DNA of 64,000 nt from Diplolepis rosae (lineage: Eukaryota > Arthropoda > Insecta > Hymenoptera > Diplolepididae), in assembly GCA_030998225.1 (NCBI GenBank), contig JAPYXD010000704.1:4960001-5024000 (forward strand), in the 5' to 3' direction. A model generated the notes under the pieces. The model did no database searches, was not told the origin of the DNA, and saw nothing but the letters and a program-made list of their open reading frames with translations. Shown here in pieces: positions 1-64,000 of this stretch (positions are counted from its first letter, which is position 1; each line of letters opens with the position of its first letter). The position numbers and the translations under genes are program-made.

Positions 1-395
1 GAGGGAGCTCGATGGGCGTGCAGAGCGCGGAAGCAACGGGGGCCAGTAGAAATCGCATCGGGGCCTGCACCCACGGTCTTGCGTCTTCGGCGGACTTGGC
101 TGTCAGCGTCGTTCAGGGGAGGGATCGCTTTATTCCTCCCCTGGCCGGCGCGGCTAGTCAGTCTGCCTAACGGGCGTGTGGCCGCGGATGGGAGTCCCGG
201 GCGAACGGATGACGAAAGAGTCGCACGCGACTTTAAGCTGGAACCAACCACCCGTGAAGTTTAAAGCCGAAAGGCAGTTCCGTGGGCGGTGTATTGGTTC
301 GAGAGAGGGGTTTTTTTGGTTTTAACAGGTATGCCTAGACCCGTGCTAGGAGAGCCCTGTACAACGTCTATTAAAGATTTCGCCATTTTTTCTCC
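1..395. other. GC-rich segment of unknown origin
   Basis: This stretch is clearly richer in G and C than everything up to about 28 kb, and the change near position 395 is abrupt, so it looks like the truncated end of an inserted element. A 61-codon open frame (79-264, plus) runs through it but resembles nothing I know. A 3' untranslated region of a non-LTR retrotransposon would fit the composition, but I see no domain that proves it. Confidence 0.3.
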
Positions 396-513
396 TCACC
401 AAGAAAAAAAAATCCTTTAGCTGATAAAATTATATGGGGAATTGTATTGCTTGTACTTAAATTGACTTTTTCTGTTTTAATTTCAATAAAGTTAGGTGCA
501 TTCAGCTGTTCAT

Positions 514-2782
514 TTAAGCCCTCCTTTGTGCATCCGTTCCGGGAAGGGCATTGGAGTTTTCCTGTTTATTAAATTCTTGTTGCTGTTGCTGTTGCTTTTG
601 TTGTGGTGGTTGTTGTAATTGTTGATTCATATTAAATTGTTTGTTACAATTCCTAGATGTATGTCCTGGTGTGTTATATGAATAGCAAATAAGTTCAAAA
701 TTCGGACCTGGATTTGGGTTCTGATTAAAATTTGGATTCTGATTTCTATTTTGATTGTAGTTTGCATTGTAATTTTGTCTTTGGTTGAAATAAGGGTTGT
801 GATTGAAATTCCTGCTTCGATTGAATTTTTGACCTTGATTGAAGTTTTGACTTTGATTGGAATTTTGACGTTGAATAAGATTTCTATTGAAATTTGAATT
901 TGGATTAAAATTTCTGTTAAAATTCGAATTTTTGTTAAAATTTCGACTTTGATTATTTGGAGTAGGATTGCGATACATATTTTGATCACTGCGATTAAAG
1001 TTTGGGCTTTGGTTGAATCTATTCGCTTGGGAAAAATTTGGGTGGGTTGGGGAAATATTTATGTCTCTATTATCGTTTCTACCTCCTGGTTGATTTAGGT
1101 TTTGCATCTGATATCTCTGTGAGGGTCTCCACTGAGTTCCCTGACCCTGCCTATTTCCATCGTATTGATTATTTTGTCTATTTAAGTTATTTCTCGACTG
1201 ATACCCTTGTAAGCTTTTGTTTGTTATTTGTTGAATATATTGAAAACAGGTTGCTGCTGTGTGACCTATTTTCTGACAGATTTGGCATTTAATTGGTTCT
1301 TCTTGCGCTAAGTTAATATTATTTGTTTTTGCGAATTCTCGGTTATTATGTGTTGATTTTTCAGCTTCTTGAAATAATGAATGTTGTCTGTTTCCTCCTC
1401 GTAGTTCGTTTCTGGCTGTTAAATTTCTTTCTTCTCGTATTGCTCTTTTTACTATTTGGACAAATTTACTGACTGTTCCTATTCGAATTTCTATTTCTGG
1501 TTTTAAACCTCAGAGAAAACAATCGATCGCGTCTCTTTCTAAGTTGTTTTCAAATTCAGCAGCTTCTTTACCATTATTATTTTGTTTATGACATTCGAGG
1601 ATTTCTGCTGCAATTTCCTGTATGCGTATTGCATAAGATAAAACACTTTCATTTTCCCACATATATATTCTGCCTAAATCTCCTTGTAGTTGGTATGCAG
1701 TTTTTGAATGGGCAAAAATGATTTTTAATTTCAAAATGAAGTCTTCTAAATTATTAAAATAATTTCCGATGATGCATCTCCTGGCTTCTCCTGTAAGTTT
1801 ACTTCTTAACAATTTTACCAAATTTACTTCTGCATTAGGGACCATTTCTTTGGCTTCTTTACAAGCTTCGATAAGAATTGTCAATGGTACTTTACTTGAT
1901 CCGTCAAAATATGGAATAATCTCTAAAGCATCTCGTAGAGATACTTGTTGTTTTGTCGGTAAATTCATTTCGGTAGGTTGTGTTGGTAAATTATTTGGCA
2001 AATTATTCGGCAAATTATTTATTAAAACTTCTTTATCAGATTTCCTAGAGGTTGATAACGGGTATGAAAATTTGAGTTAATTAATAGCTTGTTCGATATT
2101 TGCAGAATCGGCAAGCGTACTTTGATTGATTTGATTTGGTAATTCGTCTCGGATTTGCTGCAATTCTAAATTAGGGTTGTTAAATATTGTTGTTTGGTTC
2201 AAGGATTCTGGAGTCCTATTTAATTGCGACTTTGTTGCAAATGGATCTATTGATTTGTATTTTTTCTGGGGTAGGGTAAAAATTTTATCGTTTGAAGTTT
2301 CGCCAGATTGATTTGGACATAAAGTTCTATCATACAAAGTAGAATTTGCTGTGATGCTTTCAAATATTGATTCTGCTCTTAGTGTTATGTCTCCTACGGT
2401 ATCGTCAAATGACTGGTTAATTTGTTGTGTATCGTTGTACTTATCTCCTGCGATAATGATGCTATTATTTGGTCTGATGAAAGTTTTTAATTTATTAAAA
2501 AATGGATTCTGGGTTTTTTGTATCAATAATTGATTTATTTTGAGCACTGATATAGGGATTAGAAATACTTCCAACGCTAATGTCTAACAGATCAGTTTGA
2601 TCTGAAGAACTCGATTTTTCTGAATATTGCGAAAATTTATCAATATCCTCTCGTGTTTTTCGTTTTGGTTTAAGCAGACCTTGTGAAATTTCTTTAATTT
2701 CTCCCGCTAAAATTGGATTTTTCTTAGCTTGGCTACGAGTTATAGTACCCTTTTCACTGGCGTCTTGGGGCGGAACCGACAT
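514..2782 (-). pseudogene. gag: gag of a Ty3/gypsy element (relic 1), broken
   Basis: Retrotransposon capsid/nucleocapsid gene read on the minus strand. The N-terminal part (2495-2782) has the same 'ITRSQ..K' and 'LKPKR' blocks as the gag at 43.2 kb. A middle part lies at 2077-2574. The capsid core (1510-2013) contains 'QVSLRDALE' and 'YQLQGDLG..YMW', also shared with that gag. The frame is interrupted by frameshifts near 2500 and 2040 and by a TGA at 1510-1512, then continues in frame. A first zinc knuckle near 1270-1310 is intact (C-x2-C-x4-H-x4-C); in the second, near 640-690, the second Cys is Tyr. The tail is Asn/Gln-rich. No pol follows to the left, so this copy is truncated near 500. 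Confidence 0.8.
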
Positions 2783-2941
2783 TGATGTTTTGCATATTTT
2801 GTTGCTATAACAAAAAAAATGACTTATTTAATTTTATTTGTTATCAATATTATAATTTTGTTTATGAATAAAAATAATTTTTCTTTTCTCATAAATCTTT
2901 AATTAACTTAACCTTATTTTTTCCTAAACAGCAAATATCAA

Positions 2942-3283
2942 TTATTCTGGGTAAAAAAATTTATCAGGTATGAAAATGGGTTCTCCAGTCTCTGTTTCTG
3001 ATCCTGAATGTGAAGATATGGTTATAATTTCGATATTTGATATTTGATCTTCATTGGAAACGAAGTTATTTGACTTTTCTTCAGGTTCCGAGTCAGAGCA
3101 AATACTTAAAGTTTCGATAATTGGGGATAGATAATCAGAAATTTTATTTTCTGTTAATATTAATTCAGGTTTGGGATTTTTCGATTCAAAGTTTTCTGGT
3201 ACAGATTCGATTTCTGGATCTTGGTTCTCTTCTAATTTATGCGAAATCTTATTTTTTATATATTTGTTTCTTTTCTCTAACAA
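2942..3283 (-). CDS. acidic ORF upstream of gag in relic 1
   Basis: Open frame of about 113 codons on the minus strand, just 5' of the gag start at 2782. It is rich in Glu, Ser, Asp and Asn with runs such as 'CSDSEPEEKS' and 'SGSETETGEP'. It has no ATG at its head, and an in-frame TGA lies about 60 bases further upstream. Glu/Ser-rich acidic segments also occur in the pol insert of the element at 47-48 kb, but I cannot show homology. It may be a decayed accessory reading frame or chance. No function is proposed. Confidence 0.3.
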   Translation of the reverse strand: MLEKRNKYIKNKISHKLEENQDPEIESVPENFESKNPKPELILTENKISDYLSPIIETLSICSDSEPEEKSNNFVSNEDQISNIEIITISSHSGSETETGEPIFIPDKFFYPE

Positions 3284-3639
3284 TTGTTCAAATAACTCTG
3301 AAAATTCAACGTCGTTTTTTTTATTTCTCTTATTTCACAAGTTGGTAGTTTCAACTCATCTACATGTTTTGCTGCTCGGGAGCGTTTAAGGGTATATTTA
3401 ACTGGAGGTGAAGACGTGTAGAAATACAGTATTGTACAAAATATGACTTATATATATTTTGGTTTGTGTATATATATTTTTTCCAACAAATTTAGAGATA
3501 TATGTATTTTATTATAGAATTCATTTTAGTTGTTGTTTGATTCAAAAATTTTGTTTAATTCTGATTTCTAAACAAATATTTTGTTACATAAATTTGGTGT
3601 ATAGTGTACTTGTGCAGTTTTTTATATGAAAAATTCCAA

Positions 3640-3910
3640 TTCTGGTATTCAAAAACTCTAATTTAAGGATAGCTGAGCACTCAATTCGCTGATCGCTTTT
3701 TAATATAACTTTCCACGAAAGTGAAAAGCTATATCCTTAAACAAATTTTTGATTACAGTAATCGAAATTTCGGATACAAAATTTATTAAATTAATTTTTA
3801 ATCTGCTTCGGAAACTCTAGTTTGGGGCTAACTGAGCGCGCAATTCGAGGGTCGCTGTTCAATATAACTTCCCGCAAAAGTGAAAAGCTATATCCAAAAC
3901 CAATTTCAGT
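3640..3910. repeat. two direct repeats of about 100 bp in the relic 1 leader
   Basis: Positions 3650-3745 and 3810-3905 repeat each other imperfectly, both containing the motif 'GTGAAAAGCTATATCC' preceded by a 'GAGCRCKCAATTCG' type block. They lie upstream of the relic 1 gag on its coding strand, in the long leader. Confidence 0.65.
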
Positions 3911-4189
3911 CATAGGAATGAAAATCAATAAAAATAAATTTTTATTTTAATATCCTATTTTGTGGTTTCAATTATTTGATCTTTCTATGGTGAAAAAATT
4001 AGCCAAGCTAGACTCAAGCACAGAATCTTGGGTAATTATACGACTCACAGAAATCACGACAGTCGAAAATCAAAATTGTTGTAGTACCAAATTAATTAGT
4101 TTCGACTCAAGCACAAATTTCCTGCTTAATTCAGGTAATGTACAAAATTTTGATAATCGTCAAGAAATCGAAGGTGTCAGTTTTTTGTT

Positions 4190-4640
4190 AACAAAGGAAA
4201 AATAAATGTTAGAACAGTAAAATACAAGCACTTCGAGGTTTGCTTCACACAAATGATGGTGACCGTTCGACGAATCCAAAGAGGACTTATGCTTTTGTGT
4301 GCTTAATTCCTTTTCTGTTTTAAAACTTGAATTTAATCTTAGTTACCAAGTGATGAATTTTTGAAGTACTGGATTAGACAAGGATGACTCAAGCACAAGC
4401 CCTGAATAATTTTTCGTACTTGCAGAAATTCGAGTAAAACAAAAATGTCTTGTGTGTTTTTTGTCAAAATAGAAAAAAATAAAAGTAGAAAACAGTAAAA
4501 TGTAAGCACTTCGAGGTTTGCCTCACCCAAATGATGGTGACCGTTCGACGAATCCAAAGAGGAATTATGCTTTCGTGTGCTCTATTTTTTCTGTTTAAAA
4601 CCTGAATTTAATCCTAGTTAATAAATGATGGATTTTTGCA
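4190..4640. repeat. leader repeats shared with the 42.5 kb element
   Basis: Two copies (4215-4290 and 4490-4575) share 'ATGATGGTGACCGTTCG' and the following 'ACGAATCCAAAGAGGA'. Read on the minus strand, the same block ('GAACGGTCACCAT') occurs at 42,518-42,535 in the leader of the large element. 'GACTCAAGCACA' boxes at 4012, 4105 and 4387 also match minus-strand-equivalent boxes at 42,398 and 42,650. Two otherwise diverged elements therefore keep the same leader modules. Confidence 0.65.
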
Positions 4641-5011
4641 GTACCAGATTAGACAGAACGATAAAGAAATCCAGAGGATTTCTAAACAGAAACTGGGTGA
4701 GGGAAGCCAACAACAAATAAGCACTCAAATTTTTTGCAATTATTAACGTTATTAAATGAAAACTCCCTTTAAATATAAATTTGTGTGAGAGAGAGAAAGA
4801 GAGAGAGTTAGAAATATTCCTTCTGGGATAAATGATAAGCACTTACTCGTCGTAGAATCCACTCAGGAACCACTGATAATCCAAAAAATATCCTCACTGA
4901 TAATCGAAACTCGTGACCCGTATGCTCCGATACTTGAAGAAACATGGGGAGTATTATAAAGTTGTCTAACTGAACAATTGGGGCGTGAAGAAAAGATACT
5001 GAAGATGGGTC

Positions 5012-5065
5012 GAAGAATACTGACTGATGGTTTGAAGAATACTGACTGATGGTTTGAAGAAGACA
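5012..5065. repeat. tandem repeat of about 25 bp in the relic 1 LTR region
   Basis: 'AATACTGACTGATGGTTTGA' is repeated head to tail here, with a third partial unit to the left. On the minus strand this gives CAGTCAGT boxes about 60 bases downstream of a 'TATATAAT' sequence near 5115, which resembles the TATA/initiator layout at 41.4 kb. It may be the R region of the relic 1 LTR. Confidence 0.4.
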
Positions 5066-5099
5066 CTGTGAGTGCCGGACGATGGTTGAAGACGACACT

Positions 5100-6990
5100 A
5101 AAATTACTTTAAATTATATAGATTTAGTTTAAAAACGCTTAAAAATCGAAGACATTTTACAATTGGAATTGTTTGCAATTAAAATTTTTGTAAAGAGGAA
5201 CCAGTATAATTATTTGTAGATCTTTTTACTTCAATATTCCCAACTTATTCAATTTAAAATTGGAAATATTACTAATTAAACAATTTTTGATACATCATTA
5301 TTTTTTAATCTGTCCACTTATTATTTTCTTGTAAGCTTTTAATTTATCACTTTTGAAAAGCACTTATAGCCTTAAAAAAGCATTTGAAAATTTAAAAAAT
5401 TTTGAGTTCAAACGATTTTAAAACTCTTTCATTTTTAGATCATTGCATCATTAAGTTATTGATTTATATTGTACTTTTGTGAAATTTTGATATCTATAAT
5501 TTAATTTTCATTTGCAAGACTGTAAGAGTATTGGATTTAAATTCTAAACTCAAAATTTCAATTTCTCATTTCGACCAAAAATATTGACAGTAACAGTTTT
5601 TCCCTTGATAGATGTACTTTATTACCTAAGGTATAAGTAAGAAAGAATATTAAAAGAGTTATTTCCTGTAAGTAATTATTTATTTAGTAATTTCATAAAT
5701 TTCGGGTTGGCTGCAAAGTTTTTCCTACGTGAGCAAACTTGAAGCTAGGTTTCCACATTTTTTCTTTAAAGCAGTGTTTTTATATTCTCAGAAAATATAA
5801 TTACAAGAAAGGTAATTATGACAGAATTAATTAATTAAAAATGATTATTATTCAAAAATTTACATAAAAATACAATTAATTAACATTCTGAATTTACAAT
5901 ATTCAAAATAAATTGAGTTAAATGAAAGAAAGTTAAAAAATAAAACTACTTGAATACAACAGGTTATGAGCCTAACCTCATATTCTGAATTTAAATTCTA
6001 CAAACAAATAGTATCGAATAAATAGTCCTTGCAGATCACACACTCGAAAGAATTATTTAACATTTCCTGAAATTCATAAAATTTATGTCACGTCATCAAC
6101 ATTATTTAAGATTTTTTACAAAATTTGTTAGCTGTCAAATTTTGTAAACAGAAGTAGCCAGGCGAGCAGACGACGAGATGCACGAGACATAGAATTGAAG
6201 AAATCGCAGAAACTCAGAAAGTTAGGGAACGCTTGCTTTTACTTTAGTTCGTATATGCTAAATATAGACGAAATAAGGAGAGAGCCGAAGTTTCCCGAAG
6301 ATTTTTGGGCATCTCCGAGTTTTCGAATTCAGAAGAGGAGAAGTCGGTTGCGCGCGCAACCAAACTTAAAGCTCCTACTTTATTCACACGGACCTAGCCT
6401 GTAATTGTGTGCGAATGGCTGGCTTGTCCGATCTGAGCACACTGATCACCAGCATTTTCGCAACGTGTTTATTTGCCTGAAATCAAAATACACTTTGTTG
6501 TTTTTGTCTTGTCAATGGGAGTCAGTCTTGTGTTGGCTGTCAAGAGAAAAAATGTTAATTTTCCGATAGTCTTGAAGTGGGGTCAAATTGAGTCATTCAG
6601 TTATATTAAATCATTTATCTATTGCTTATATGTTTCAATTTCTACTTTGGTATTCTCTAACTTAATATCATTTATTCTTGGAACTCGATATCATTATTTT
6701 TGTCGATTTTTCTCCTGAGAGATTGTAATGGTTGCAGTTCGCGGCCTAGGTTTAAAAATGCAGGGGTATACTGTGTTGATGCATTTTTACTAGTGTTAAT
6801 TGCGAACTGCAGAATTTCGAATTTCTCCGTTCATTCCTGTATTGTCCTATTTATGAACTCCGTGCCATTGTCCGTATGGATTATTCGTGAGGTTCCCCAG
6901 CGCGATACGATTCGTTTATGGAATTCGGACTCAATCGTTCTCCCGTTAGCTTTTCAATAGGTATGATCTAGATCTATTTGGTGAAGAGAT
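5100..6990. other. no recognisable gene
   Basis: AT-rich sequence between two minus-strand gypsy relics. It should hold the 5' LTR of relic 1 and the 3' LTR of relic 2, but I could not find paired LTR ends. The open frames at 6195-6404, 6473-6718 and 6700-6960 match nothing I know. Confidence 0.4.
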
Positions 6991-8250
6991 CTACAAACAC
7001 CAATATATACTGGTTTTTACCTTTTTACTCAATGGTAGCGTTCCCATGATGTCAGCTGCTACCATGGTCCATGGTTCCTTGATGAGTCTCTTACCCATTA
7101 GTCCTATTTTTGCCTGGTTGTTCGTTTTCGTCCTCTGACAGGTTTTGCAGTTTTCGCAATTTTTTACATACCTAATTACCTCCGAATACAACCCTGGCCA
7201 GTAGTAGCATTCAGATATTCTTGCGTATGTTTTTTTCGGATCCTAAATTTCCTGCCTGCACTTCGTTATGGTTTTCTTTCAGGACTTGTGGTCTTAACCT
7301 CTTAGGCTCAACTAATTTCCATGGGTTTATTTCTGGTAAAAGAGTGAATTTCAGTGGGTCTGGTCTAAAGAAATATAATTGAGAGCCTCTAATTCTCCAA
7401 TTTTCATGATCTACTGGTCTTTTCCTGACTTGTCTCATTTTTGCTGAATACCAGTCATCTGTTTCGTCTTGTTTTTACGCTTTCGGTTTTTCTACACTGC
7501 ATGCTAACGCGAATGCTGTTGATTTTGTTGTTTCGTTGGAACGTGACAGGGCGTCTGGGACTAGGCTTGAACTTCCCTTTCTATAGACTACTTCATAATC
7601 GAACTCGAGTAGCTCCAACGCCCACCTGGCTAATCGTCCTGTAAGGTTTTTAGGTTGTGTTCTTTTTCGTCCACATTGAAACCAAGGTATTTGATTACTC
7701 AACAACCGAATTCACATTTATTTACTCCTATTGTTAAGTTTGCTTTTTTAATTTTATCCAATACAACTCAAATATTTCAGGTGATCGTCAAAATTTTGCG
7801 CAACAATGATTATATCGTCTAAGTAACAAAGAACGTTTGGCTTTAGATCTGGGTTAATAATTTTACCCATCAGTCTCTGGAAAGTTGCTGGAGCATTGAT
7901 AAGACCAAATGGCATCCGTTTAAATTGGTACATACCCTTTCCAGGAACTGTGAATGATGTAATTGATTTGGAATTTTCTTCCAATGGTATTTGTAAATAT
8001 GCTGATTTTAATTCTATTTACAAATAAATTTGGCTGATCGTAAGGTATCTACAATTTCATTCATTAATGGGATTGGGTACAAATCTTTTTTGGTAATTTT
8101 ATTTACTTTTCTAAAATCAAGGCAAAAGCTGTATTCTCCATTTGGTTTTTTAATGATAACGATTGGTTTCGACCAATCGGAACAAGAAGGTTCTATTATT
8201 CCCTGTTCTAACATCTTGTCTATTTCCTCATTTATATATTCTCTTAATTA
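6991..8250 (-). pseudogene. pol: pol of a degenerate Ty3/gypsy element (relic 2)
   Basis: Minus-strand remains of reverse transcriptase, RNase H and integrase, in that order from right to left. 8014-8214 carries the RT start ('IKKPNGEYSFCLDFRKVNK'). 7754-7984 carries RT with 'MPFGLINAPATFQRLM' and the catalytic 'YLDD' box. 7475-7705 is the RNase H tail ending in 'VPDALSR'. 7211-7438 is the spacer before integrase. 6991-7191 has the second half of the zinc-binding HHCC ('CENCKTCQR') and the first catalytic Asp ('AADIMGTLP'). Several frameshifts separate the parts, and the rest of integrase is missing. It differs in sequence from the elements at 0.5 and 43 kb, so it is a separate family. Confidence 0.85.
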
Positions 8251-8549
8251 GGTGTGTCTTAATTTCGCTTGTTGACTTTCATCCAGTTCAACAATACCTT
8301 CGCATACTTCCGTTGCGTTATACTTTGGTTTAATCTGCTTTGTTAGTTTACCCCCTATATTATTTAATAAAATCGACCTGTTTCTAAAATTAATCCACGA
8401 ATTTTTATTTCTAATCTCTGTTGTTCCATTTAAAATTTAAGTTTTTCTAGATTCTAGTTTTTTATTAAGGTCGTTTTTTAACTCTTCTGGTAAATACGCT
8501 ATTATAAAAAATTCTTGTCGTTATTGTTTCCTCGTTTTATTGATTTTAG

Positions 8550-10914
8550 TTACTGTCCTGCATCTGTAGGGTGGGGTTTTCCAGGATTTGGAATCTGTTG
8601 TACATAAGGATTCTGAACAAGCTTGGGATTTCTTAATTGGGGTTTTCTTTGGGATTTTGGACGTTTTTTGTTTTTTTTGGATCGGCCTGGGTTCTCCTTA
8701 GCTTGATTGAAATCATCTAGGTTTTTTCCTATCATGGTTTTGCCATTTTCTCTTTCGCTTTTTAATTTATTTCTCCCCCGAATTTCGGTCTTACTTCCTT
8801 ATTATTATTTTCTATACGTTTTGCTTCTGACTTAATCCGATTGTTTCCACTCGTTAAAATTTTATTATCACAATTTATTTTATTTTCAATGATTTCGTTG
8901 CTATCTTCCTTACTTGTTTTGGTTGCCTTTTTCTTATATAATGTGGTATTTTTTCCCTTTTGAAGTGTCCCGGTTCTTTGCAGTTGTAACAGTTTAACTG
9001 TATCGAATTTTCACTCGCACTCGCGTTCTGCAACTGCGTACTTTGAATTAACCAATTTGGGTTCTCTTGTATTTTATTGTTCCAATTTCTGCATTCCTGG
9101 TTTCAGTTCACGTTGTTCGCAAATTGTTTTTGGAAATTTTTTTGCGTATTTTCTGCTGGGCTTTCTCGGTTTTCCGTTGGAAATTCTATTGTGGGTTGTG
9201 TTTGACCTGGTACTCTATTTAACGCTAAGTGGTTCATCCTGCGTATTAGTTGATCATACGTGTTGCACTGGAATCTGTTTTGATTATTTCGGAGTCTGGG
9301 TTGGAATTCTTGCAAAAATGTGTGTTGAGGGGTGTTTAGGAATGTAGAATATGGGTTGGATCTTTGTGGATAAGGTGTTTGGTATTGTGATCTATTATAC
9401 CCTCGAGGTGTCCATGAAACTGCAGGTATTTTTTGTTGTCTCTCCTTTTGAATATTTTGGTTCCTGTTATTTTCTGTCGTCGGTTCTGTTATTTGTAACA
9501 CTTGTCCTGTTATTTCGGATTTTTTCAATTCGATCTCCCATTCCTTGCCTAAGTCAAAAATTGTTCGTCTATATATGTTCTCGTATATTCTCTAAAAAAT
9601 TCTGATGAGGTTCTCCACGAATTTCTATTTATTAAACACCAATCTTTAGCGTCCTCAATTAGCAACGCATCCAGGTTTTCGAAAATATCCCTACTACTTA
9701 TTTGGCACCCCCTTTTGAATCTTTTTGAGTCGTCCAAAAAATCAGCTGGGCTATCTTCTTTATTGTTCCTAAATTTTAGTGGCCAATTGCTCATTACTTG
9801 AAACGGGGTTTGGGTCATTTCAAAGGAGAATTGTGTTGTTGACCTTGGGTGATTGCCAACGTTCTCACTTAATTCTGAATTAAAGAAATTTTCTGCAGAA
9901 AAAGGAACGCTTCCACTCCGCTGGGTATCAAGCCCAGGTCCTTTCGATTGCCAGTCAAATGCTCTGTCATCTGAACTACGGAGGTTCCACAACTTTTCTC
10001 ACAGAATCTTGTTAACGCCAATTCGGCAACGGATGTACCGTGAATTATTTAATCAATTTTTCCAAATCATATTTTCAATAAATAATTGTGAATTTTCCTC
10101 TGATTCTCGATCATATCGATCAGCTCGTGAACGTCTGGTTGGCGTATTCCGAATCGCTGCTCGGCGTGTTCTATTTTTATTGTAATTTTCTCCGAATTCC
10201 AGTGGTTCACTATCGTCTGAATCAGAACTTTGATGGACGCTCGTTCTCCTATTTCTTAAATTTATTGATTGTTTATTTAGTATTTTGTTTTTATTTAGTA
10301 TTTGGTTTTTATTTCCTATTTTTGCACTTTCCGATTTTTCTTGGTTCCCAAATTCTCTTTCAAATGAGCTATGGGCTGTAGGTTTAGCTGTTTTATTTAA
10401 GCCTTTATTTTTGCATTTTTCTTCTATTCCTTTAATAAATTTTTCTCGCTCCCTGATTACTTGTTCATCATGATGTCTTAGCAGTTCATTCGCTTCTGCT
10501 AAGAATTGATTATTATCCTCTAAAAAGGAGTCTTCTTGGAATGTCTCATTACTGACTGGTTGGGGATTGGTTGACTTTGAGACGTCTGGAAAAGGTAAAT
10601 CTATACCAGAGAAGGGATCGGTTCGAGGTATTTGGGATTGTTCTCCTATTTTGTAAAGTTTCTAAATTTGTTAGCATAAATCCTCTGTCACGTCCTGCAG
10701 AGCGGTTTATTATTTTAGGGATTGCTTCCATGCTACTCTGGGTTACTGATTGTCCCGTTAGTAAGCTAACAAAATTTATTTCTGGGTTTGGAAGCTCCCT
10801 TGCTTCTTCAGAATTTAAATTTTCCCGTTCCGGTTCTACCTGTCTATCGTTCGCCATTTTATCTTCCGTTCGGTCTGATCCAAGTAACATTAATTTAAAT
10901 AAATTCAGTTTCAA
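8550..10914 (-). pseudogene. gag: gag of relic 2, fragmented
   Basis: Minus-strand pieces upstream of the relic 2 pol. 10549-10914 looks like an N-terminal part. 9549-9910 has a capsid-like stretch with 'PLKFRNNKEDSPADFL'. 9103-9528 and 8550-8735 are Gln/Asn- and Lys/Pro-rich. A zinc knuckle near 8953-8994 reads C-Y-N-C-x4-H but lacks its last Cys. A tRNA-like sequence at 9914-9985 interrupts the gene. The order gag, pol on the minus strand agrees with the primer site at 11,571-11,582. Confidence 0.6.
9914..9985 (-). tRNA. tRNA-like sequence (pseudo-tRNA or SINE head), GGC anticodon position
   Basis: Read on the minus strand the 72 bases fold as a cloverleaf: D stem GTTC/GAGC, anticodon stem TTTGA/TCGAA with loop CTGGCAA, and T stem CTGGG/CCCAG with loop CTTGATA. 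Only 5 of 7 acceptor pairs form. The anticodon position reads GGC. The related sequence at 18,667-18,780 is a SINE with its own target duplication, so this is more likely a tRNA-derived SINE head or pseudogene than a working tRNA. Confidence 0.5.
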
Positions 10915-11570
10915 TCCAATAATTTCGATTTCCTATTTTCTGTTATTATTTTCCTTTTCGTAACGTGTTATATTATCTATAAATTCCTTGGATGTTTATA
11001 TCTTTGCCAAAAGTATTATTTTCACCGAGAAACGCTTTGTTTATTAAATACCGCTCGACCTTATGATTGTTGACGGTCGAACGCGTATCGCCTATCCGCG
11101 CGCTTCTAACTTCTACTACTTACGCTTCGTCAATTCCCTTACTTCTACTAATATTTTATTTCTACTGTAGCTTAATTATTTTATTTCTATCAATTTCTTA
11201 ATCTTATTTTTCCATTAAAGCTAACCATTTAGGAATTAATTTTCTTAAACTTTAGAATACACTTCGTCCCAACAGTTATTTATTTTCATTAAATTCCGAC
11301 TTAATTTTTTCGAGGATTTTGTTCCGAATTGGTTTTCTAATCACTTAAGAAACTACCTATTTTTATTTTTATCAAATCTTACACAATGTTAATATTAAAA
11401 TCAAACATTTTCCCAAGCTAAACAAGCAATAGATAAATGATATTCGAGAAGTACTTACAACCAACACAAGCGTCGGAGTTTCAGTCGAGTAGTTTGTAAA
11501 TGATCCTTTTATTTTTGTCCTATTCTCGGCGGATTTTCACTTTAGGAAAAAGGTTTTTTATGGGTTTTTA

Positions 11571-11582
11571 TGTTGGGCGCCA
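11571..11582 (-). promoter_or_regulatory. primer-binding site, tRNA-Lys type (relic 2)
   Basis: On the minus strand the sequence is TGGCGCCCAACA; its first 11 bases are complementary to the 3' end of insect tRNA-Lys(CTT) including CCA. The site lies upstream of the relic 2 gag, exactly where minus-strand DNA synthesis would be primed. Confidence 0.7.
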
Positions 11583-11730
11583 GGTATAACTAGGTTTTTA
11601 TCTGAGGGGGGGAAATGAGGAAAAGGATGCCGAGAACTAGGAGAAATCACTTGGCGCGGGGACTTGAAAACATAGTAAAACACTTTATTGTCTCTTGCAC
11701 TTCAGAACGCGTAATCCAAAGATGCTGAAA
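11583..11730 (-). repeat. LTR end of relic 2
   Basis: Sequence next to the tRNA-Lys primer site on the side where the 5' LTR must lie. On the minus strand it holds an AATAAA poly(A) signal near 11,675-11,685 before the primer site, as expected for R-U5. The outer LTR edge is not clear, and I found no matching 3' copy near 6-7 kb. Confidence 0.4.
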
Positions 11731-12044
11731 ACCAAAACGGACCGTAATTGCTCAAGCGAAGGAATCCATCCGTAAGGAAGGAAGATGCAAACTGGTCAAG
11801 ATATGTCAGACAAGATGTCATAGTGAACGGACCGAGAGATGTACATACCGTCTAATCCTGGAGCTCGCCACCTGATTGAATAGAAAGCACGGAGAATTCG
11901 GCTTCTATCTGGCGGAAGCGCTTTCGGGCCATGACTGCTTTAATGCGTTCCTGAAGCGCTTTAAGATGAATGATTTAAATTTTGGGATCATTCTGATAAC
12001 GACTGGATCGTCTCACTACTTCGGATTAAAATTTGGCCCATTTT

Positions 12045-12660
12045 AACCGCAATCCGAAAGAGTTTTTTCGTCTATTTGTAATGATGGATGATACGTGGAT
12101 CCACCACTATGCTCTGGAATTACGTGAAGGGTCAAAACAGTGGGTTAAACCTGGTGAAAGTACACCAAAGTGTCTGAAAACGCAATAATAAGCTTGGAAA
12201 GTTATGGCTAGGGTTTACCGGGATAGACATGAAGTAATCTTCATCGACTACCTTGAGAAAGAAAGGTCGATTACTGGTGCATATTATGCTGCGTTATTCG
12301 ATCGATTGGTTGATGAAATCAGGAAGAAACGGCCACATTTGAAGAAGAAAAAAATCCTCTTTCATGATGACAGCGCACCATCTTACACATCGAACATTGC
12401 ACAGGCAAAAAAACATACAATGGGTGTCGAATCGCTACCGCATCCACCGTATTTTCCAGACCTGGTCCCCAGTGACTACTGTTTCGATACCTTAAGAGAT
12501 GGCTGTGTGGCAGGCGTTTTAAGTCGAACGAAGAACTTGAATGAAAAACAGATGGGTATTTTGGAGGGTTTGACAAATCGTATTATTTGTAAAGCATAGA
12601 AAAGTTGAAAGATAATTGGAATCGTTGTATCGAGCTAAAAGGAGAGCACATTGAGAAATG
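12045..12660 (+). pseudogene. mariner transposase fragment
   Basis: DD34D mariner-type transposase, C-terminal two thirds. The first catalytic region reads 'MMDDTWIHHY', then two adjacent TAA stops (12,187-12,192), then 'FIDYLEKE', the second Asp region 'FHDDSAP' and the mariner signature 'HPPYFPDLVPSDY' at about 12,440-12,480. The end has drifted ('FEGL'-type region to about 12,655). The N-terminal helix-turn-helix part is missing, so this is a dead copy. Confidence 0.85.
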
Positions 12661-15207
12661 AAGCCGATTTTTGCCAAAAAAATTAATTCTCGTTCATTTT
12701 ATCATGTCGATATCAAACACCCTAGCATATATATAAGGTATTCTTAGTGCGCGATCTGGGGAAGAAAAATTAAGATAATCTCTGTATTAATGGCAAGCGA
12801 CACTCTTAGCCCGCTTTGATGCGTCACACAGTGGTCTCATACGAAAAAACCTGGCCAAAATATAAAAAAAAGTGTTTCCGGTGGTAATTTTAATTATCAT
12901 CTCCGATCAAGAAATTTAACGTAAATACATACATGCGTCACGGCTAGCCGTGTCTGCAGCACGTTACAGTGCGGCGGCTGAAATTTTGAAAAAACGTCGT
13001 TACATGTTGGTGACGCGCGATATATTCCACGTGTTTTTGAACACTGAAAATTCTTTTTACAAGATAATTAGTCTAATCGAGAACTACATAATTATCCACT
13101 TATGTGTTATTTGTAAAAAACTCAATTACATGTATTTCATTAGGTACTTGATGAAATGGAAATGAATACAGTTTTTATTGCCTGATTTGGATAATATTTA
13201 CGGATTTTAATTTTATTTATTGGGTTCCACGAAGGGGGAAGGTTTCGCGCAATTAAATTTCTTATTTGAACGATTCAATATGAAAAAACTCACATTACCA
13301 GCTCCATAAGGTAGATGGTTGTGATTTCCTCTGGAATAACGAGAAAAAACGACTAAGTCCACGGCGGATAAAAAGTCGATTTTTTCACGTTGATCTTGGT
13401 GTGGCTATACAAAGTGACGAGTAGCTATCCCTTGCCTTTTTCACGTAGAAAGGGAATCACTACTCGAGATTTCGAAGAATACGTTAAAGAAACTGCCTTT
13501 CCTTTTTTAGGCTTTATCTTAAAAAGTTGATTAATTTCCCCTTTTTTGTTAATTTCACTATATAAGGCGACCAAGCGATCCAACAAACTCCTGACTAATC
13601 ACGGAGGACGGGTAACATAGACGGAGAAGCTCTTCAAACAATTGATTCACTGATGCTAAAATGCAGCGAAACAACTGCTGAATCTATCTCCTATAGCACC
13701 CAGCGGTGACTCCTGAGGAAACTCGGAGCATCTCAGAGTTGCAACTGCTTCCCAGGTTCCTAAATGGCCCCTCGAACCCACCTCTTGTAGGAGCTGAGAC
13801 CGAAGTGACTTTTGGTAATTTTTCACCCTGCTCGTCACCTCGGCTTTCCTTTGATTCGCGGTTATTTATTCCCCACTTTGCATAAATTTGCTAGAAGGGG
13901 GCTCACATGACTGTCCGGACATGAGATCACCAAAAATGGGAAACCAATGGGAGTGGCAGAAAAAAAATTCATAAAAATAATTATCTTTTCACACATTAAT
14001 GCTCCTTTTACCCAGTCGAAATGGTGCGCGCTTCCTCATGCGTTACAACGAACCTTTTCCCATATTTTTATCATTTCTGGTTTGCCGGAAAAATGTCCTT
14101 TTGCATTTTCCTGCAATCAGAGATAAGAGGAAAAGAGAACACACGGGCGTTGGAATGGGAAAAACAATTCACTTGTCGTCGTCTCGTAACCGGCCTTGAC
14201 CCGTAGTCTAATGGCCAGACACGAGTGTCAATATTTTCATGGGTTTAAATCCCCTCACAGGTTACGCAACTTTCCTAACGGCACTTGATCAAGGAAACGT
14301 GCCAAAATTAAATAAAAGTTTCGGAAACAATCTATTTTACTCTGCATATTGCATCTTCCGCCTTATTATGACGGCTGAATAAGGTCTATCTTTTTATTAT
14401 TTTCAGAGATCAGGTATCATTTAGTTCTAATTCATAAATAATATTACATGCATGATTATAAATCGGTACACAGCTGAACCGTCTTAGTGTGCTTGATTGT
14501 TCTTCGAATAAGAAACACTCCAACTGGTATGCTCCAAAAGCAGCGGTACCTTTTGGCTATTTCGATGTCAATTTATTTATTTTTTGACAAAAATCGGATT
14601 TATTTCTCAATGCACTCTCCATTTAGCTCTGTCTCCAATCTTTTAACTCTTCTATGCTTTCCAAATAATACGTTTTGTCAAACCCTTCAAAATACCCTCC
14701 TCTTATGGGTGTTCCATGAATGTTCCAACTTTTATCATTATTTTGAGGTTAGGAACGAAATGCGACCTGACCAAGTCAAACCGACCCCGGATTCGGATTA
14801 AGCAGCCCTAGAACCGTATAGAAATGTTTATGACGTCTGGTGGACAAACCTTTTTTTCGTATGCCTGTGTAATTGGTTGTCGACACTCTTAATTTTTAAG
14901 AACTAAACTATGAAATGAAAATCACTTGCACCATCAGAGTTAAGTACCTTTTTCCACGGTAAATTCCTTTTTCCTCGACGGAGATTCTCGACATTGGAAC
15001 CAACACCACCGAACGAGTCAGCGAAGAAGCATCAAGAAGGTGGGTGGACTGTACCGCGACCAGGACGAAGAACGCATCGAACTGTGACGTAGAGTGGTGT
15101 TGCGGCGACCTTACGTTAGTGTTGGAAGCCCCGGGTGCAGAGTAGATCCCACTTCCCAAGCCGACGGCCGTGAGCCTCAGGAGATACACGCTCTGTTCTC
15201 AACCATT
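12661..15207. other. no recognisable gene apart from a tRNA-like site
   Basis: AT-rich sequence with short unassigned open frames (12,950-13,165; 13,999-14,206; 14,487-14,801). The part 14,990-15,190 is locally GC-richer and has a 93-codon frame on the minus strand (14,908-15,189) that I do not recognise; it ends where the mariner at 15.2 kb begins. Confidence 0.4.
14197..14264 (+). tRNA. degenerate tRNA-like sequence
   Basis: The internal RNA polymerase III boxes are good: A box TAGTCTAATGG and B box GGTTTAAATCC. The D stem GTCT/AGAC pairs and the acceptor arms TGACCCG/CAGGTTA pair at 6 of 7 positions with one G-T. The anticodon stem does not pair properly, so this is a pseudo-tRNA or a SINE head rather than a functional gene. 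Confidence 0.4.
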
Positions 15208-16452
15208 TTGTCCCAATAGGGACGTAACAATTTTATCTATGAATAAAACACAGAAATATTTGAGATATTGAGTTCAAATTTATTGTGGGTGTAGTGCAAG
15301 CATTATATTTTATGAATGAAATTCGATATTGGTCATGTGACCACCACGAGCCCATTTACAGCGGTCGATTTTTGGACCCAATTTTCCACCACTCTGGCAC
15401 ACATTTCGACCGGAACGTTGGCAATTTCGCGTTGGATGTTGTCTTTGAGGTCGTCTAAAATTGCTGGTTTGTTGGCATACACCAGTGACTTGATATGGCC
15501 CCATAAAAAGGAATCCAATGGCGTTAGATCGCATGAACGAGGCGGCCATTCGACCGGACCATTTCTCGAGATAACACGTTCACCGAATTTGCCTTTCAAT
15601 AAATCGATTGTGACGCGTGCTGTGTGGCTAGTGGCATCGCCTTGTTGAAACCACATATCGTAGATGTCAAGTTCATCCAATTCTGGCCACAAATAATCTT
15701 CCAGCATAGCACGATAGCGCTCTCCATTGACGGTAACATGACGGTCGTTTTCATCCACGAAAAAATACGGCCCATTTACACCTCCGGCATGAAAACCGCA
15801 CCAAACAGTCACTTTTTGCGGATGCAACGGTGTCTCAAGAAGCACATTTGGGTTTGTTGCTGACCAATAACGCATATTTTGCTTATTAACAAAGCATTTT
15901 CTTCAAGCTTTTCCAGAGCCCAATTGGAGAAGTTCCGGCGTTTCGAATGATCAAGTGGCTTTAGTTCTTGAGTCAATTTAATCTTGAAAGCATGTAGGCC
16001 AAGATCTTTTTGCATAATACGCCACAGAGTCGTTTGAGCGATGCCCAATTCTTAAGAACGACGTGGAATCGACTGATTTGGCTCATTTTGAATTGATGCA
16101 CTTACGGCTGCGATTATTTCTTCGCTTCGAGCAATACGACGTCTTTTTGTCACCGGAACATCCAATAGTGTAAATTTGGTGTCGAATTTATCCACTATAG
16201 CACGCACAGCCTGTCGGGTGGAACGATTATTACGGCCGAAAATTGGAGTAACTGCTCTTACAGTTGCGACCACCGACTCAGAATTTCGGTAGTAATCTTT
16301 AATAATTTCTAAACGTTGCTGGTTCGTGAACTTTACCAGGATGAAAATGTTGACTTTAACTAACGTTTTGACATTGACAGTTCATTAAAAAAGTTTAAGG
16401 GTGCGTTCATATAAAGATACGAAATTGTTATGTCGCTATTGGAAAACCCTTT
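15208..16452 (-). mobile_element. Tc1/mariner-family element, inactivated
   Basis: A near full-length element with the transposase on the minus strand. 16052-16273 is the helix-turn-helix part, ending at a TAA (16,050-16,052) in an otherwise continuing frame. 15809-16048 continues it, and 15333-15875 carries the second catalytic region ('WFQQGDATSHTA') and the third ('CDLTPLDSFLWG'). The block that should hold the first catalytic Asp has been deleted at about 15,870-15,900, so no active enzyme could be made. The outer edges share 'CCAATAGGGACGTAACAA' (left) with its inverted form on the right near 16,415-16,445. The deletion derivative at 33.1-33.8 kb is of a related family. Confidence 0.8.
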
Positions 16453-16519
16453 ATTTGGGAAAAGCATCCTCCTACAATGAGTTTGCCATGTGGTTCAGCT
16501 ACGATAGGCTGTTTATTGT

Positions 16520-17005
16520 CAGAGTGAGAGGATCCATGGTTTTTGGGATGAAAAAGAAAAAACGTATAGTATAAATCGTCTTAAATTGATTGCAGCTTAT
16601 CTGGTTGTAAAAGCCTTTGCCTTCAAAGTAAGTAATTATCAAATATTATTAAGAATCGACAACACGACCGCAATTTCGCACGTTAATAAGATAAGTGGTG
16701 ATCAATATAAATCTCTCAACCTGGTTGTACGAAAAAATCTGATAGTCGGCAGAAATAAGAAAAATTGGCTTTTTGCTTCTTACATAGCATTTGCAGATAA
16801 CATGCAAGTAGGCAGACAGCCCCGTGTACTCAACATAGATACTAAGTGGGAACTGAACTTTATAGTCTCCGAAATATAAGTAGATTCGATCCTTCGAAAG
16901 TTGACCTCTTTGCATCAAGGATGAATAAGAAGTGTGAAAATTTTGTATCCCGACGTAAAGATCCTGAATCTTATACAGTAAATGCTTTCACCATTAACTA
17001 GAGAC
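16520..17005 (+). pseudogene. DIRS-like retroelement RNase H fragment
   Basis: The open frame 16586-16879 and the sequence just after it read like the RNase H end of a tyrosine-recombinase (DIRS/Ngaro) retroelement: 'INRLKLIAAYLVVKAFAF', then the RNase H signature 'LLRIDNTTAISHVNK', then 'DTKWEL'. After a frameshift near 16,880 comes 'VDLFASRMNKKC' and 'DPESYTVNAFT', the characteristic end of these proteins. The reverse transcriptase and recombinase parts are absent. Confidence 0.75.
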
Positions 17006-17812
17006 ATTTTTTATTCCACGCATTTCCTCCTTTTTCTTTAATTTCAATGGTTTTGCAAAAAATTAAATATGACCAATCTCATGTTTTTTCAGTTGTACCT
17101 TTCTGACTTTCTCAGTCATGTCATCTAGTATTCATAGCAACGTTAACAGGGAAGCCAATATTCGTAAATGGAGCAGACTGCAGTAAATATCTGAAAGTAA
17201 AGTGATTTTCTGAATGTTTTATGGATCAGTGGCTTGATGCAAGTTTGTGAAGCTTCTGGTACATATTTTTTCATATTGCAAAAATAAAATAGAGAAATTT
17301 ATAAGCAATTAAGACGGTTTTTATCGATGATTTTTATGCCACAATTGCGATGTTTTGGTGCCAATCGCTATACTGTAGTGTTAAAACTTTCATTCGAATT
17401 CAGCTTCAACTTACTTTTTATACAGAGAGCGCTTAAGTTGAACTTGTGCGTGATGGTAAATATGTTTGTGGGATTAATAATATGCAGGATTCAATTCTAC
17501 AACTTCTGGATTATATTTTTGACATGTAAGAGCATTCATTTATCCGATGAGATAAATATCGCTTTTTAATTTTTACTTGAGTCTTCCCTCTTAACCCATC
17601 ATCAAAATTATTACTATCTCATTGTAAATCGCGCCCGGTATTTTTATTTACATGCCTTACGTTATTGGCAGGCTAATAATCAAGCAAGCATACATAAGAA
17701 AGGTTTATCTCAATTAAGCATTAGGCAACCTATTGTCATCTCTAGCAAACCTCACTCTAAAACAATATCACTCGTCTTTTGAGAGTTAGTGGTTATTTTG
17801 TAAAAAGCAGTC
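17006..17812. other. no recognisable gene
   Basis: AT-rich sequence with one unassigned 80-codon frame (17,327-17,569). It ends at the target duplication of the foldback element at 17,821. Confidence 0.4.
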
Positions 17813-18666
17813 ATGTAACCCAGTGATCCCAGATCGTGGGAGCTGGCGGCCCCCACCACGCTCCCATGTGGGAGCACACACAATCAAGTGCGCCGTGTCG
17901 GTGTGTCCCCCACTTCCTCGCTTCGATTTCACGCTTTCGTCTGTTGAGCCAAGATCGAAAATTATGTTTCTGTCGAAATCGTGTCAAAGTGGCGCGAAGC
18001 AGACGACAAATTTAAAATCACCAAATTTATCATTTAGGATATTACCTTTCTTTCCTTGATATTTCCAAAAGCATTCACTTAAAATGAATATCTAAACATT
18101 TTATTTTAAATTTTAGGATGATTTAAAGACTCAAAAGATGATTTTCTATTCAAATTTAAACTCAATAAATTTTCAAAGTTTCAAAACAAAATATCAATTT
18201 CAATATTTTTTAGCTGTGCAAATCAAATAGTTCAATTAGAAAATTATGTAGAGAATATTATATATTAAGGAATGGTAAAATATGATATTGTAGTTTAAAA
18301 AATAAAATATTAAAATACTTAAGTAATACATAAATTATATCTACACTCGATCGTTATACACTCGAAATTATACGATAGAGTTTCTTCTTTGGTATGAGGC
18401 AACATTGAAAAAAATTTCATTCAAATAAAATACTCAAAAAACTTTTTAAAATACGTAATATTATTCACATATGAATTTTATTATAAAACTGTGAATAAAA
18501 GGTTTCAGTATTCAAAAAACCAAAATCACATCTAAATTTGCATACGAAATTACACTTTACGATTTCTCTTATATAAAATACAAATATTTATTTCAAATAA
18601 AATAGTTTTTAAAAAATTTTGTAGCACGTAAATCAACTATATCAATTAAAAAATTAAATGGAAAAT

Positions 18667-18780
18667 TGATTTCAAATTAATTAGGAGCAGTCGACCGGCA
18701 ATCGAAAGACCTGGGCTCAAATTCCAGCGCAGTCGAAAGCGTCTTTTTTTCCACATAAAGATTTACAAATTCTTTAATAT
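18667..18780 (+). mobile_element. SINE with tRNA-like head, 13-bp target duplication
   Basis: A 114-bp insertion in the left arm of the foldback, flanked by perfect copies of TTAAATGGAAAAT (18,654-18,666 and 18,781-18,793). The right arm, near 21,100-21,120, has the uninterrupted site in inverted form, which is an internal empty site. The insert has an anticodon-loop-like CCGGCAA and a T-arm-like region closely similar to the tRNA-like sequence at 9914-9985. It ends AT-rich. It inserted after the palindrome formed. Confidence 0.8.
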
Positions 18781-18861
18781 TTAAATGGAAAATATTTTTT
18801 TTTTCAAATAAGAAATTAAGGCTAAAAATCTACATTCCTAATTACATGGTGATAGTAGATG

Positions 18862-19728
18862 AAAATTCTATACGATGTTGTTGTTGATAATTGGCTTTAG
18901 GGTCCAGAAATGATAACTCAGGAAGTCACATACTTTCAAACATTCCAAATCTAATCGAAGTCCCCATCAGTGATCTTTATTTCTAATATTTTAAAATAGT
19001 GGATAAAATATTGCACATATGATCCCTATTTTGGAATAAACTTAAAAATGTAAATTATCGTGAGAAAATTTACATAAAATTGTACAGAAAACATTGGTAA
19101 ATTATCTAAAAACTTCCTTAGGAATAAAAATAAATTTCTAGCACATAACTCTGATGTAAATCAACTAAAAAGTAGTATATATTTGTGTCTAAATGCTACT
19201 GATGATATAGATGTATGTACATACGTAGTATAAAATAAAGGATTATTTATGAAAATTAGCTTAGAATTGCGAATACGAATTCTGCACTGTTAGAATTTTC
19301 TGCCGCAATTTCCCAGAACATGTGAGTGGAGTTTTATTCAGCTACAGCCTCCCAAAATTTAGACAGAATTTCAGGAAATTCTGTTACTTTTTAGTAAATT
19401 TATAAAAACAATTTTTTTTATTAAACTTCAGTTCCAAAGTGTTGAATATTCTGTATATGTTTACCTGGAAATACTGATACTTGTAATAGAAATAATTTTA
19501 CGTTTTGGTAACTGAAGTTCAATGCACTCACATGCAACTGAAAATTCATCCACATGCAATTGAAACTCAGTTACAGTTACACAATTTTATGATAATTTTA
19601 TAAAAGTTCTGTTACAGTTTGGTAGTTTTTAAGATACATTTTTTGAAAATTCAGTTGAGCTCTATAATATTAAGAAAACTTTGTTTTTATGTATATATAA
19701 AACTTCAGTACATTTTTTCCAATTTCAA
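18862..19728. other. extra block in left arm of foldback
   Basis: The right arm runs without a break from the region matching 19,730 to the region matching 18,860 (near 21,022-21,030), whereas the left arm has about 870 extra bases between them. This is either a later insertion on the left or a deletion on the right. I see no terminal repeats or coding sequence in it. Confidence 0.5.
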
Positions 19729-21920
19729 GTTCTCATTTTACGTTTTAGTGGCTTATATGATAGACTTTTTAATGAAAAAAAGAAATGCTTTACACAAAGG
19801 CAAAATTTTCTAATTGATGCAGTTGATCAAATTTTCAAACCCAAAATATGTTTTAATTAATATATTGATTTAAGTCTTCAAATATTTATTGACTTTGAAT
19901 TTTACTGAGAATTTTCCAAGAATTTCACATAATCTTAAAAATGTTTTTATTAGGCGAATGTTTTTACAAATATCAATAAAATTCCATAGTCAATAAATGT
20001 TTAAAATTTCAAGTTCAGGTATTGATTGTAAATTCAGTAGCTTTGTTAGTTAACTATTTTAATCAGAAAATTCTTCATTTTCGTAGATTTTTCAATTTCT
20101 TAATTAAAAATTTATGCATAGGCCACAAAAACGTGAGGTGAAAATTTTGAATCACCAGTTACAATTTCTAGGTAACAAAATTTTTAATTAGATTGTGTAG
20201 GGTCCTAGCTGTTTGATAAAATCGATTAAAAACATTTTTAGAAGTACAGGGGTTTGAACTCGCATTTGCTGCATATCAGCCAATTACCTTGATCATTCTA
20301 ATACGATCGTTATTGAATACTATTAATTTACGGACATTATATAATTAGAACGACATGTTTTTCCAAATTTCTGAAAAAAGATTATTTATACATTGCATTC
20401 AAAGAAATATTTTTCAGATTTGGCTACAATCTTGCATACAATGTTATATATTATATAATTAGAGCTATTTTTTTCGCTTTCGTCTTATTGCATATTTTTT
20501 AAAAATGGATCAGCACCTGATTACTGACAGGGCAAAACAGCTAGGGCCCTACCACAATCGAATTAAATTTTCTGTTGCCTAGAAATTGTGGCTGATGATT
20601 CCAAATTTTCACCTCACGTTTTTGTGGCCTATGCATAAATTTTTAATTAAAAAGTTGAAAAAATCTGCGAAAATGAAGAATTTTCTGATTAAAATAGTTA
20701 ACTAAAAAAGCTACTAAATTTCCAATCAATACCTTAACTTGAAACTTTAAACATTTATTGACTACGGAATTTTATTGATATCTGAAAAGCATTCGCCTAA
20801 TATAAACATTTTTGAGATTATGTGAAATTCGTGGAAAATTCCAAGTAAAATTTTAAGTTAATAAATCTTTGAAGCTTTAAATTAATATATTAATTAAAAC
20901 ATGTTTCAGTTTTATAAATTTGATCAACTGCATCAATTAGAAAATTTTGCTTATGTGTTTGCTTTTTTTCATTGAAAAGTCTATGCATATAAGCCACTAA
21001 AACGTAAAATGAGAAGATTTTTATCTACTATCACCATGTAATTAAGAAAGTAGATTTTTAACCTTAATTTCTTATTACTTATTTTTTTTAAATAAAATAT
21101 TTTCCATTTAATTTTTTAATTGATATAGTTGATTTACGTGCTACAAAATTTTTTAAAAACTATTTTATTTGAAATAAATATTTGTATTTTATATAAGAGA
21201 AATCGTAAAGTGTAATTTCGTATGCAAATTTAGATGTGATTTTGGTTTTTTGAATACTGAAACCTTTTATTCACAGTTTTATAATAAAATTCATATGTGA
21301 ATAATATTACGTATTTTAAAAAGTTTTTTGAGTATTTTATTTGAATGAAATTTTTTTCAATGTTGCCTCATACCAAAGAAGAAACTCTATCGTATAATTT
21401 CGAGTGTATAACGATCGAGTGTAGATATAATTTATGTATTACTTAAGTATTTTAATATTTTATTTTTTAAACTACAATATCATATTTTACCATTCCTTAA
21501 TATATAATATTCTCTACATAATTTTCTAATTGAACTATTTGATTTGCACAGCTAAAAAATATTGAAATTGATATTTTGTTTTGAAACTTTGAAAATTTAT
21601 TGAGTTTAAATTTGAATAGAAAATCATCTTTTGAGTCTTTAAATCATCCTAAAATTTAAAATAAAATGTTTAGATATTCATTTTAAGTGAATGCTTTTGG
21701 AAATATCAAGGAAAGAAAGGTAATATCCTAAATGATAAATTTGGTGATTTTAAATTTGTCGTCTGCTTCGCGCCACTTTGACACGATTTCGACAGAAACA
21801 TAATTTTCGATCATGGTTCAACAGACGAAAGCGTGAAATCGAAGCGAGGAAGTGGGGGACACACCGACACGGCGCGCTTGATTGTGTGTGCTCCCACGAT
21901 CTGGGATCACTGATGTAACC

Positions 21921-22370
21921 TTTCTAATGTAACTGAAAATAATTTTATTCTCTTCCTTACTAAAATAAGTATATGGGGTATAATTTCTCAAGTAATACCA
22001 CCCCAAAAAACGAAGTCGTCTGATCGGGCTTAAAGTTCGGCTGATTCGAGTCCTATTTGATGGTACTTCCTACAAATAAATTTTTCCGTTTTGACAAATA
22101 TTTTCTGAAATGGGGGGGGGGGGATTTCAGACTTTTGAAAAGGAGCCTCTTCTTCAAACGAATATAACTTATTTCTTTTTGCATAAAGCAACATTTTACT
22201 TCATATGTTTTCTTTAGTCTTTTTCGTAATCTTTCAACTGGTTGTAACCATTTTTGAAAAAAATCAAAATTTGTCCTCCCTTTTCTAAATTCAAAAATAA
22301 ATTTGACTTTTTCTCAAATTTGGACCCATTTTTTTTTTAAATTATCCAGTTAAAAAGCTGAGATTTTTTC
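21921..22370. other. no gene; tRNA-like B box and G run
   Basis: Holds a B-box-like GATTCGAGTCC near 22,045 that may be another SINE head, and a run of 13 G near 22,112-22,124. No coding sequence is visible. Confidence 0.35.
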
Positions 22371-22374
22371 CTAT

Positions 22375-24016
22375 TGTTACGTCCCGAGCAAAAGGCGAGG
22401 GTAGGTTGGATTTTTGGATGTAAGGGAGGAGGTTAGCTGATTATATCGTGTTGGTAAGGCCTAATAATTTATATTTGTTTGTGGGTACGTTGTCACTTGT
22501 CAGGTCTATGGGCCCTGAGTTGTTCACAATGATAATAAAACACTGAATTTACGAATATATGAGGTAATTTATTATAAATAGATAAGTTGTTGCACAAGTT
22601 TTCATAAAATGATAATTAGTTGGTAACTTACTTGTCTACCTCTTAAATTAGAGTGCAAAAGAGAGAATTGTCGTTTATTACTCCTATTATTGCAAGTCAA
22701 CGCGCACAAATCCTTGCAGGATAGTTGGGTTTCGTTTGAGTCTCCGTGAGGTAGCAAAACAACGATAAATTTTGCAGGAGGTATGGTGTAAGGGATGCAA
22801 GTCCACCAGCAACTGATGTGATCAATTATCCGCTTACGTATCTTGCTAAGTACACGAGAAATGTATCAAACATGCATTTGTTAACAAGATAGGTTAGTTC
22901 GTCCCGATTTCAGAAAAGAATCACTATTAACCGACACGACTAAATACGACGATGCACGTAATCCAAAGGAACTATCTAGCACTACGGTTTCCGGACTTGC
23001 ACCACTTAAGGACCAAGGATTTTATTTACCAAGTACCGAATGTTGAGTTGCTCATAGAAATCCAATGAGACTTACGTTTATCGAAGGGTCTGCTCACGAC
23101 GTTGAATTACCGGTCCAGACCTAACAACCGTACAACTGTTTGGAACTTAATGACAAACCACCAGAGGTGAACCTGGGGTATATATACTACTGATCTTCCA
23201 ATAGTGACTGCAGTGGGAGTGGACTCGCGCAAAAGTAATGGAAGTCACGTCCGTTGCAAAAGTGATGGAAGTCACGTTCGATCAGAGATCTATGATCCTC
23301 TCCCACCACGGTCTATTACTATTGGTCGATGTTGATCTGTAATTTGGATTTTTATATCCCCTCTATTCTCTCTCTTACCTATTCTTATTTCTAGTCAACA
23401 AGTAGCTCCAGGTGTGACTAAGAATACCTGTATCCACTTAGTTCTTTCTTATATTTTATGTGTTACAGCCTATGATTGATTGATTGATTGATTTTATATA
23501 ATCAATCACTCCTCATATATGTGGTAACACGTTTTCTTACTTGTAGATGTTTTATGATTAATTGATAAATTGTTATTGATTTTTATCAATATTAATAGTT
23601 ATATGTCTAAATACTAACAGGAATGGTGTAATAATTATAAATTAAAGCAGTAATTAGTCAATGTTAATGGCGCCACGCCAGTAACCTGTTACCATCTCGT
23701 CAGGTCACTAGCGCTGCATCACTACATTATCGACGCGTGGCATAATTCGCCGACTAATTACCGCGCGGGCAATTACCATATAGACCGAGCGACACTCTTC
23801 TTTATCACTTGTTACCAAGTGTTGAACCGATCTATCGATGTGAGGTAGTGCATTAACTTACCTCTGCAGAATAGTTACCCGGTCTAGGTAGCAATTACCA
23901 TAAGACTGATAATAATTAAAAAGTATAACTAATTATTCACTTCCATGTATAAAGTATTGCCCATATACAGGGGCAATAATGAAAGTTTAAAAATTTAACG
24001 TTACCGTGATGTAACA
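22375..24016. mobile_element. probable solo LTR, 1.64 kb
   Basis: It starts TGTTACGTCCCGAGC and ends TTACCGTGATGTAACA, giving the usual TG...CA ends with an inverted TGTTAC/GTAACA. The same four bases, CTAT, flank both ends (22,371-22,374 and 24,017-24,020). The start is close to that of the LTR at 41,091 (TGTCACGTCCCG), so it is from a related gypsy lineage. A TATATATAC near 23,176 may be its promoter. No internal coding region is present, as expected after LTR-LTR recombination. Confidence 0.6.
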
Positions 24017-24020
24017 CTAT

Positions 24021-25800
24021 AAAATAGCAAAATTTCAGAATGGCATTTTTTTTTGTTTTCGAGCAATTGTGCGATGAATAACCGGATGCTCCGCCGGAGC
24101 TGAGGCCGCGCGACCGTTCGCTACCGTCTTCATGCCGAGGAAGCCGTAGAACACCCTCAAGCTAATTTTTTACATTACACAATATCATACGCGGTTAGTG
24201 TAACTGCATTCCGCATTTACAGAGTTGGGACTGCCATTATTAAGTTAGAAGTTACAATGCCTGAATTACAGTTAGTGTATAATTAATTTGGAATATGTTT
24301 TGAAAACTAAATCTATTGAATTTATATCCAGTTATTGAATAATATTATTATTGTTATCCTGCAGTGTTAAAATCAAAACACACCAATATGTAACATTTTT
24401 TTTAAAAATAGGGTAATCTCTTTAAAAACATTGCAATATCTAGGCTCTAAGGATGTACCAAGTTGTAATTTCGAAGAAAGAGGGTTAAATTATAATAAAC
24501 AATTAAACGAATTCACCTAAAGTGAAGTTTAATTATGATTATATAAAACCTTCGTTTGAAATTATTACAACACAACCATGAAAAATCTCTCCCTTTTTTC
24601 CTTTTACATTGCTCTTGCTTTAACTTCAATGTATATTGCATCCTTTTTTCAGCACTTTATACTTTATGACAAGAGCAAATGTAAATATAATCTGGCGGCC
24701 GGCAGGATCCAGAATTCAAAACTTTAAAAATTATGACATCTACCTTATAAGTAGTGGTACTACTTAGTTGTAATCATCTTTAACAAGGGTTTCATATAAT
24801 CATAGTTGAATTTCACTTCACGTAAGTTTGTTTGATTATTTAGTCCAATTTATTCCCACTTTTACTACTTCTTCTTTTAATTGGAAAATAATATATTATA
24901 TGAAATAAGATTTCTTTAAATACTAACAGGGTTTTGAAGCTCGCAAATAAATTCAGTTAAGAGAACAGTGTCTAATTTCATTGAAAATCAAGATATTAGG
25001 CGAATGTTTCCTAGCTTTCTCTTACATTGAAGTCATCTTGGGAATTGAGATTAGCCTGGGTTTGTTCGCTAGAGGGAAGATCAAGCAAACACTGTACATT
25101 CTCATTCTGTTTGTACACCTCCCTAGATTATCTGACATACATTTAGTAAGTATTCTTCAGGGACTATACACATATTCTCAGTACATTTACATATACCACA
25201 TGCTATCGCACTGGCATAAATGCCAAATTTCAAACACATTATTCTAAATGAGCGTTATGACAAGAATGAATAGTTCGAAAATGAGTTATAGGAAGTAAGC
25301 ATATTTTCACCTTTTTCTTGCTCACAAAAGTTCCTTAAAATGCCCTAAAGGGAAGGAAATAAGAGTTGGTAGATGAAGCAAAACATTCATTAGATTTTGA
25401 CTTTCATGCTACATTAATTTTATATTAATCTTTATATTTATTGTAGGATTGATTCCCTCAAAAACAATAATAACAGTGTAAGAATAACTTTCACGATAAA
25501 CTCCAATTAAAGTATAGAATCTACTAGCAACAGAAGTTTCTGAATATAACACGAACAGAGAAAGCTTTTCGATATTTTCAATTACATGTCAAGTGACATC
25601 AAAGACAGTGGAAATTTTTAATTAACTGTTTCTTAAGTAAAAAGTTTAACTGCTTTTTTTATTGAAAAATTTAAACCAAATTAAAGAAAGTGCTAAATAA
25701 GTACTCAAGTGTATACATAAATTGAACAATTCGAAATATAAATATATATTTATGAATGCAAGCCAACATGATGAGATTATGGTTATTTTGCAAATGATTT
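24021..25800. other. no recognisable gene
   Basis: AT-rich sequence with a short GC-richer island at 24,080-24,165. The 88-codon frame at 24,981-25,247 resembles nothing I know. Confidence 0.4.
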
Positions 25801-25802
25801 TT

Positions 25803-26674
25803 CATAGCGCCTCTTTTGAAAATCCGATTTTCGGTACCTGTAAAGCGGGACGAAAGTGCGGTTTGCAATACTACCTTTATAGTTTCGCCCCTAGGGTTGA
25901 AAACCGCACTTTCGTCCCGCTTTACAGGTACCGAAAATCAAATTCTCAAAACAGTTGCTATGTAAAATAGTATACATTACTCGAAACGAAACACAGCGAA
26001 TGCAACTCGTGTGGCTGCAGCACTCGCTTCGCTGGGGCAGCAGACTTTACACTCGTTTGCAATCGCTGTGTTTCGCCCCTTGTAATGTAATATACTATTT
26101 CATAGCGCCTCTTTTGAAAATCCGATTTTCGGTACCTGCGAAGCGGGACGAAACTGCGATTTTCAACCCTAGGGGCGAAACTTTAATGGTAGGATTGCAA
26201 ACCGCACTTTCGTCCCGCTTTACAGGTACCGAAAATCAAATTCTCAAAACAGTTGCAATGAAATAGTATATTACATTACAAGGGGCGAAACAGAGCGATT
26301 GCATGAGTGTGAAGTTTGCTGCCCGAGTGAAACGAGGGCTGCAATCACACGAAATTCTTTCGCTGTGTTTTCTTTCGAGTAATGTATACTATTTTTCATA
26401 GCAACTCTTTTGAGAATCTGATTGGCTGTAACTGTGGAGCGGGTTGAAACAGCGACTTTCAACCGTAGAGTTGCAAATCGTAGTTTCAACCCGCTCTACA
26501 AGTACGGAAAATCGGATTTTCAAAGGAGGCGCTATGAAAAATAGTATACATTACTCGAAACAAAACACAGCGAATGCAACTCGTGTGACTGCAGCCCTCG
26601 CTTCGCTCGGGCAGCAAACTTCACACTCGTTTGCAATCGCTGTGTTTCGACCCTTGTAATGTAATACAATATTT
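25803..26674. repeat. alternating palindromic units A-B-A-B-A-B
   Basis: Two kinds of hairpin-forming unit alternate without spacers. Unit A (25,803-25,962; 26,101-26,260; 26,397-26,536) runs from CATAGCGCCTCTTTTGA to its inverted counterpart and contains GTAAAGCGGGACGAAA and its inverse. Unit B (25,963-26,100; 26,261-26,396 inverted; 26,537-26,674) starts with AATAGTATACATTACTCGAA and contains CACAGCGAATGCAACTCGTG and its inverse. The third A is more diverged. Each unit is 130-160 bp and could fold on itself. The origin is unknown; they look like units of a foldback or satellite that spreads as pairs. Confidence 0.75.
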
Positions 26675-28380
26675 GTAGTAATGAAAAAACATGTTATTCG
26701 TCACTCTCTCAAAGTTTCAAACAGCGTTTTAAAAAACAAATGCATGAAGTCATATTTGCATTCAAGGATCGACTTTTGCAATTTCTTCTGTGTACATTTA
26801 CAATACATCACCGACTGTGATGAGTTAGATTTTAGTAAATAGGTTTAGGTTCAAATCTTCTCAGTATGATTATTTTATATGCTATATACTTTTAGCCATA
26901 TGAAGAAGAAAAAATGGTTTCTACGATTGTGTCTGTCTATGGTCGTCGTTGTCGTCATCTGTGAGCAAGATAACTTTTGAAAGAATTAGCGGTTTTATTT
27001 AAAATTCGGTAAATTTCTTGAGAGTCCAAAAAGAAAAATAGAGTTCGTTAACCATGTATTTTTGACCAATGCTTCGGGTTTCATCCATATAAAAAGGTTT
27101 TGGTAAGATCAAAGATCCAATTTTCCCACCAAAATATACAAGATACGAAACAAATACTGGAAACAACATCTTTCATCTCAAGAAGATATACCGAATGTCT
27201 AGAGGCCATTTTTTGATCAGACATAAAGGTTTCATTTTAACAGTAAAAAACATTACCGAAAAGGAAAAATTCAATTTCGTACCAACTCTAGGCCAGAAAA
27301 ATGGCAAAGAAGCAAGGAGGAGAGACCAACATTGCCTCAAGACGGCCCCCACCCTGAAGTAATGCCTAACAGCGGTTCCGGGGTGGGATTCCATGGCCTA
27401 GATTTCATATACTATAACCCTTTAATTACGTTTAAAAAAAAATTTAAATATGGAAATGTAGAAAATTTTAAAACTTTAATGAGTTATATATTTGAAAAAT
27501 TATATAATAAGGAGTTTACAAATATTCAGTTATTTTCAAAGTTAAGGTTCCTTGTTATTTATATTCATTACTAGTATTGAGCTACTTGCTCTTAGGGTAA
27601 AGTATTACATGCTCGTATGTTATTAAGATGACTATACTTGAGATCTAGGGTTGGGCGATTTTGGGCTACTTGCTCAACGCTTTATCTGGCAACCCTCACC
27701 CGAGGACACACTCGTTTGCCTGCTCTAAGGCCCCCTGATCGGTTTCCGAAGAACGCCAATGAAGGGCCGAGGACGAAAATGTGTTCCTCAAAGCCGATAG
27801 TGCCTTAAGTAAATCTAACCTCCTCTTTTATTAATTTTGAAATTTAAAACAAATTCAGTAATTTGTGTGTCAAATTTTTTACAATCTCATCATATGAGTA
27901 GGAATTGATTTGATTTTTAATGCAAATGTGGCTTTAATAGATAGAAAGTAAAAAATCGAGCGCGAAGGGCGTGTATTATGATGAGAATGTGTTCCTTAAG
28001 GGGATCTCCTTATCCGGAACTTTCGAAAAATCGATTTTTTTTTTGTTTCAATCGATGGTGCTATTATCAGAGGATATTGTGGCAAAATTTTACAGAATAG
28101 TTTTGATGGTAGAGTTTCGAGCAGTGGCTCTGCGTAAGTTGACTTTTCACCGTCTGAAAACTTTAAAGCGCGTTTTCTCGAAACCACATTTTTCAAAATT
28201 GCGTGCGCGATTAAAAAAGAACCATTAAAGCTATTATTATAAACTTCTTTTTAGTTTGTAGATAATTAAAATGCGCTTATAGTGAACCTTTAATTTACAT
28301 GATACAGTATTTATTTTCATTATATATAACGCATTTTCAAAAAAAAAAGGGGGAAAAATTTGATTTTTTTGAAAAGTAAC
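26675..28380. other. no recognisable gene
   Basis: AT-rich sequence with GC-richer patches at 27,320-27,400 and 27,640-27,800 that may be tails of non-LTR elements. Unassigned short frames occur at 27,332-27,574 and 27,971-28,228. Confidence 0.35.
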
Positions 28381-28906
28381 TTAAAAGATTCGTAAAATAA
28401 CTTTACTTCCCGAAGATAGAAGTTGAAAGCTTCCAGAAGGATCTCTGGGTCTTGGAGAGAGAAAAGCTCTTCGCTCCGAACTATGCAGGAACTTCGGCCC
28501 TGTCTCTGGAATGACTACTTGTAGAAACAATCTTTGCACGATTTTCTTGAATCGATCAGGATTGCCCAGGCCGTTGGCCTTCCTTCTAGTTACCAATCTC
28601 TTGGTAACTATTTTAAAGGGGGAACCCCGTGGATTATTTTCAACCTGATCAATCATGTCTTCCCAGTACTGACTAGCAATCGAGTGGTTACATACTGCGA
28701 CCACTTTCCGTTTCGTCACCCGCACAGTGTCTCCCAACGACCCAACAGACTTCACCCATCGAAGCCCATCTATAAGCCTGGTTTCCTCGAGGTAATCTCG
28801 GAGCTTGTCTTTGCTGAGTCGTCTTGTATGTCAGGGCGAGTTCCCTTTCTGGAACGCTTAGGGGTCTTTCCTCGAAGCGCGTCACATATATGAATAAATA
28901 ATGCAA
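28381..28906 (-). pseudogene. jockey/R1-like non-LTR retrotransposon fragment
   Basis: GC-rich minus-strand fragment of the linker between endonuclease and reverse transcriptase. The frame 28381-28755 contains 'YWEDMIDQVENNPRGSPFKI' followed by a 'KRL' pair, the conserved W...DPWG-type block of jockey/R1-superclade proteins with Trp changed to Arg. The upstream part is in another frame (28688-28906), so there is at least one frameshift. RT itself is absent here. Confidence 0.6.
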
Positions 28907-30030
28907 TAAAATGAGTATTTTTGATGTTATTATCTTTTATTTCATTATTAACAATTTTTATAGACTGAAAATTAGGTGGTTGTGTTAGAAATGTTCGCCA
29001 TTGCCGACATTATCGGAGGGTCATCATTCTTGTTCATGTAACGTTCCATTTCATTACGAATTTCTCTCTTAATCACTACCTTAATCCCTGACCAAGTGCA
29101 CTTCATCCTCCTGGTGTGAATACATCTCCTCTTCGAACAAAAACAGCCCTTAATTACTCTGCGGTGTGCTAAGTAGAGTCGTTAGGAATAAGAACCAGAT
29201 TCGATAAATGCTCGTTTTGAGGGTTTATGGCATAAAGGTAGGGTGCACTTTCGACCTAATATCGATTCTCCAAAGCATTAATTTTCCCAGGCGCAGTAAA
29301 CTTCACGCTGGAAATTCTAAGAATTTTCAGGCGCGCATTATAACTTACAAGGAAAGCATAGGTTTGGCGAAATGCAAATGAATGTCGGTAATAAGTGCAG
29401 ATATTCGCGATATAATGTAACAGATGGAACTACAGGTAAGTTAAAGGAGAAAATTCAAAAATTAATTTCTCTTAACAAACAAAACAGGCAATTTTGCATG
29501 AAATCTAATTGAAAAAAATTAAGTTAAAAGAAAAAAATATACAGGAGATGTATTTTTAGGTAATGTTTTGCATTTTCATCATTTTCGTTCCGAAAAGTAC
29601 ATTTCTTAATGGAAAACAGTCAAATGCTAAAAAAATTGCATAAAAGGCATTTTTTAGGTTCTTGAACGAAGCATATCACATCTTTTTTATCTTAAGCATT
29701 CGATCTGGGTCAAAATTTCTTAAGAGGGCCACTTTAAAATCGATGGTCTCAGTTTTCATTGATTAAATACGGTTTTCGATCAGTTTGGACGTAAAAACGA
29801 CCCCTCCAAAATATTTTTGCAAAATTTTTTTTTTCGCATTAGTTATTAACAGTTAAAGTTTTTGATCACGTTTTTTTCAAAAATTCATAACTCACGAACG
29901 GTTTATCGAAACTCAACGTTTTCTACATAAAAATTTTCTTCAATTAATATACTTTGCCATGAAAATATCGTTGTTGATAACAAATTATTATTTCACCAAA
30001 AAAATTCTGTTTGTTTTAAATAATCGAAAA
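28907..30030. other. no recognisable gene
   Basis: AT-rich sequence. The part after about 29,650 may be the outer left flank of the inverted-repeat element that follows. Confidence 0.3.
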
Positions 30031-30031
30031 T

Positions 30032-31664
30032 TAATAAAACTTCTCCGCCTGCGAGAAAATGTTGACACATTTCATTCAATTCTACAATCCTTTACAAAAA
30101 ATTTTGTGGAAAAAAAGTTATTATTTTGCATTTGGTCAAAAGTTATACATGTTTTTGTAATCGCGCTCCTACCTCTAGCGCTGGACGAGCACGTATTGAA
30201 GCGCGCGCGCTTAGTCATCTTGTGACTCAAAACTATCGATATCATCATTATTATCTGTCATTAGAAGCTGCAAAAAAATTGTTTTCTTTTTCAGTAAAAG
30301 TCATTGATTTTATTAATCTTGTGCATTTCAGTATTTAAAAAAATTTACAATTTCCGAAAAGAATGTGTGCTGTTTCACCGAACGTCGATACTGAAAAAAG
30401 CCGTTTTACGTGTAAATTATCGTAGTTGCTTTTTCGCGAGCAGAAAATATTCTGCACAGTAACTTGTTTTCTGAAGACTGATAACAATGAAATGAACGTG
30501 TTTGTTTTATCGTTTTTGCATTCAAGAATCGTCATGTCAAGAATTCTCTATGCTTTTTATGCTCTTCGTCGGTGCAGAGATGAAAATGAATTTTTTTGAA
30601 AAAGTGCTTTGCACACTGAAACAATCTCTCAGGAGATGTTAATAACAAATCTGTATCTTTTTGCAAAGTTGTGAAATACGCGTGTCTCCTGACGGTACCC
30701 CCTATTCCATCACAAGCACCTTTGCCGTGGGACGTAGAAAAAAAGTGCCACTCTGCATTGATACCGAAATAATTCTTATAGTTAATCAAATTCAAAAAAT
30801 TGTACTTGCTCGTATATTATGACGCTGCCCCATCCAAAAAATAAAAAATTTCCTTATTCTATCGCCGAATTTCCCTTTTAAATGAGAAATCAGTATCCCG
30901 TTAAACAACTGTACAGCTACTGAATCGTGCTTCAGATTCTCAGAAAAAATGACGAAATTTTCATTACGTTAAACATTGTTCTCTCTATAATAGACAACAA
31001 AAACATGAAGCGTGATTTGATCTTTGCACCAATGTTATGACTGAATTTCATTTTGTATTTGGTATGTATAATTTTCTGAAAAATCTTCAGTGACAATTAA
31101 CTCGCCTTCACCTACGGTATCTTTGAGTTTCGCCACATATTCTGCTTGGGATTTCGCTATGAAATCATGTTTTAGAAGTATCAACAAATCTTCCGCGAGG
31201 TGTTACAAAAAAACTTTTTTTATTCCGTGACCAGTGAAAAATAGCATCTAAACAAAAAGTTTTGCATGTAAGCAATGTCAGCAAGTATAATTATATTTGC
31301 TAACGGGAAGTAAAAAAGGGTTTATCTATCAGTTGAAATCCACTGATGAAATGAAATTTTCTCAATCTTCTGATTCATCAAAATTGATTTGATTTCTTGT
31401 ACAATAAGTTTTATTTTCCATCGTCTTGGAATTTTCTGGATCAGTATAATCATCCACAAAATTTCGGTCACACAATGACTAAGGGCGAGCGCTTCAATAC
31501 GTGCTCGTCCAGCGCTAGAGGTAGGAGCGCGATTACAAAAACATGTATAACTTTTGACCTAATGCAAAATAATAACTTTTTTTTCCACAACATTTTTTGT
31601 AAAGGATTGTAGAATTGAATGAAATGTGTCAACATTTTCTCGCAGGCGGAGAAGTTTTATTATT
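30032..31664. mobile_element. inverted-repeat element with a decayed coding region
   Basis: Arms of about 185 bp at 30,032-30,225 and 31,480-31,664 are inverted copies of each other. Both contain CTTCTCCGCCTGCGAGAAAA at the outer end and GCTCCTACCTCTAGCGCTGG near the inner end. Similarity fades inward for another 40-60 bp. The right outer edge abuts the non-LTR fragment at 31,663, so that side may be truncated. Between the arms lies a broken minus-strand gene. Confidence 0.7.
30532..31200 (-). pseudogene. decayed gene of an uncharacterised arthropod protein family
   Basis: The best part, 30532-30795, contains 'AEWHFFSTSHGKGACDGIGG'. Upstream on the same strand (about 31,000-31,190) 'DFSENYTYQIQNEIQS' is followed by a stop and then 'HVFVVYY' in the continuing frame. 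I recall this order of motifs from uncharacterised, often repeated arthropod proteins, but I cannot name the family. Its place between inverted repeats suggests a transposon-encoded protein. Stops and frameshifts show it is dead. Confidence 0.5.
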
Positions 31665-32750
31665 CTCCAATAGTCTTTATGATTGAATTAACATTCTTAC
31701 ACCACAGTAGGAGCGACACAACGCCTCCCTTCGGACATCCCAAATCAACAATTCCACATAAAGTGATATTGCCCTTATTCGTCGTTAAATTTCTGTTGCC
31801 CAACATGTGGCTGGTCCATTCCACGACAGCAGTCGGAACGCCATGTGTAATCATGGCCGCCCTGATCACCTCTCCAGAGGTGTGGTTAAAGGCACCTTCA
31901 ATGCCCACAAAGGTTCTAATCGCGAAACCTTTATGTTCCAGTTGTCCTTCAATCAGGTTTTACCGCTCTGCTTAGGGCCGTTTCGGTTGAATGGCCAGCC
32001 CTAAAAGCATGTTGATCCTTGTCTAATGACCTTCTTAACAAGACCTTGTCGCGGACGTATCTATCAACGAGTCTTTCTACCGTTTGTAGTAGGAAAAATG
32101 TGAGGCTGATGGGACGGAAGTCCTTAGGTGAGGTATATCCGTTCTTGCCCGCTTTCGGAATAAAGACCACTCTCGTGTCCCTCCATATCTTCGGGACATA
32201 TCCCAGAACCAGACTATCCCTAGGAAGCCTCAGCAGTCGCCCTATGATAGGCTCTCCAGCCCTTTATATAAGCACTAGATATATGCCATCTGGGCCATGA
32301 AACTTGTGTGGTCTGAAAGACTTCAGGACCCACCTGACTGCGGTGACGATAGCAATCTCATGGGCCAGCCGCCTATGTGGGCCCAGTTGAGCCGTAAGAA
32401 GCCTTTGATGCCCCTGAGGTGTCGTCCCTCCTCCTTTCCCAGACCTTTCGTAGCCCGGAAAATGTGCCCCGATCAGGCAAGCCAAGGTCTCTTGGTCTGA
32501 CCCTGAGTACGCCCTGTTAGGCAGTTTTAGCGCCCTAAGAGTGGCTTCCGGATTTCGGAAAAGCAGCTTGTCCAGTCTAGTTCTTTCATTTTGCCATTTT
32601 TGGCGCGTCTGAACTTTTTTCTAGTTTCCCTGCGGAGCTCTTCGAGCTTCCCGTTCCACTCCAACAAGAGTGGGTGACCTCTTACCATGCAGTATTCTAT
32701 CAGTGTGCGTACTTCCTCTGGTGGGTTAGTTTTGCTGTCACATAAAAAGT
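31663..32750 (-). pseudogene. jockey/R1-like reverse transcriptase fragment
   Basis: GC-rich minus-strand fragment. The linker (32264-32485 and upstream to 32,750) includes an 'HGPDGI' block. RT domain blocks follow: 'FIPKAGKNGYTSPKDFRPIS' in 31949-32170 with 'QHAFRAGHSTETAL', then 'GIEGAFNHTS' and 'GCPKGGVVSLLLWC' in 31660-31908. The first catalytic Asp of the RT is changed to Gly ('GIEGAF'), and the FADD-type box and everything after it are missing. Frameshifts separate the parts. Confidence 0.8.
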
Positions 32751-33060
32751 AGCCCTTTCACTTATATTTTCCCATCTCTTGACGTTACGAGCGTGTCAAG
32801 GCGGCCGAATTTTTCCAAAATTATAATATAAATTTCTACATAAATTCGCATGCCTCTCAAAGCGCCCGTAACCGAGCACCTTGACAAGGCCGCTGATGCA
32901 GCTTATCGTTGCTGAGGTCAAGGAACTTTTAATAAATGGTTGGTTTGGGAAGGAAATTCCTAATACAATATAATATTGATATCACTATTAATATCATTGT
33001 AATTATATGTTATATATCACGCCCATATTGCGTTATATTATGCATTATATTGATGCGTGT
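32751..33060. other. no recognisable gene
   Basis: AT-rich sequence with ATATTGATAT-type short repeats like those at 33.97-34.15 kb. Confidence 0.3.
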
Positions 33061-33064
33061 TTAT

Positions 33065-33823
33065 AAAGGGTTTCCCAATAAGGGTGATATGTTTTGAAAT
33101 TGAAAAAAAACACTGAATATTCATTCGGAATTGATCGAAATCTTTTTTATTATATTGGATATTCTATGCCATTTATGATTTAAACAATATATCGGCCAAA
33201 TGTCCCCCGAGACTTGAGCCAAAAATGCGCCTCATCAGAAAAGATGATTTTTTGATGAAAATTGGGATCATTTTCAATTGATTCCAGAGCCCAATCCGCG
33301 AACTCCCGACGCAAACGATGGTCATTAGGCTTCAGTTCTTGGGCCAGAATCATCTTATAGGGATGCAGGCCAAGATCCAATCGCAAAATACGCCAGGTAG
33401 TCATCCTGGACTGGCCCAATTCCTGAGATCGGCGTGGCACGGACAATTCACGGTTTTCCTCGATACTGGCCTGTACGGCGGCTATATTCTGTGTAGAACG
33501 TGCGGTACGCATACGATTTTTAGGCTTAGTATCCAATAGAGTAAATTCACTCTCCAACTTATCGATTATTCGACGAATTGAGAGCGCGGATGGAGCAGAA
33601 TGACGACCATATTTTGCACGATATGCTCTTTGAACACCGACAAAACTTCTCAAATTTTGATAAAATAATTGGACAATTTCCAAACGTTGTGGAAGCGTGA
33701 AACTACTCATGATTAAATGGCAAACCTTACTGATGACAACTGACAGCAGACGTCAATAATTTCAGTTCAAATGAGCCCGATAGGGACATTCAAAATCATA
33801 TCACCCCTATTGGGAAACCCTTT
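33065..33823 (-). mobile_element. internally deleted mariner-family element
   Basis: The ends AAAGGGTTTCCCAATA (left) and its inverse (right), flanked by TA-containing sequence, define a 760-bp element. It codes on the minus strand (33180-33710) for the helix-turn-helix region and the first catalytic Asp ('FSDEAHFWL'), then stops: the two C-terminal catalytic regions are deleted. It is a non-autonomous derivative of a family related to the copy at 15.2-16.4 kb. Confidence 0.85.
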
Positions 33824-33890
33824 ATATATGTATATATTGATGTACGTGCAGGCTTGTGCACCTACGTATAAATGTGAGTTATGTTTACAG

Positions 33891-34262
33891 GTAAAAGCGA
33901 ACAATTATAACTACGATTTTAAATGCGAGTGGTCTGTCACATGATCGCATAGATTGTAATTTCAGGAGTATCTAAATTCAGGAAATTCCTAAGGTATCAT
34001 TTTATCAATATTGGTCTTACTATCGATATTAATATTGATTTTATATCATATTAATCCGTTTATTAAGTATCTAAATTCAGGAAATTCCTAAGGTATCATT
34101 TTATCAATATTGATGTTACTGCCGATATTAATATTGATATTGCTTTCATTAGATGTTAATTTATGTTCCAAGCACTAAGATCATTAATATTGTTACGAAT
34201 AATTATAACTATAGTATCATGCGAGTGGCTTGTCACATGATCGCATAGAATGTAATTTCAAT
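33891..34262. repeat. nested direct repeats X-Y-Y-X
   Basis: Block X (33,891-33,963 and 34,190-34,262) shares TGTCACATGATCGCATAGA. Block Y (33,967-34,055 and 34,067-34,150) shares GTATCTAAATTCAGGAAATT and the following bases. All four copies are in the same direction. Confidence 0.7.
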
Positions 34263-35504
34263 ACCTAAAATAATGTTCAAACAAATGTAAGTCTAGGAAA
34301 TTATTATAAATATTTCCACTGGAAAGTGGAAGCAGAAGGAGAGAGTGCGAGAGAAGCAGAGAGAGCATAAGAGAGAGGAAGAGGGAGAAATAACCAGCGC
34401 GTGTACACTCATGCACTGTATCTCACTACAGCTTTCTGCCGTTTGTCATTTCCTCTCTTCGTTTGCCCATGCACATGCCCAATGTACCCGTCTCTTTTCG
34501 AAATATTCTAATGTGCTCTGCTGTGCATCGCAAAGCTAGCATGCATTCCATATTCACACTTCCTTCTCGTGCGCCTATCCTTTCTTAGAGACTGATGTAC
34601 TGAGTCAGCTGATCTTCCACAACAAAAATCACGTGCTTTTGTAGTTTACACCTAAGACTCATCCAATGTATAAATAATTATGTTAAGGCTTTTATTTTAT
34701 TTTTTATTATAAGCCTGGACTAATTAAACATATTTCGACTCACTCTGAAATATATCAGAAATCAAAATCGTTTCTGCAATTTGATGACTATGCATCAAAT
34801 AATAAAATTGATGAGCGCATTTCCTTTCCCACAACAGGTGTGAAAGAAGAGAAGAAATATTTGACACTTAAAAATCAGCAAATGGTGCAATAACTGAATC
34901 AGCATGGTACAAAGTCCATCTAAATTCCTAAAACCTCCCTACCATTATTTCCTTGTCCAATCATAGATTCCTTAATCATCAAAAAACCCTACCATGTTCA
35001 CCTCGCGATGAATCAGTAAAACAGATCAACGCCAGGCCAAAATTTACAGTTACTCGAGCAACCTGGTACTAACCAGAACTACTCGGACAGTAGAGAATAT
35101 ACTTTTCTTTACTTTGCCCGTCCGCGGTTCGGAACATTCGCGTCCTATTACCTGGCTAGTTGACCTAGCTTCGTAAAATATCTAGTTCAGGGCTTTAAAT
35201 TGGGGATCGCGTTTGGGCGGACGTTAACAATAAAAACATCTTCTCTCCGACAGAAGCCAAACGCGGGATAGTGACACTGAGAGTATTCGAAGATACTCTC
35301 ACCACTAAGTTCGGGTTTTTATTATATGGAAGCTCGCCGGTGGTCAATTGGTCGCAATTAGCAATAGTGTGTCGCGATCTGGAGCTAAAAATCTAGTTAG
35401 TTAAGTACTAACTATATAAGAAAATCTACATCTCGTCGAATCTCAAAACGACGAGGAGTTTATTTTCTAACAGCCGCAAATAGGATTATTGTAAAAAAAG
35501 ATTA
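34263..35504. other. no recognisable gene
   Basis: Includes a purine-rich GAGA-type tract at 34,330-34,390. The part 35,030-35,470 has the mixed composition of an LTR or promoter region, but I cannot pair it with anything. Confidence 0.35.
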
Positions 35505-36153
35505 GTGAAGGACAGGCAATTTAAAAGAACTGCCTTCCTTCTGGTTAATAGCCACCTATCTCTTTCTTACTTTAAAAGTATAAAGCTCAAACTAAGAAAA
35601 AGGGTGTGTGCGCGGGTGAACCGCGTAAAGACAAGAGTGGCTTCTTTTTGGGACCACGATGATACCAAATCGAGTTCAGCCTGGATTTTCCGAGTCTTTT
35701 GCACTCTAGGACGCGTTCTTCTTGCTGCTTTTGCTTTCAGAACTTCCAGTAGGATTAGGAACCTAGGGATAAAATCTCAATTGTGGTAAGGTACAATTTA
35801 CATTATTTTGACTCGTCTCTCTCTTGATTCATATGTAAAATGTTCACATCGGTTTACTCGTTTTACTTTTATAAAAATAAAATTATCTTTTTATATAGCA
35901 GCTTGATCTAAAACTTATTCGAGGAACCTTTCCCCTTTTCTTTCTTACAAAATTCAATTGGTAAACGTAGGCGTGTAGAATACACTCTCAGTTCGAGAAT
36001 AGAAGACCAACGACCCCACACACTAGACCGTCTCATTGGTGTGACTGATGACTTCACCAAGAGAGTTGAAACGCTGGTTAACGAGGACGGTGAGGTGTAT
36101 TATAGAATAACTAGAAAATTCTCGGAATCTCAAAGAATTAAAAATAATTATTA
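35505..36153 (+). other. possible two-exon gene remnant
   Basis: An open frame from 35,505 runs into a donor-like GTAAGG at 35,785. A pyrimidine-rich stretch with a candidate AG near 35,968 leads into a second open stretch ending at a stop near 36,150, with 'RLIGVTDDFTKRVETLV' and 'YYRITRKFSESQ'. The second part reads like real coding sequence, but I do not recognise it and the splice is unproven. Confidence 0.25.
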
Positions 36154-36185
36154 ATAGCTCATAATCTAATTATCTATTATCTTAA

Positions 36186-37004
36186 AATATATTCAGTCGA
36201 CATACAAACACCTGCCGTTTTTCCACTCAAATCGTTTTGAAGTGAACGGAATAAATAATAATCGGATTGTGCAAGATCAGGATTATACGGTGGATTGTGC
36301 TAGCTCATCTCGCTTGCTTCAAGATCTTTTTCGCACGACGTTATCGTAAACAACCCATTAAAAATCACCCATTATGAATCGCTTCAAAAATGGATTGATT
36401 CCGTTACATTTCAGCAGTGAACCGCAAATGGAAATTCGTTTGGTAAGTTGAATTTCGTTCAATTTGTGAGGAACCCAAATATCGATCTTACTAACGTAAC
36501 TAAGTTGTTTTAAATATCTTTCAACGCATGTATGTGATATGTTAAGCTTCTCTGCGATCTCTCGTGTCGTACTACGCCGGTTATTTTCTATAATTGCTTT
36601 TATTTTGTCGTTATCAATTTCAGTTGGGCGTCCAGAACGTGGTATATCTTTGAGGTCAAAATCTCCGGAGCGAAAACGAGCAAACCAATTCTGGTACTGG
36701 CGTTCTGTTAATGACTATTCACCATGAATACCATACTACTTTTTCCGAACTTGCACTGCGTTTTTACCTTTTCGGAAGTAATGAAGTATAATGTAACGGA
36801 AATGACCGTCTGGAATCTTCATTATAAATCAATACAAAACAATAATTAAACAACCAAACTTGAAACTTTTTTTTACTGAATAATCTATGAAATATCAGCT
36901 GTTAAATACCATATACGGTCTAAAGTTTGGAATGGAAAAGGACGACTTTGAACAACTAAAGTCATCTAGCGGAAAAAAGCGAAATGACTTTATTGTCTAC
37001 CCAA
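36186..37004 (-). mobile_element. internally deleted mariner
   Basis: On the minus strand the element begins near 37,004 with TTGGGTAGACAATAAAGTCA, next to a TA, and carries the transposase start at about 36,822: 'FARFRSGDFDLKDIPRSGRP' and a second helix-turn-helix ('TTREIAEKLNISHTCVERYL'). A 'YDNVVRKRS' block around the first Asp follows. The sequence then jumps to the end region ('PDLAQSDYYLFRSL'), so the second Asp region is deleted. Stops near 36,720 and elsewhere confirm inactivity. Confidence 0.85.
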
Positions 37005-37886
37005 TACTTTTAGACGCATGATCAAAATGTGTTTCTAAATTCTTTTATGTGCCTCCGGCAGGGAAACTCGTTTTTTCATTACAGCTGAGAGTAACGGAAT
37101 GTTGTGTATTCCGTTACAGAGGAATATAATGTAAAAATTGAACTGCGCATGCGCATATAGTCTTACAGCGGAGCAGAATCTTCTTTTTCTTCTTCATACA
37201 GCGTTAGCATCCTACTGACAAAGCCTTGTACATTTGAACTGCACATGCTCTATTACAACAAGCTACTACTACACAAGATCGATAAAATCAAAATGGCTGG
37301 GACTAGTCGCGAAATATCAAGTGTAATGACTAGCGGTGCAAAGAACTACAATACTAAATTAGATTCGAGTGTACGCATGAAATCTCGTATCCGCACCGAA
37401 GTCACATAAAATAGAATACTTGCCAATGCACACAATTCGGGAAATTACGAAAATCGCGACAATTCTCGCAGGACTGATCGCGCCTCAGCTTCGATCTCCT
37501 GCGAACATTTTCGCTCGTCACGCAATAACCCTCATTGTGCGCCTAGGCACGTAATATACTATTGCCTAGTTGTTTGCTTGAGAAATAAAACGGATAAGGT
37601 GGCATTTTAAAAAGCTTTCTTCTGTTTGGCAAAGCAGTCAAGTGTTATAAATCTTATCATTCTAGAAAGTTAAACACTTCTTTCGGTCACATGATTGAAA
37701 TTTATATTTTAGTGTTTTCTGCGCTTTATTACATAACGCATAGGATTCTGTAAATTTAAGCATACCTTGAAACATAAAAATGTAAATTCATATGAATTTT
37801 GAATACTAGATATTCTTGATATTAATATCTCTGTCTTTAACTAAAAATTTTGCACTTTAGATACAATATTTCACCCTTCTTCTGAG
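37005..37886. other. no recognisable gene
   Basis: Intermediate-composition sequence containing a short palindrome around 37,090-37,125 (AACGGAAT...ATTCCGTT). A candidate splice acceptor TTTGCACTTTAG at about 37,849-37,860 precedes the next ORF. Confidence 0.3.
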
Positions 37887-38717
37887 TTGGACAACGTTAA
37901 TGATCCTGTTGAAAGCAATCTTGATCGAACTGTTAAAAACAAAATTATGAATACTCCCTATACTGAAGAAAATGAGAATAATCTACCAGAATCATCCCAA
38001 AAAAATCAACTTGATTTCTCAAAAAGCATCTCAGATTCCTCACGCGCCAATTGGGTGGAAATATATCATTGTCCTATATATCACAACATAGAAACATCAC
38101 AAATAGCATCATTAAAGCATCTTCGTGACATTCATAAGATTCAAATACATGATGCGGACATTGCAATTCCTAAATTTCCTTCTCTAGAGGAGACGGATGA
38201 TCCTGGTCATTTAATTAGTTCTAATCCCGGTCCTTCTGATACCGGTACTCCTCTCTGCCATGCTGGATCCTTTAATGTAGTCTCCTCTAATGCTGGTCCT
38301 TATGAGATTCGTTCCTTTGATGCCAATGCCTCCAGTCCTGGAACTTCTGACGCTGATCTTCCACACGCTGATCCCTCAAACGCTGATGCCTCAAACTCAA
38401 ACGATGATGTTATTTCTGGTGTTACCTTCCCGGGACAAGCATTGTCTAATGAATCTATTATAGATCCGTCAAACGATAATTATAAGACTAAAACAAGCAA
38501 GAAAAGACGACATAGTATTCATTGCCATATTTGCGGACAACTCAAAACTTTCCAATTTGAATTGAGAAAGGACATTCGGCAGCACCACGAAGAACACAAA
38601 GTCATGGAAGAAACTCAACTTCCTGAAAATATAGTAAATTATCACAATGATAAATCTCCATTCTCTGTCATTCCTTATCTCATTACTTCTCCCACTTTAC
38701 TTTATTCTTCGTTTTAA
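37887..38717 (+). CDS. ORF with degenerate C2H2-like fingers
   Basis: 276-codon open frame without an ATG at its head. The frame is open upstream to a candidate acceptor at about 37,860, so it may be a 3' exon. Around residues 60-85 'YHCPIYHNIETSQ...HLRDIH' looks like a C2H2 finger whose second Cys is Tyr. Around residues 213-235 'CHICGQLKTFQFELRKDIRQ' leading to a HH..H end is a second finger-like unit. In between is a Ser/Asp/Ala/Pro-rich stretch with repeated 'DADPSNAD'-like units. It could be part of a non-LTR ORF1 or a cellular gene. Confidence 0.4.
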   Translation: MDNVNDPVESNLDRTVKNKIMNTPYTEENENNLPESSQKNQLDFSKSISDSSRANWVEIYHCPIYHNIETSQIASLKHLRDIHKIQIHDADIAIPKFPSLEETDDPGHLISSNPGPSDTGTPLCHAGSFNVVSSNAGPYEIRSFDANASSPGTSDADLPHADPSNADASNSNDDVISGVTFPGQALSNESIIDPSNDNYKTKTSKKRRHSIHCHICGQLKTFQFELRKDIRQHHEEHKVMEETQLPENIVNYHNDKSPFSVIPYLITSPTLLYSSF

Positions 38718-39669
38718 CGATTAACATTTCATAGCACGAAATCACATCTTCTTAATCTCTGCCTCTTTCCTCTTTCTTCCACTATTTCTCTTAGTCTGTC
38801 TTACACATTCTCATTCACACTTTCAGAACTACTTATTCCTTTAATTCCTTCTCTCTTTTTTTTTAGTTGCCAAGGTTTTTGTTTCCTCATAGTGGAAGCT
38901 TTGATTCCTTGATTTTGGAAAAATCAATTGATCTGTAATATTGATACATTTTATTGAATTTATGGTAAGTTATGGTAATTTATAATATTGAAATCCATTA
39001 ATGCTTCCTTCATGAGAAAGAAAATACGCATTTACATCATAATGAGGAACCAAGTGCTTATCAAGTGAGCACCACATGAATATAAACAAACGGAAAACAC
39101 AAAAGATTGGAATCAAAGCTAGTTTTAGCTTTTTTTATTTCGACTTTCAAAATGACCAAGAGAAAAGGTTATTTTTTTAAAATTTTACACCGAGAGATAT
39201 TCTGGTGTCACTAACACAAAATTCTTTCCTTCGTATTTGTTTTATTAGTTTGTGCTCGGGACGGACGACAACACAGGAGAATTATCTAAAAAAAAAGAAG
39301 GAAGAAAATAACAAGTAGTGGGAAGAAGAAAGCAAAGAAGAGTGAAAGCTTCAAAGTTATAGAGTTGGAGAGTGAGCACACAATTGCACTGGAGCAGGAT
39401 TCTGTCTTTAAGAAATAAATACAGTCAAACAACAATATTCTCTCTCTTCCTTCTTCCTGGTCTCATCATCTGCTGTTCTGTTCTTGCGATCCACTGATCC
39501 CTTCTTTTTCGAGGAACTCAACTTAAAAATGAAAAATTACAAAAAGATGATAAAAAAAATTAAAAATTATAATTCGGCTATCACAAATATCTTCGAAATT
39601 TAGTTCTCTTTAATTTAAAAACTATATCATTTTTTACCTAGGTCTATACGCATTCCAGAAAGAAAGTTC
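38718..39669. other. no recognisable gene
   Basis: Pyrimidine-rich stretches at 38,740-38,870 and a purine-rich tract at 39,290-39,350. AATAAA at about 39,415 could be a poly(A) signal, but no partner gene is clear. Confidence 0.3.
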
Positions 39670-39905
39670 ATAACATAACCTTAAAACACATTCTTAATAC
39701 ATTATGTGTAACGCTTGACCGTTTCTATCCATAAAAATATATTTCCGGATGAAATTGGAGAACATAACCTATAAATATATCTTTTGTGTATCTAGTGTCG
39801 CACTTGACCATTTAAATCAATAAGAACACGTTTTCGACGAACAATTAATAACATAACCTACAAGTATATCTTTTGTATATCTGGTGTAGCACTTGACCAG
39901 CCCTC
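39670..39905. repeat. three tandem repeats of about 90 bp
   Basis: Units start at about 39,670, 39,763 and 39,851 with CATAACCT. They share TATATCTTTTGTRTATCTRG and GCACTTGACC. The third is cut short. They lie just upstream of the THAP-like exon. Confidence 0.7.
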
Positions 39906-40133
39906 TGCAACTTAAAACTAAAAGTGGGCTGACTTTTGACTGGCGAGGGCATTAGTACTTAATGTGACCGAGCGCGGCGCTGATAAGCTTTAGGGCCGAG
40001 TAACTGTCAAATGCATGGCAAAACAGTAAAGATTCGAGGTTTTTTGATATTTAGTAGTGTTTTTATCGTGTTTTTTGTTGAAAAAGTAAAGTGAATAGTT
40101 TTCTTGGTGTAAGGATGTAAAAAACAATAAAAA

Positions 40134-40379
40134 ATGGTGAAGTGTATTGTCGTGAAGTGTGATTCTGGCTACAAAAATTAACGGAGTTCCGAGGAGCAAA
40201 CTCGTCGATTTTTTTATGTGCCAAAAGATAAAAATTTAATTAAAAAATGGCAACGCGCAAATTTAAGAGACGATATCGATGTCAAAGAAGGTCAAGCAGT
40301 TTGTGACAAACATTTTGCTGAAAGTGACATCATCCGCGAAAGAACAATTATTGGTCCTGACGGAATTGTTTTGGGAACG
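40134..40379 (+). pseudogene. THAP-domain first exon with two frameshifts
   Basis: The exon starts at ATG 40,134 with 'MVKCIVVKCDSGY', the C-x4-C that opens a THAP zinc finger. After indels near 40,178 and 40,210 it continues 'FYVPKDKNLIKKWQRANL' and 'AVCDKHFAESDI', which supply the conserved Pro, Trp and the final Cys and His. The exon ends at a good splice donor, ACG|GTATGT, at 40,380. THAP fingers bind DNA in transcription factors and in P-element-type transposases; which this belonged to is not visible. No downstream exon is seen, and a MITE and the large retroelement now occupy the 3' side. Confidence 0.65.
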
Positions 40380-40575
40380 GTATGTATTTTTCGCATTCAT
40401 TTTCTCTGTTGTATATTGTTTTGTTTATTGTGTACTTCTAATTCACAATCCCGCCGGATTCGCTAACAGAAATTAACGTGAAACTATATTTTTACAAATA
40501 TGATTCACATTTGGCTGAAATCATTTAATTTAAATTTAAATTTAAAATAAGAACAATCGAAATTTCCAAGTTTAA

Positions 40576-41090
40576 GGTAGTTATCAACCACGAAAATTAG
40601 ACCTCAGGCAAAAATAGATAATTTTTCTTTCTAGAATACCAATTTTATTATTGAAGGGCTATTTTGAAAGAGAAAAGATTTCCCACAACTTTACCGTTTC
40701 TGATTTTTAAATATAAATTCTTTAATGGCTGAAAACATTAAAAAAAAATTTCAAAATGAAATTTTTATAAAAAAAATGCAGAATTTGATAATAATTTATT
40801 CATTTTCGAAAATTGGAAATGGTTAAGTTGTAGGGAATCTTTTTCTCGAAAAAGTGATTTGTAATTTATTAAAATCGCATAATTTTTTAAAATTTGGTGA
40901 AAAGCGATAAGAAAAAAACTTGGGTAAGAAATAAAATTGATTAATAAAATTATTTTTCTGTGTTTCAAATTTTTTTCATGTAAAATAATCTTTTCTCTTT
41001 CAAAATAGCCCTTCAATAATATCATTGCTATTCTAGAAAGCAAAATTATCTATTTTTGCCTGGGGTCTAATTTTCGTGGGTGATAACTAC
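40576..41090. mobile_element. foldback MITE, copy A
   Basis: It starts GGTAGTTATCAACCACG after TTAA (40,572-40,575) and folds back on itself: TTAGACCTCAGGCAAAAATA at the left reappears inverted near 41,045-41,075. The right end is interrupted in its last bases by the LTR at 41,091. A second copy lies at 50,016-50,690. The TTAA target is piggyBac-like, but no transposase is encoded. Confidence 0.8.
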
Positions 41091-41893
41091 TGTCACGTCC
41101 CGCGACTCTACCGCCACAGGTAATAAGCAGATTAAGAAACCAATAAAGGGATCAAGACAGCATTACAGCGAGTGTGATTTTATCGACGCAAGTTATAGAC
41201 AAATCTACAGATCAATAGGATGATCAATACGAAATTACCATGTGTCGTTCTAATACCTACACATGATAACAAATCGACTAACCCAGAGAGAAAGTAAATG
41301 AAGCCCTACAATACCAACACACTACCGTCATAACATGCGACTTGTAAAAGCATGTGACTGGTAATAACATGCGACTCGTCATAGCATGTTACTCGTCATA
41401 CTTCACCTTTCAAAGTTCTATAAAAAGCGAAAGTTCCAAGAGAAGTCAGTCCAGTGCCATCGAATCTATACCGCGAGTGCAATCCAGTCAGTCCAGCTTC
41501 TCCAGATTTCTACCGCTACTCAACCCGAATTCTAACTCGGCGCTGAGTTCAACGACATTAGAAAGTGAAGGGGAATCGCCTTCCAAATTCTCTCGAAACT
41601 GGGACCTGAAGATTACAAGTTACACTCAACTGACCACATTCGCTTACTGGACTCAATTGATCATCAATCAATTCAAACTCAGGATAACTAAAAGGGTATT
41701 TTTAATTACGATTCTATATTTACATTTCCATGGTGCTTACCTGATAACATTTCAATTGGCAATAAATATATTTTATATACCTAACCCTTCTCAATCACTG
41801 ACTAATCCTCATCCCTTAGAGAGGATCCTTCTGATCCTGACATAAAACGAGGAGATCCATTAAAAGGAGAAATGTTACGTTTCTGACGTAACA
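41091..41893 (+). repeat. 5' LTR of the giant element
   Basis: It begins TGTCACGTCCCGCG and ends CTGACGTAACA, a TG...CA pair with inverted termini, and lies just upstream of a tRNA-Gly primer site. It contains a TATA box, a TCAGT initiator and an AATAAA at 41,761-41,766, giving U3, R and U5 in the right order. Its 3' edge is uncertain: 18 bases separate it from the primer site, so the LTR may extend to 41,911. The bases ACTAC occur on both sides (41,086-41,090 and 41,894-41,898), which on its own would suggest a solo LTR. The primer site argues against that. Confidence 0.65.
41419..41450 (+). promoter_or_regulatory. LTR core promoter: TATA box and TCAGT initiator
   Basis: TATAAAAAG at 41,419-41,427 is followed by the arthropod initiator TCAGT at 41,446-41,450, with about 29 bases from the TATA to the initiator A. 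This sets the likely start of R. Confidence 0.7.
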
Positions 41894-41911
41894 ACTACCC
41901 AATCTCCTTTT

Positions 41912-41929
41912 TGGTGCATCGGCCGGGAA
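41912..41929 (+). promoter_or_regulatory. primer-binding site for tRNA-Gly
   Basis: TGGTGCATCGGCCGGGAA is complementary over all 18 bases to the 3' end, with CCA, of insect tRNA-Gly(GCC) as I know it. It marks the start of the internal region of the giant element. Confidence 0.85.
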
Positions 41930-42029
41930 ACACTTAGTCAATGAATGGGATATCGAAATTTCATGATTAATAGGAATTAAACATTAATAAATTGCAATTA
42001 CAATTTATATGATTTTACACACATATTGG

Positions 42030-42370
42030 TTAAAATAAAATAAATTTGATAAAATCACGAAAGGACTTGACCTTGAGGCTAACTTGAGTGATTAAATAAT
42101 CATTTTATTTTATTTGAAATTTTATACACATATCTTGTTAAAATAAAATAATTTTATCAAATCACAAAGGGATCTGACCTTGAGGCTAACCTAAGTGATT
42201 AAATAATTATTTTATTTGCAAAACTGTTTTATTTCCTGATTTCTTGTTATTTTGTACAAACTGTGTTAAAATAAAATAAATTCTGTTGATTCACGCAGGG
42301 ATTTGACCTTGAGGCTAACCTAAGTGATCAAAAGACTTATTTTATTTGAAATTTTATTATCGGAATTTTT
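42030..42370 (+). repeat. three leader repeats of about 120 bp
   Basis: CTTGACCTTGAGGCTAAC or a close variant occurs at about 42,066, 42,175 and 42,303. Each is followed by TGATTAAATAAT-like sequence and ATTTTATTT, and preceded by TTAAAATAAAAT. Two 'TTGTGCTTGAGTCA' boxes (42,398 and 42,650) and one 'GAACGGTCACCAT' block lie further on and match the leader of relic 1. Confidence 0.8.
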
Positions 42371-42840
42371 GAAAGTGCAGAGATTACATAAGATTTTGTG
42401 CTTGAGTCATGCCTGTCTAATCTCGTACTTCTTTAATTCTAAATTGTTGACTATGTTTTAATTTGAGTTAAAACGAGAAAAAGCAGAACAAGAGACTATA
42501 AGTCCTTTTTAGATTCGTTGAACGGTCACCATTTGATGACGATCAATTGGGTAAGGCAAAATTCAAGTGCTCATACAGTATCGTTTGAAACTTTTATTTT
42601 AACTCTGTTAACTAACAGAATATTTTTAATTGCAAAAGATTGACCAAGATGTTGTGCTTGAGTCAGGCTTGTCCAATCTTGCATTAATTAAATTCTGTAT
42701 AATTTATAATTTTGTTTATGTCTGTGTAATAAAAAAAATATAACAAAAAATTTTTTTTTGTGAGTGTAACAATTATTTAAAACCCATTTATGACCTATAC
42801 CATCCGACGATTATATAAAAAAAAAAACATATCAAGTATC

Positions 42841-42850
42841 CCAGGTAAGA
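42841..42850 (+). promoter_or_regulatory. candidate major splice donor in the leader
   Basis: CAG|GTAAGA, intron start 42,845, is a near-perfect donor in the untranslated leader, 335 bases upstream of gag. It could supply the shared 5' exon for the spliced messages that the acceptors at 58,067, 62,403 and 63,081 imply. Use is inferred from sequence only. Confidence 0.5.
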
Positions 42851-43178
42851 CAAGGAACAAAATTATTTTCTATAAGAATAAATTTGAAACAAAAAATTCT
42901 AAATAAATATTTTTTCTGTAAGCACATGGAAATTGGTAGAATTAAGGCATATTATTTTTAAGAATTTTGATTGATGATTATAAATTTACCTGACTCGGAA
43001 CATTGAGACAATTCATATTTTCTAATAACAAATTATTAATCACATTTATTGATTACAAAAAAATTTTAAACAAAAGATATTTGAAAAAATTTTCTGTTGA
43101 TCCAAATTAATATTTATGTATTGCAATTTTAAAAGTGTCTCCATGTACGTATCAGTAAATTTTATTTTATAATAACCT

Positions 43179-45071
43179 ATGTCGGGACCCAACCCCAGTG
43201 AATTAGGGAAATCACAAATTCAAGAAAATCCTATTACGCGCAGTCAAGTTAAGAAAAATACTGAACTTGCAAAAATTGTGGCACAAAATCAAACTGGTCC
43301 CCTTAAACCAAAAAGAACAGTTACTGTAAAGGAAAAGGTAACTAAAGATAATTTTGAAAATATTTATAACAAGGACAAAACAAATATCAGTTTGCAATTA
43401 GATAATATTTCTTTAGAGAAAACCTTAACGTTTGAACAATTCGAAACTGCTGGAACAAGCAATTCATCTGACTCGAATAATTGGCGTAATTCAAATTCAA
43501 AAACTAATTCGAGTATTATTTGTGGATCAATTGATCAGGACGAAACATTAAAAAACGAAACTACTTATATTGACAACGAAGATATAAGTTTACTTAGTTC
43601 AACGATAATTCCAAAAAACACAGTCGAAGAAAGAACTAAAATAAATTTATCAGAAAACTCTCTTAAACGCCAAACAGTTTTAAGTAATAACGATAGCGAC
43701 GATAATAGTACCGACAACGAACAAATGGAACCAATTGTTCACAAAAATCCTGCAGAAAACGTTAATCCAATTAGAAACAACGAAATGGTCCTACCTAATA
43801 ATCAACAAGTATCCTTACGCGACGCGTTAGAAGTAGTACCCTTATTTGATGGAAGTAATATTCCATTATCACATTTCATTGAAGGATGTTATGAGACAAA
43901 GGCAATGCTGCCAACATCCGCAGCTCAAGAAAATCTAGGACGATTATTAAGAAGTAAATTATCAGGAGAAGCGAGAAAATGTATCTTTGGATCGACTTAT
44001 AATAATATGGAGGAACTAATTGAGAAACTTAAAAGAGTATACGCCCCAGCAAAAAGTGTGTATCAGTTACAAGGAGAATTAGGGAATACCTATATGTGGG
44101 AAAAAGAGAACGTACTTTCCTATGCAGCCAGAATTAAGGAGATTGCTGACAGAATCGAAGACGCTCATAGACTCAACAACAATGGACAAGTAGATAATAC
44201 CTTCAAACAGAACCTTCAAAAAGACGTTATTCAATGCTTTATTCGTGGTCTTCGTCCCGAATTAGAAATTCGAGTGAAAACAAAGGAAACATTTAAAGAA
44301 GTTTTCAATGACACAATCAACGTAGAAAGAGACTTGGCAGCATCATCCGCACTACGGAGAAATAAAAATTCAGATTATTTAAAAATGGATGATTCTATAA
44401 ATAATAGAAATAATAAAACAACTCGGTTCAATGTTGCCCGAGGTAACAACATAAATTGTATAATATGTAAAAAACCAGGTCATGTTGCTGAAAATTTTTA
44501 TATTTTAACCAAAGAACAATAATTAGTATCTATAAAACAAATTACTAATTTTTTTATGCAAAATCAACAGCCTATTAATAATCACCAACGACGAGAAAAT
44601 ATTTACAATAATTCTGCAAGAAATAATTACAGGAATAACCACTTTTTAGGAAAAAGAAATAAAAATTATGACAATAATAAATATAAGAATAACAATTTTT
44701 CAAGGAACAGGAACAACAATTACAATAACTTTTCAGGTAACAGAAATAATTATCCTAACAACAATAGATTCCATAATTACAATAATTTCTCTAGAAACAG
44801 AAATAATGATAATAGACAAGAAAATCTAGATCACAACACGTATGCAAATCACAGACAATTTTTTAATCAAAATAGACAACGTGAGATGCAAAATCAGCAA
44901 TTAAGTAGACCAAATCAAAACTATCCACAAAAATCAGAAGTTATATGCAACTATTGTAAAAAACCAGGACATATTATAACAAATTGTAATGTTAAATTAA
45001 ATAAACAACAATCGCAAAATTCGGAAAACTCAAATGCTCTCCCCAGCACGGATGCACTGAGGAAAGCGTAA
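43179..45071 (+). pseudogene. gag: gag of the giant element, one nonsense codon
   Basis: Capsid and nucleocapsid protein, about 630 codons from ATG 43,179. A single in-frame TAA at 44,520-44,522 splits an otherwise open frame. The capsid core at about residues 205-400 has 'QQVSLRDALEVVPLFDGS' and 'VYQLQGELGNTYMW', shared with relic 1. The first zinc knuckle (about 44,457-44,498) has lost its last Cys to Phe; the second (about 44,947-44,990, 'CNYCKKPGHIITNC') is intact. Between them is an Asn/Arg-rich stretch. Both gag copies end with an 'SNALP.TDA' motif. The pol frame is -1 relative to gag and is already open before the gag stop, suggesting a programmed shift. Confidence 0.9.
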
Positions 45072-45643
45072 GGCAAGAACCAGAAGCATCCACTTCTAAC
45101 GATCAACCGGCTATAAAGATAAGCGTTTCCAAACCAAGTATAATTCCATCGATAATGATATGCGCAGAAGGCCTTCAAAGCCCTGCTCGCATGATGATAG
45201 ATACCGGTGCTGGTCGAAATTTGATTAAACAAAATTCCGTAAATCCTAATTTGCCAATAGATGGAAAAAGAGTGTTAAAACTTACAGGAATAAATAATTT
45301 ACCACTTTTTACAATGGGAAAAGTACAAATAAACATTCTGGGATATCCAACAATATTGAATATGATTCCAAATGAAGTTCCAATCGATGAAGACGGAATT
45401 CTAGGTTCAGAATTTTCTCGAGAAAATAAAGTCAATATAAATGATGTATCAAAATGTCCAGAAATACAAAATAAACTGTATCCATTTGAATCGACACAGA
45501 TATTAACAATTCCAGCTAGAACAGTAACAACATTTTATGTTCCAATTGAAAATACTGAAAAAATCGAAGGGTTACGTACCTCGGCTAAATTTTGGCGAAG
45601 GAATTTATGCAGGAGACGCAATTGTAAAAAATTGCAATGGTAA
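45072..45643 (+). pseudogene. pro: protease region of pol
   Basis: Retropepsin part of Pol, with the catalytic 'MIDTGAGRNLI' at about 45,193-45,225 and a downstream 'DGILGSEF' box of the flap/C-terminal strand. It is open in the -1 frame from before the gag stop. A one-base indel near 45,570 throws the end of this frame out of register with the RT frame, which starts in sequence at about 45,537, so the natural Pro-RT fusion is broken in this copy. Confidence 0.85.
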
Positions 45644-47300
45644 AGCTTATATCAAATTTGCAAATACAAACGAAATTTCAGTAACGATATCAATACCGGT
45701 TATTACTTTGAAAGACTTTGAAGAAAGAGATTTTCAAAATGTAACAAGTCAATCAAGCAATTTAAAAAGCTTATGTGATGACGATTTATCTAATCAAATT
45801 CTGAATATCTTCTTAAAAACCGACAATTTTTTCAACAATCCATGCAGATTTTTTAACATAACAGCTGAAGAAAGAATAGAATGCATCAAAAAACTTCTTC
45901 GTTTGGATCATTTCAATCAAGACGAATACGAACATGTAGAAAGACTAATTATTAACAGTACAGACAGATTTCAAATCCCAGGAGAACCACTTGAAGCTAC
46001 TAACGTTTTGCAACATTCGATTCCAACTACAGATGATTCTCCAATTTTTTCAAGACAATATAGATTTCCCCCTGTTTATAAAGAAGAAATTACAAAACAA
46101 GTTGACGAATTATTAAAATATAAAGTAATAAAACCTTCACAATCACCGTATAACACTCCAGTTTGGATTGTTCCTAAAAAACCAGACTCTAAAGGGAAAA
46201 TAAAATGTCGAATAGTTCTAGACTTCAGAAAATTTAATGAAAAAACAATCGGAGATTCTTACCCACTACCTAACATAAATGATATACTCGATTCACTCGG
46301 ATCTGCCAGATATTTTTCAGTATTCGATTTAGCTACTGGTTTTCACCATATAAAAATGGACCCTAAAGACTCTCATAAAACTGCATTTTCTACACCTCAT
46401 GGCCATTATGAATTTGATAGAATGCCCTTTGGTTTAAAAACCGCCCCTGCAACATTTCAAAGGTTAATGGATATTACTTTAACTGGATTAATAGGGACAG
46501 AACTCTTTGTATATCTTGACGACATAGTCATATTTGCTGATACACTAGAAGAACATGAGAAAAAATTTAATAATTTAATACAACGTCTTCGAAAAGCAAA
46601 CCTTCATTTACAACCAGACAAATGTGAATTTCTACGACCTGAGATAGGATATTTAGGTCATATAATTGATAAAAATGGAGTTCGACCGGACCCCAAAAAA
46701 ATAATAGCCGTAAAAGAATTTCCAGTTCCAAAAACACAAAAGAATGTTAAACAATTTTTAGGATTAGCAGGATATTATCGTAGATTTATCGAAGGATTTT
46801 CAAAAATTGCCAATCCTCTTAATCAACTTCTCAAAAAGGATACGCCTTTTATATGGACCGATAAACAGCAAACATTTTTTGACATTTTAAAATCAAGATT
46901 ATGTGAAGAACCACTTTTACAATGACCCGATTTTTCGCAACCCTTTGTTCTCACAACAGATGCCTCAGGATACGCAATAGGAGGTATATTATCACAAGGC
47001 AAAATAGGCAAAGATAAGCCAATAGCATATGCTTCACGTAGTTTAAGTGACACTGAGAAAAAATATGAACATATGAAAAAGAAGCACTTGCAATAATATT
47101 TTGTGTCACTCATTTCCGTCCTTATTTATATGAAAGAAAATTTACCCTAGTAACTGATCATAAACCACTAGTTTGGTTTCAAAATTCTAAGGACCCTTGC
47201 TCACGAGTTTCGCGCTGGAGGTTAACACTCGCTGAATATGATTTTGATATAGTATACAAGGCAGGAAAAATGAATGTCAATGCAGACGCTCTCTCAAGAA
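45537..47300 (+). pseudogene. pol: reverse transcriptase and RNase H of pol
   Basis: The RT domain runs from about 46,080: 'KCRIVLDFRKFNE', 'SVFDLATGFHHIKMDP', 'MPFGLKTAPATFQRLM', the catalytic 'YLDDIVIFAD' at about 46,510-46,540, then 'GYLGHIID' and 'VKQFLGLAGYYRRFI'. A TGA at 46,923-46,925 interrupts the frame just before RNase H ('LTTDASGYAIGGILS'). A frameshift near 47,080 moves the RNase H tail ('VTDHKPLVWF', 'NADALSR' at 47,280-47,300) into the frame of the following insert. The catalytic residues are present, so the decay is fairly recent. Confidence 0.9.
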
Positions 47301-48685
47301 ACCCTATTATTAATGAAGAGAGATCAAGAAATTTACACGAAGATGATGACGATACCTTTATGACATCTCAAGAAAAAACGAATCTTGAGAATAACTTTAT
47401 GAAAAATAACGAAGAAAATAATATCAAAAAAGGAAATAATTCCAAAAGAGAATATTTCAATTCGATATTTACCCAAGATGATATAAATGACTTTAGTGAA
47501 TCATCACAAGATCCAATATTAAATATCAATCCTAATTTTTTAGAAACTTTTAATGTTTCTCCCAATGAAGAATTATTTAATAACATTTGTAACAATTTTA
47601 TGAAATATACAAGTTCATTGAAACTTTTAGCATCAAAGCTTCTGTTTATGACCATTATACTCTTAAGTCCAATACTTGGAAAAAATTATGAAAATTCGCC
47701 ATGGAAAACCATGACTACTAGGGGTAAAAAGAAAAAACAAGAACAAATGAAAAATTCAAATGAGCATAAAAATCTAAAAAATTTAAATCAAATCGAAATC
47801 AAAGAAAAATTAGACGAAAATTTTTCTTCTAAACCTCTTGTGAAAAAACCTCGAGGTAGGCCAAGAAAAACTCTACTTACAAATTTAAAAATTATTCCCT
47901 CTCAAACAAAAAGAAAGAGAGGTAGACCAAGAAAACAAATATATGAAAATGAATTACCAGAAATAATTATGCAAAAAGGAAGCCGAACAAAAGTAAAATC
48001 AGATTCCGACTCTGATCCTGATTCTGATCCTGAATATTTGGACTATTTGAAAGAAATCCAAGCAAAAAATAAAAGAAGGAAAAAGGGCAACAAGCCTAAA
48101 CAATTTATTATACCTCAAGAGGGAAAAAGCGAAAATTATTTTTCTACTTCTGAAGATGAAGTAATTGGTATGGAAACTGAAGATGAAGAGAGCTCTGAAA
48201 GCTCTTGTATTGAAGAAATTTTTGAAAATGAAAATATCGAAGACACTTTTAATGAACGAAATTCTGAAATAAACAAAAATCGACAAATAAAACCAGGGAA
48301 AATCTCGAAAATGATAATAATTCAGAATTCGAAGAAAACCGTCCACCCCCAAAGCCCCCTCCATCCAACCCAAAATCTACCAGGCAAATTTTAATGAATA
48401 AAAATATCGTTGAATGTCGCGATCAATTAAGGATGTGAAAAGATAATTATGTATATTTTGTTACAACAAATGGAAATCCTCTAGATAATGGATCAAAATA
48501 TTCTAGAAAAATGTGGAACCTTACCAAAATTTAAAAACTTACAGAAGTGAACAGCGAAGGAAATTAAAAAAGGAAACTATTATCATTTTGCTCTTCCGAT
48601 TGAGGGAGAAATTCAAGACAATTTATCTGAAACCTTGAATAATATAAAATAGTCAATTCATTCATTACACGAATTATCTCAAAAA
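47270..48685 (+). pseudogene. pol insert between RNase H and integrase, with two AT-hooks
   Basis: About 375 codons are open from the end of RNase H to 48,394, followed by about 290 bases in which coding continues but is riddled with stops. The insert has a hydrophobic stretch near 47,620-47,690 ('LLFMTIILLSPILG'), two AT-hook motifs 'PRGRPRK' (about 47,845-47,870) and 'KRGRPRK' (about 47,912-47,935), and acidic Ser/Glu-rich tracts. Similar acidic spacers exist in gypsy relatives of the mdg1/412 type. AT-hooks bind the minor groove of AT-rich DNA, so a role in tethering the integration complex to chromatin is possible. Confidence 0.65.
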
Positions 48686-50015
48686 TTGAATTTACGATCA
48701 ATTAGTATTTCAAAGACTTCAAAAATCAACCATATAGCTTGGAAAGAAATAAAATTAATATTTAATTTAGTTTTTGCAAATTCACTTACAAAAATAATAA
48801 TTTGTTTAGGAGGCCATAAAGGCTTCACAAAGACCTATAATCGAATACGCCAAAAATTCTTTAGCGAAAATATTAAAGTCGATATTCAAAAGTATATTCA
48901 AGGCTGTTTACAATGCCAAATAAAAAAATTAGTTCGAGTTACAACTAAAAATCCTATGGTTATTACTCATACACCCACTACTGCCTTCGAAAAAATATCA
49001 ATGGATATTCTTGGTTCACTACCAGAAACAAAATCTGGAAATTTGTATATTCTTACTATACAAGATAATTTTACAAAATACTCTCTAGCAATACCTCTTC
49101 CTAATCATCAAGCTGGTACAATAGCAGACGCATTCGTGAAAAAATTTATTTGCATATTTGGATCGCCAAAAGGAGTACTAACGGATCAAGGCAGAGATTT
49201 TTTAAGCAATTTATTAAAAAGGTTAGCAAAACGCTTTAGAATCAAACAATTTCGTACCACAGCTTTTCACCCTCAATCCAATGGATCACTTGAACGATCA
49301 CATCATGTCCTAAGTGAATATCTCAAACAATTTGTAGCAAAAAATTCAGAATGGGACGATTGGCTAGAATTAGCAATGTTTTCATATAACACAAGTGTAC
49401 ACGAAGCCACAAAATGTACGCCTTACGAATTAGTTTTTGGAAAATTAGCCCGTGAACCCTCTAGTGAACCTCTATCACAAAATGAAAAATTGCAAATCTA
49501 TGATGATTATTTGATCAACTTTGTCACACAACTGCATGAAATGCGAACACAAGCAAGAGAAAACCTCATAAAGGCAAAAGAAAAATCAAAAATGTACCAC
49601 GATAGAAAAATAAATCCCTTGGAAATAAAAATTGGGGATAATGTATTTTTATTAAAAGGAGGAAAAATTAAAAAGCTGGATAATCAATACACAGGACCTC
49701 ACGAAGTTTTAGATGTACTAGGAAAAGGAAATGTAAAAATCAACATAAAGGGAAAACCGACAGTAGTTCACGTCTAGTGATTCATTCGAGCGACACGATC
49801 CGAGAAACGACCGAAATATTTTTTGTTATCGTCTTGACAATCGAACTGTCATCTCGGTTCATCTCATTGAAACGAACTTCTCGTCAAATCGATCGATACG
49901 ACCGAGCATCGGAAGCTCGTTTTCAAAAATAAAAATATGTTTATAGCTAAAAATAATGTTCAAAATGTAGAAAAGCCTTATTTTAAGTATAGTAACAACT
50001 AAATTTTTTAATTAA

Positions 50016-50690
50016 GGTAGTTGTCATCCAAGAAAATTAGACCTCAGGCAAAAATAGATAATTTTGCTTTCAAGAATAGCAATATTATTATTGAAGGGCT
50101 ATTTATATTTTGAAAGAGAAAAGATCATTTTACATTAAAAAAATTTAAAACACAGAAAAATAATTTTATTAATAAATTTTATTTTTGACCCAACTTTTTT
50201 TCTTCTCGCTTATTACCAAATTTTAAAAAATTATGCGATTCTAATAATTCATGAATAATTTTATCAGAGAAAAGATTCCCAAAAAATTTACCGTTTCTGA
50301 GTTTTAAAAATAAATTCTTTAATGGCTGAAAACATTAAAAAAACATTTTCCAAAGCGAAATTTTTATAAACAAATTGCTGAATTTGATAATAATTTACTC
50401 ATTTTCGAAAATTGGAAATGGTTAAGTTGTAGGGAATCTTTTTCTTGAAAAATTGATTTGTAATTTATTAAAATCGCATTATTATTTAAAATTTGGTAAG
50501 AAGTGATAAGAAAAAAAGTCGGGGCAAAAATAAAATTTATTAATAAAATTATTTTTCTATATTTCAAATTTTTTTCATGGAAATTAATCTTTTCTCTTCC
50601 AAAATAGCCCTTCAATAATAATATTGCTAGTCTTGAAAGCAAAATTGTCTATTTTTGCCTGAGGTCTAATTTTATTGGATGACAACTACC
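50016..50690. mobile_element. foldback MITE, copy B
   Basis: A 675-bp palindrome with ends GGTAGTTGTCATCC and its inverse, flanked on both sides by TTAA (50,012-50,015 and 50,691-50,694). It is near-identical in its terminal 100 bp to copy A at 40,576. It is nested in the hAT transposon, so the MITE family was active after the hAT inserted. Confidence 0.9.
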
Positions 50691-50969
50691 TTAAGAAACT
50701 TTACTAAAATAGTTCGAAGTTTTCATACTTTCTAGAATTTATTTTATCTACGAAAGAAAAGGTTATTTACAAGATATTTTCGTAGGGTACACTATTCAAA
50801 TATTGGTAACATTCGATTTGCAATTTTAAATTTACTTTGAAAGAAATCAACAGCTTAATTCAGATTTTGTGATATATTTTTTTCTTATTATAATAATGAT
50901 GAATAGTGAAGGTTGCAGAAATTAATTGTATGATTGCATTATATAAAGTAATATAATATCATTCAGGTT

Positions 50970-53822
50970 TCAAGATGAAGATTGAATGCACTTGAAAGTA
51001 GAATACATCTTTCTCGTCGTCCAGTCATTTATACATAGAAGTTCGCGAGCAACATCTTTTTTTAACCTATTTCTATGTTTTCGGATTAATAAGGAAGAGC
51101 GGGAAAAGAGGCGTTCCACAGGTACAGACGTTGCTTGAATGCTAAGAAAATCGCGAGCTATACGTGATAAATTGGGATAAATCGATTGATGATTTTTCCA
51201 CCAGAGAAGAATATCAGCATTCTCATGAGCTCGATCTGACATAGTATATTCCTCAATTTCTTTTCTCCAATCTGCTTGCGTTTTTTTGCGTCCACGAACA
51301 GCTCCTTGATACTTCGTTTTTGAAGAACCGTTTCTGTAGTGTTGATGTAAATCTATCTCATCTTCACTTGATTCGTTTTCCGAAAGTTGCTTAACTGAGA
51401 CTTTAATTTGAACGGATTCTTGAGATGCAACGTAGTATTTCTCTCTGTATATTTCTTCAAACTTTTTCACAGACTCTGCTTTCATCTTTTTTCCCCATTC
51501 TGTGAAATCGAAGACTTCAATTTTATGCCTAGGATCAAGGATTAGAATTGCGCAATAAACCCAGTCACATTTCCGATAATGCTTTAACAATTTTGCTTGA
51601 GCTGCATATAGCGCGTTTTTTATTTTAAGGTCATTTAGGGTAACGTCACGCTTATAGTCTAGTTCTTGAATCGCATCGTCAATCTTATCAAGCAATAAAT
51701 TGAAGGCTACAACAGCTAATGGGAGAGTTGCATATTTTTCTCCAGACAGAGCTTTCGATACATATTTGAAATGCTTCAGATGTTTGTGAGCTGCAGTTAG
51801 AAGAATCCAATCATCTTTATCCAAGCAGTAACTTTGCAGATTTGGATTTGAAATGCACAAGAGATTTATCGCTTTCTGCATTCTTAGCGCCTTGGCTATC
51901 ATATCATCAGTAGAGTGCCATCTTGTTTTTACGTCATTACTCGGTGCCATCATTCTTGTATTTGTCGTAATGCAAGAACACTGTAGTTTGTGACGCAGTT
52001 GTTCGCTGTACTTTAACTTAATGAACAACTTTTTCAATTTTCCTATAGGCGAGTGATTTTTATTTTCGGCTTCTTCTACTATTATTTCATCCTCTTCAAT
52101 TTCATAATCAGGCTCTATTTCATCATCGTTTTGCAATCTCAATTCTTTAAGAAAATCTTGTACAGCTAAATTTTCAATGTGAGCTATGCATCTGAAATGT
52201 TGATTTTCAGCATCAAACTCAATGCCATCCTGGTCCATAAGCAATTTAAATTCAGCGATAAATTTTGTGTTGCTAGCTGCATTATCTAAGGTCATTCCTT
52301 GCACTTTCGTCTGAAGTTGATATTCTTCTAAAAAGTTTCGAAAAATCTTCGCAATATCACTTCCAGCGTGAGTACCATTAGCGGGAGTATATTCCAAAGT
52401 TAAAGACTGTAAGTCCCAATCACCGTCGATATAATGACCTAATTGTAAAGTCATATGATGTAATTAAAAGAGCTATAACTACAAAATGAAATACAAATTC
52501 GCATTCTTATTTTTGCAATCATAATATGTAAAAAGATTCAACCCGTGATTCCATAAAAGCAAATGGCAGCTATGGAAGTCCAACTATCTATAGTAAAAGA
52601 TATTTTCGATCCATTTTTTGTAACGTTTTGACTACGTCTTCTTGCATATCCTTGAAGGTCGAAGATATCATTGATCGTAGGGCATTTTTTTGTGGGAGAT
52701 TCACATCTTTGTTCAAATAGGCAAAAAATTCTTGAGTTACTTCATCCTCGAAGAAGTTTATTGGAAGATATTTTCTCGCAATCCATTCCACTACCATACG
52801 ATTAAAGATGCTGTTATCAAATTTCTAATCAAAAATCAAAAGTATAAATGTATTTCATTGAAGATTATTACATTAGAAATTTAGCTGAGAGATTATATCA
52901 ATTTCCACATATACTTAGTTTTTTTCGAACAAACTCATTTATCTAATTTTGATAAATATATTGTAATATTATATTTTTCATAAATAAAAAATAAATATGA
53001 TTTCCATCTATAAAAAAATTAAATATTTTTTTTTTATTCAGAATAATAGCAATAATACTATCTTATAATAGTAAGGAACTTGAAATAATTTGAAAGTTTT
53101 TCATTATTATTTTCTCAAAAAAATAAATAAATAAAATTTGTTTCTTCAAAATAAATTCATAAAATTTTTACATTTTTGGTACCATAAAAAAACGTTACTG
53201 CATTAATAAATTCTTTCGACTAGTCCATGAAGTATCTAAAAGTAAATAGCAAAGATTTTTAAATGTTAATAAATAACTACTTTGTTTGGTGACTTGTTTA
53301 CGATATCGGGAAAGGCTTTCTTGTACTCTTCATAATGGAACTTTTTTAAATGTCGAGTAGTTCCGGTTGTATTGCCATCCGTCATTTTTATTATGATTTC
53401 CGAATTATTAGCATAGCAAGCCTTACATTTCGCAAACTTCTCTTTGCTATCTGTGTATCCGTATTCAAAAACACTTTCTAGCACTTCTTTTTTCCTTCGT
53501 TTTGCCGATGATTTCGATTCACATAAAACTTGTTCATTCGTAAGTTCATCACTGAGAAGATTAAATTATATATGTAAATATCCCAAACATATTCTCGATC
53601 ATAATTTTTATATTTTAAGCACAATTACTATCTTAGATTTTATTATTGTATTCAAATTTTTATTGGTGATTGCCGACTAAATTTTTGCAGACTTAAATTT
53701 TTTTTAGAACGAGTAAACATCAATAAAATTTTAGACAAATTTGTCTAAAACAATAAAACAAAATTTAAATTTATTATTTACCTCGAAGATTTTCTTTTGC
53801 TCGTGTTCACTTCTCCCGCCAT
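50970..53822 (-). pseudogene. hAT transposase, multi-exon
   Basis: Minus-strand gene. Exon 1 is 53,782-53,822 (ATG at 53,820-53,822, donor GAG|GTAAAT). A second exon around 53,266-53,555 encodes a BED zinc finger ('KCKACYANN' and later 'HLKKFH'). 52,588-52,797 is a further coding part. The large exon 50,970-52,454 holds the RNase H-like core with 'MTLDNAASN', 'KTRWHSTDDM' and the C-terminal dimerisation region 'SVPVERLFSRSSLLIRKHRN', whose Glu is catalytic. An in-frame TAA sits three codons before the first ATG of the large exon. Whether the whole is still functional is uncertain; the large exon is open. Confidence 0.8.
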
Positions 53823-54173
53823 GTTTGCGTTGTCTCAATTATCTGGAGTAGAGCTGTCATGTGAGAACTGTCACCGGTGACGTTATTCGAGGACCTCGCT
53901 CGATCTCGTTCGAAAAATTAGACGATACGATTCGAAATTTAACAAAAGAATACTCGATATGATCGTTCGAAAAAAGGAGCCGATAACGAACGACTTCGAG
54001 CGAAACATTTGAATTTCTCGTATCGACGTGAATCACTATTCACGTCAACCGACTAAAAAGATCACAAATGAATATTGCATAATAATAATAAAAAAAAATG
54101 AATGAAAAAAAAATATATAATAATAAAAATATAATGAAATTAAAATATAGAAACATATAAATATTAGATCAAA

Positions 54174-54455
54174 ATGGATTATACTTATCGCAAAAATATT
54201 GACGCCCTATTTGATGCATTTGTAAATCTAGTCGGTATGATAGCTCTTTGGCCTTATCTAATTCAAAACGGAATCTACAATCACGACGATTGTAACATAC
54301 TTGAGTGGAGCAAAGATTTCACTAACCCAATTAAAATCCGAGAAATCTTTACGACAATTAAAACTCGCGGTAGAGAAGCCTATAACAATTTAATCCTCAG
54401 TCTACGATCGTCAGGACACGAGTCGTTAGCCGAAATTCTAAATTCAATGAAATAA
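54174..54455 (+). CDS. CARD-like protein encoded by the retroelement
   Basis: 93 codons, starting at ATG about 90 bases after the pol stop. The length and helical pattern fit a stand-alone death-fold domain of the CARD class: 'NIDALFDAFVNLVGMIALWP', an 'NGIYNHDD' turn and, most tellingly, 'TRGREAYNNLILSLRSSGHE' followed by 'SLAEIL'. This matches the RG..AY..L...LR...........L pattern of the last CARD helices in insect initiator caspases and their adaptor. Known CARDs act by binding other CARDs in apoptosis and immunity. A CARD-only viral protein could act as a decoy, but that is inference. The start is chosen as the only ATG before the conserved part. Confidence 0.65.
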   Translation: MDYTYRKNIDALFDAFVNLVGMIALWPYLIQNGIYNHDDCNILEWSKDFTNPIKIREIFTTIKTRGREAYNNLILSLRSSGHESLAEILNSMK

Positions 54456-54567
54456 GTACTCAACTATAATACAGATTAGTACACATAAAAATATTACTAG
54501 ATATTATTAAAAAACCTATAATAAATAAATGAGATAAGCAGCTAATTGGAACCTCCTTTTTCCAAAC

Positions 54568-56606
54568 ATGGGATTACGAGGCTTCCTTTTGGTACTGCTG
54601 TTTCTAAGATTGGTCTACATATATGAAAACAACTTACGTCATCATTGGATTTGATTGCGGCTCAAACAATGCGAATATAACAACATTATCCCTATTGGAA
54701 GTGGGCGAATGCGATTTACCTCAACGACAAGTAAATGTCGAAAAAACTTACATACAACTTTTGCAAATTACCGGATTTTCAAATACTAAGGTTATACAAT
54801 GCAAAATAGAAATTCACTGTGCTATAACTTATTTTGGCATGCATTTCCATATTTCTGTGGTCGCAAACGGTCACAGCGAATATATACAAGAAGTCTCACG
54901 AGATCAATGTAAACAAATGCATACAATGGGAAACTTCCTAGTAACACCTTCTATCCAAATATCAAAATTAAAAATAAACGAAACATCATATCATACAGTC
55001 ACATTGGCGGGTTCATTAACAACTAACGGTGAATGTACAGGAACGCAATTTTCAGACCCTTATGGTACATGGAACAGTGTAGTAGTTCAAGCAATATTTA
55101 AAATCACCTTACAAGAACATTATGCAACAGTTCATTTAAATACCGATAAAATTCAATTGCTATCGGGAGTGGTATGCACACTTTCAAAAACATATTGTAC
55201 AGATATGGAAGACGGGCAAACATTTTGGGATACCTTACCAAATGATATATGCAATTTCAAAAAATATGAGGTTATTTACGAAGGACCAGCAAACAAAACG
55301 CATGATAACACTACAGAAAATTCTCAAACCCTATACTCACTAACTACGGATGAAATAACTTTCGTTTTAACAGAGAAAACAAGAAAACCAGTTTGTAACT
55401 ACGTTCTCATTCACACCGAACACCCAAAATTATTAATTTTTGAAACCAGACCTGGAAACTCATTTTTAGAGAATAAACGTCTAGAAGTTCAAAATATGGA
55501 TATTTTTTCCTACGTCAATTCTAAATTTGTATATGTGGAAAGACACATACGCATAGAAATTAACAGACTTTACCACGACGTTCTTACTCAACGATGCCGT
55601 CTAGAACAACAAGTTTTCAGGAATACATTAACCTTAGCTACTCATGCACCAGACGAATTTGCATATCATCTAATGAAAAGCCCAGGTTACATGTCAGTGA
55701 CAGCAGGAGAAGTAGTACACATCATACAATGTATACCTGTTGAAGTAAAATATAGGAAAACTGAAGAATGCTATCTTCAATTACAAGTAACTAGAGGAAA
55801 CCAGTCTTACTTTCTGTCTCCACGAACTCATATCTTAACAAAATCCGGCACACAATACAAATTGCAACTCTCTCATTCCTTCAATGTATCTTTTCGGTGA
55901 AACATGGTACAAATTGATACCTAATCCTGTAGAATCAATAGCTCCAACAATAATAAAACCACTTACAAAAGTAACTTGGAAATACCAAAATCCTTCGTCC
56001 TTAGCAACAAGTGGTATTTACTTTCAATCAGATCTCGACAGATTACGTGACCACATTATGTTCCCTGCAGAAAAACCCATGATATTAAATTCATTAGCAA
56101 GAGAAATATCAGGTAGACCTACAGTAAATCAAGGAATATCCCTAACGAACTTATTTAATGAAGAGATAATCGATAAAATCGCTGAATCCGCGTGGGGTCG
56201 CTTCTGGACTCTGTTCATAAATTTTGGTACAACTAGCGCAGGATTAATAGGCCTTATTATTATAATTAGAGGAATTAAAATAATAGCAGACACTATTATA
56301 CACGGATACGCATTACATAATTTATTCGGCTGGTCTTTTCACTTATTAGGCGCATTCTGGGATTCTGTCACTAATTTACTTTTACACCTAGGAACGAGAC
56401 AACTACCGAGAAGGCCTACTAAAACAGATAAGAAAGGTCCAGACGCATCGGCGCCACGCTCAGACACAGAGGAACGCGACATTCTAGTAAAACCAGTACA
56501 ACCTATAAATACAGGTAATAAACAGAACGATACACAAACCACTCTTTATCCTCTTTCTCAACTAGCTGAAGCATCTAATAACAGGAATTATTCCATAGAC
56601 ATATAA
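54568..56606 (+). pseudogene. chuvirus-type glycoprotein gene, frameshifted
   Basis: Envelope glycoprotein related to the G proteins of chuviruses (Jingchuvirales), which are also known as captured genes in insect LTR elements. The largest open part is 54,623-55,900, with 'IGFDCGSNNANITTLSLL', many Cys, and 'YVNSKFVYVERHI', 'EFAYHLM..PGYM' and 'GEVVHIIQCIPVEV' blocks. The C-terminal part, 55,884-56,606, is in another frame and holds the stem, a membrane segment ('AGLIGLIIIIRGIKII') and a cytoplasmic tail. A signal-peptide-like start at ATG 54,568 ('FLLVLLFLRLV') is in a third frame. So there are two breaks, near 54,600-54,650 and 55,884-55,900. Assignment is from remembered motif order, not a search. 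Confidence 0.7.
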
Positions 56607-56616
56607 CTTATATATC

Positions 56617-57400
56617 ATGCCACACAATAACTACATAACGTTACTAGATCAAATAATAAAACAAAAGGGTGATCATTCCCCACATTATAAAACACTTATT
56701 AAGCAGAATTGCAAAAATCAAAATCAATTTAATGTAAAATTGAGGTATAAAAATTACATAATAATCAGTAATGCAGAAGATGAAGAAATAGCCAAACAAA
56801 CTGCAGCAAAATATTTATTATTCGAATTAAACAATAATAATAATAATTCGAATTTCATAAACTCATTAAATGAAAAAACAGACGAAAGATTACAAAATTG
56901 GTGTGCTCAACAAAATCTTTCTCAACCACAATATACAGCTGTAAAAGTTAAAAATTCACAAAATATCAACATATGGTTAGCAATTTGCTCAGTCGAAAGA
57001 ATAAAACAAACAGGAATTCTTAATACCAGTAAAGAAGCAAAAGAATCTCGCTGCACTCAAAGTAATACATATGCTAATAAGTACCGAACACCTGAATAAA
57101 AATTATGAAGAGTCTATATCCAACTGCCTACAAAATACTCACATTTCGTTTCAAGAACCTTCAACGAGTTTTTCAAGTTCTCATAGAAACCCCCTAATAA
57201 TAAAAAATAAATTACAAACCACTGGATCCAAAAAATTAACGAAAATTCCTATTCACAAGCACAACAACCTCTCTTGCATGTCTTCAAATATAATCAAAAA
57301 GCAAAAAATTTTACTTGATACATCTCAAAAATCAAACAAATCTTTCAAAAAATGCATCAAATGCGGACACAGATCGTTAAACCCTTATTTCAAATTTTAA
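56617..57400 (+). pseudogene. tandem dsRNA-binding-domain protein, frameshifted
   Basis: The first frame (56,617-57,099) begins with a dsRBD at about residues 8-70, ending in 'EEIAKQTAAKYLLFEL', the conserved C-terminal helix. A second, drifted dsRBD at about 92-148 has 'LQNWCAQQNLSQPQYTAVKV' and 'KEAKESRC'. The frame then shifts near 57,075-57,099 into 57,071-57,400, whose end ('FKKCIKCGHRS') looks like a zinc knuckle missing its last Cys. Two dsRBDs in series resemble RNAi cofactors and viral RNAi suppressors; a suppressor role is inference. It starts 10 bases after the glycoprotein stop. Confidence 0.7.
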
Positions 57401-57510
57401 TAGATAATTTCAATAGTCAAGAAGTCGAGTTATCACGAACAACCAACCAGAAAACCAAGATACGTAAAACAAAGGTCGAGACGCAATTCAATGGGAACCC
57501 TAAACCATAA

Positions 57511-57999
57511 AAAATACTTAAAAATTTCACAATTCAATATGGATTACCAGAACCACAAATAATAATATATCCAGATCTTCATTCGCAATCAAGTTCTCTC
57601 TTCATGGCACACGCAAGCATTAAAGATCACTTGATAATTCAAACCGGTAGTACGAAAGAATTAACAGAAAATAAAGCAGCTTTAAATCTCTTACAATTGT
57701 TAATGAAAAATTATGATCTATGCGACGATAATAATATAGAAACATATAAGGGTAAAGCAAAAACAAAAGACCAAGAAATACAAACAGACCCACCACCAAA
57801 ATTAGTCGCCTGGGAAAATTCTTGCAAATATTGCAATACACAAGCGCACAATATAGCATACTGCCCTAGAAAAATAGTGAAAAGACAAAAAGACAAGGCA
57901 ACTCAATTCCCACCTACCTTACCATTTCGAATCCCTACTACCTTCGCTCAACTATTTAAACTATTTTCTTCAAAAACCACTAGAATAACTAGCCTCTAG
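57511..57999 (+). CDS. dsRBD plus zinc-knuckle protein, no ATG at head
   Basis: Open frame from just after a TAA at 57,508-57,510; the first ATG is at 57,604, inside the dsRBD. The domain (about 57,520-57,700) shows 'FTIQYGLPEPQI', 'HSQSSSLFMAHASI' and the final helix 'KELTENKAALNLLQLL', with Glu where dsRBDs usually have Lys. Residues near 57,825-57,865 form a zinc knuckle 'CKYCNTQAHNIAYC' (C-x2-C-x4-H-x4-C). Without an ATG the dsRBD would need splicing from an upstream exon, or its start has been lost. It is paralogous to 63,097-63,549. Confidence 0.65.
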   Translation, partial: KILKNFTIQYGLPEPQIIIYPDLHSQSSSLFMAHASIKDHLIIQTGSTKELTENKAALNLLQLLMKNYDLCDDNNIETYKGKAKTKDQEIQTDPPPKLVAWENSCKYCNTQAHNIAYCPRKIVKRQKDKATQFPPTLPFRIPTTFAQLFKLFSSKTTRITSL

Positions 58000-58054
58000 A
58001 ATAAATTATTGGACATTAAACAGAAACCATTTTTAATCTTAAAATTATTTATTT

Positions 58055-58067
58055 ATTTTTTTTCCAG
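58055..58067 (+). promoter_or_regulatory. splice acceptor before the F-like envelope
   Basis: A long pyrimidine tract ends in TTTTCCAG|ACC at 58,067, only 16 bases before the envelope ATG. Envelopes of errantiviruses and retroviruses are made from spliced RNA, so this fits. It also shows that the 25 codons before ATG 58,084 are intron, not protein. Confidence 0.65.
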
Positions 58068-58083
58068 ACCATCGAGAAGCACA

Positions 58084-59868
58084 ATGAATCCTCAACTTTT
58101 AGCTACGATCCTTTTCTTAAATTCCCTACTAAAATCGACTACATCCATTTACATCCATACAAAATTTTCAAACTCTCCAGGTATATTCTTCGAACCTATA
58201 ACAAACTTTCGAGTTTTCCATAAAGAATACCATTTTGTATCCTATTTAGATACATACCAAATATTTAATTTACATCATCAGGTAACAAAATCATACAACC
58301 AACTTCTCGATTATTGTATAAATACAGGAAAAACAAATAATTGCAACCCGGAAGATAAAAAGATAAAGTTTGAACTTAGAAATGAAAAAATTAGCATATT
58401 TTTGGACTACATATCTTCCGTAATGCAAAAACAAATCGACAACTCATTATCAAGAAAAATCCAAAAAACTATCGTACAAAAAGAAACCAAACAAAAACCT
58501 ATATACCAACATGAAAATAATATATCAATAATACAAAATCCAGCCTTGAAAAAAATTGAAAGTATTTCCAAAATTTTTACAGAAATAGTACCATTCATAG
58601 ACTGGTTCAACAGTAAAGATAAACTGGACATTTCAATCTATCAACGTGACGCATCAAACTGGTTAAACTCATTACTCGAAAGACTAGACACTTATCTTTT
58701 CCTATTAGACCACCTAGCCAACGCATTATCCCATGCTATTAACGGTCAATGGGATCCCTTTCTCTTCCCAGACTCTCTGCTGCATCCCCTGTTTGAAACT
58801 AAACATAAAAATATTCTACTTCCATTTTCTACTCATATTTCTGAAATTCTTTCATTCACAAAAATCCAATATTTTAATTATGAAAACACATTAGTTTTCA
58901 GTCTGAGTATTCCAACTCCCTCAAAAGAAGAATTTACCTTATTCAAACAACATTCCATTCCTACATTTATAAAACTTGCAGATAATGAAACAGCAGCCGT
59001 GTATATTCAAACACAAACTGCTTATGTGGCACTATCTAAAAACAATCAAAGCTACTTCTTGTCACCTAATGACCTTACGGAATCTTGTTTCCAAACCAAT
59101 ATGGGTCCAATATGCCAAAATACAAATCCCTTTTTCAGCATCTCAACAACCCCTACTTGCGAAACGGAAATTTTTACCAAATCAAGCCCTTACAAACGCA
59201 AAATTCACCTCAGCATTAATAACTACTCACCATGGACAGCTTTAACTAAGCACTACGGTTGGATTTATGCAACTCCAACACCTCAAACCATCAATTTGAA
59301 CTGCCCAAAAAATTTGCAGATCACAATCGACATTCAAAATATAGGAATCCTTCAAACAAAGCTAGAATGCGAAATCAAATCCATAAACCTGCCCCAACCA
59401 CAAAGCAATAATTTTATATTTCTAGATAAATCAATAACCTCAGTGAATACAAACGTTTCTATTTTCTCAGCTGCTACATTGTTAAGAATTCACCTTAAAG
59501 GTATTAAAAACAAAATAAAGACCCTTTTAGAAATTGGAGAAAAAGAAGACATTCCACTATCATTCTTAAAATACGAAATTTTTATCTCGAAACAGTTAGA
59601 AACGGAGAAAAACCCCATTTTTTATATCAACAATATAAATTTTACAGACTATATTCTCATCGTTATTATTATAATGATACTCCTAATGCCAGTTTTATTA
59701 CTGAAAATGTCCCTCAGACTAAGGAAATTAGGGATAAAACTAAAACAAAATATAACCAAATTGAAACAGAATGAAAGCGAAAGTTCAAAAAAAGCAAAAA
59801 CACAACTAAGTAACGCTACGGTACCATTATTAGATAACCTTAATTTCAATTTTAATAACCAACTATAA
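58084..59868 (+). CDS. env: F-like envelope fusion protein (baculovirus F / errantivirus Env type)
   Basis: 594 codons, fully open. A signal peptide lies at the start ('LLATILFLNSLLK'). The central region has a long helical part with 'LLDHLANALSHAINGQWDPF'. The conserved C-terminal half has 'PSKEEFTLFKQHSIPTF', 'YVALSKNNQSYFLSPNDL' and regularly spaced Cys. A membrane anchor ('YILIVIIIMILLMPVLLL') sits at about residues 520-542, with a basic tail of about 50 residues. This order and Cys pattern fit the LD130/F family of class I fusion proteins found in baculoviruses and in env-bearing insect gypsy elements. I see no clear furin site (R-x-x-R). It is the best-preserved large gene of the element. 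Confidence 0.75.
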   Translation: MNPQLLATILFLNSLLKSTTSIYIHTKFSNSPGIFFEPITNFRVFHKEYHFVSYLDTYQIFNLHHQVTKSYNQLLDYCINTGKTNNCNPEDKKIKFELRNEKISIFLDYISSVMQKQIDNSLSRKIQKTIVQKETKQKPIYQHENNISIIQNPALKKIESISKIFTEIVPFIDWFNSKDKLDISIYQRDASNWLNSLLERLDTYLFLLDHLANALSHAINGQWDPFLFPDSLLHPLFETKHKNILLPFSTHISEILSFTKIQYFNYENTLVFSLSIPTPSKEEFTLFKQHSIPTFIKLADNETAAVYIQTQTAYVALSKNNQSYFLSPNDLTESCFQTNMGPICQNTNPFFSISTTPTCETEIFTKSSPYKRKIHLSINNYSPWTALTKHYGWIYATPTPQTINLNCPKNLQITIDIQNIGILQTKLECEIKSINLPQPQSNNFIFLDKSITSVNTNVSIFSAATLLRIHLKGIKNKIKTLLEIGEKEDIPLSFLKYEIFISKQLETEKNPIFYINNINFTDYILIVIIIMILLMPVLLLKMSLRLRKLGIKLKQNITKLKQNESESSKKAKTQLSNATVPLLDNLNFNFNNQL

Positions 59869-60030
59869 TTATTATTATTGTTATAAATTAAAAACTTTTT
59901 CTTCTCACACAGCAATTAAATAAATAGCCTTAATAATAATCACCTTATAAATAACGTTGAAGAAAAGGGAAAGGTACACAGTAAATGAACACCAATAATT
60001 ACAATAAATATTGACATTTAATAAAAATAG

Positions 60031-60614
60031 TCACACAAGTTGTCGCAGGTTATAATTACGATCCATATACCGATCTAAATAATCACATATATCGGGCTCA
60101 TCTTCATAAGGGGGATAGGTGACATCAATATCCTCCTCAAAGTCAGTTGAAATAAAATCATTATCATCAGGCGGCATCACCCTTAACGGCCATAGCTGAC
60201 GATCCGGATGTATCCGCCCTTCCCCGACCATAGGTTCGTACTGCAAACAGATAAAACCAAATAAATACAAAAAATAAGTAAAAGAAAAAAAAAGGAGAAT
60301 ATACTCACCCCCTCATCAGGAAAATGTTCCTCTTGATGTAAAAGACCCTCCCGGTCATCGAACCAATCATAGATCTCAAAATATAAGCTCTGTCGACGTT
60401 CATCAGGTGCCCGAATGATAAGACATCTTTCCTCTCTCACTTCCTTGTCTGCTTCTTTTTCTTCTTCTTCTTTTTCTTGATTGTGGCAGCTTGCAGTACT
60501 GCAAATAGCCATATCAGAAGCTTCCTTGTCTTCAACGGAATTATTGTCTTCAGCCTTAAATTTTTTGGCTGCCGGAACATCCCGAGAACAACCTGGCCTT
60601 GGTTGGTCTTCCAT
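60031..60614 (-). CDS. antisense two-exon gene for an acidic protein
   Basis: Exon 1 is 60,309-60,614 and exon 2 is 60,031-60,240, on the minus strand. The 68-base intron has a GG|GTGAGT donor (60,307-60,308) and a TGTTTGCAG acceptor (60,241-60,242). Exon 1 is exactly 102 codons and exon 2 is 69 codons plus stop, so the frame is kept: 171 residues. Near the start 'PAAKKFKAED' resembles a c-Myc-type nuclear localisation signal. A Glu/Lys-rich stretch follows, then 'YFEIYDWFDDREG' and an acidic, Tyr-rich tail. I do not recognise the family. Running against the element, its intron would survive in genomic RNA. Confidence 0.6.
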
Positions 60615-60809
60615 ATCCTATTGCTTCAAAAAAACTAGATACACAAAAAGGTACTATAGGCCCTTAAATACCTTCTTCTTTTCACTTTCTTCATCTCTCC
60701 CTCCAATTTTCCAGAGAAAGTTGCAAGTCTACTCATCCTCCAAGCAACTAAAATACTAAAATGAGAAAAAGCAATAAAAATTATAAAATACTATACCTAC
60801 GATAATCTG

Positions 60810-61551
60810 TCACTTTATTCTAAGTACCTTAACGATTTCATCATCAACAAATCGATATCTCTTCTCTTGATAGACGAACGGACCACCAACAACCTTTGAA
60901 TTCAGTAACATTTTACATACATGTTCCAATCGCTTATTCCCGCCAGAAAATAGCCAGTCCCAAGGAACTTTCACGGACTGACCATTAATGTCGATAACCC
61001 GATCACATTCATTTAACATTATATACGAATGACCACCAGTCCATTTTTTCCTTCTATCACAAATCTATAAAATAATACAAAACATAATTATCCAAATAAA
61101 GATGAATATACAATTAAATTGCTTATACTTACTTCAATTATCTGGTCACCTTTTATTTGTCATTTTCTAAAACTAGATACAAAAGGAATTTCCAAATCTT
61201 TAGAATTCACAAGCCGAGATAGTATATTTTCCCTTCTTAACTTCCATTTGTAATCTCTAGAACTTAAGCATTCAAGGGGCACAGAGACCTTAACAACAGA
61301 ACCATCATCATTTGTAAAGCTTAAATAACTCCTTCTTATAACGAGACGTTTTTCGTTATCAAGCCAGCGAATCCTCTTTGGATCAAGCTGAAAATAATAT
61401 AACATAAAGTGATTAACCGATATAAACACAGGAAACATTATAAGTATCAATTCTTAAAAATTTGTTACTACATACCAGTCGTAAATATTTGCGATTTTTT
61501 AAATAACAGAATTTACCACAAATAAAAAAAGCGCCATCTACTCCGTGACGT
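60810..61551 (-). CDS. antisense multi-exon gene with duplicated module
   Basis: Minus-strand exons are 61,476 to about 61,548 (start not fixed), 61,133-61,387 and 60,810-61,064, joined by introns with CTG|GTATGT...TTTTCAG and GAA|GTAAGT...TTTATAG. Both complete exons are 255 bases and all junctions are phase 0, which supports the model. The two 85-codon exons are diverged copies of one module: each has a '(G)SVVKV' or 'SVKV' strand, then 'LVNSK' or 'LLNSK', then 'PFV'. An in-frame TGA at 61,160-61,162 lies nine codons before the end of the middle exon. It could be a mutation or the true end of a shorter protein. Family unknown. Confidence 0.5.
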
Positions 61552-61598
61552 CAATACTGCTGCTTAATTTTTTTAGATAAATATAACTTTTGCCCACT

Positions 61599-61832
61599 TC
61601 AAAACGACCACCAATATGATAAACATTTAATTACAGCCCCGTAGCAAAAGACATCAAAACTGTCCTTATCTTCCTTATAAACCCACGGTCTCTCCCATTT
61701 TTCACCGTCAATGTGGGCTTGCGGTTTCAGCTCCTGCCCAAAGCTATTAAACTCTTCAAAACGGTCACAATATTCTTGCAATTCAAGGAAAAGATCGTCA
61801 AAACTTGATATTGGTTTTAAATCTTTCATCAC
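61599..61832 (-). CDS. small antisense ORF, 77 codons
   Basis: Acidic, aromatic-rich frame starting with adjacent ATGs near 61,830 ('FDDLFLELQEYCDRFEEFN', then 'DGEKWERPWVYKEDKDSF'). It could be the first exon of the gene at 60,810-61,551, but I find no donor/acceptor pair that keeps the frame, so it is listed separately. Family unknown. Confidence 0.4.
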   Translation of the reverse strand: MMKDLKPISSFDDLFLELQEYCDRFEEFNSFGQELKPQAHIDGEKWERPWVYKEDKDSFDVFCYGAVIKCLSYWWSF

Positions 61833-62391
61833 AAAAAAGGGAAAATAACTTTTGCCGTCAAAAAATCAAACTGACGCCTTCAATCCTTCTGCACTCAATA
61901 TAAACCCTTACCCTCCCATAATTCCTTACACCTTTTCTATTTTGAAATACAAATATTGGAAACTCCTCACTTTCCAATAGAATAAAATCAATTTTTAGAC
62001 TTTTCAAAAATAGACACGAAATTTTTTTTTATTTTGCATTTTAATTACCTTACATATCTAAAAGATTACCACTAGCATGGTTACATTTCTAAATAAAGTG
62101 TCAATTCCTAATCACCACGAATCACAAGTTTTTTTGTACTACCTTTTTATTACTCTTTGCTTTTAGAAAAAACTTTTACTTTCCACGCATAAATAATACT
62201 TTTATTACTACTACTATACTTCAGTTTACTTGCATCAATCGCTTCTTCACAACAAATGCTATCTTATCTTTACGTAACCCATTACCATACTTACCTTTCA
62301 TCAAATCATTAAATGTCTCAACTTCAAACAAAACAGAACGAAATTACTCACATTACAAACTTGATAAATTAAATCACTGTAAATTTTCACA
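61833..62391. other. intergenic region between divergent genes
   Basis: AT-rich, no coding sequence. It separates the antisense genes from the plus-strand Cys-rich gene, and so may hold the promoter for the antisense transcripts. Confidence 0.4.
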
Positions 62392-62822
62392 ATTTCAATA
62401 CAGGAATGATCCCAACGCGAAAGGAACAGGAATATAAGAATCCCAAGTACGTGGATGCAGTGCGGCCACAAGACTTTCCGTTGACTTATAATTATTTATT
62501 ACTATGTTCATGTCTTGCAATGCACCCTTCTATTTTATTCATATATTACAAAAAAGCCACTCAAAAAAGATTCTGTTCATTTTGTTACCTAAGTATTCCA
62601 GAATCTGAAAGATTAAATTATGAATGTAAATTAGACTGGCACTCTATTGCACACGTACCACACATCTATTTAAATTGTTACGGTTGTCGAGAAGAATTAA
62701 TATATCCACGATGTAAAGCATCCGATTGTCTAGAATGTATAGAGCAATACTTAATAAGTAAAACGTCAATAAGGCAAGAAAATGAAATAGAAGTAGAGAC
62801 GGAAATGTACGAAAACATTTAA
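62392..62822 (+). CDS. Cys-rich putative zinc-binding protein
   Basis: The coding part is 62,406-62,822, 138 codons. A splice acceptor TTTCAATACAG ends at 62,403, two bases before the ATG. A hydrophobic stretch lies near residues 28-48. Then come paired Cys/His that could bind zinc: 'FCSFCYLSIPESER', 'CKLDWHSIAHVPH', 'NCYGCREEL' and 'CKASDCLECIEQYL'. The pattern (two C-x2-C pairs, His, then C-x4-C-x2-C) resembles small RING- or treble-clef-like folds but fits none that I know. The immediate upstream acceptor suggests it is made from a spliced message of the element. Confidence 0.5.
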
Positions 62823-63068
62823 CTATATTTGTTAAATAATTGGCATCCTATACAACCTATCAAAAGAAATTTTTTTTTTTCTTCTCCTCGAAAAACAATT
62901 TAAAAGAAATTTTTTTTTTAAGACTATTGTTGGAACTCACATCACACCTTTCTCTAATGTAAAAATTGTTTTTCCTAAAACATAATTCAAATTATATTCA
63001 ATAAACATAACATAGCAATAATAAAGAAAAAAAAACAAAATTCAATCAAATATATATTAATTTTACTC
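62823..63068. other. short non-coding gap
   Basis: AT-rich, with AAAAGAAATTTTTTTTT repeated at about 62,860 and 62,902. Confidence 0.4.
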
Positions 63069-63549
63069 TTATTTTTTACAGAAAATTAAAAGAAAAATGG
63101 CCTTCCAACAAAGAAATTTCCTTAAAGGAAGTGCTGTTCAGATACTTAACGAAATAAGTATTGAATATAATTTTCGCAAACCCGAATATGAGATAGAATG
63201 TTTAGGCGAATATGCAGAGCTACCCCCATTTACGGCAAAATGTAGCATAATAAAAGACAAGCGCGAATACGTCCATATAGGTAAACCCGCGAGTACAAAA
63301 AAAGAAGCTAAACAAATTGCCGCCAGAAAAATTCTAGAAATAATTTCTAATTATTATATTTTTTCCGAAGAAAAAATTGACGAAACTTTTGTGAACGAAG
63401 AAAAAATTAATGTAATCTACGAATCAAATTTACCTAATGGTAAAGTCAAATTATATAAGTGGACACATTCCTGCGAAAAATGCTATCAACACGGACACAT
63501 AGCAAAAAATTGTTATGGGCCAAAGCGAAATAAAAATTATAATCCATGA
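63069..63549 (+). CDS. dsRBD plus zinc-knuckle protein
   Basis: The coding part is 63,097-63,549, 150 codons. A strong acceptor ATTTTTTACAG ends at 63,081. A textbook dsRBD fills residues 8-88: 'GSAVQILNEISIEY', 'PPFTAKCSI' and the RNA-contacting 'STKKEAKQIAARKILEII'. Residues around 128-142 form a zinc knuckle 'CEKCYQHGHIAKNC' (C-x2-C-x4-H-x4-C), followed by a basic tail. All key residues are present and the frame is open. It is paralogous to 57,511-57,999, which ties the two ends of the accessory region together. Binding of dsRNA is expected; RNAi suppression or RNA packaging are inferences. Confidence 0.8.
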
Positions 63550-64000
63550 ATAATTTCATTACATTTAGCCCAGATTTTCCTCGTTTATGCTACCCTTTTT
63601 ACTACGGACATAATTATCATATTATTATCTTCTTTCCTTCTAGTTCTTATGCACATATGTAATCAACGATCTTAATATTATTTTAATCTCTATTAATATT
63701 ATATATGTCAATTTCTTTTATGTATAATCAATAATTTATAAGGCTTTTTAGATTTTATTTTTACTAGTGTATACATTTAACGATCGTAATTCTTGGAAAT
63801 TACTCCTTAATATTTTATATCTAATCGATGAAATTTTACAATTTTTAATCTTCTTTTCATCAACAATCATCGTGTTTTAAGTTTAAATAATTATTATCGA
63901 TCAAAAAATTGCCAAATTACCTAATTACCACTATAACATATGTAATCAATATTGTAATATTTCCAGAATTGTATCCTCTGTTATTACTACGCATTTATGT
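63550..64000. other. no gene to the end of the window
   Basis: AT-rich sequence with several ATGTAATCAA / TATGTATAATCAAT-like short repeats. No LTR start resembling that at 41,091 is seen. Confidence 0.4.

What the first reader, a model, noticed from the sequence alone, without database searches (positions are those of the whole stretch)
41091..64000. Giant retrovirus-like element with an accessory gene region of about 10 kb
Seen: LTR, tRNA-Gly primer site, gag, pro, RT, RNase H and integrase are followed, in the same element, by a CARD-like ORF, two kinds of envelope glycoprotein, three dsRBD proteins, a Cys-rich protein and antisense genes. The link across the hAT insertion is proven by its 8-bp duplication and the resumed integrase frame. 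Known: env-bearing gypsy elements normally have one env and few or no extra genes. Inference: this is a complex insect endogenous retrovirus lineage with host-manipulating accessory genes.
Basis: partly seen in the sequence, partly recalled or inferred. Interest (0 to 1): 0.95.

Follow-up and report, generated by a model that had tools for sequence, protein, structure and literature searches.

The report
Giant complex insect-type endogenous retrovirus
A 19-20 kb retrovirus-like element, present in many copies in one animal genome, carries two unrelated entry proteins plus a cell-death-type domain protein, several double-stranded-RNA-binding proteins and antisense genes with introns, which makes it look far more elaborate than the simple insect retroviruses known so far.

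Summary
Apart from a 4.26-kb hAT insert, this is a 19-20 kb LTR provirus: gag-pol, then CARD protein, chuvirus-type glycoprotein, dsRBD proteins, baculovirus-F-type envelope, two antisense intron-bearing genes, Cys-rich protein and dsRBD+knuckle protein. Six of eight LTR pairs found for this family carry the module; two are gag-pol only. Two diverged high-copy families share the core order; LTRs were shown for one of them. dN/dS between families is 0.09-0.21 for the four genes where it could be measured well: GP, ds2, ds3, Cys. It is a complex retrovirus lineage that I did not find described in ten paper searches, and it gives the Gypsy-type capture of a chuvirus glycoprotein for which a 2023 survey saw 'no clear evidence'. 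Roles in RNAi suppression and apoptosis blockade are inferred.

The parts
40572..41090 (.). MITE with ~104-bp terminal inverted repeats, interrupted near its right end by the element; target duplication ACTAC at 41086-41090
   Evidence: inverted repeat I3; sequence; right flank after the 3' LTR begins ACTACCTTAA
41091..41893 (+). 5' LTR, TGTCACG...GACGTAACA; TATA 41419, Inr TCAGT 41446, AATAAA 41761; partner LTR at contig 5024206-5025066, just outside the window
   Evidence: LTR pair differs at 4 of 803 aligned sites plus one 58-bp gap
41912..41928 (+). primer binding site fitting the 3' end of tRNA-Gly(GCC), 18 nt after the LTR
   Evidence: tRNA identity recalled
42012..42346 (+). 5' leader repeats: three 99-bp copies at 107- and 129-bp spacing, each with TGACCTTGA
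43176..45071 (+). gag and nucleocapsid (zinc knuckle) in adjoining ORFs
45005..45643 (+). protease
   Evidence: RVP E=0.08, weak; position and conservation in copies
45528..46925 (+). reverse transcriptase
   Evidence: RVT_1 E=1.4e-34
47069..48394 (+). RNase H plus a linker with two AT-hook motifs
   Evidence: RT_RNaseH E=2.5e-17; RGRP x2
48653..49774 (+). integrase, with the hAT inserted near its 3' end
   Evidence: rve E=1.7e-12, H2C2 E=5.7e-12
49775..54038 (-). hAT transposon inserted in the element; target duplication TTCACGTC 49767-49774 / 54039-54046, TIR TAGTGATTCA
   Evidence: Dimer_Tnp_hAT E=3e-22
54174..54455 (+). CARD-only protein, 93 aa
   Evidence: PF00619 E=2.3e-6; nearest PDB sequences Dronc E=0.005 and CED-3 E=0.014
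54608..56606 (+). chuvirus-type (Monjiviricetes) fusion glycoprotein, in two frames in this copy
   Evidence: PF24664 E=6.6e-160 and 3.7e-72, searched apart; open frames of 690-816 aa at many other loci
56617..57400 (+). ds1, protein with two dsRBDs; two overlapping frames here, one 265-266-aa ORF in two other copies
   Evidence: dsrm E=4.4e-5; second dsRBD E=1e-4 in copy C386
57511..57999 (+). ds2, dsRBD plus CCHC-like tail
   Evidence: dsrm E=0.002 here, 0.0007 in family C, 0.004 in family B, all under Pfam's cut-off; dN/dS 0.15-0.18 between families
58000..59868 (+). baculovirus-F-type envelope protein, 622-aa ORF (ATG at 58084)
   Evidence: PF12259 E=8.7e-24; 95% identical open frame in C386
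60031..60614 (-). antisense gene AS1, two predicted exons 60309-60614 and 60031-60240, acidic protein
   Evidence: GT-AG intron with pyrimidine tract intact in 2 of 4 other copies; exons found in A copies and A' loci
60810..61829 (-). antisense gene AS2, three predicted exons ~61476-61829, 61133-61387, 60810-61064, with an internally repeated domain; exon 1 apparently frame-broken here
   Evidence: splice signals; exons 2 and 3 ~33% alike; 26 genomic matches, those beside the family A copies checked are antisense
62406..62822 (+). Cys-rich 138-aa protein, unknown fold
   Evidence: 150 genomic matches scored; dN/dS 0.18-0.21 to three A' loci
63097..63549 (+). ds3, canonical dsRBD (KKEAKQIAA) plus CCHC zinc-knuckle-like tail
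   Evidence: dsrm E=1.1e-7; zf-CCHC only E=0.33; dN/dS 0.16-0.18 to three A' loci

Best explanation
This is a proviral copy of a large, complex, Ty3/Gypsy-type endogenous retrovirus; four other copies of its family measure 19.0-20.5 kb LTR to LTR. SHOWN: an LTR with TATA/Inr/polyA motifs, a tRNA-Gly type primer site, gag-pro-RT-RH-IN and polypurine tract, then a conserved 9-10 kb module: CARD protein, chuvirus-type glycoprotein, dsRBD proteins, F-type envelope, two antisense genes with predicted introns, Cys-rich protein and dsRBD-knuckle protein. Three families in the genome share the core order CARD-GP-ds2-F-Cys-ds3 and show purifying selection between them, so the module works for the element. 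INFERRED: the LTR drives a genomic RNA and spliced sense mRNAs. The two fusogens of different descent give particles two entry routes. The dsRBD proteins hide element dsRNA from Dicer-2 siRNA silencing, or act on RNA in the particle. The CARD-only protein blocks the initiator-caspase (Dronc/Dark) apoptosome by occupying its CARD interface. The antisense genes have their own promoter; their introns survive retrotransposition because the packaged sense RNA cannot be spliced there. Gag-pol-only copies are derived forms.
For: Second LTR, polypurine tract and 4-5-bp duplications at 7 of 7 LTR pairs whose ends were read. The same gene order in 4 further copies read piecewise; LTR divergence 0.46-2.68% over 7 pairs. 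CARD to GP 440-476 bp and GP to ds2 2.86-2.90 kb in the loci tabulated from three families, except deleted copy C81 (coordinates). Family B is LTR-bounded: C284, 19.0 kb, with CARD, ds2 and ds3 inside. dN/dS between families: GP 0.09-0.12, ds2 0.15-0.18; A to A': ds3 0.16-0.18, Cys 0.18-0.21. Splice signals of AS2 intact in 3 of 4 other copies for each intron (one not covered each time), of AS1 in 2 of 4. Domain calls.
Against: No transcript, particle or protein data. The CARD model is weak (pLDDT 64.5, best Foldseek E=0.8), the CARD's similarity to Dronc is marginal (E=0.005), and family B's CARD falls under Pfam's cut-off (E=0.001). Within family A, dN/dS for AS1 exon 1 and AS2 exons 1-2 is near or above 1 on few changes, and Cys is 0.76. 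AS1's donor is altered in C76 and its acceptor missing from the aligned piece of C386. Two of 8 LTR pairs lack the module, so it is dispensable for amplification. F was not tested for selection between families; A-to-B dS of CARD and ds3 is saturated. The RT was not placed in a tree. A 19-20 kb genomic RNA exceeds known retroviruses (recalled).
Confidence: 0.82

Rival explanations
1. The right-hand genes belong to other inserted elements or to endogenised RNA/DNA viruses that happened to land inside one gag-pol retrotransposon, and the composite then amplified.
For: The parts have different descent (chuvirus GP, baculovirus F, CARD, dsRBD). Gag-pol-only copies with the same LTR family exist.
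Against: The core order is shared with families B and C, whose proteins are only 33-57% identical outside the GP. Purifying selection acts between families. The repeat search of 38000-64000 showed no further LTR-like direct repeats inside the module.
Confidence: 0.06
2. It is a large DNA virus or virus-like transposon (polinton, nudivirus relative) that has picked up a retroelement gag-pol.
For: Large gene set, F-type envelope, antisense genes.
Against: Bounded by LTRs with PBS, polypurine tract and 4-5-bp duplications. No DNA polymerase, helicase or DNA-virus capsid among the Pfam hits of the 20 ORF pieces scanned.
Confidence: 0.02
3. It is the described complex lineage, but the accessory proteins serve structural or RNA-packaging roles (the dsRBD + knuckle proteins as accessory nucleocapsids for a very long RNA; the CARD as an assembly scaffold), not host manipulation.
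For: ds3, ds2 and ds1 end in CCHC-like tails, as nucleocapsid does (by eye). The genomic RNA is unusually long. CARDs can form filaments (recalled).
Against: Three separate dsRBD genes and a CARD nearest to initiator caspases in sequence fit anti-silencing and anti-apoptosis better. Gag-pol-only copies amplified without them, though possibly with help from complete copies.
Confidence: 0.3

Closest known systems
Errantiviruses / insect endogenous retroviruses (gypsy, ZAM, TED type; Metaviridae)
   Same: Gypsy-type pol with PR-RT-RH-IN order, LTRs, 4-5-bp target duplications, an F-type env.
   Different: Known ones have one env and ~6-9 kb (recalled). This one is 19-20 kb with two unrelated envs and at least seven more genes. 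A word search of a 2025 insect-ERV paper (PMC12992720, passages) found 0 occurrences of 'accessory', 'sORF', 'additional ORF' and 'two envelope'.
Anakin (BEL/Pao retroelements with a chuvirus glycoprotein, mosquitoes; PMC7642597, passages)
   Same: An LTR retroelement that carries a chuvirus-derived glycoprotein gene beside its pol.
   Different: Anakin is BEL/Pao plus that glycoprotein. Here pol is Gypsy-type and the GP is one of two envs among many accessory genes. PMC10084718 (passages) states 'no clear evidence' of such capture by Gypsy or Copia elements.
MDG1-group retrotransposons with sORF2 (PMC11952523, abstract and section list)
   Same: Insect LTR elements with small accessory ORFs that aid cell-to-cell transfer.
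   Different: There a short transmembrane fusogen replaces Env; no dsRBD, CARD or two-env module is mentioned in the abstract and section list that I saw.
Complex vertebrate retroviruses (HTLV with antisense HBZ, lentiviruses, spumaviruses) - recalled
   Same: Accessory genes after env, an antisense spliced gene, host-directed functions.
   Different: Different pol type, and no recognisable shared accessory protein. The dsRBD/CARD/second-env set has no counterpart that I recall.

Membership tests
Ty3/Gypsy LTR retroelement (Metaviridae) | Two LTRs with TG...CA ends, short target duplication, PBS and polypurine tract | tested here: met
   7 of 7 LTR pairs with both ends read have 4-5-bp duplications
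Ty3/Gypsy LTR retroelement (Metaviridae) | Pol order PR-RT-RNaseH-IN with Gypsy-type domains | tested here: met
   RVT_1, RT_RNaseH (PF17917), Integrase_H2C2, rve in that order; protease weak (E=0.08)
Ty3/Gypsy LTR retroelement (Metaviridae) | RT groups within Metaviridae in a tree | not tested
Errantivirus | F-type env after pol | tested here: met
   Baculo_F E=8.7e-24
Errantivirus | RT in the errantivirus clade | not tested
   no tree
Errantivirus | Env as the only gene after pol (simple genome; recalled) | tested here: not met
   CARD, chuvirus-type GP, dsRBD genes, AS1, AS2, Cys, ds3
Anakin (BEL/Pao + chuvirus GP) | Chuvirus-type glycoprotein inside the LTRs | tested here: met
   PF24664
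Anakin (BEL/Pao + chuvirus GP) | BEL/Pao-type pol | tested here: not met
   Gypsy-type RNase H and H2C2 hits, no Peptidase_A17 hit (that A17 marks Pao is recalled)
Chuviridae / Jingchuvirales virus | RNA polymerase and nucleoprotein genes beside the glycoprotein | tested here: not met
   none among the Pfam hits of the 20 ORF pieces scanned
Complex retrovirus (functional class) | Several conserved accessory genes beyond gag-pro-pol-env | tested here: met
Complex retrovirus (functional class) | Accessory genes expressed by splicing, antisense ones included | not testable with these tools
   splice signals only; no RNA data

The most novel reading that the evidence does not exclude
An unrecognised group of giant complex retroviruses arose within the Gypsy lineage of arthropods, independently of the vertebrate complex retroviruses. 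They combine two fusogens of unrelated origin, a battery of dsRNA-binding proteins against host RNA silencing, a CARD-only inhibitor of initiator caspases and spliced antisense genes, and exchange envelope genes between families by recombination. Such elements may be the source of the puzzling excess of chuvirus glycoproteins in insect, especially ant, genomes.
Probability: 0.55. Interest if true: 0.95.

Novelty: new variant of a known kind. Interest (0 to 1): 0.9.

Why it matters
Insect endogenous retroviruses are treated as simple gag-pol-env elements held down by piRNA and siRNA silencing (recalled). A retrovirus of this type with dsRBD proteins and a CARD protein of its own would show that the arms race has two sides, and it gives single, testable genes. 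It would also bear on a standing question. [quoted passage not shown] Another saw Gypsy fragments nearby but no clear capture by Gypsy elements (PMC10084718, passages). Here the capture is explicit, LTR-bounded and under selection. The antisense intron-bearing genes would be a natural case of introns kept through retrotransposition by orientation.

Tried and rejected
Rejected: composite of unrelated insertions (same module in diverged families); DNA virus origin (LTR structure); short copies as plain deletions of the module. C94 and C292 share a post-integrase spacer of their own without long ORFs (471 and 1104 bp; 89% and 98% alike over the two stretches that align), so they look like a gag-pol-only subfamily. 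I also considered and gave up the view that the antisense genes are confined to family A: AS2-like exons lie in one family B copy (see full report).

Led nowhere: four viral-contig scans, with GP, F, RT and Cys (no relatives); Cys structure (pLDDT 40); CARD fold search (best E 0.8); Rfam on 41000-64000 (0 hits); PDB sequence search with ds3, GP and F (nothing useful). Protein searches with ds3, Cys and CARD (8, 6 and 6 hits) gave only unnamed 'ena' contigs, so spread in other species is unknown. Host not identified. RT tree not made. Genome searches with AS1 and integrase did not complete.


Full report
WHAT WAS CHECKED. The window is contig C376:4960001-5024000 of an unnamed 757.7-Mb assembly of 428 contigs. 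The 3' partner lies at C376:5024206-5025066, same strand, 206 bp beyond the window. Its left neighbour is the polypurine tract AATTAAGGGGGGAGG. Its right neighbour is ACTACCTTAA, the predicted ACTAC duplication followed by the MITE end. The two LTRs differ at 4 of 803 aligned sites plus one 58-bp gap. The LTR-to-LTR span is 23,976 bp, including the hAT.

THE hAT INSERT. It runs 49775-54038 with TIR TAGTGATTCA and the 8-bp duplication TTCACGTC. The left and right flanks, searched separately, abut and share those 8 bp in 4 of 4 other copies tested.

COPIES OF THIS FAMILY (A). Among the 60 LTR matches I count eight same-strand pairs, 10-46 kb apart, that suit one element each. I set aside C292:218675/263017, 44 kb apart, because their flanks are a 3' and a 5' end. 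Seven pairs had both ends read, and all seven have matching 4-5-bp target duplications: ACTAC, ACTAT, ATAT, ATAC, AATG, GTAT, GGAT. LTR divergence in these seven is 0.46-2.68% (the earlier figures came from LTRs cut ~50 bp short). Searching the window's ORFs piecewise in stretches of at most 10 kb, copies on C85, C386, C81 and C76 show the order gag-NC-PR-RT-RH-IN-CARD-GP-ds1-ds2-F-AS1(-)-AS2(-)-Cys-ds3-LTR, most pieces at 79-100% amino-acid identity and a few at 61-71%. All four have damage: for example part of gag is missing in C386, the end of F in C85, and parts of CARD/GP and F in C81. The C229 pair, 46 kb, contains CARD, ds2, F, AS2, Cys and ds3 by coordinates; its GP is not among the matches listed, and about 30 kb lies between its CARD and ds2, which I did not read. 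The remaining two pairs (C94, 10.4 kb; C292, 9.95 kb) are gag-pol only, with a shared spacer of their own after integrase. So 6 of 8 pairs carry the module and 2 of 8 do not. Open frames for most single genes exist somewhere in the genome.

OTHER FAMILIES. Genome searches with single proteins score only the best candidates. ds3: 150 matches (1989 candidates), 20 at 64% identity or more, 130 at 49-56%. CARD: 150 (1099), 24 at 77% or more, 126 at 53-57%. F: 75 (71 of 2400 candidates scored), 32 at 64% or more, 43 at 35-36%. Cys: 150 (1083), 34 at 63% or more, 116 at 42-49%. GP: 98 (2000), 10 at 90% or more, 88 at 80-82%. ds2: 150 (1434), 25 at 65% or more, 125 at 52-56%. Some loci give two pieces. 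Combining coordinates separates at least two further high-copy families. Family C: GP-ds2-F-Cys-ds3 at C73 and C203, CARD-GP-ds2-Cys at C359. Family B: CARD-GP-ds2-F-ds3 at C386:6232590-6240029, and CARD-Cys-ds3 at C325. CARD to GP is 440-476 bp and GP to ds2 2.86-2.90 kb in the loci tabulated, except deleted copy C81. Family B's F was found in the stretch after ds2 (33% identity, E 2.5e-61; Baculo_F by Pfam). Family B's LTR has the same tract and ends. Of four family B LTR pairs seen, three enclose module genes: C284 10478113-10497158, 19.0 kb, holds CARD, ds2 and ds3; C427, 21.3 kb, holds ds3; C234, 16.4 kb, holds CARD; for the fourth, C385 (21.3 kb), no gene match was listed (40 of 2059 candidates scored). 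For family C the LTRs were not located.

ARE THE ACCESSORY GENES REAL GENES? The module has 8 ORFs of at least 140 aa (longest 622); 200 first-order simulations give a mean of 0.07, at most 1, longest 180. dN/dS of the window's genes against intermediate A' loci: ds3 0.16-0.18 and Cys 0.18-0.21 (three loci each), AS1 exons 0.29-0.51 (two loci); the 'ds2' rows for A' in that call are cross-matches to ds3 and should be ignored. Between A and B/C: GP 0.09-0.12, ds2 0.15-0.18 with dS near saturation; CARD dN 0.33 with saturated dS; ds3 dN 0.37 with saturated dS. Within family A, pooled over four copies: gag 0.29, IN 0.36, CARD 0.38, GP 0.61 and 0.29 (two pieces), F 0.46, ds3 0.40, ds1 0.60, ds2 0.62, Cys 0.76, AS2 exons 0.33-1.11, AS1 exon 1 1.95 and exon 2 0.20, many of these on few changes. 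Values for ds1b and the RNase H linker in frame-broken copies are inflated by mis-framed matches. So GP, ds2, ds3 and Cys are clearly constrained over the long term, and F and CARD probably. The antisense genes are conserved, but their constraint is less certain.

MOSAIC EVOLUTION. Between B and C, dS is 0.07 for the GP segment, 0.21 for CARD and 0.72 for ds2. Each family is represented by one locus per gene, and these are not all the same copy: B's GP and CARD are from C376 and its ds2 from C386; C's GP and ds2 are from C73 and its CARD from C31. Such unequal distances point to recombination that moved the GP between families.

ANTISENSE GENES. AS1 (two exons) and AS2 (three exons) lie between F and Cys on the opposite strand. 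AS1's intron has GT-AG ends and a pyrimidine tract, the same in C85 and C81; the donor is altered in C76 and the acceptor is missing from the aligned piece of C386. AS2's introns have GT-AG ends in every piece that aligned; the first acceptor was not covered in C85 and the second intron not recovered for C81. AS2 exon 2 has 26 matches in the genome at E up to 0.001 (85 of 85 candidates scored); beside the family A copies that I checked they are antisense to the element, and many of the others are decayed. Typical family B and C copies have only ~340-420 bp between F and Cys, too little for these genes (by coordinates). But the longer family B copy on C284 (CARD to ds3 8.5 kb instead of 7.0) has two AS2-like stretches, about 50% identical, on the antisense strand and in the right order upstream of ds3 (E 1e-6 and 8e-5 in that 1.5-kb piece; 0 such hits in 30 shuffles). 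A genome-wide threshold would miss it. The antisense gene is thus probably older than family A and absent from most B and C copies. Orientation explains why intron-bearing genes can persist in an element that moves through its sense RNA (inference).

PROTEINS AND MECHANISM. CARD: Pfam E=2.3e-6; a profile of six sequences finds Dronc (E 0.005) and CED-3 (E 0.014) in the PDB; the model is all-helical but of low confidence, and no fold match is significant. A CARD-only protein close to initiator caspases most simply acts as a decoy in the Dark/Dronc apoptosome (inference, about 0.5). ds1 (two dsRBDs), ds2 and ds3 carry dsRBDs (ds2 under Pfam's cut-off), and ds3 has the KKxAK-type dsRNA-contact motif (motif meaning recalled). 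In an animal with siRNA defence, sequestering dsRNA is the likeliest role (inference, about 0.5), with RNA packaging as rival. GP and F belong to unrelated viral fusion-protein families; two entry routes or two target tissues is the natural reading (inference). Of the six accessory proteins compared between families, GP is the most conserved and F the least. Cys is unknown.

LITERATURE. Ten searches of the open library (three of them returned nothing) listed, by titles and abstract starts, no paper describing a Gypsy-type element with this gene set; most subscription papers are not held. PMC10084718 (passages) reports Gypsy fragments near Jingchuvirales glycoproteins in Hymenoptera and other orders but 'no clear evidence' of capture by Gypsy or Copia. 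PMC7642597 (passages) describes the BEL/Pao capture, Anakin. [quoted passage not shown] The present element offers a concrete explanation for such data, to be tested.

VERDICT. Real, well bounded, repeatedly present and under selection. The lineage claim is near certain; the host-manipulation claim is a reasoned inference. The host and the exact RT placement remain open.

Noticed in passing
window 1255-1971 (-): The left end of the window holds part of a gag 49% identical to this element's gag, i.e. a related family on the opposite strand.
   Followed up: partly
window 42012-42346: Three leader repeats each carry TGACCTTGA (reverse TCAAGGTCA, the FTZ-F1/SF-1 type site; identity recalled). The whole window has 7 such sites, 3 of them here. 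Possible hormone-responsive control.
   Followed up: partly
window 47069-48394: The RNase H-integrase linker carries two AT-hook motifs (RGRP), which I recall as unusual in pol; perhaps DNA tethering.
   Followed up: no
window 41894-41912: The primer binding site starts 18 nt after the LTR (about 16 nt in other copies), further than the usual few nt (recalled).
   Followed up: partly
G000 C94:3763803-3774187 and C292:209580-219534: Gag-pol-only copies with family A LTRs and their own post-integrase spacer.
   Followed up: partly
L062:194-499 (C284, family B): AS2-like exon remnants on the antisense strand in a longer family B copy.
   Followed up: partly
L064 (C73:1033680-1035000) and L065 (C376:170430-171750): GP nearly the same in families B and C (dS 0.07) although ds2 has dS 0.72: sign of envelope exchange by recombination.
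   Followed up: partly
window 40572-41090 and 50012-50694: Two related MITE-like palindromic elements, one outside the LTR element and one inside the hAT.
   Followed up: no
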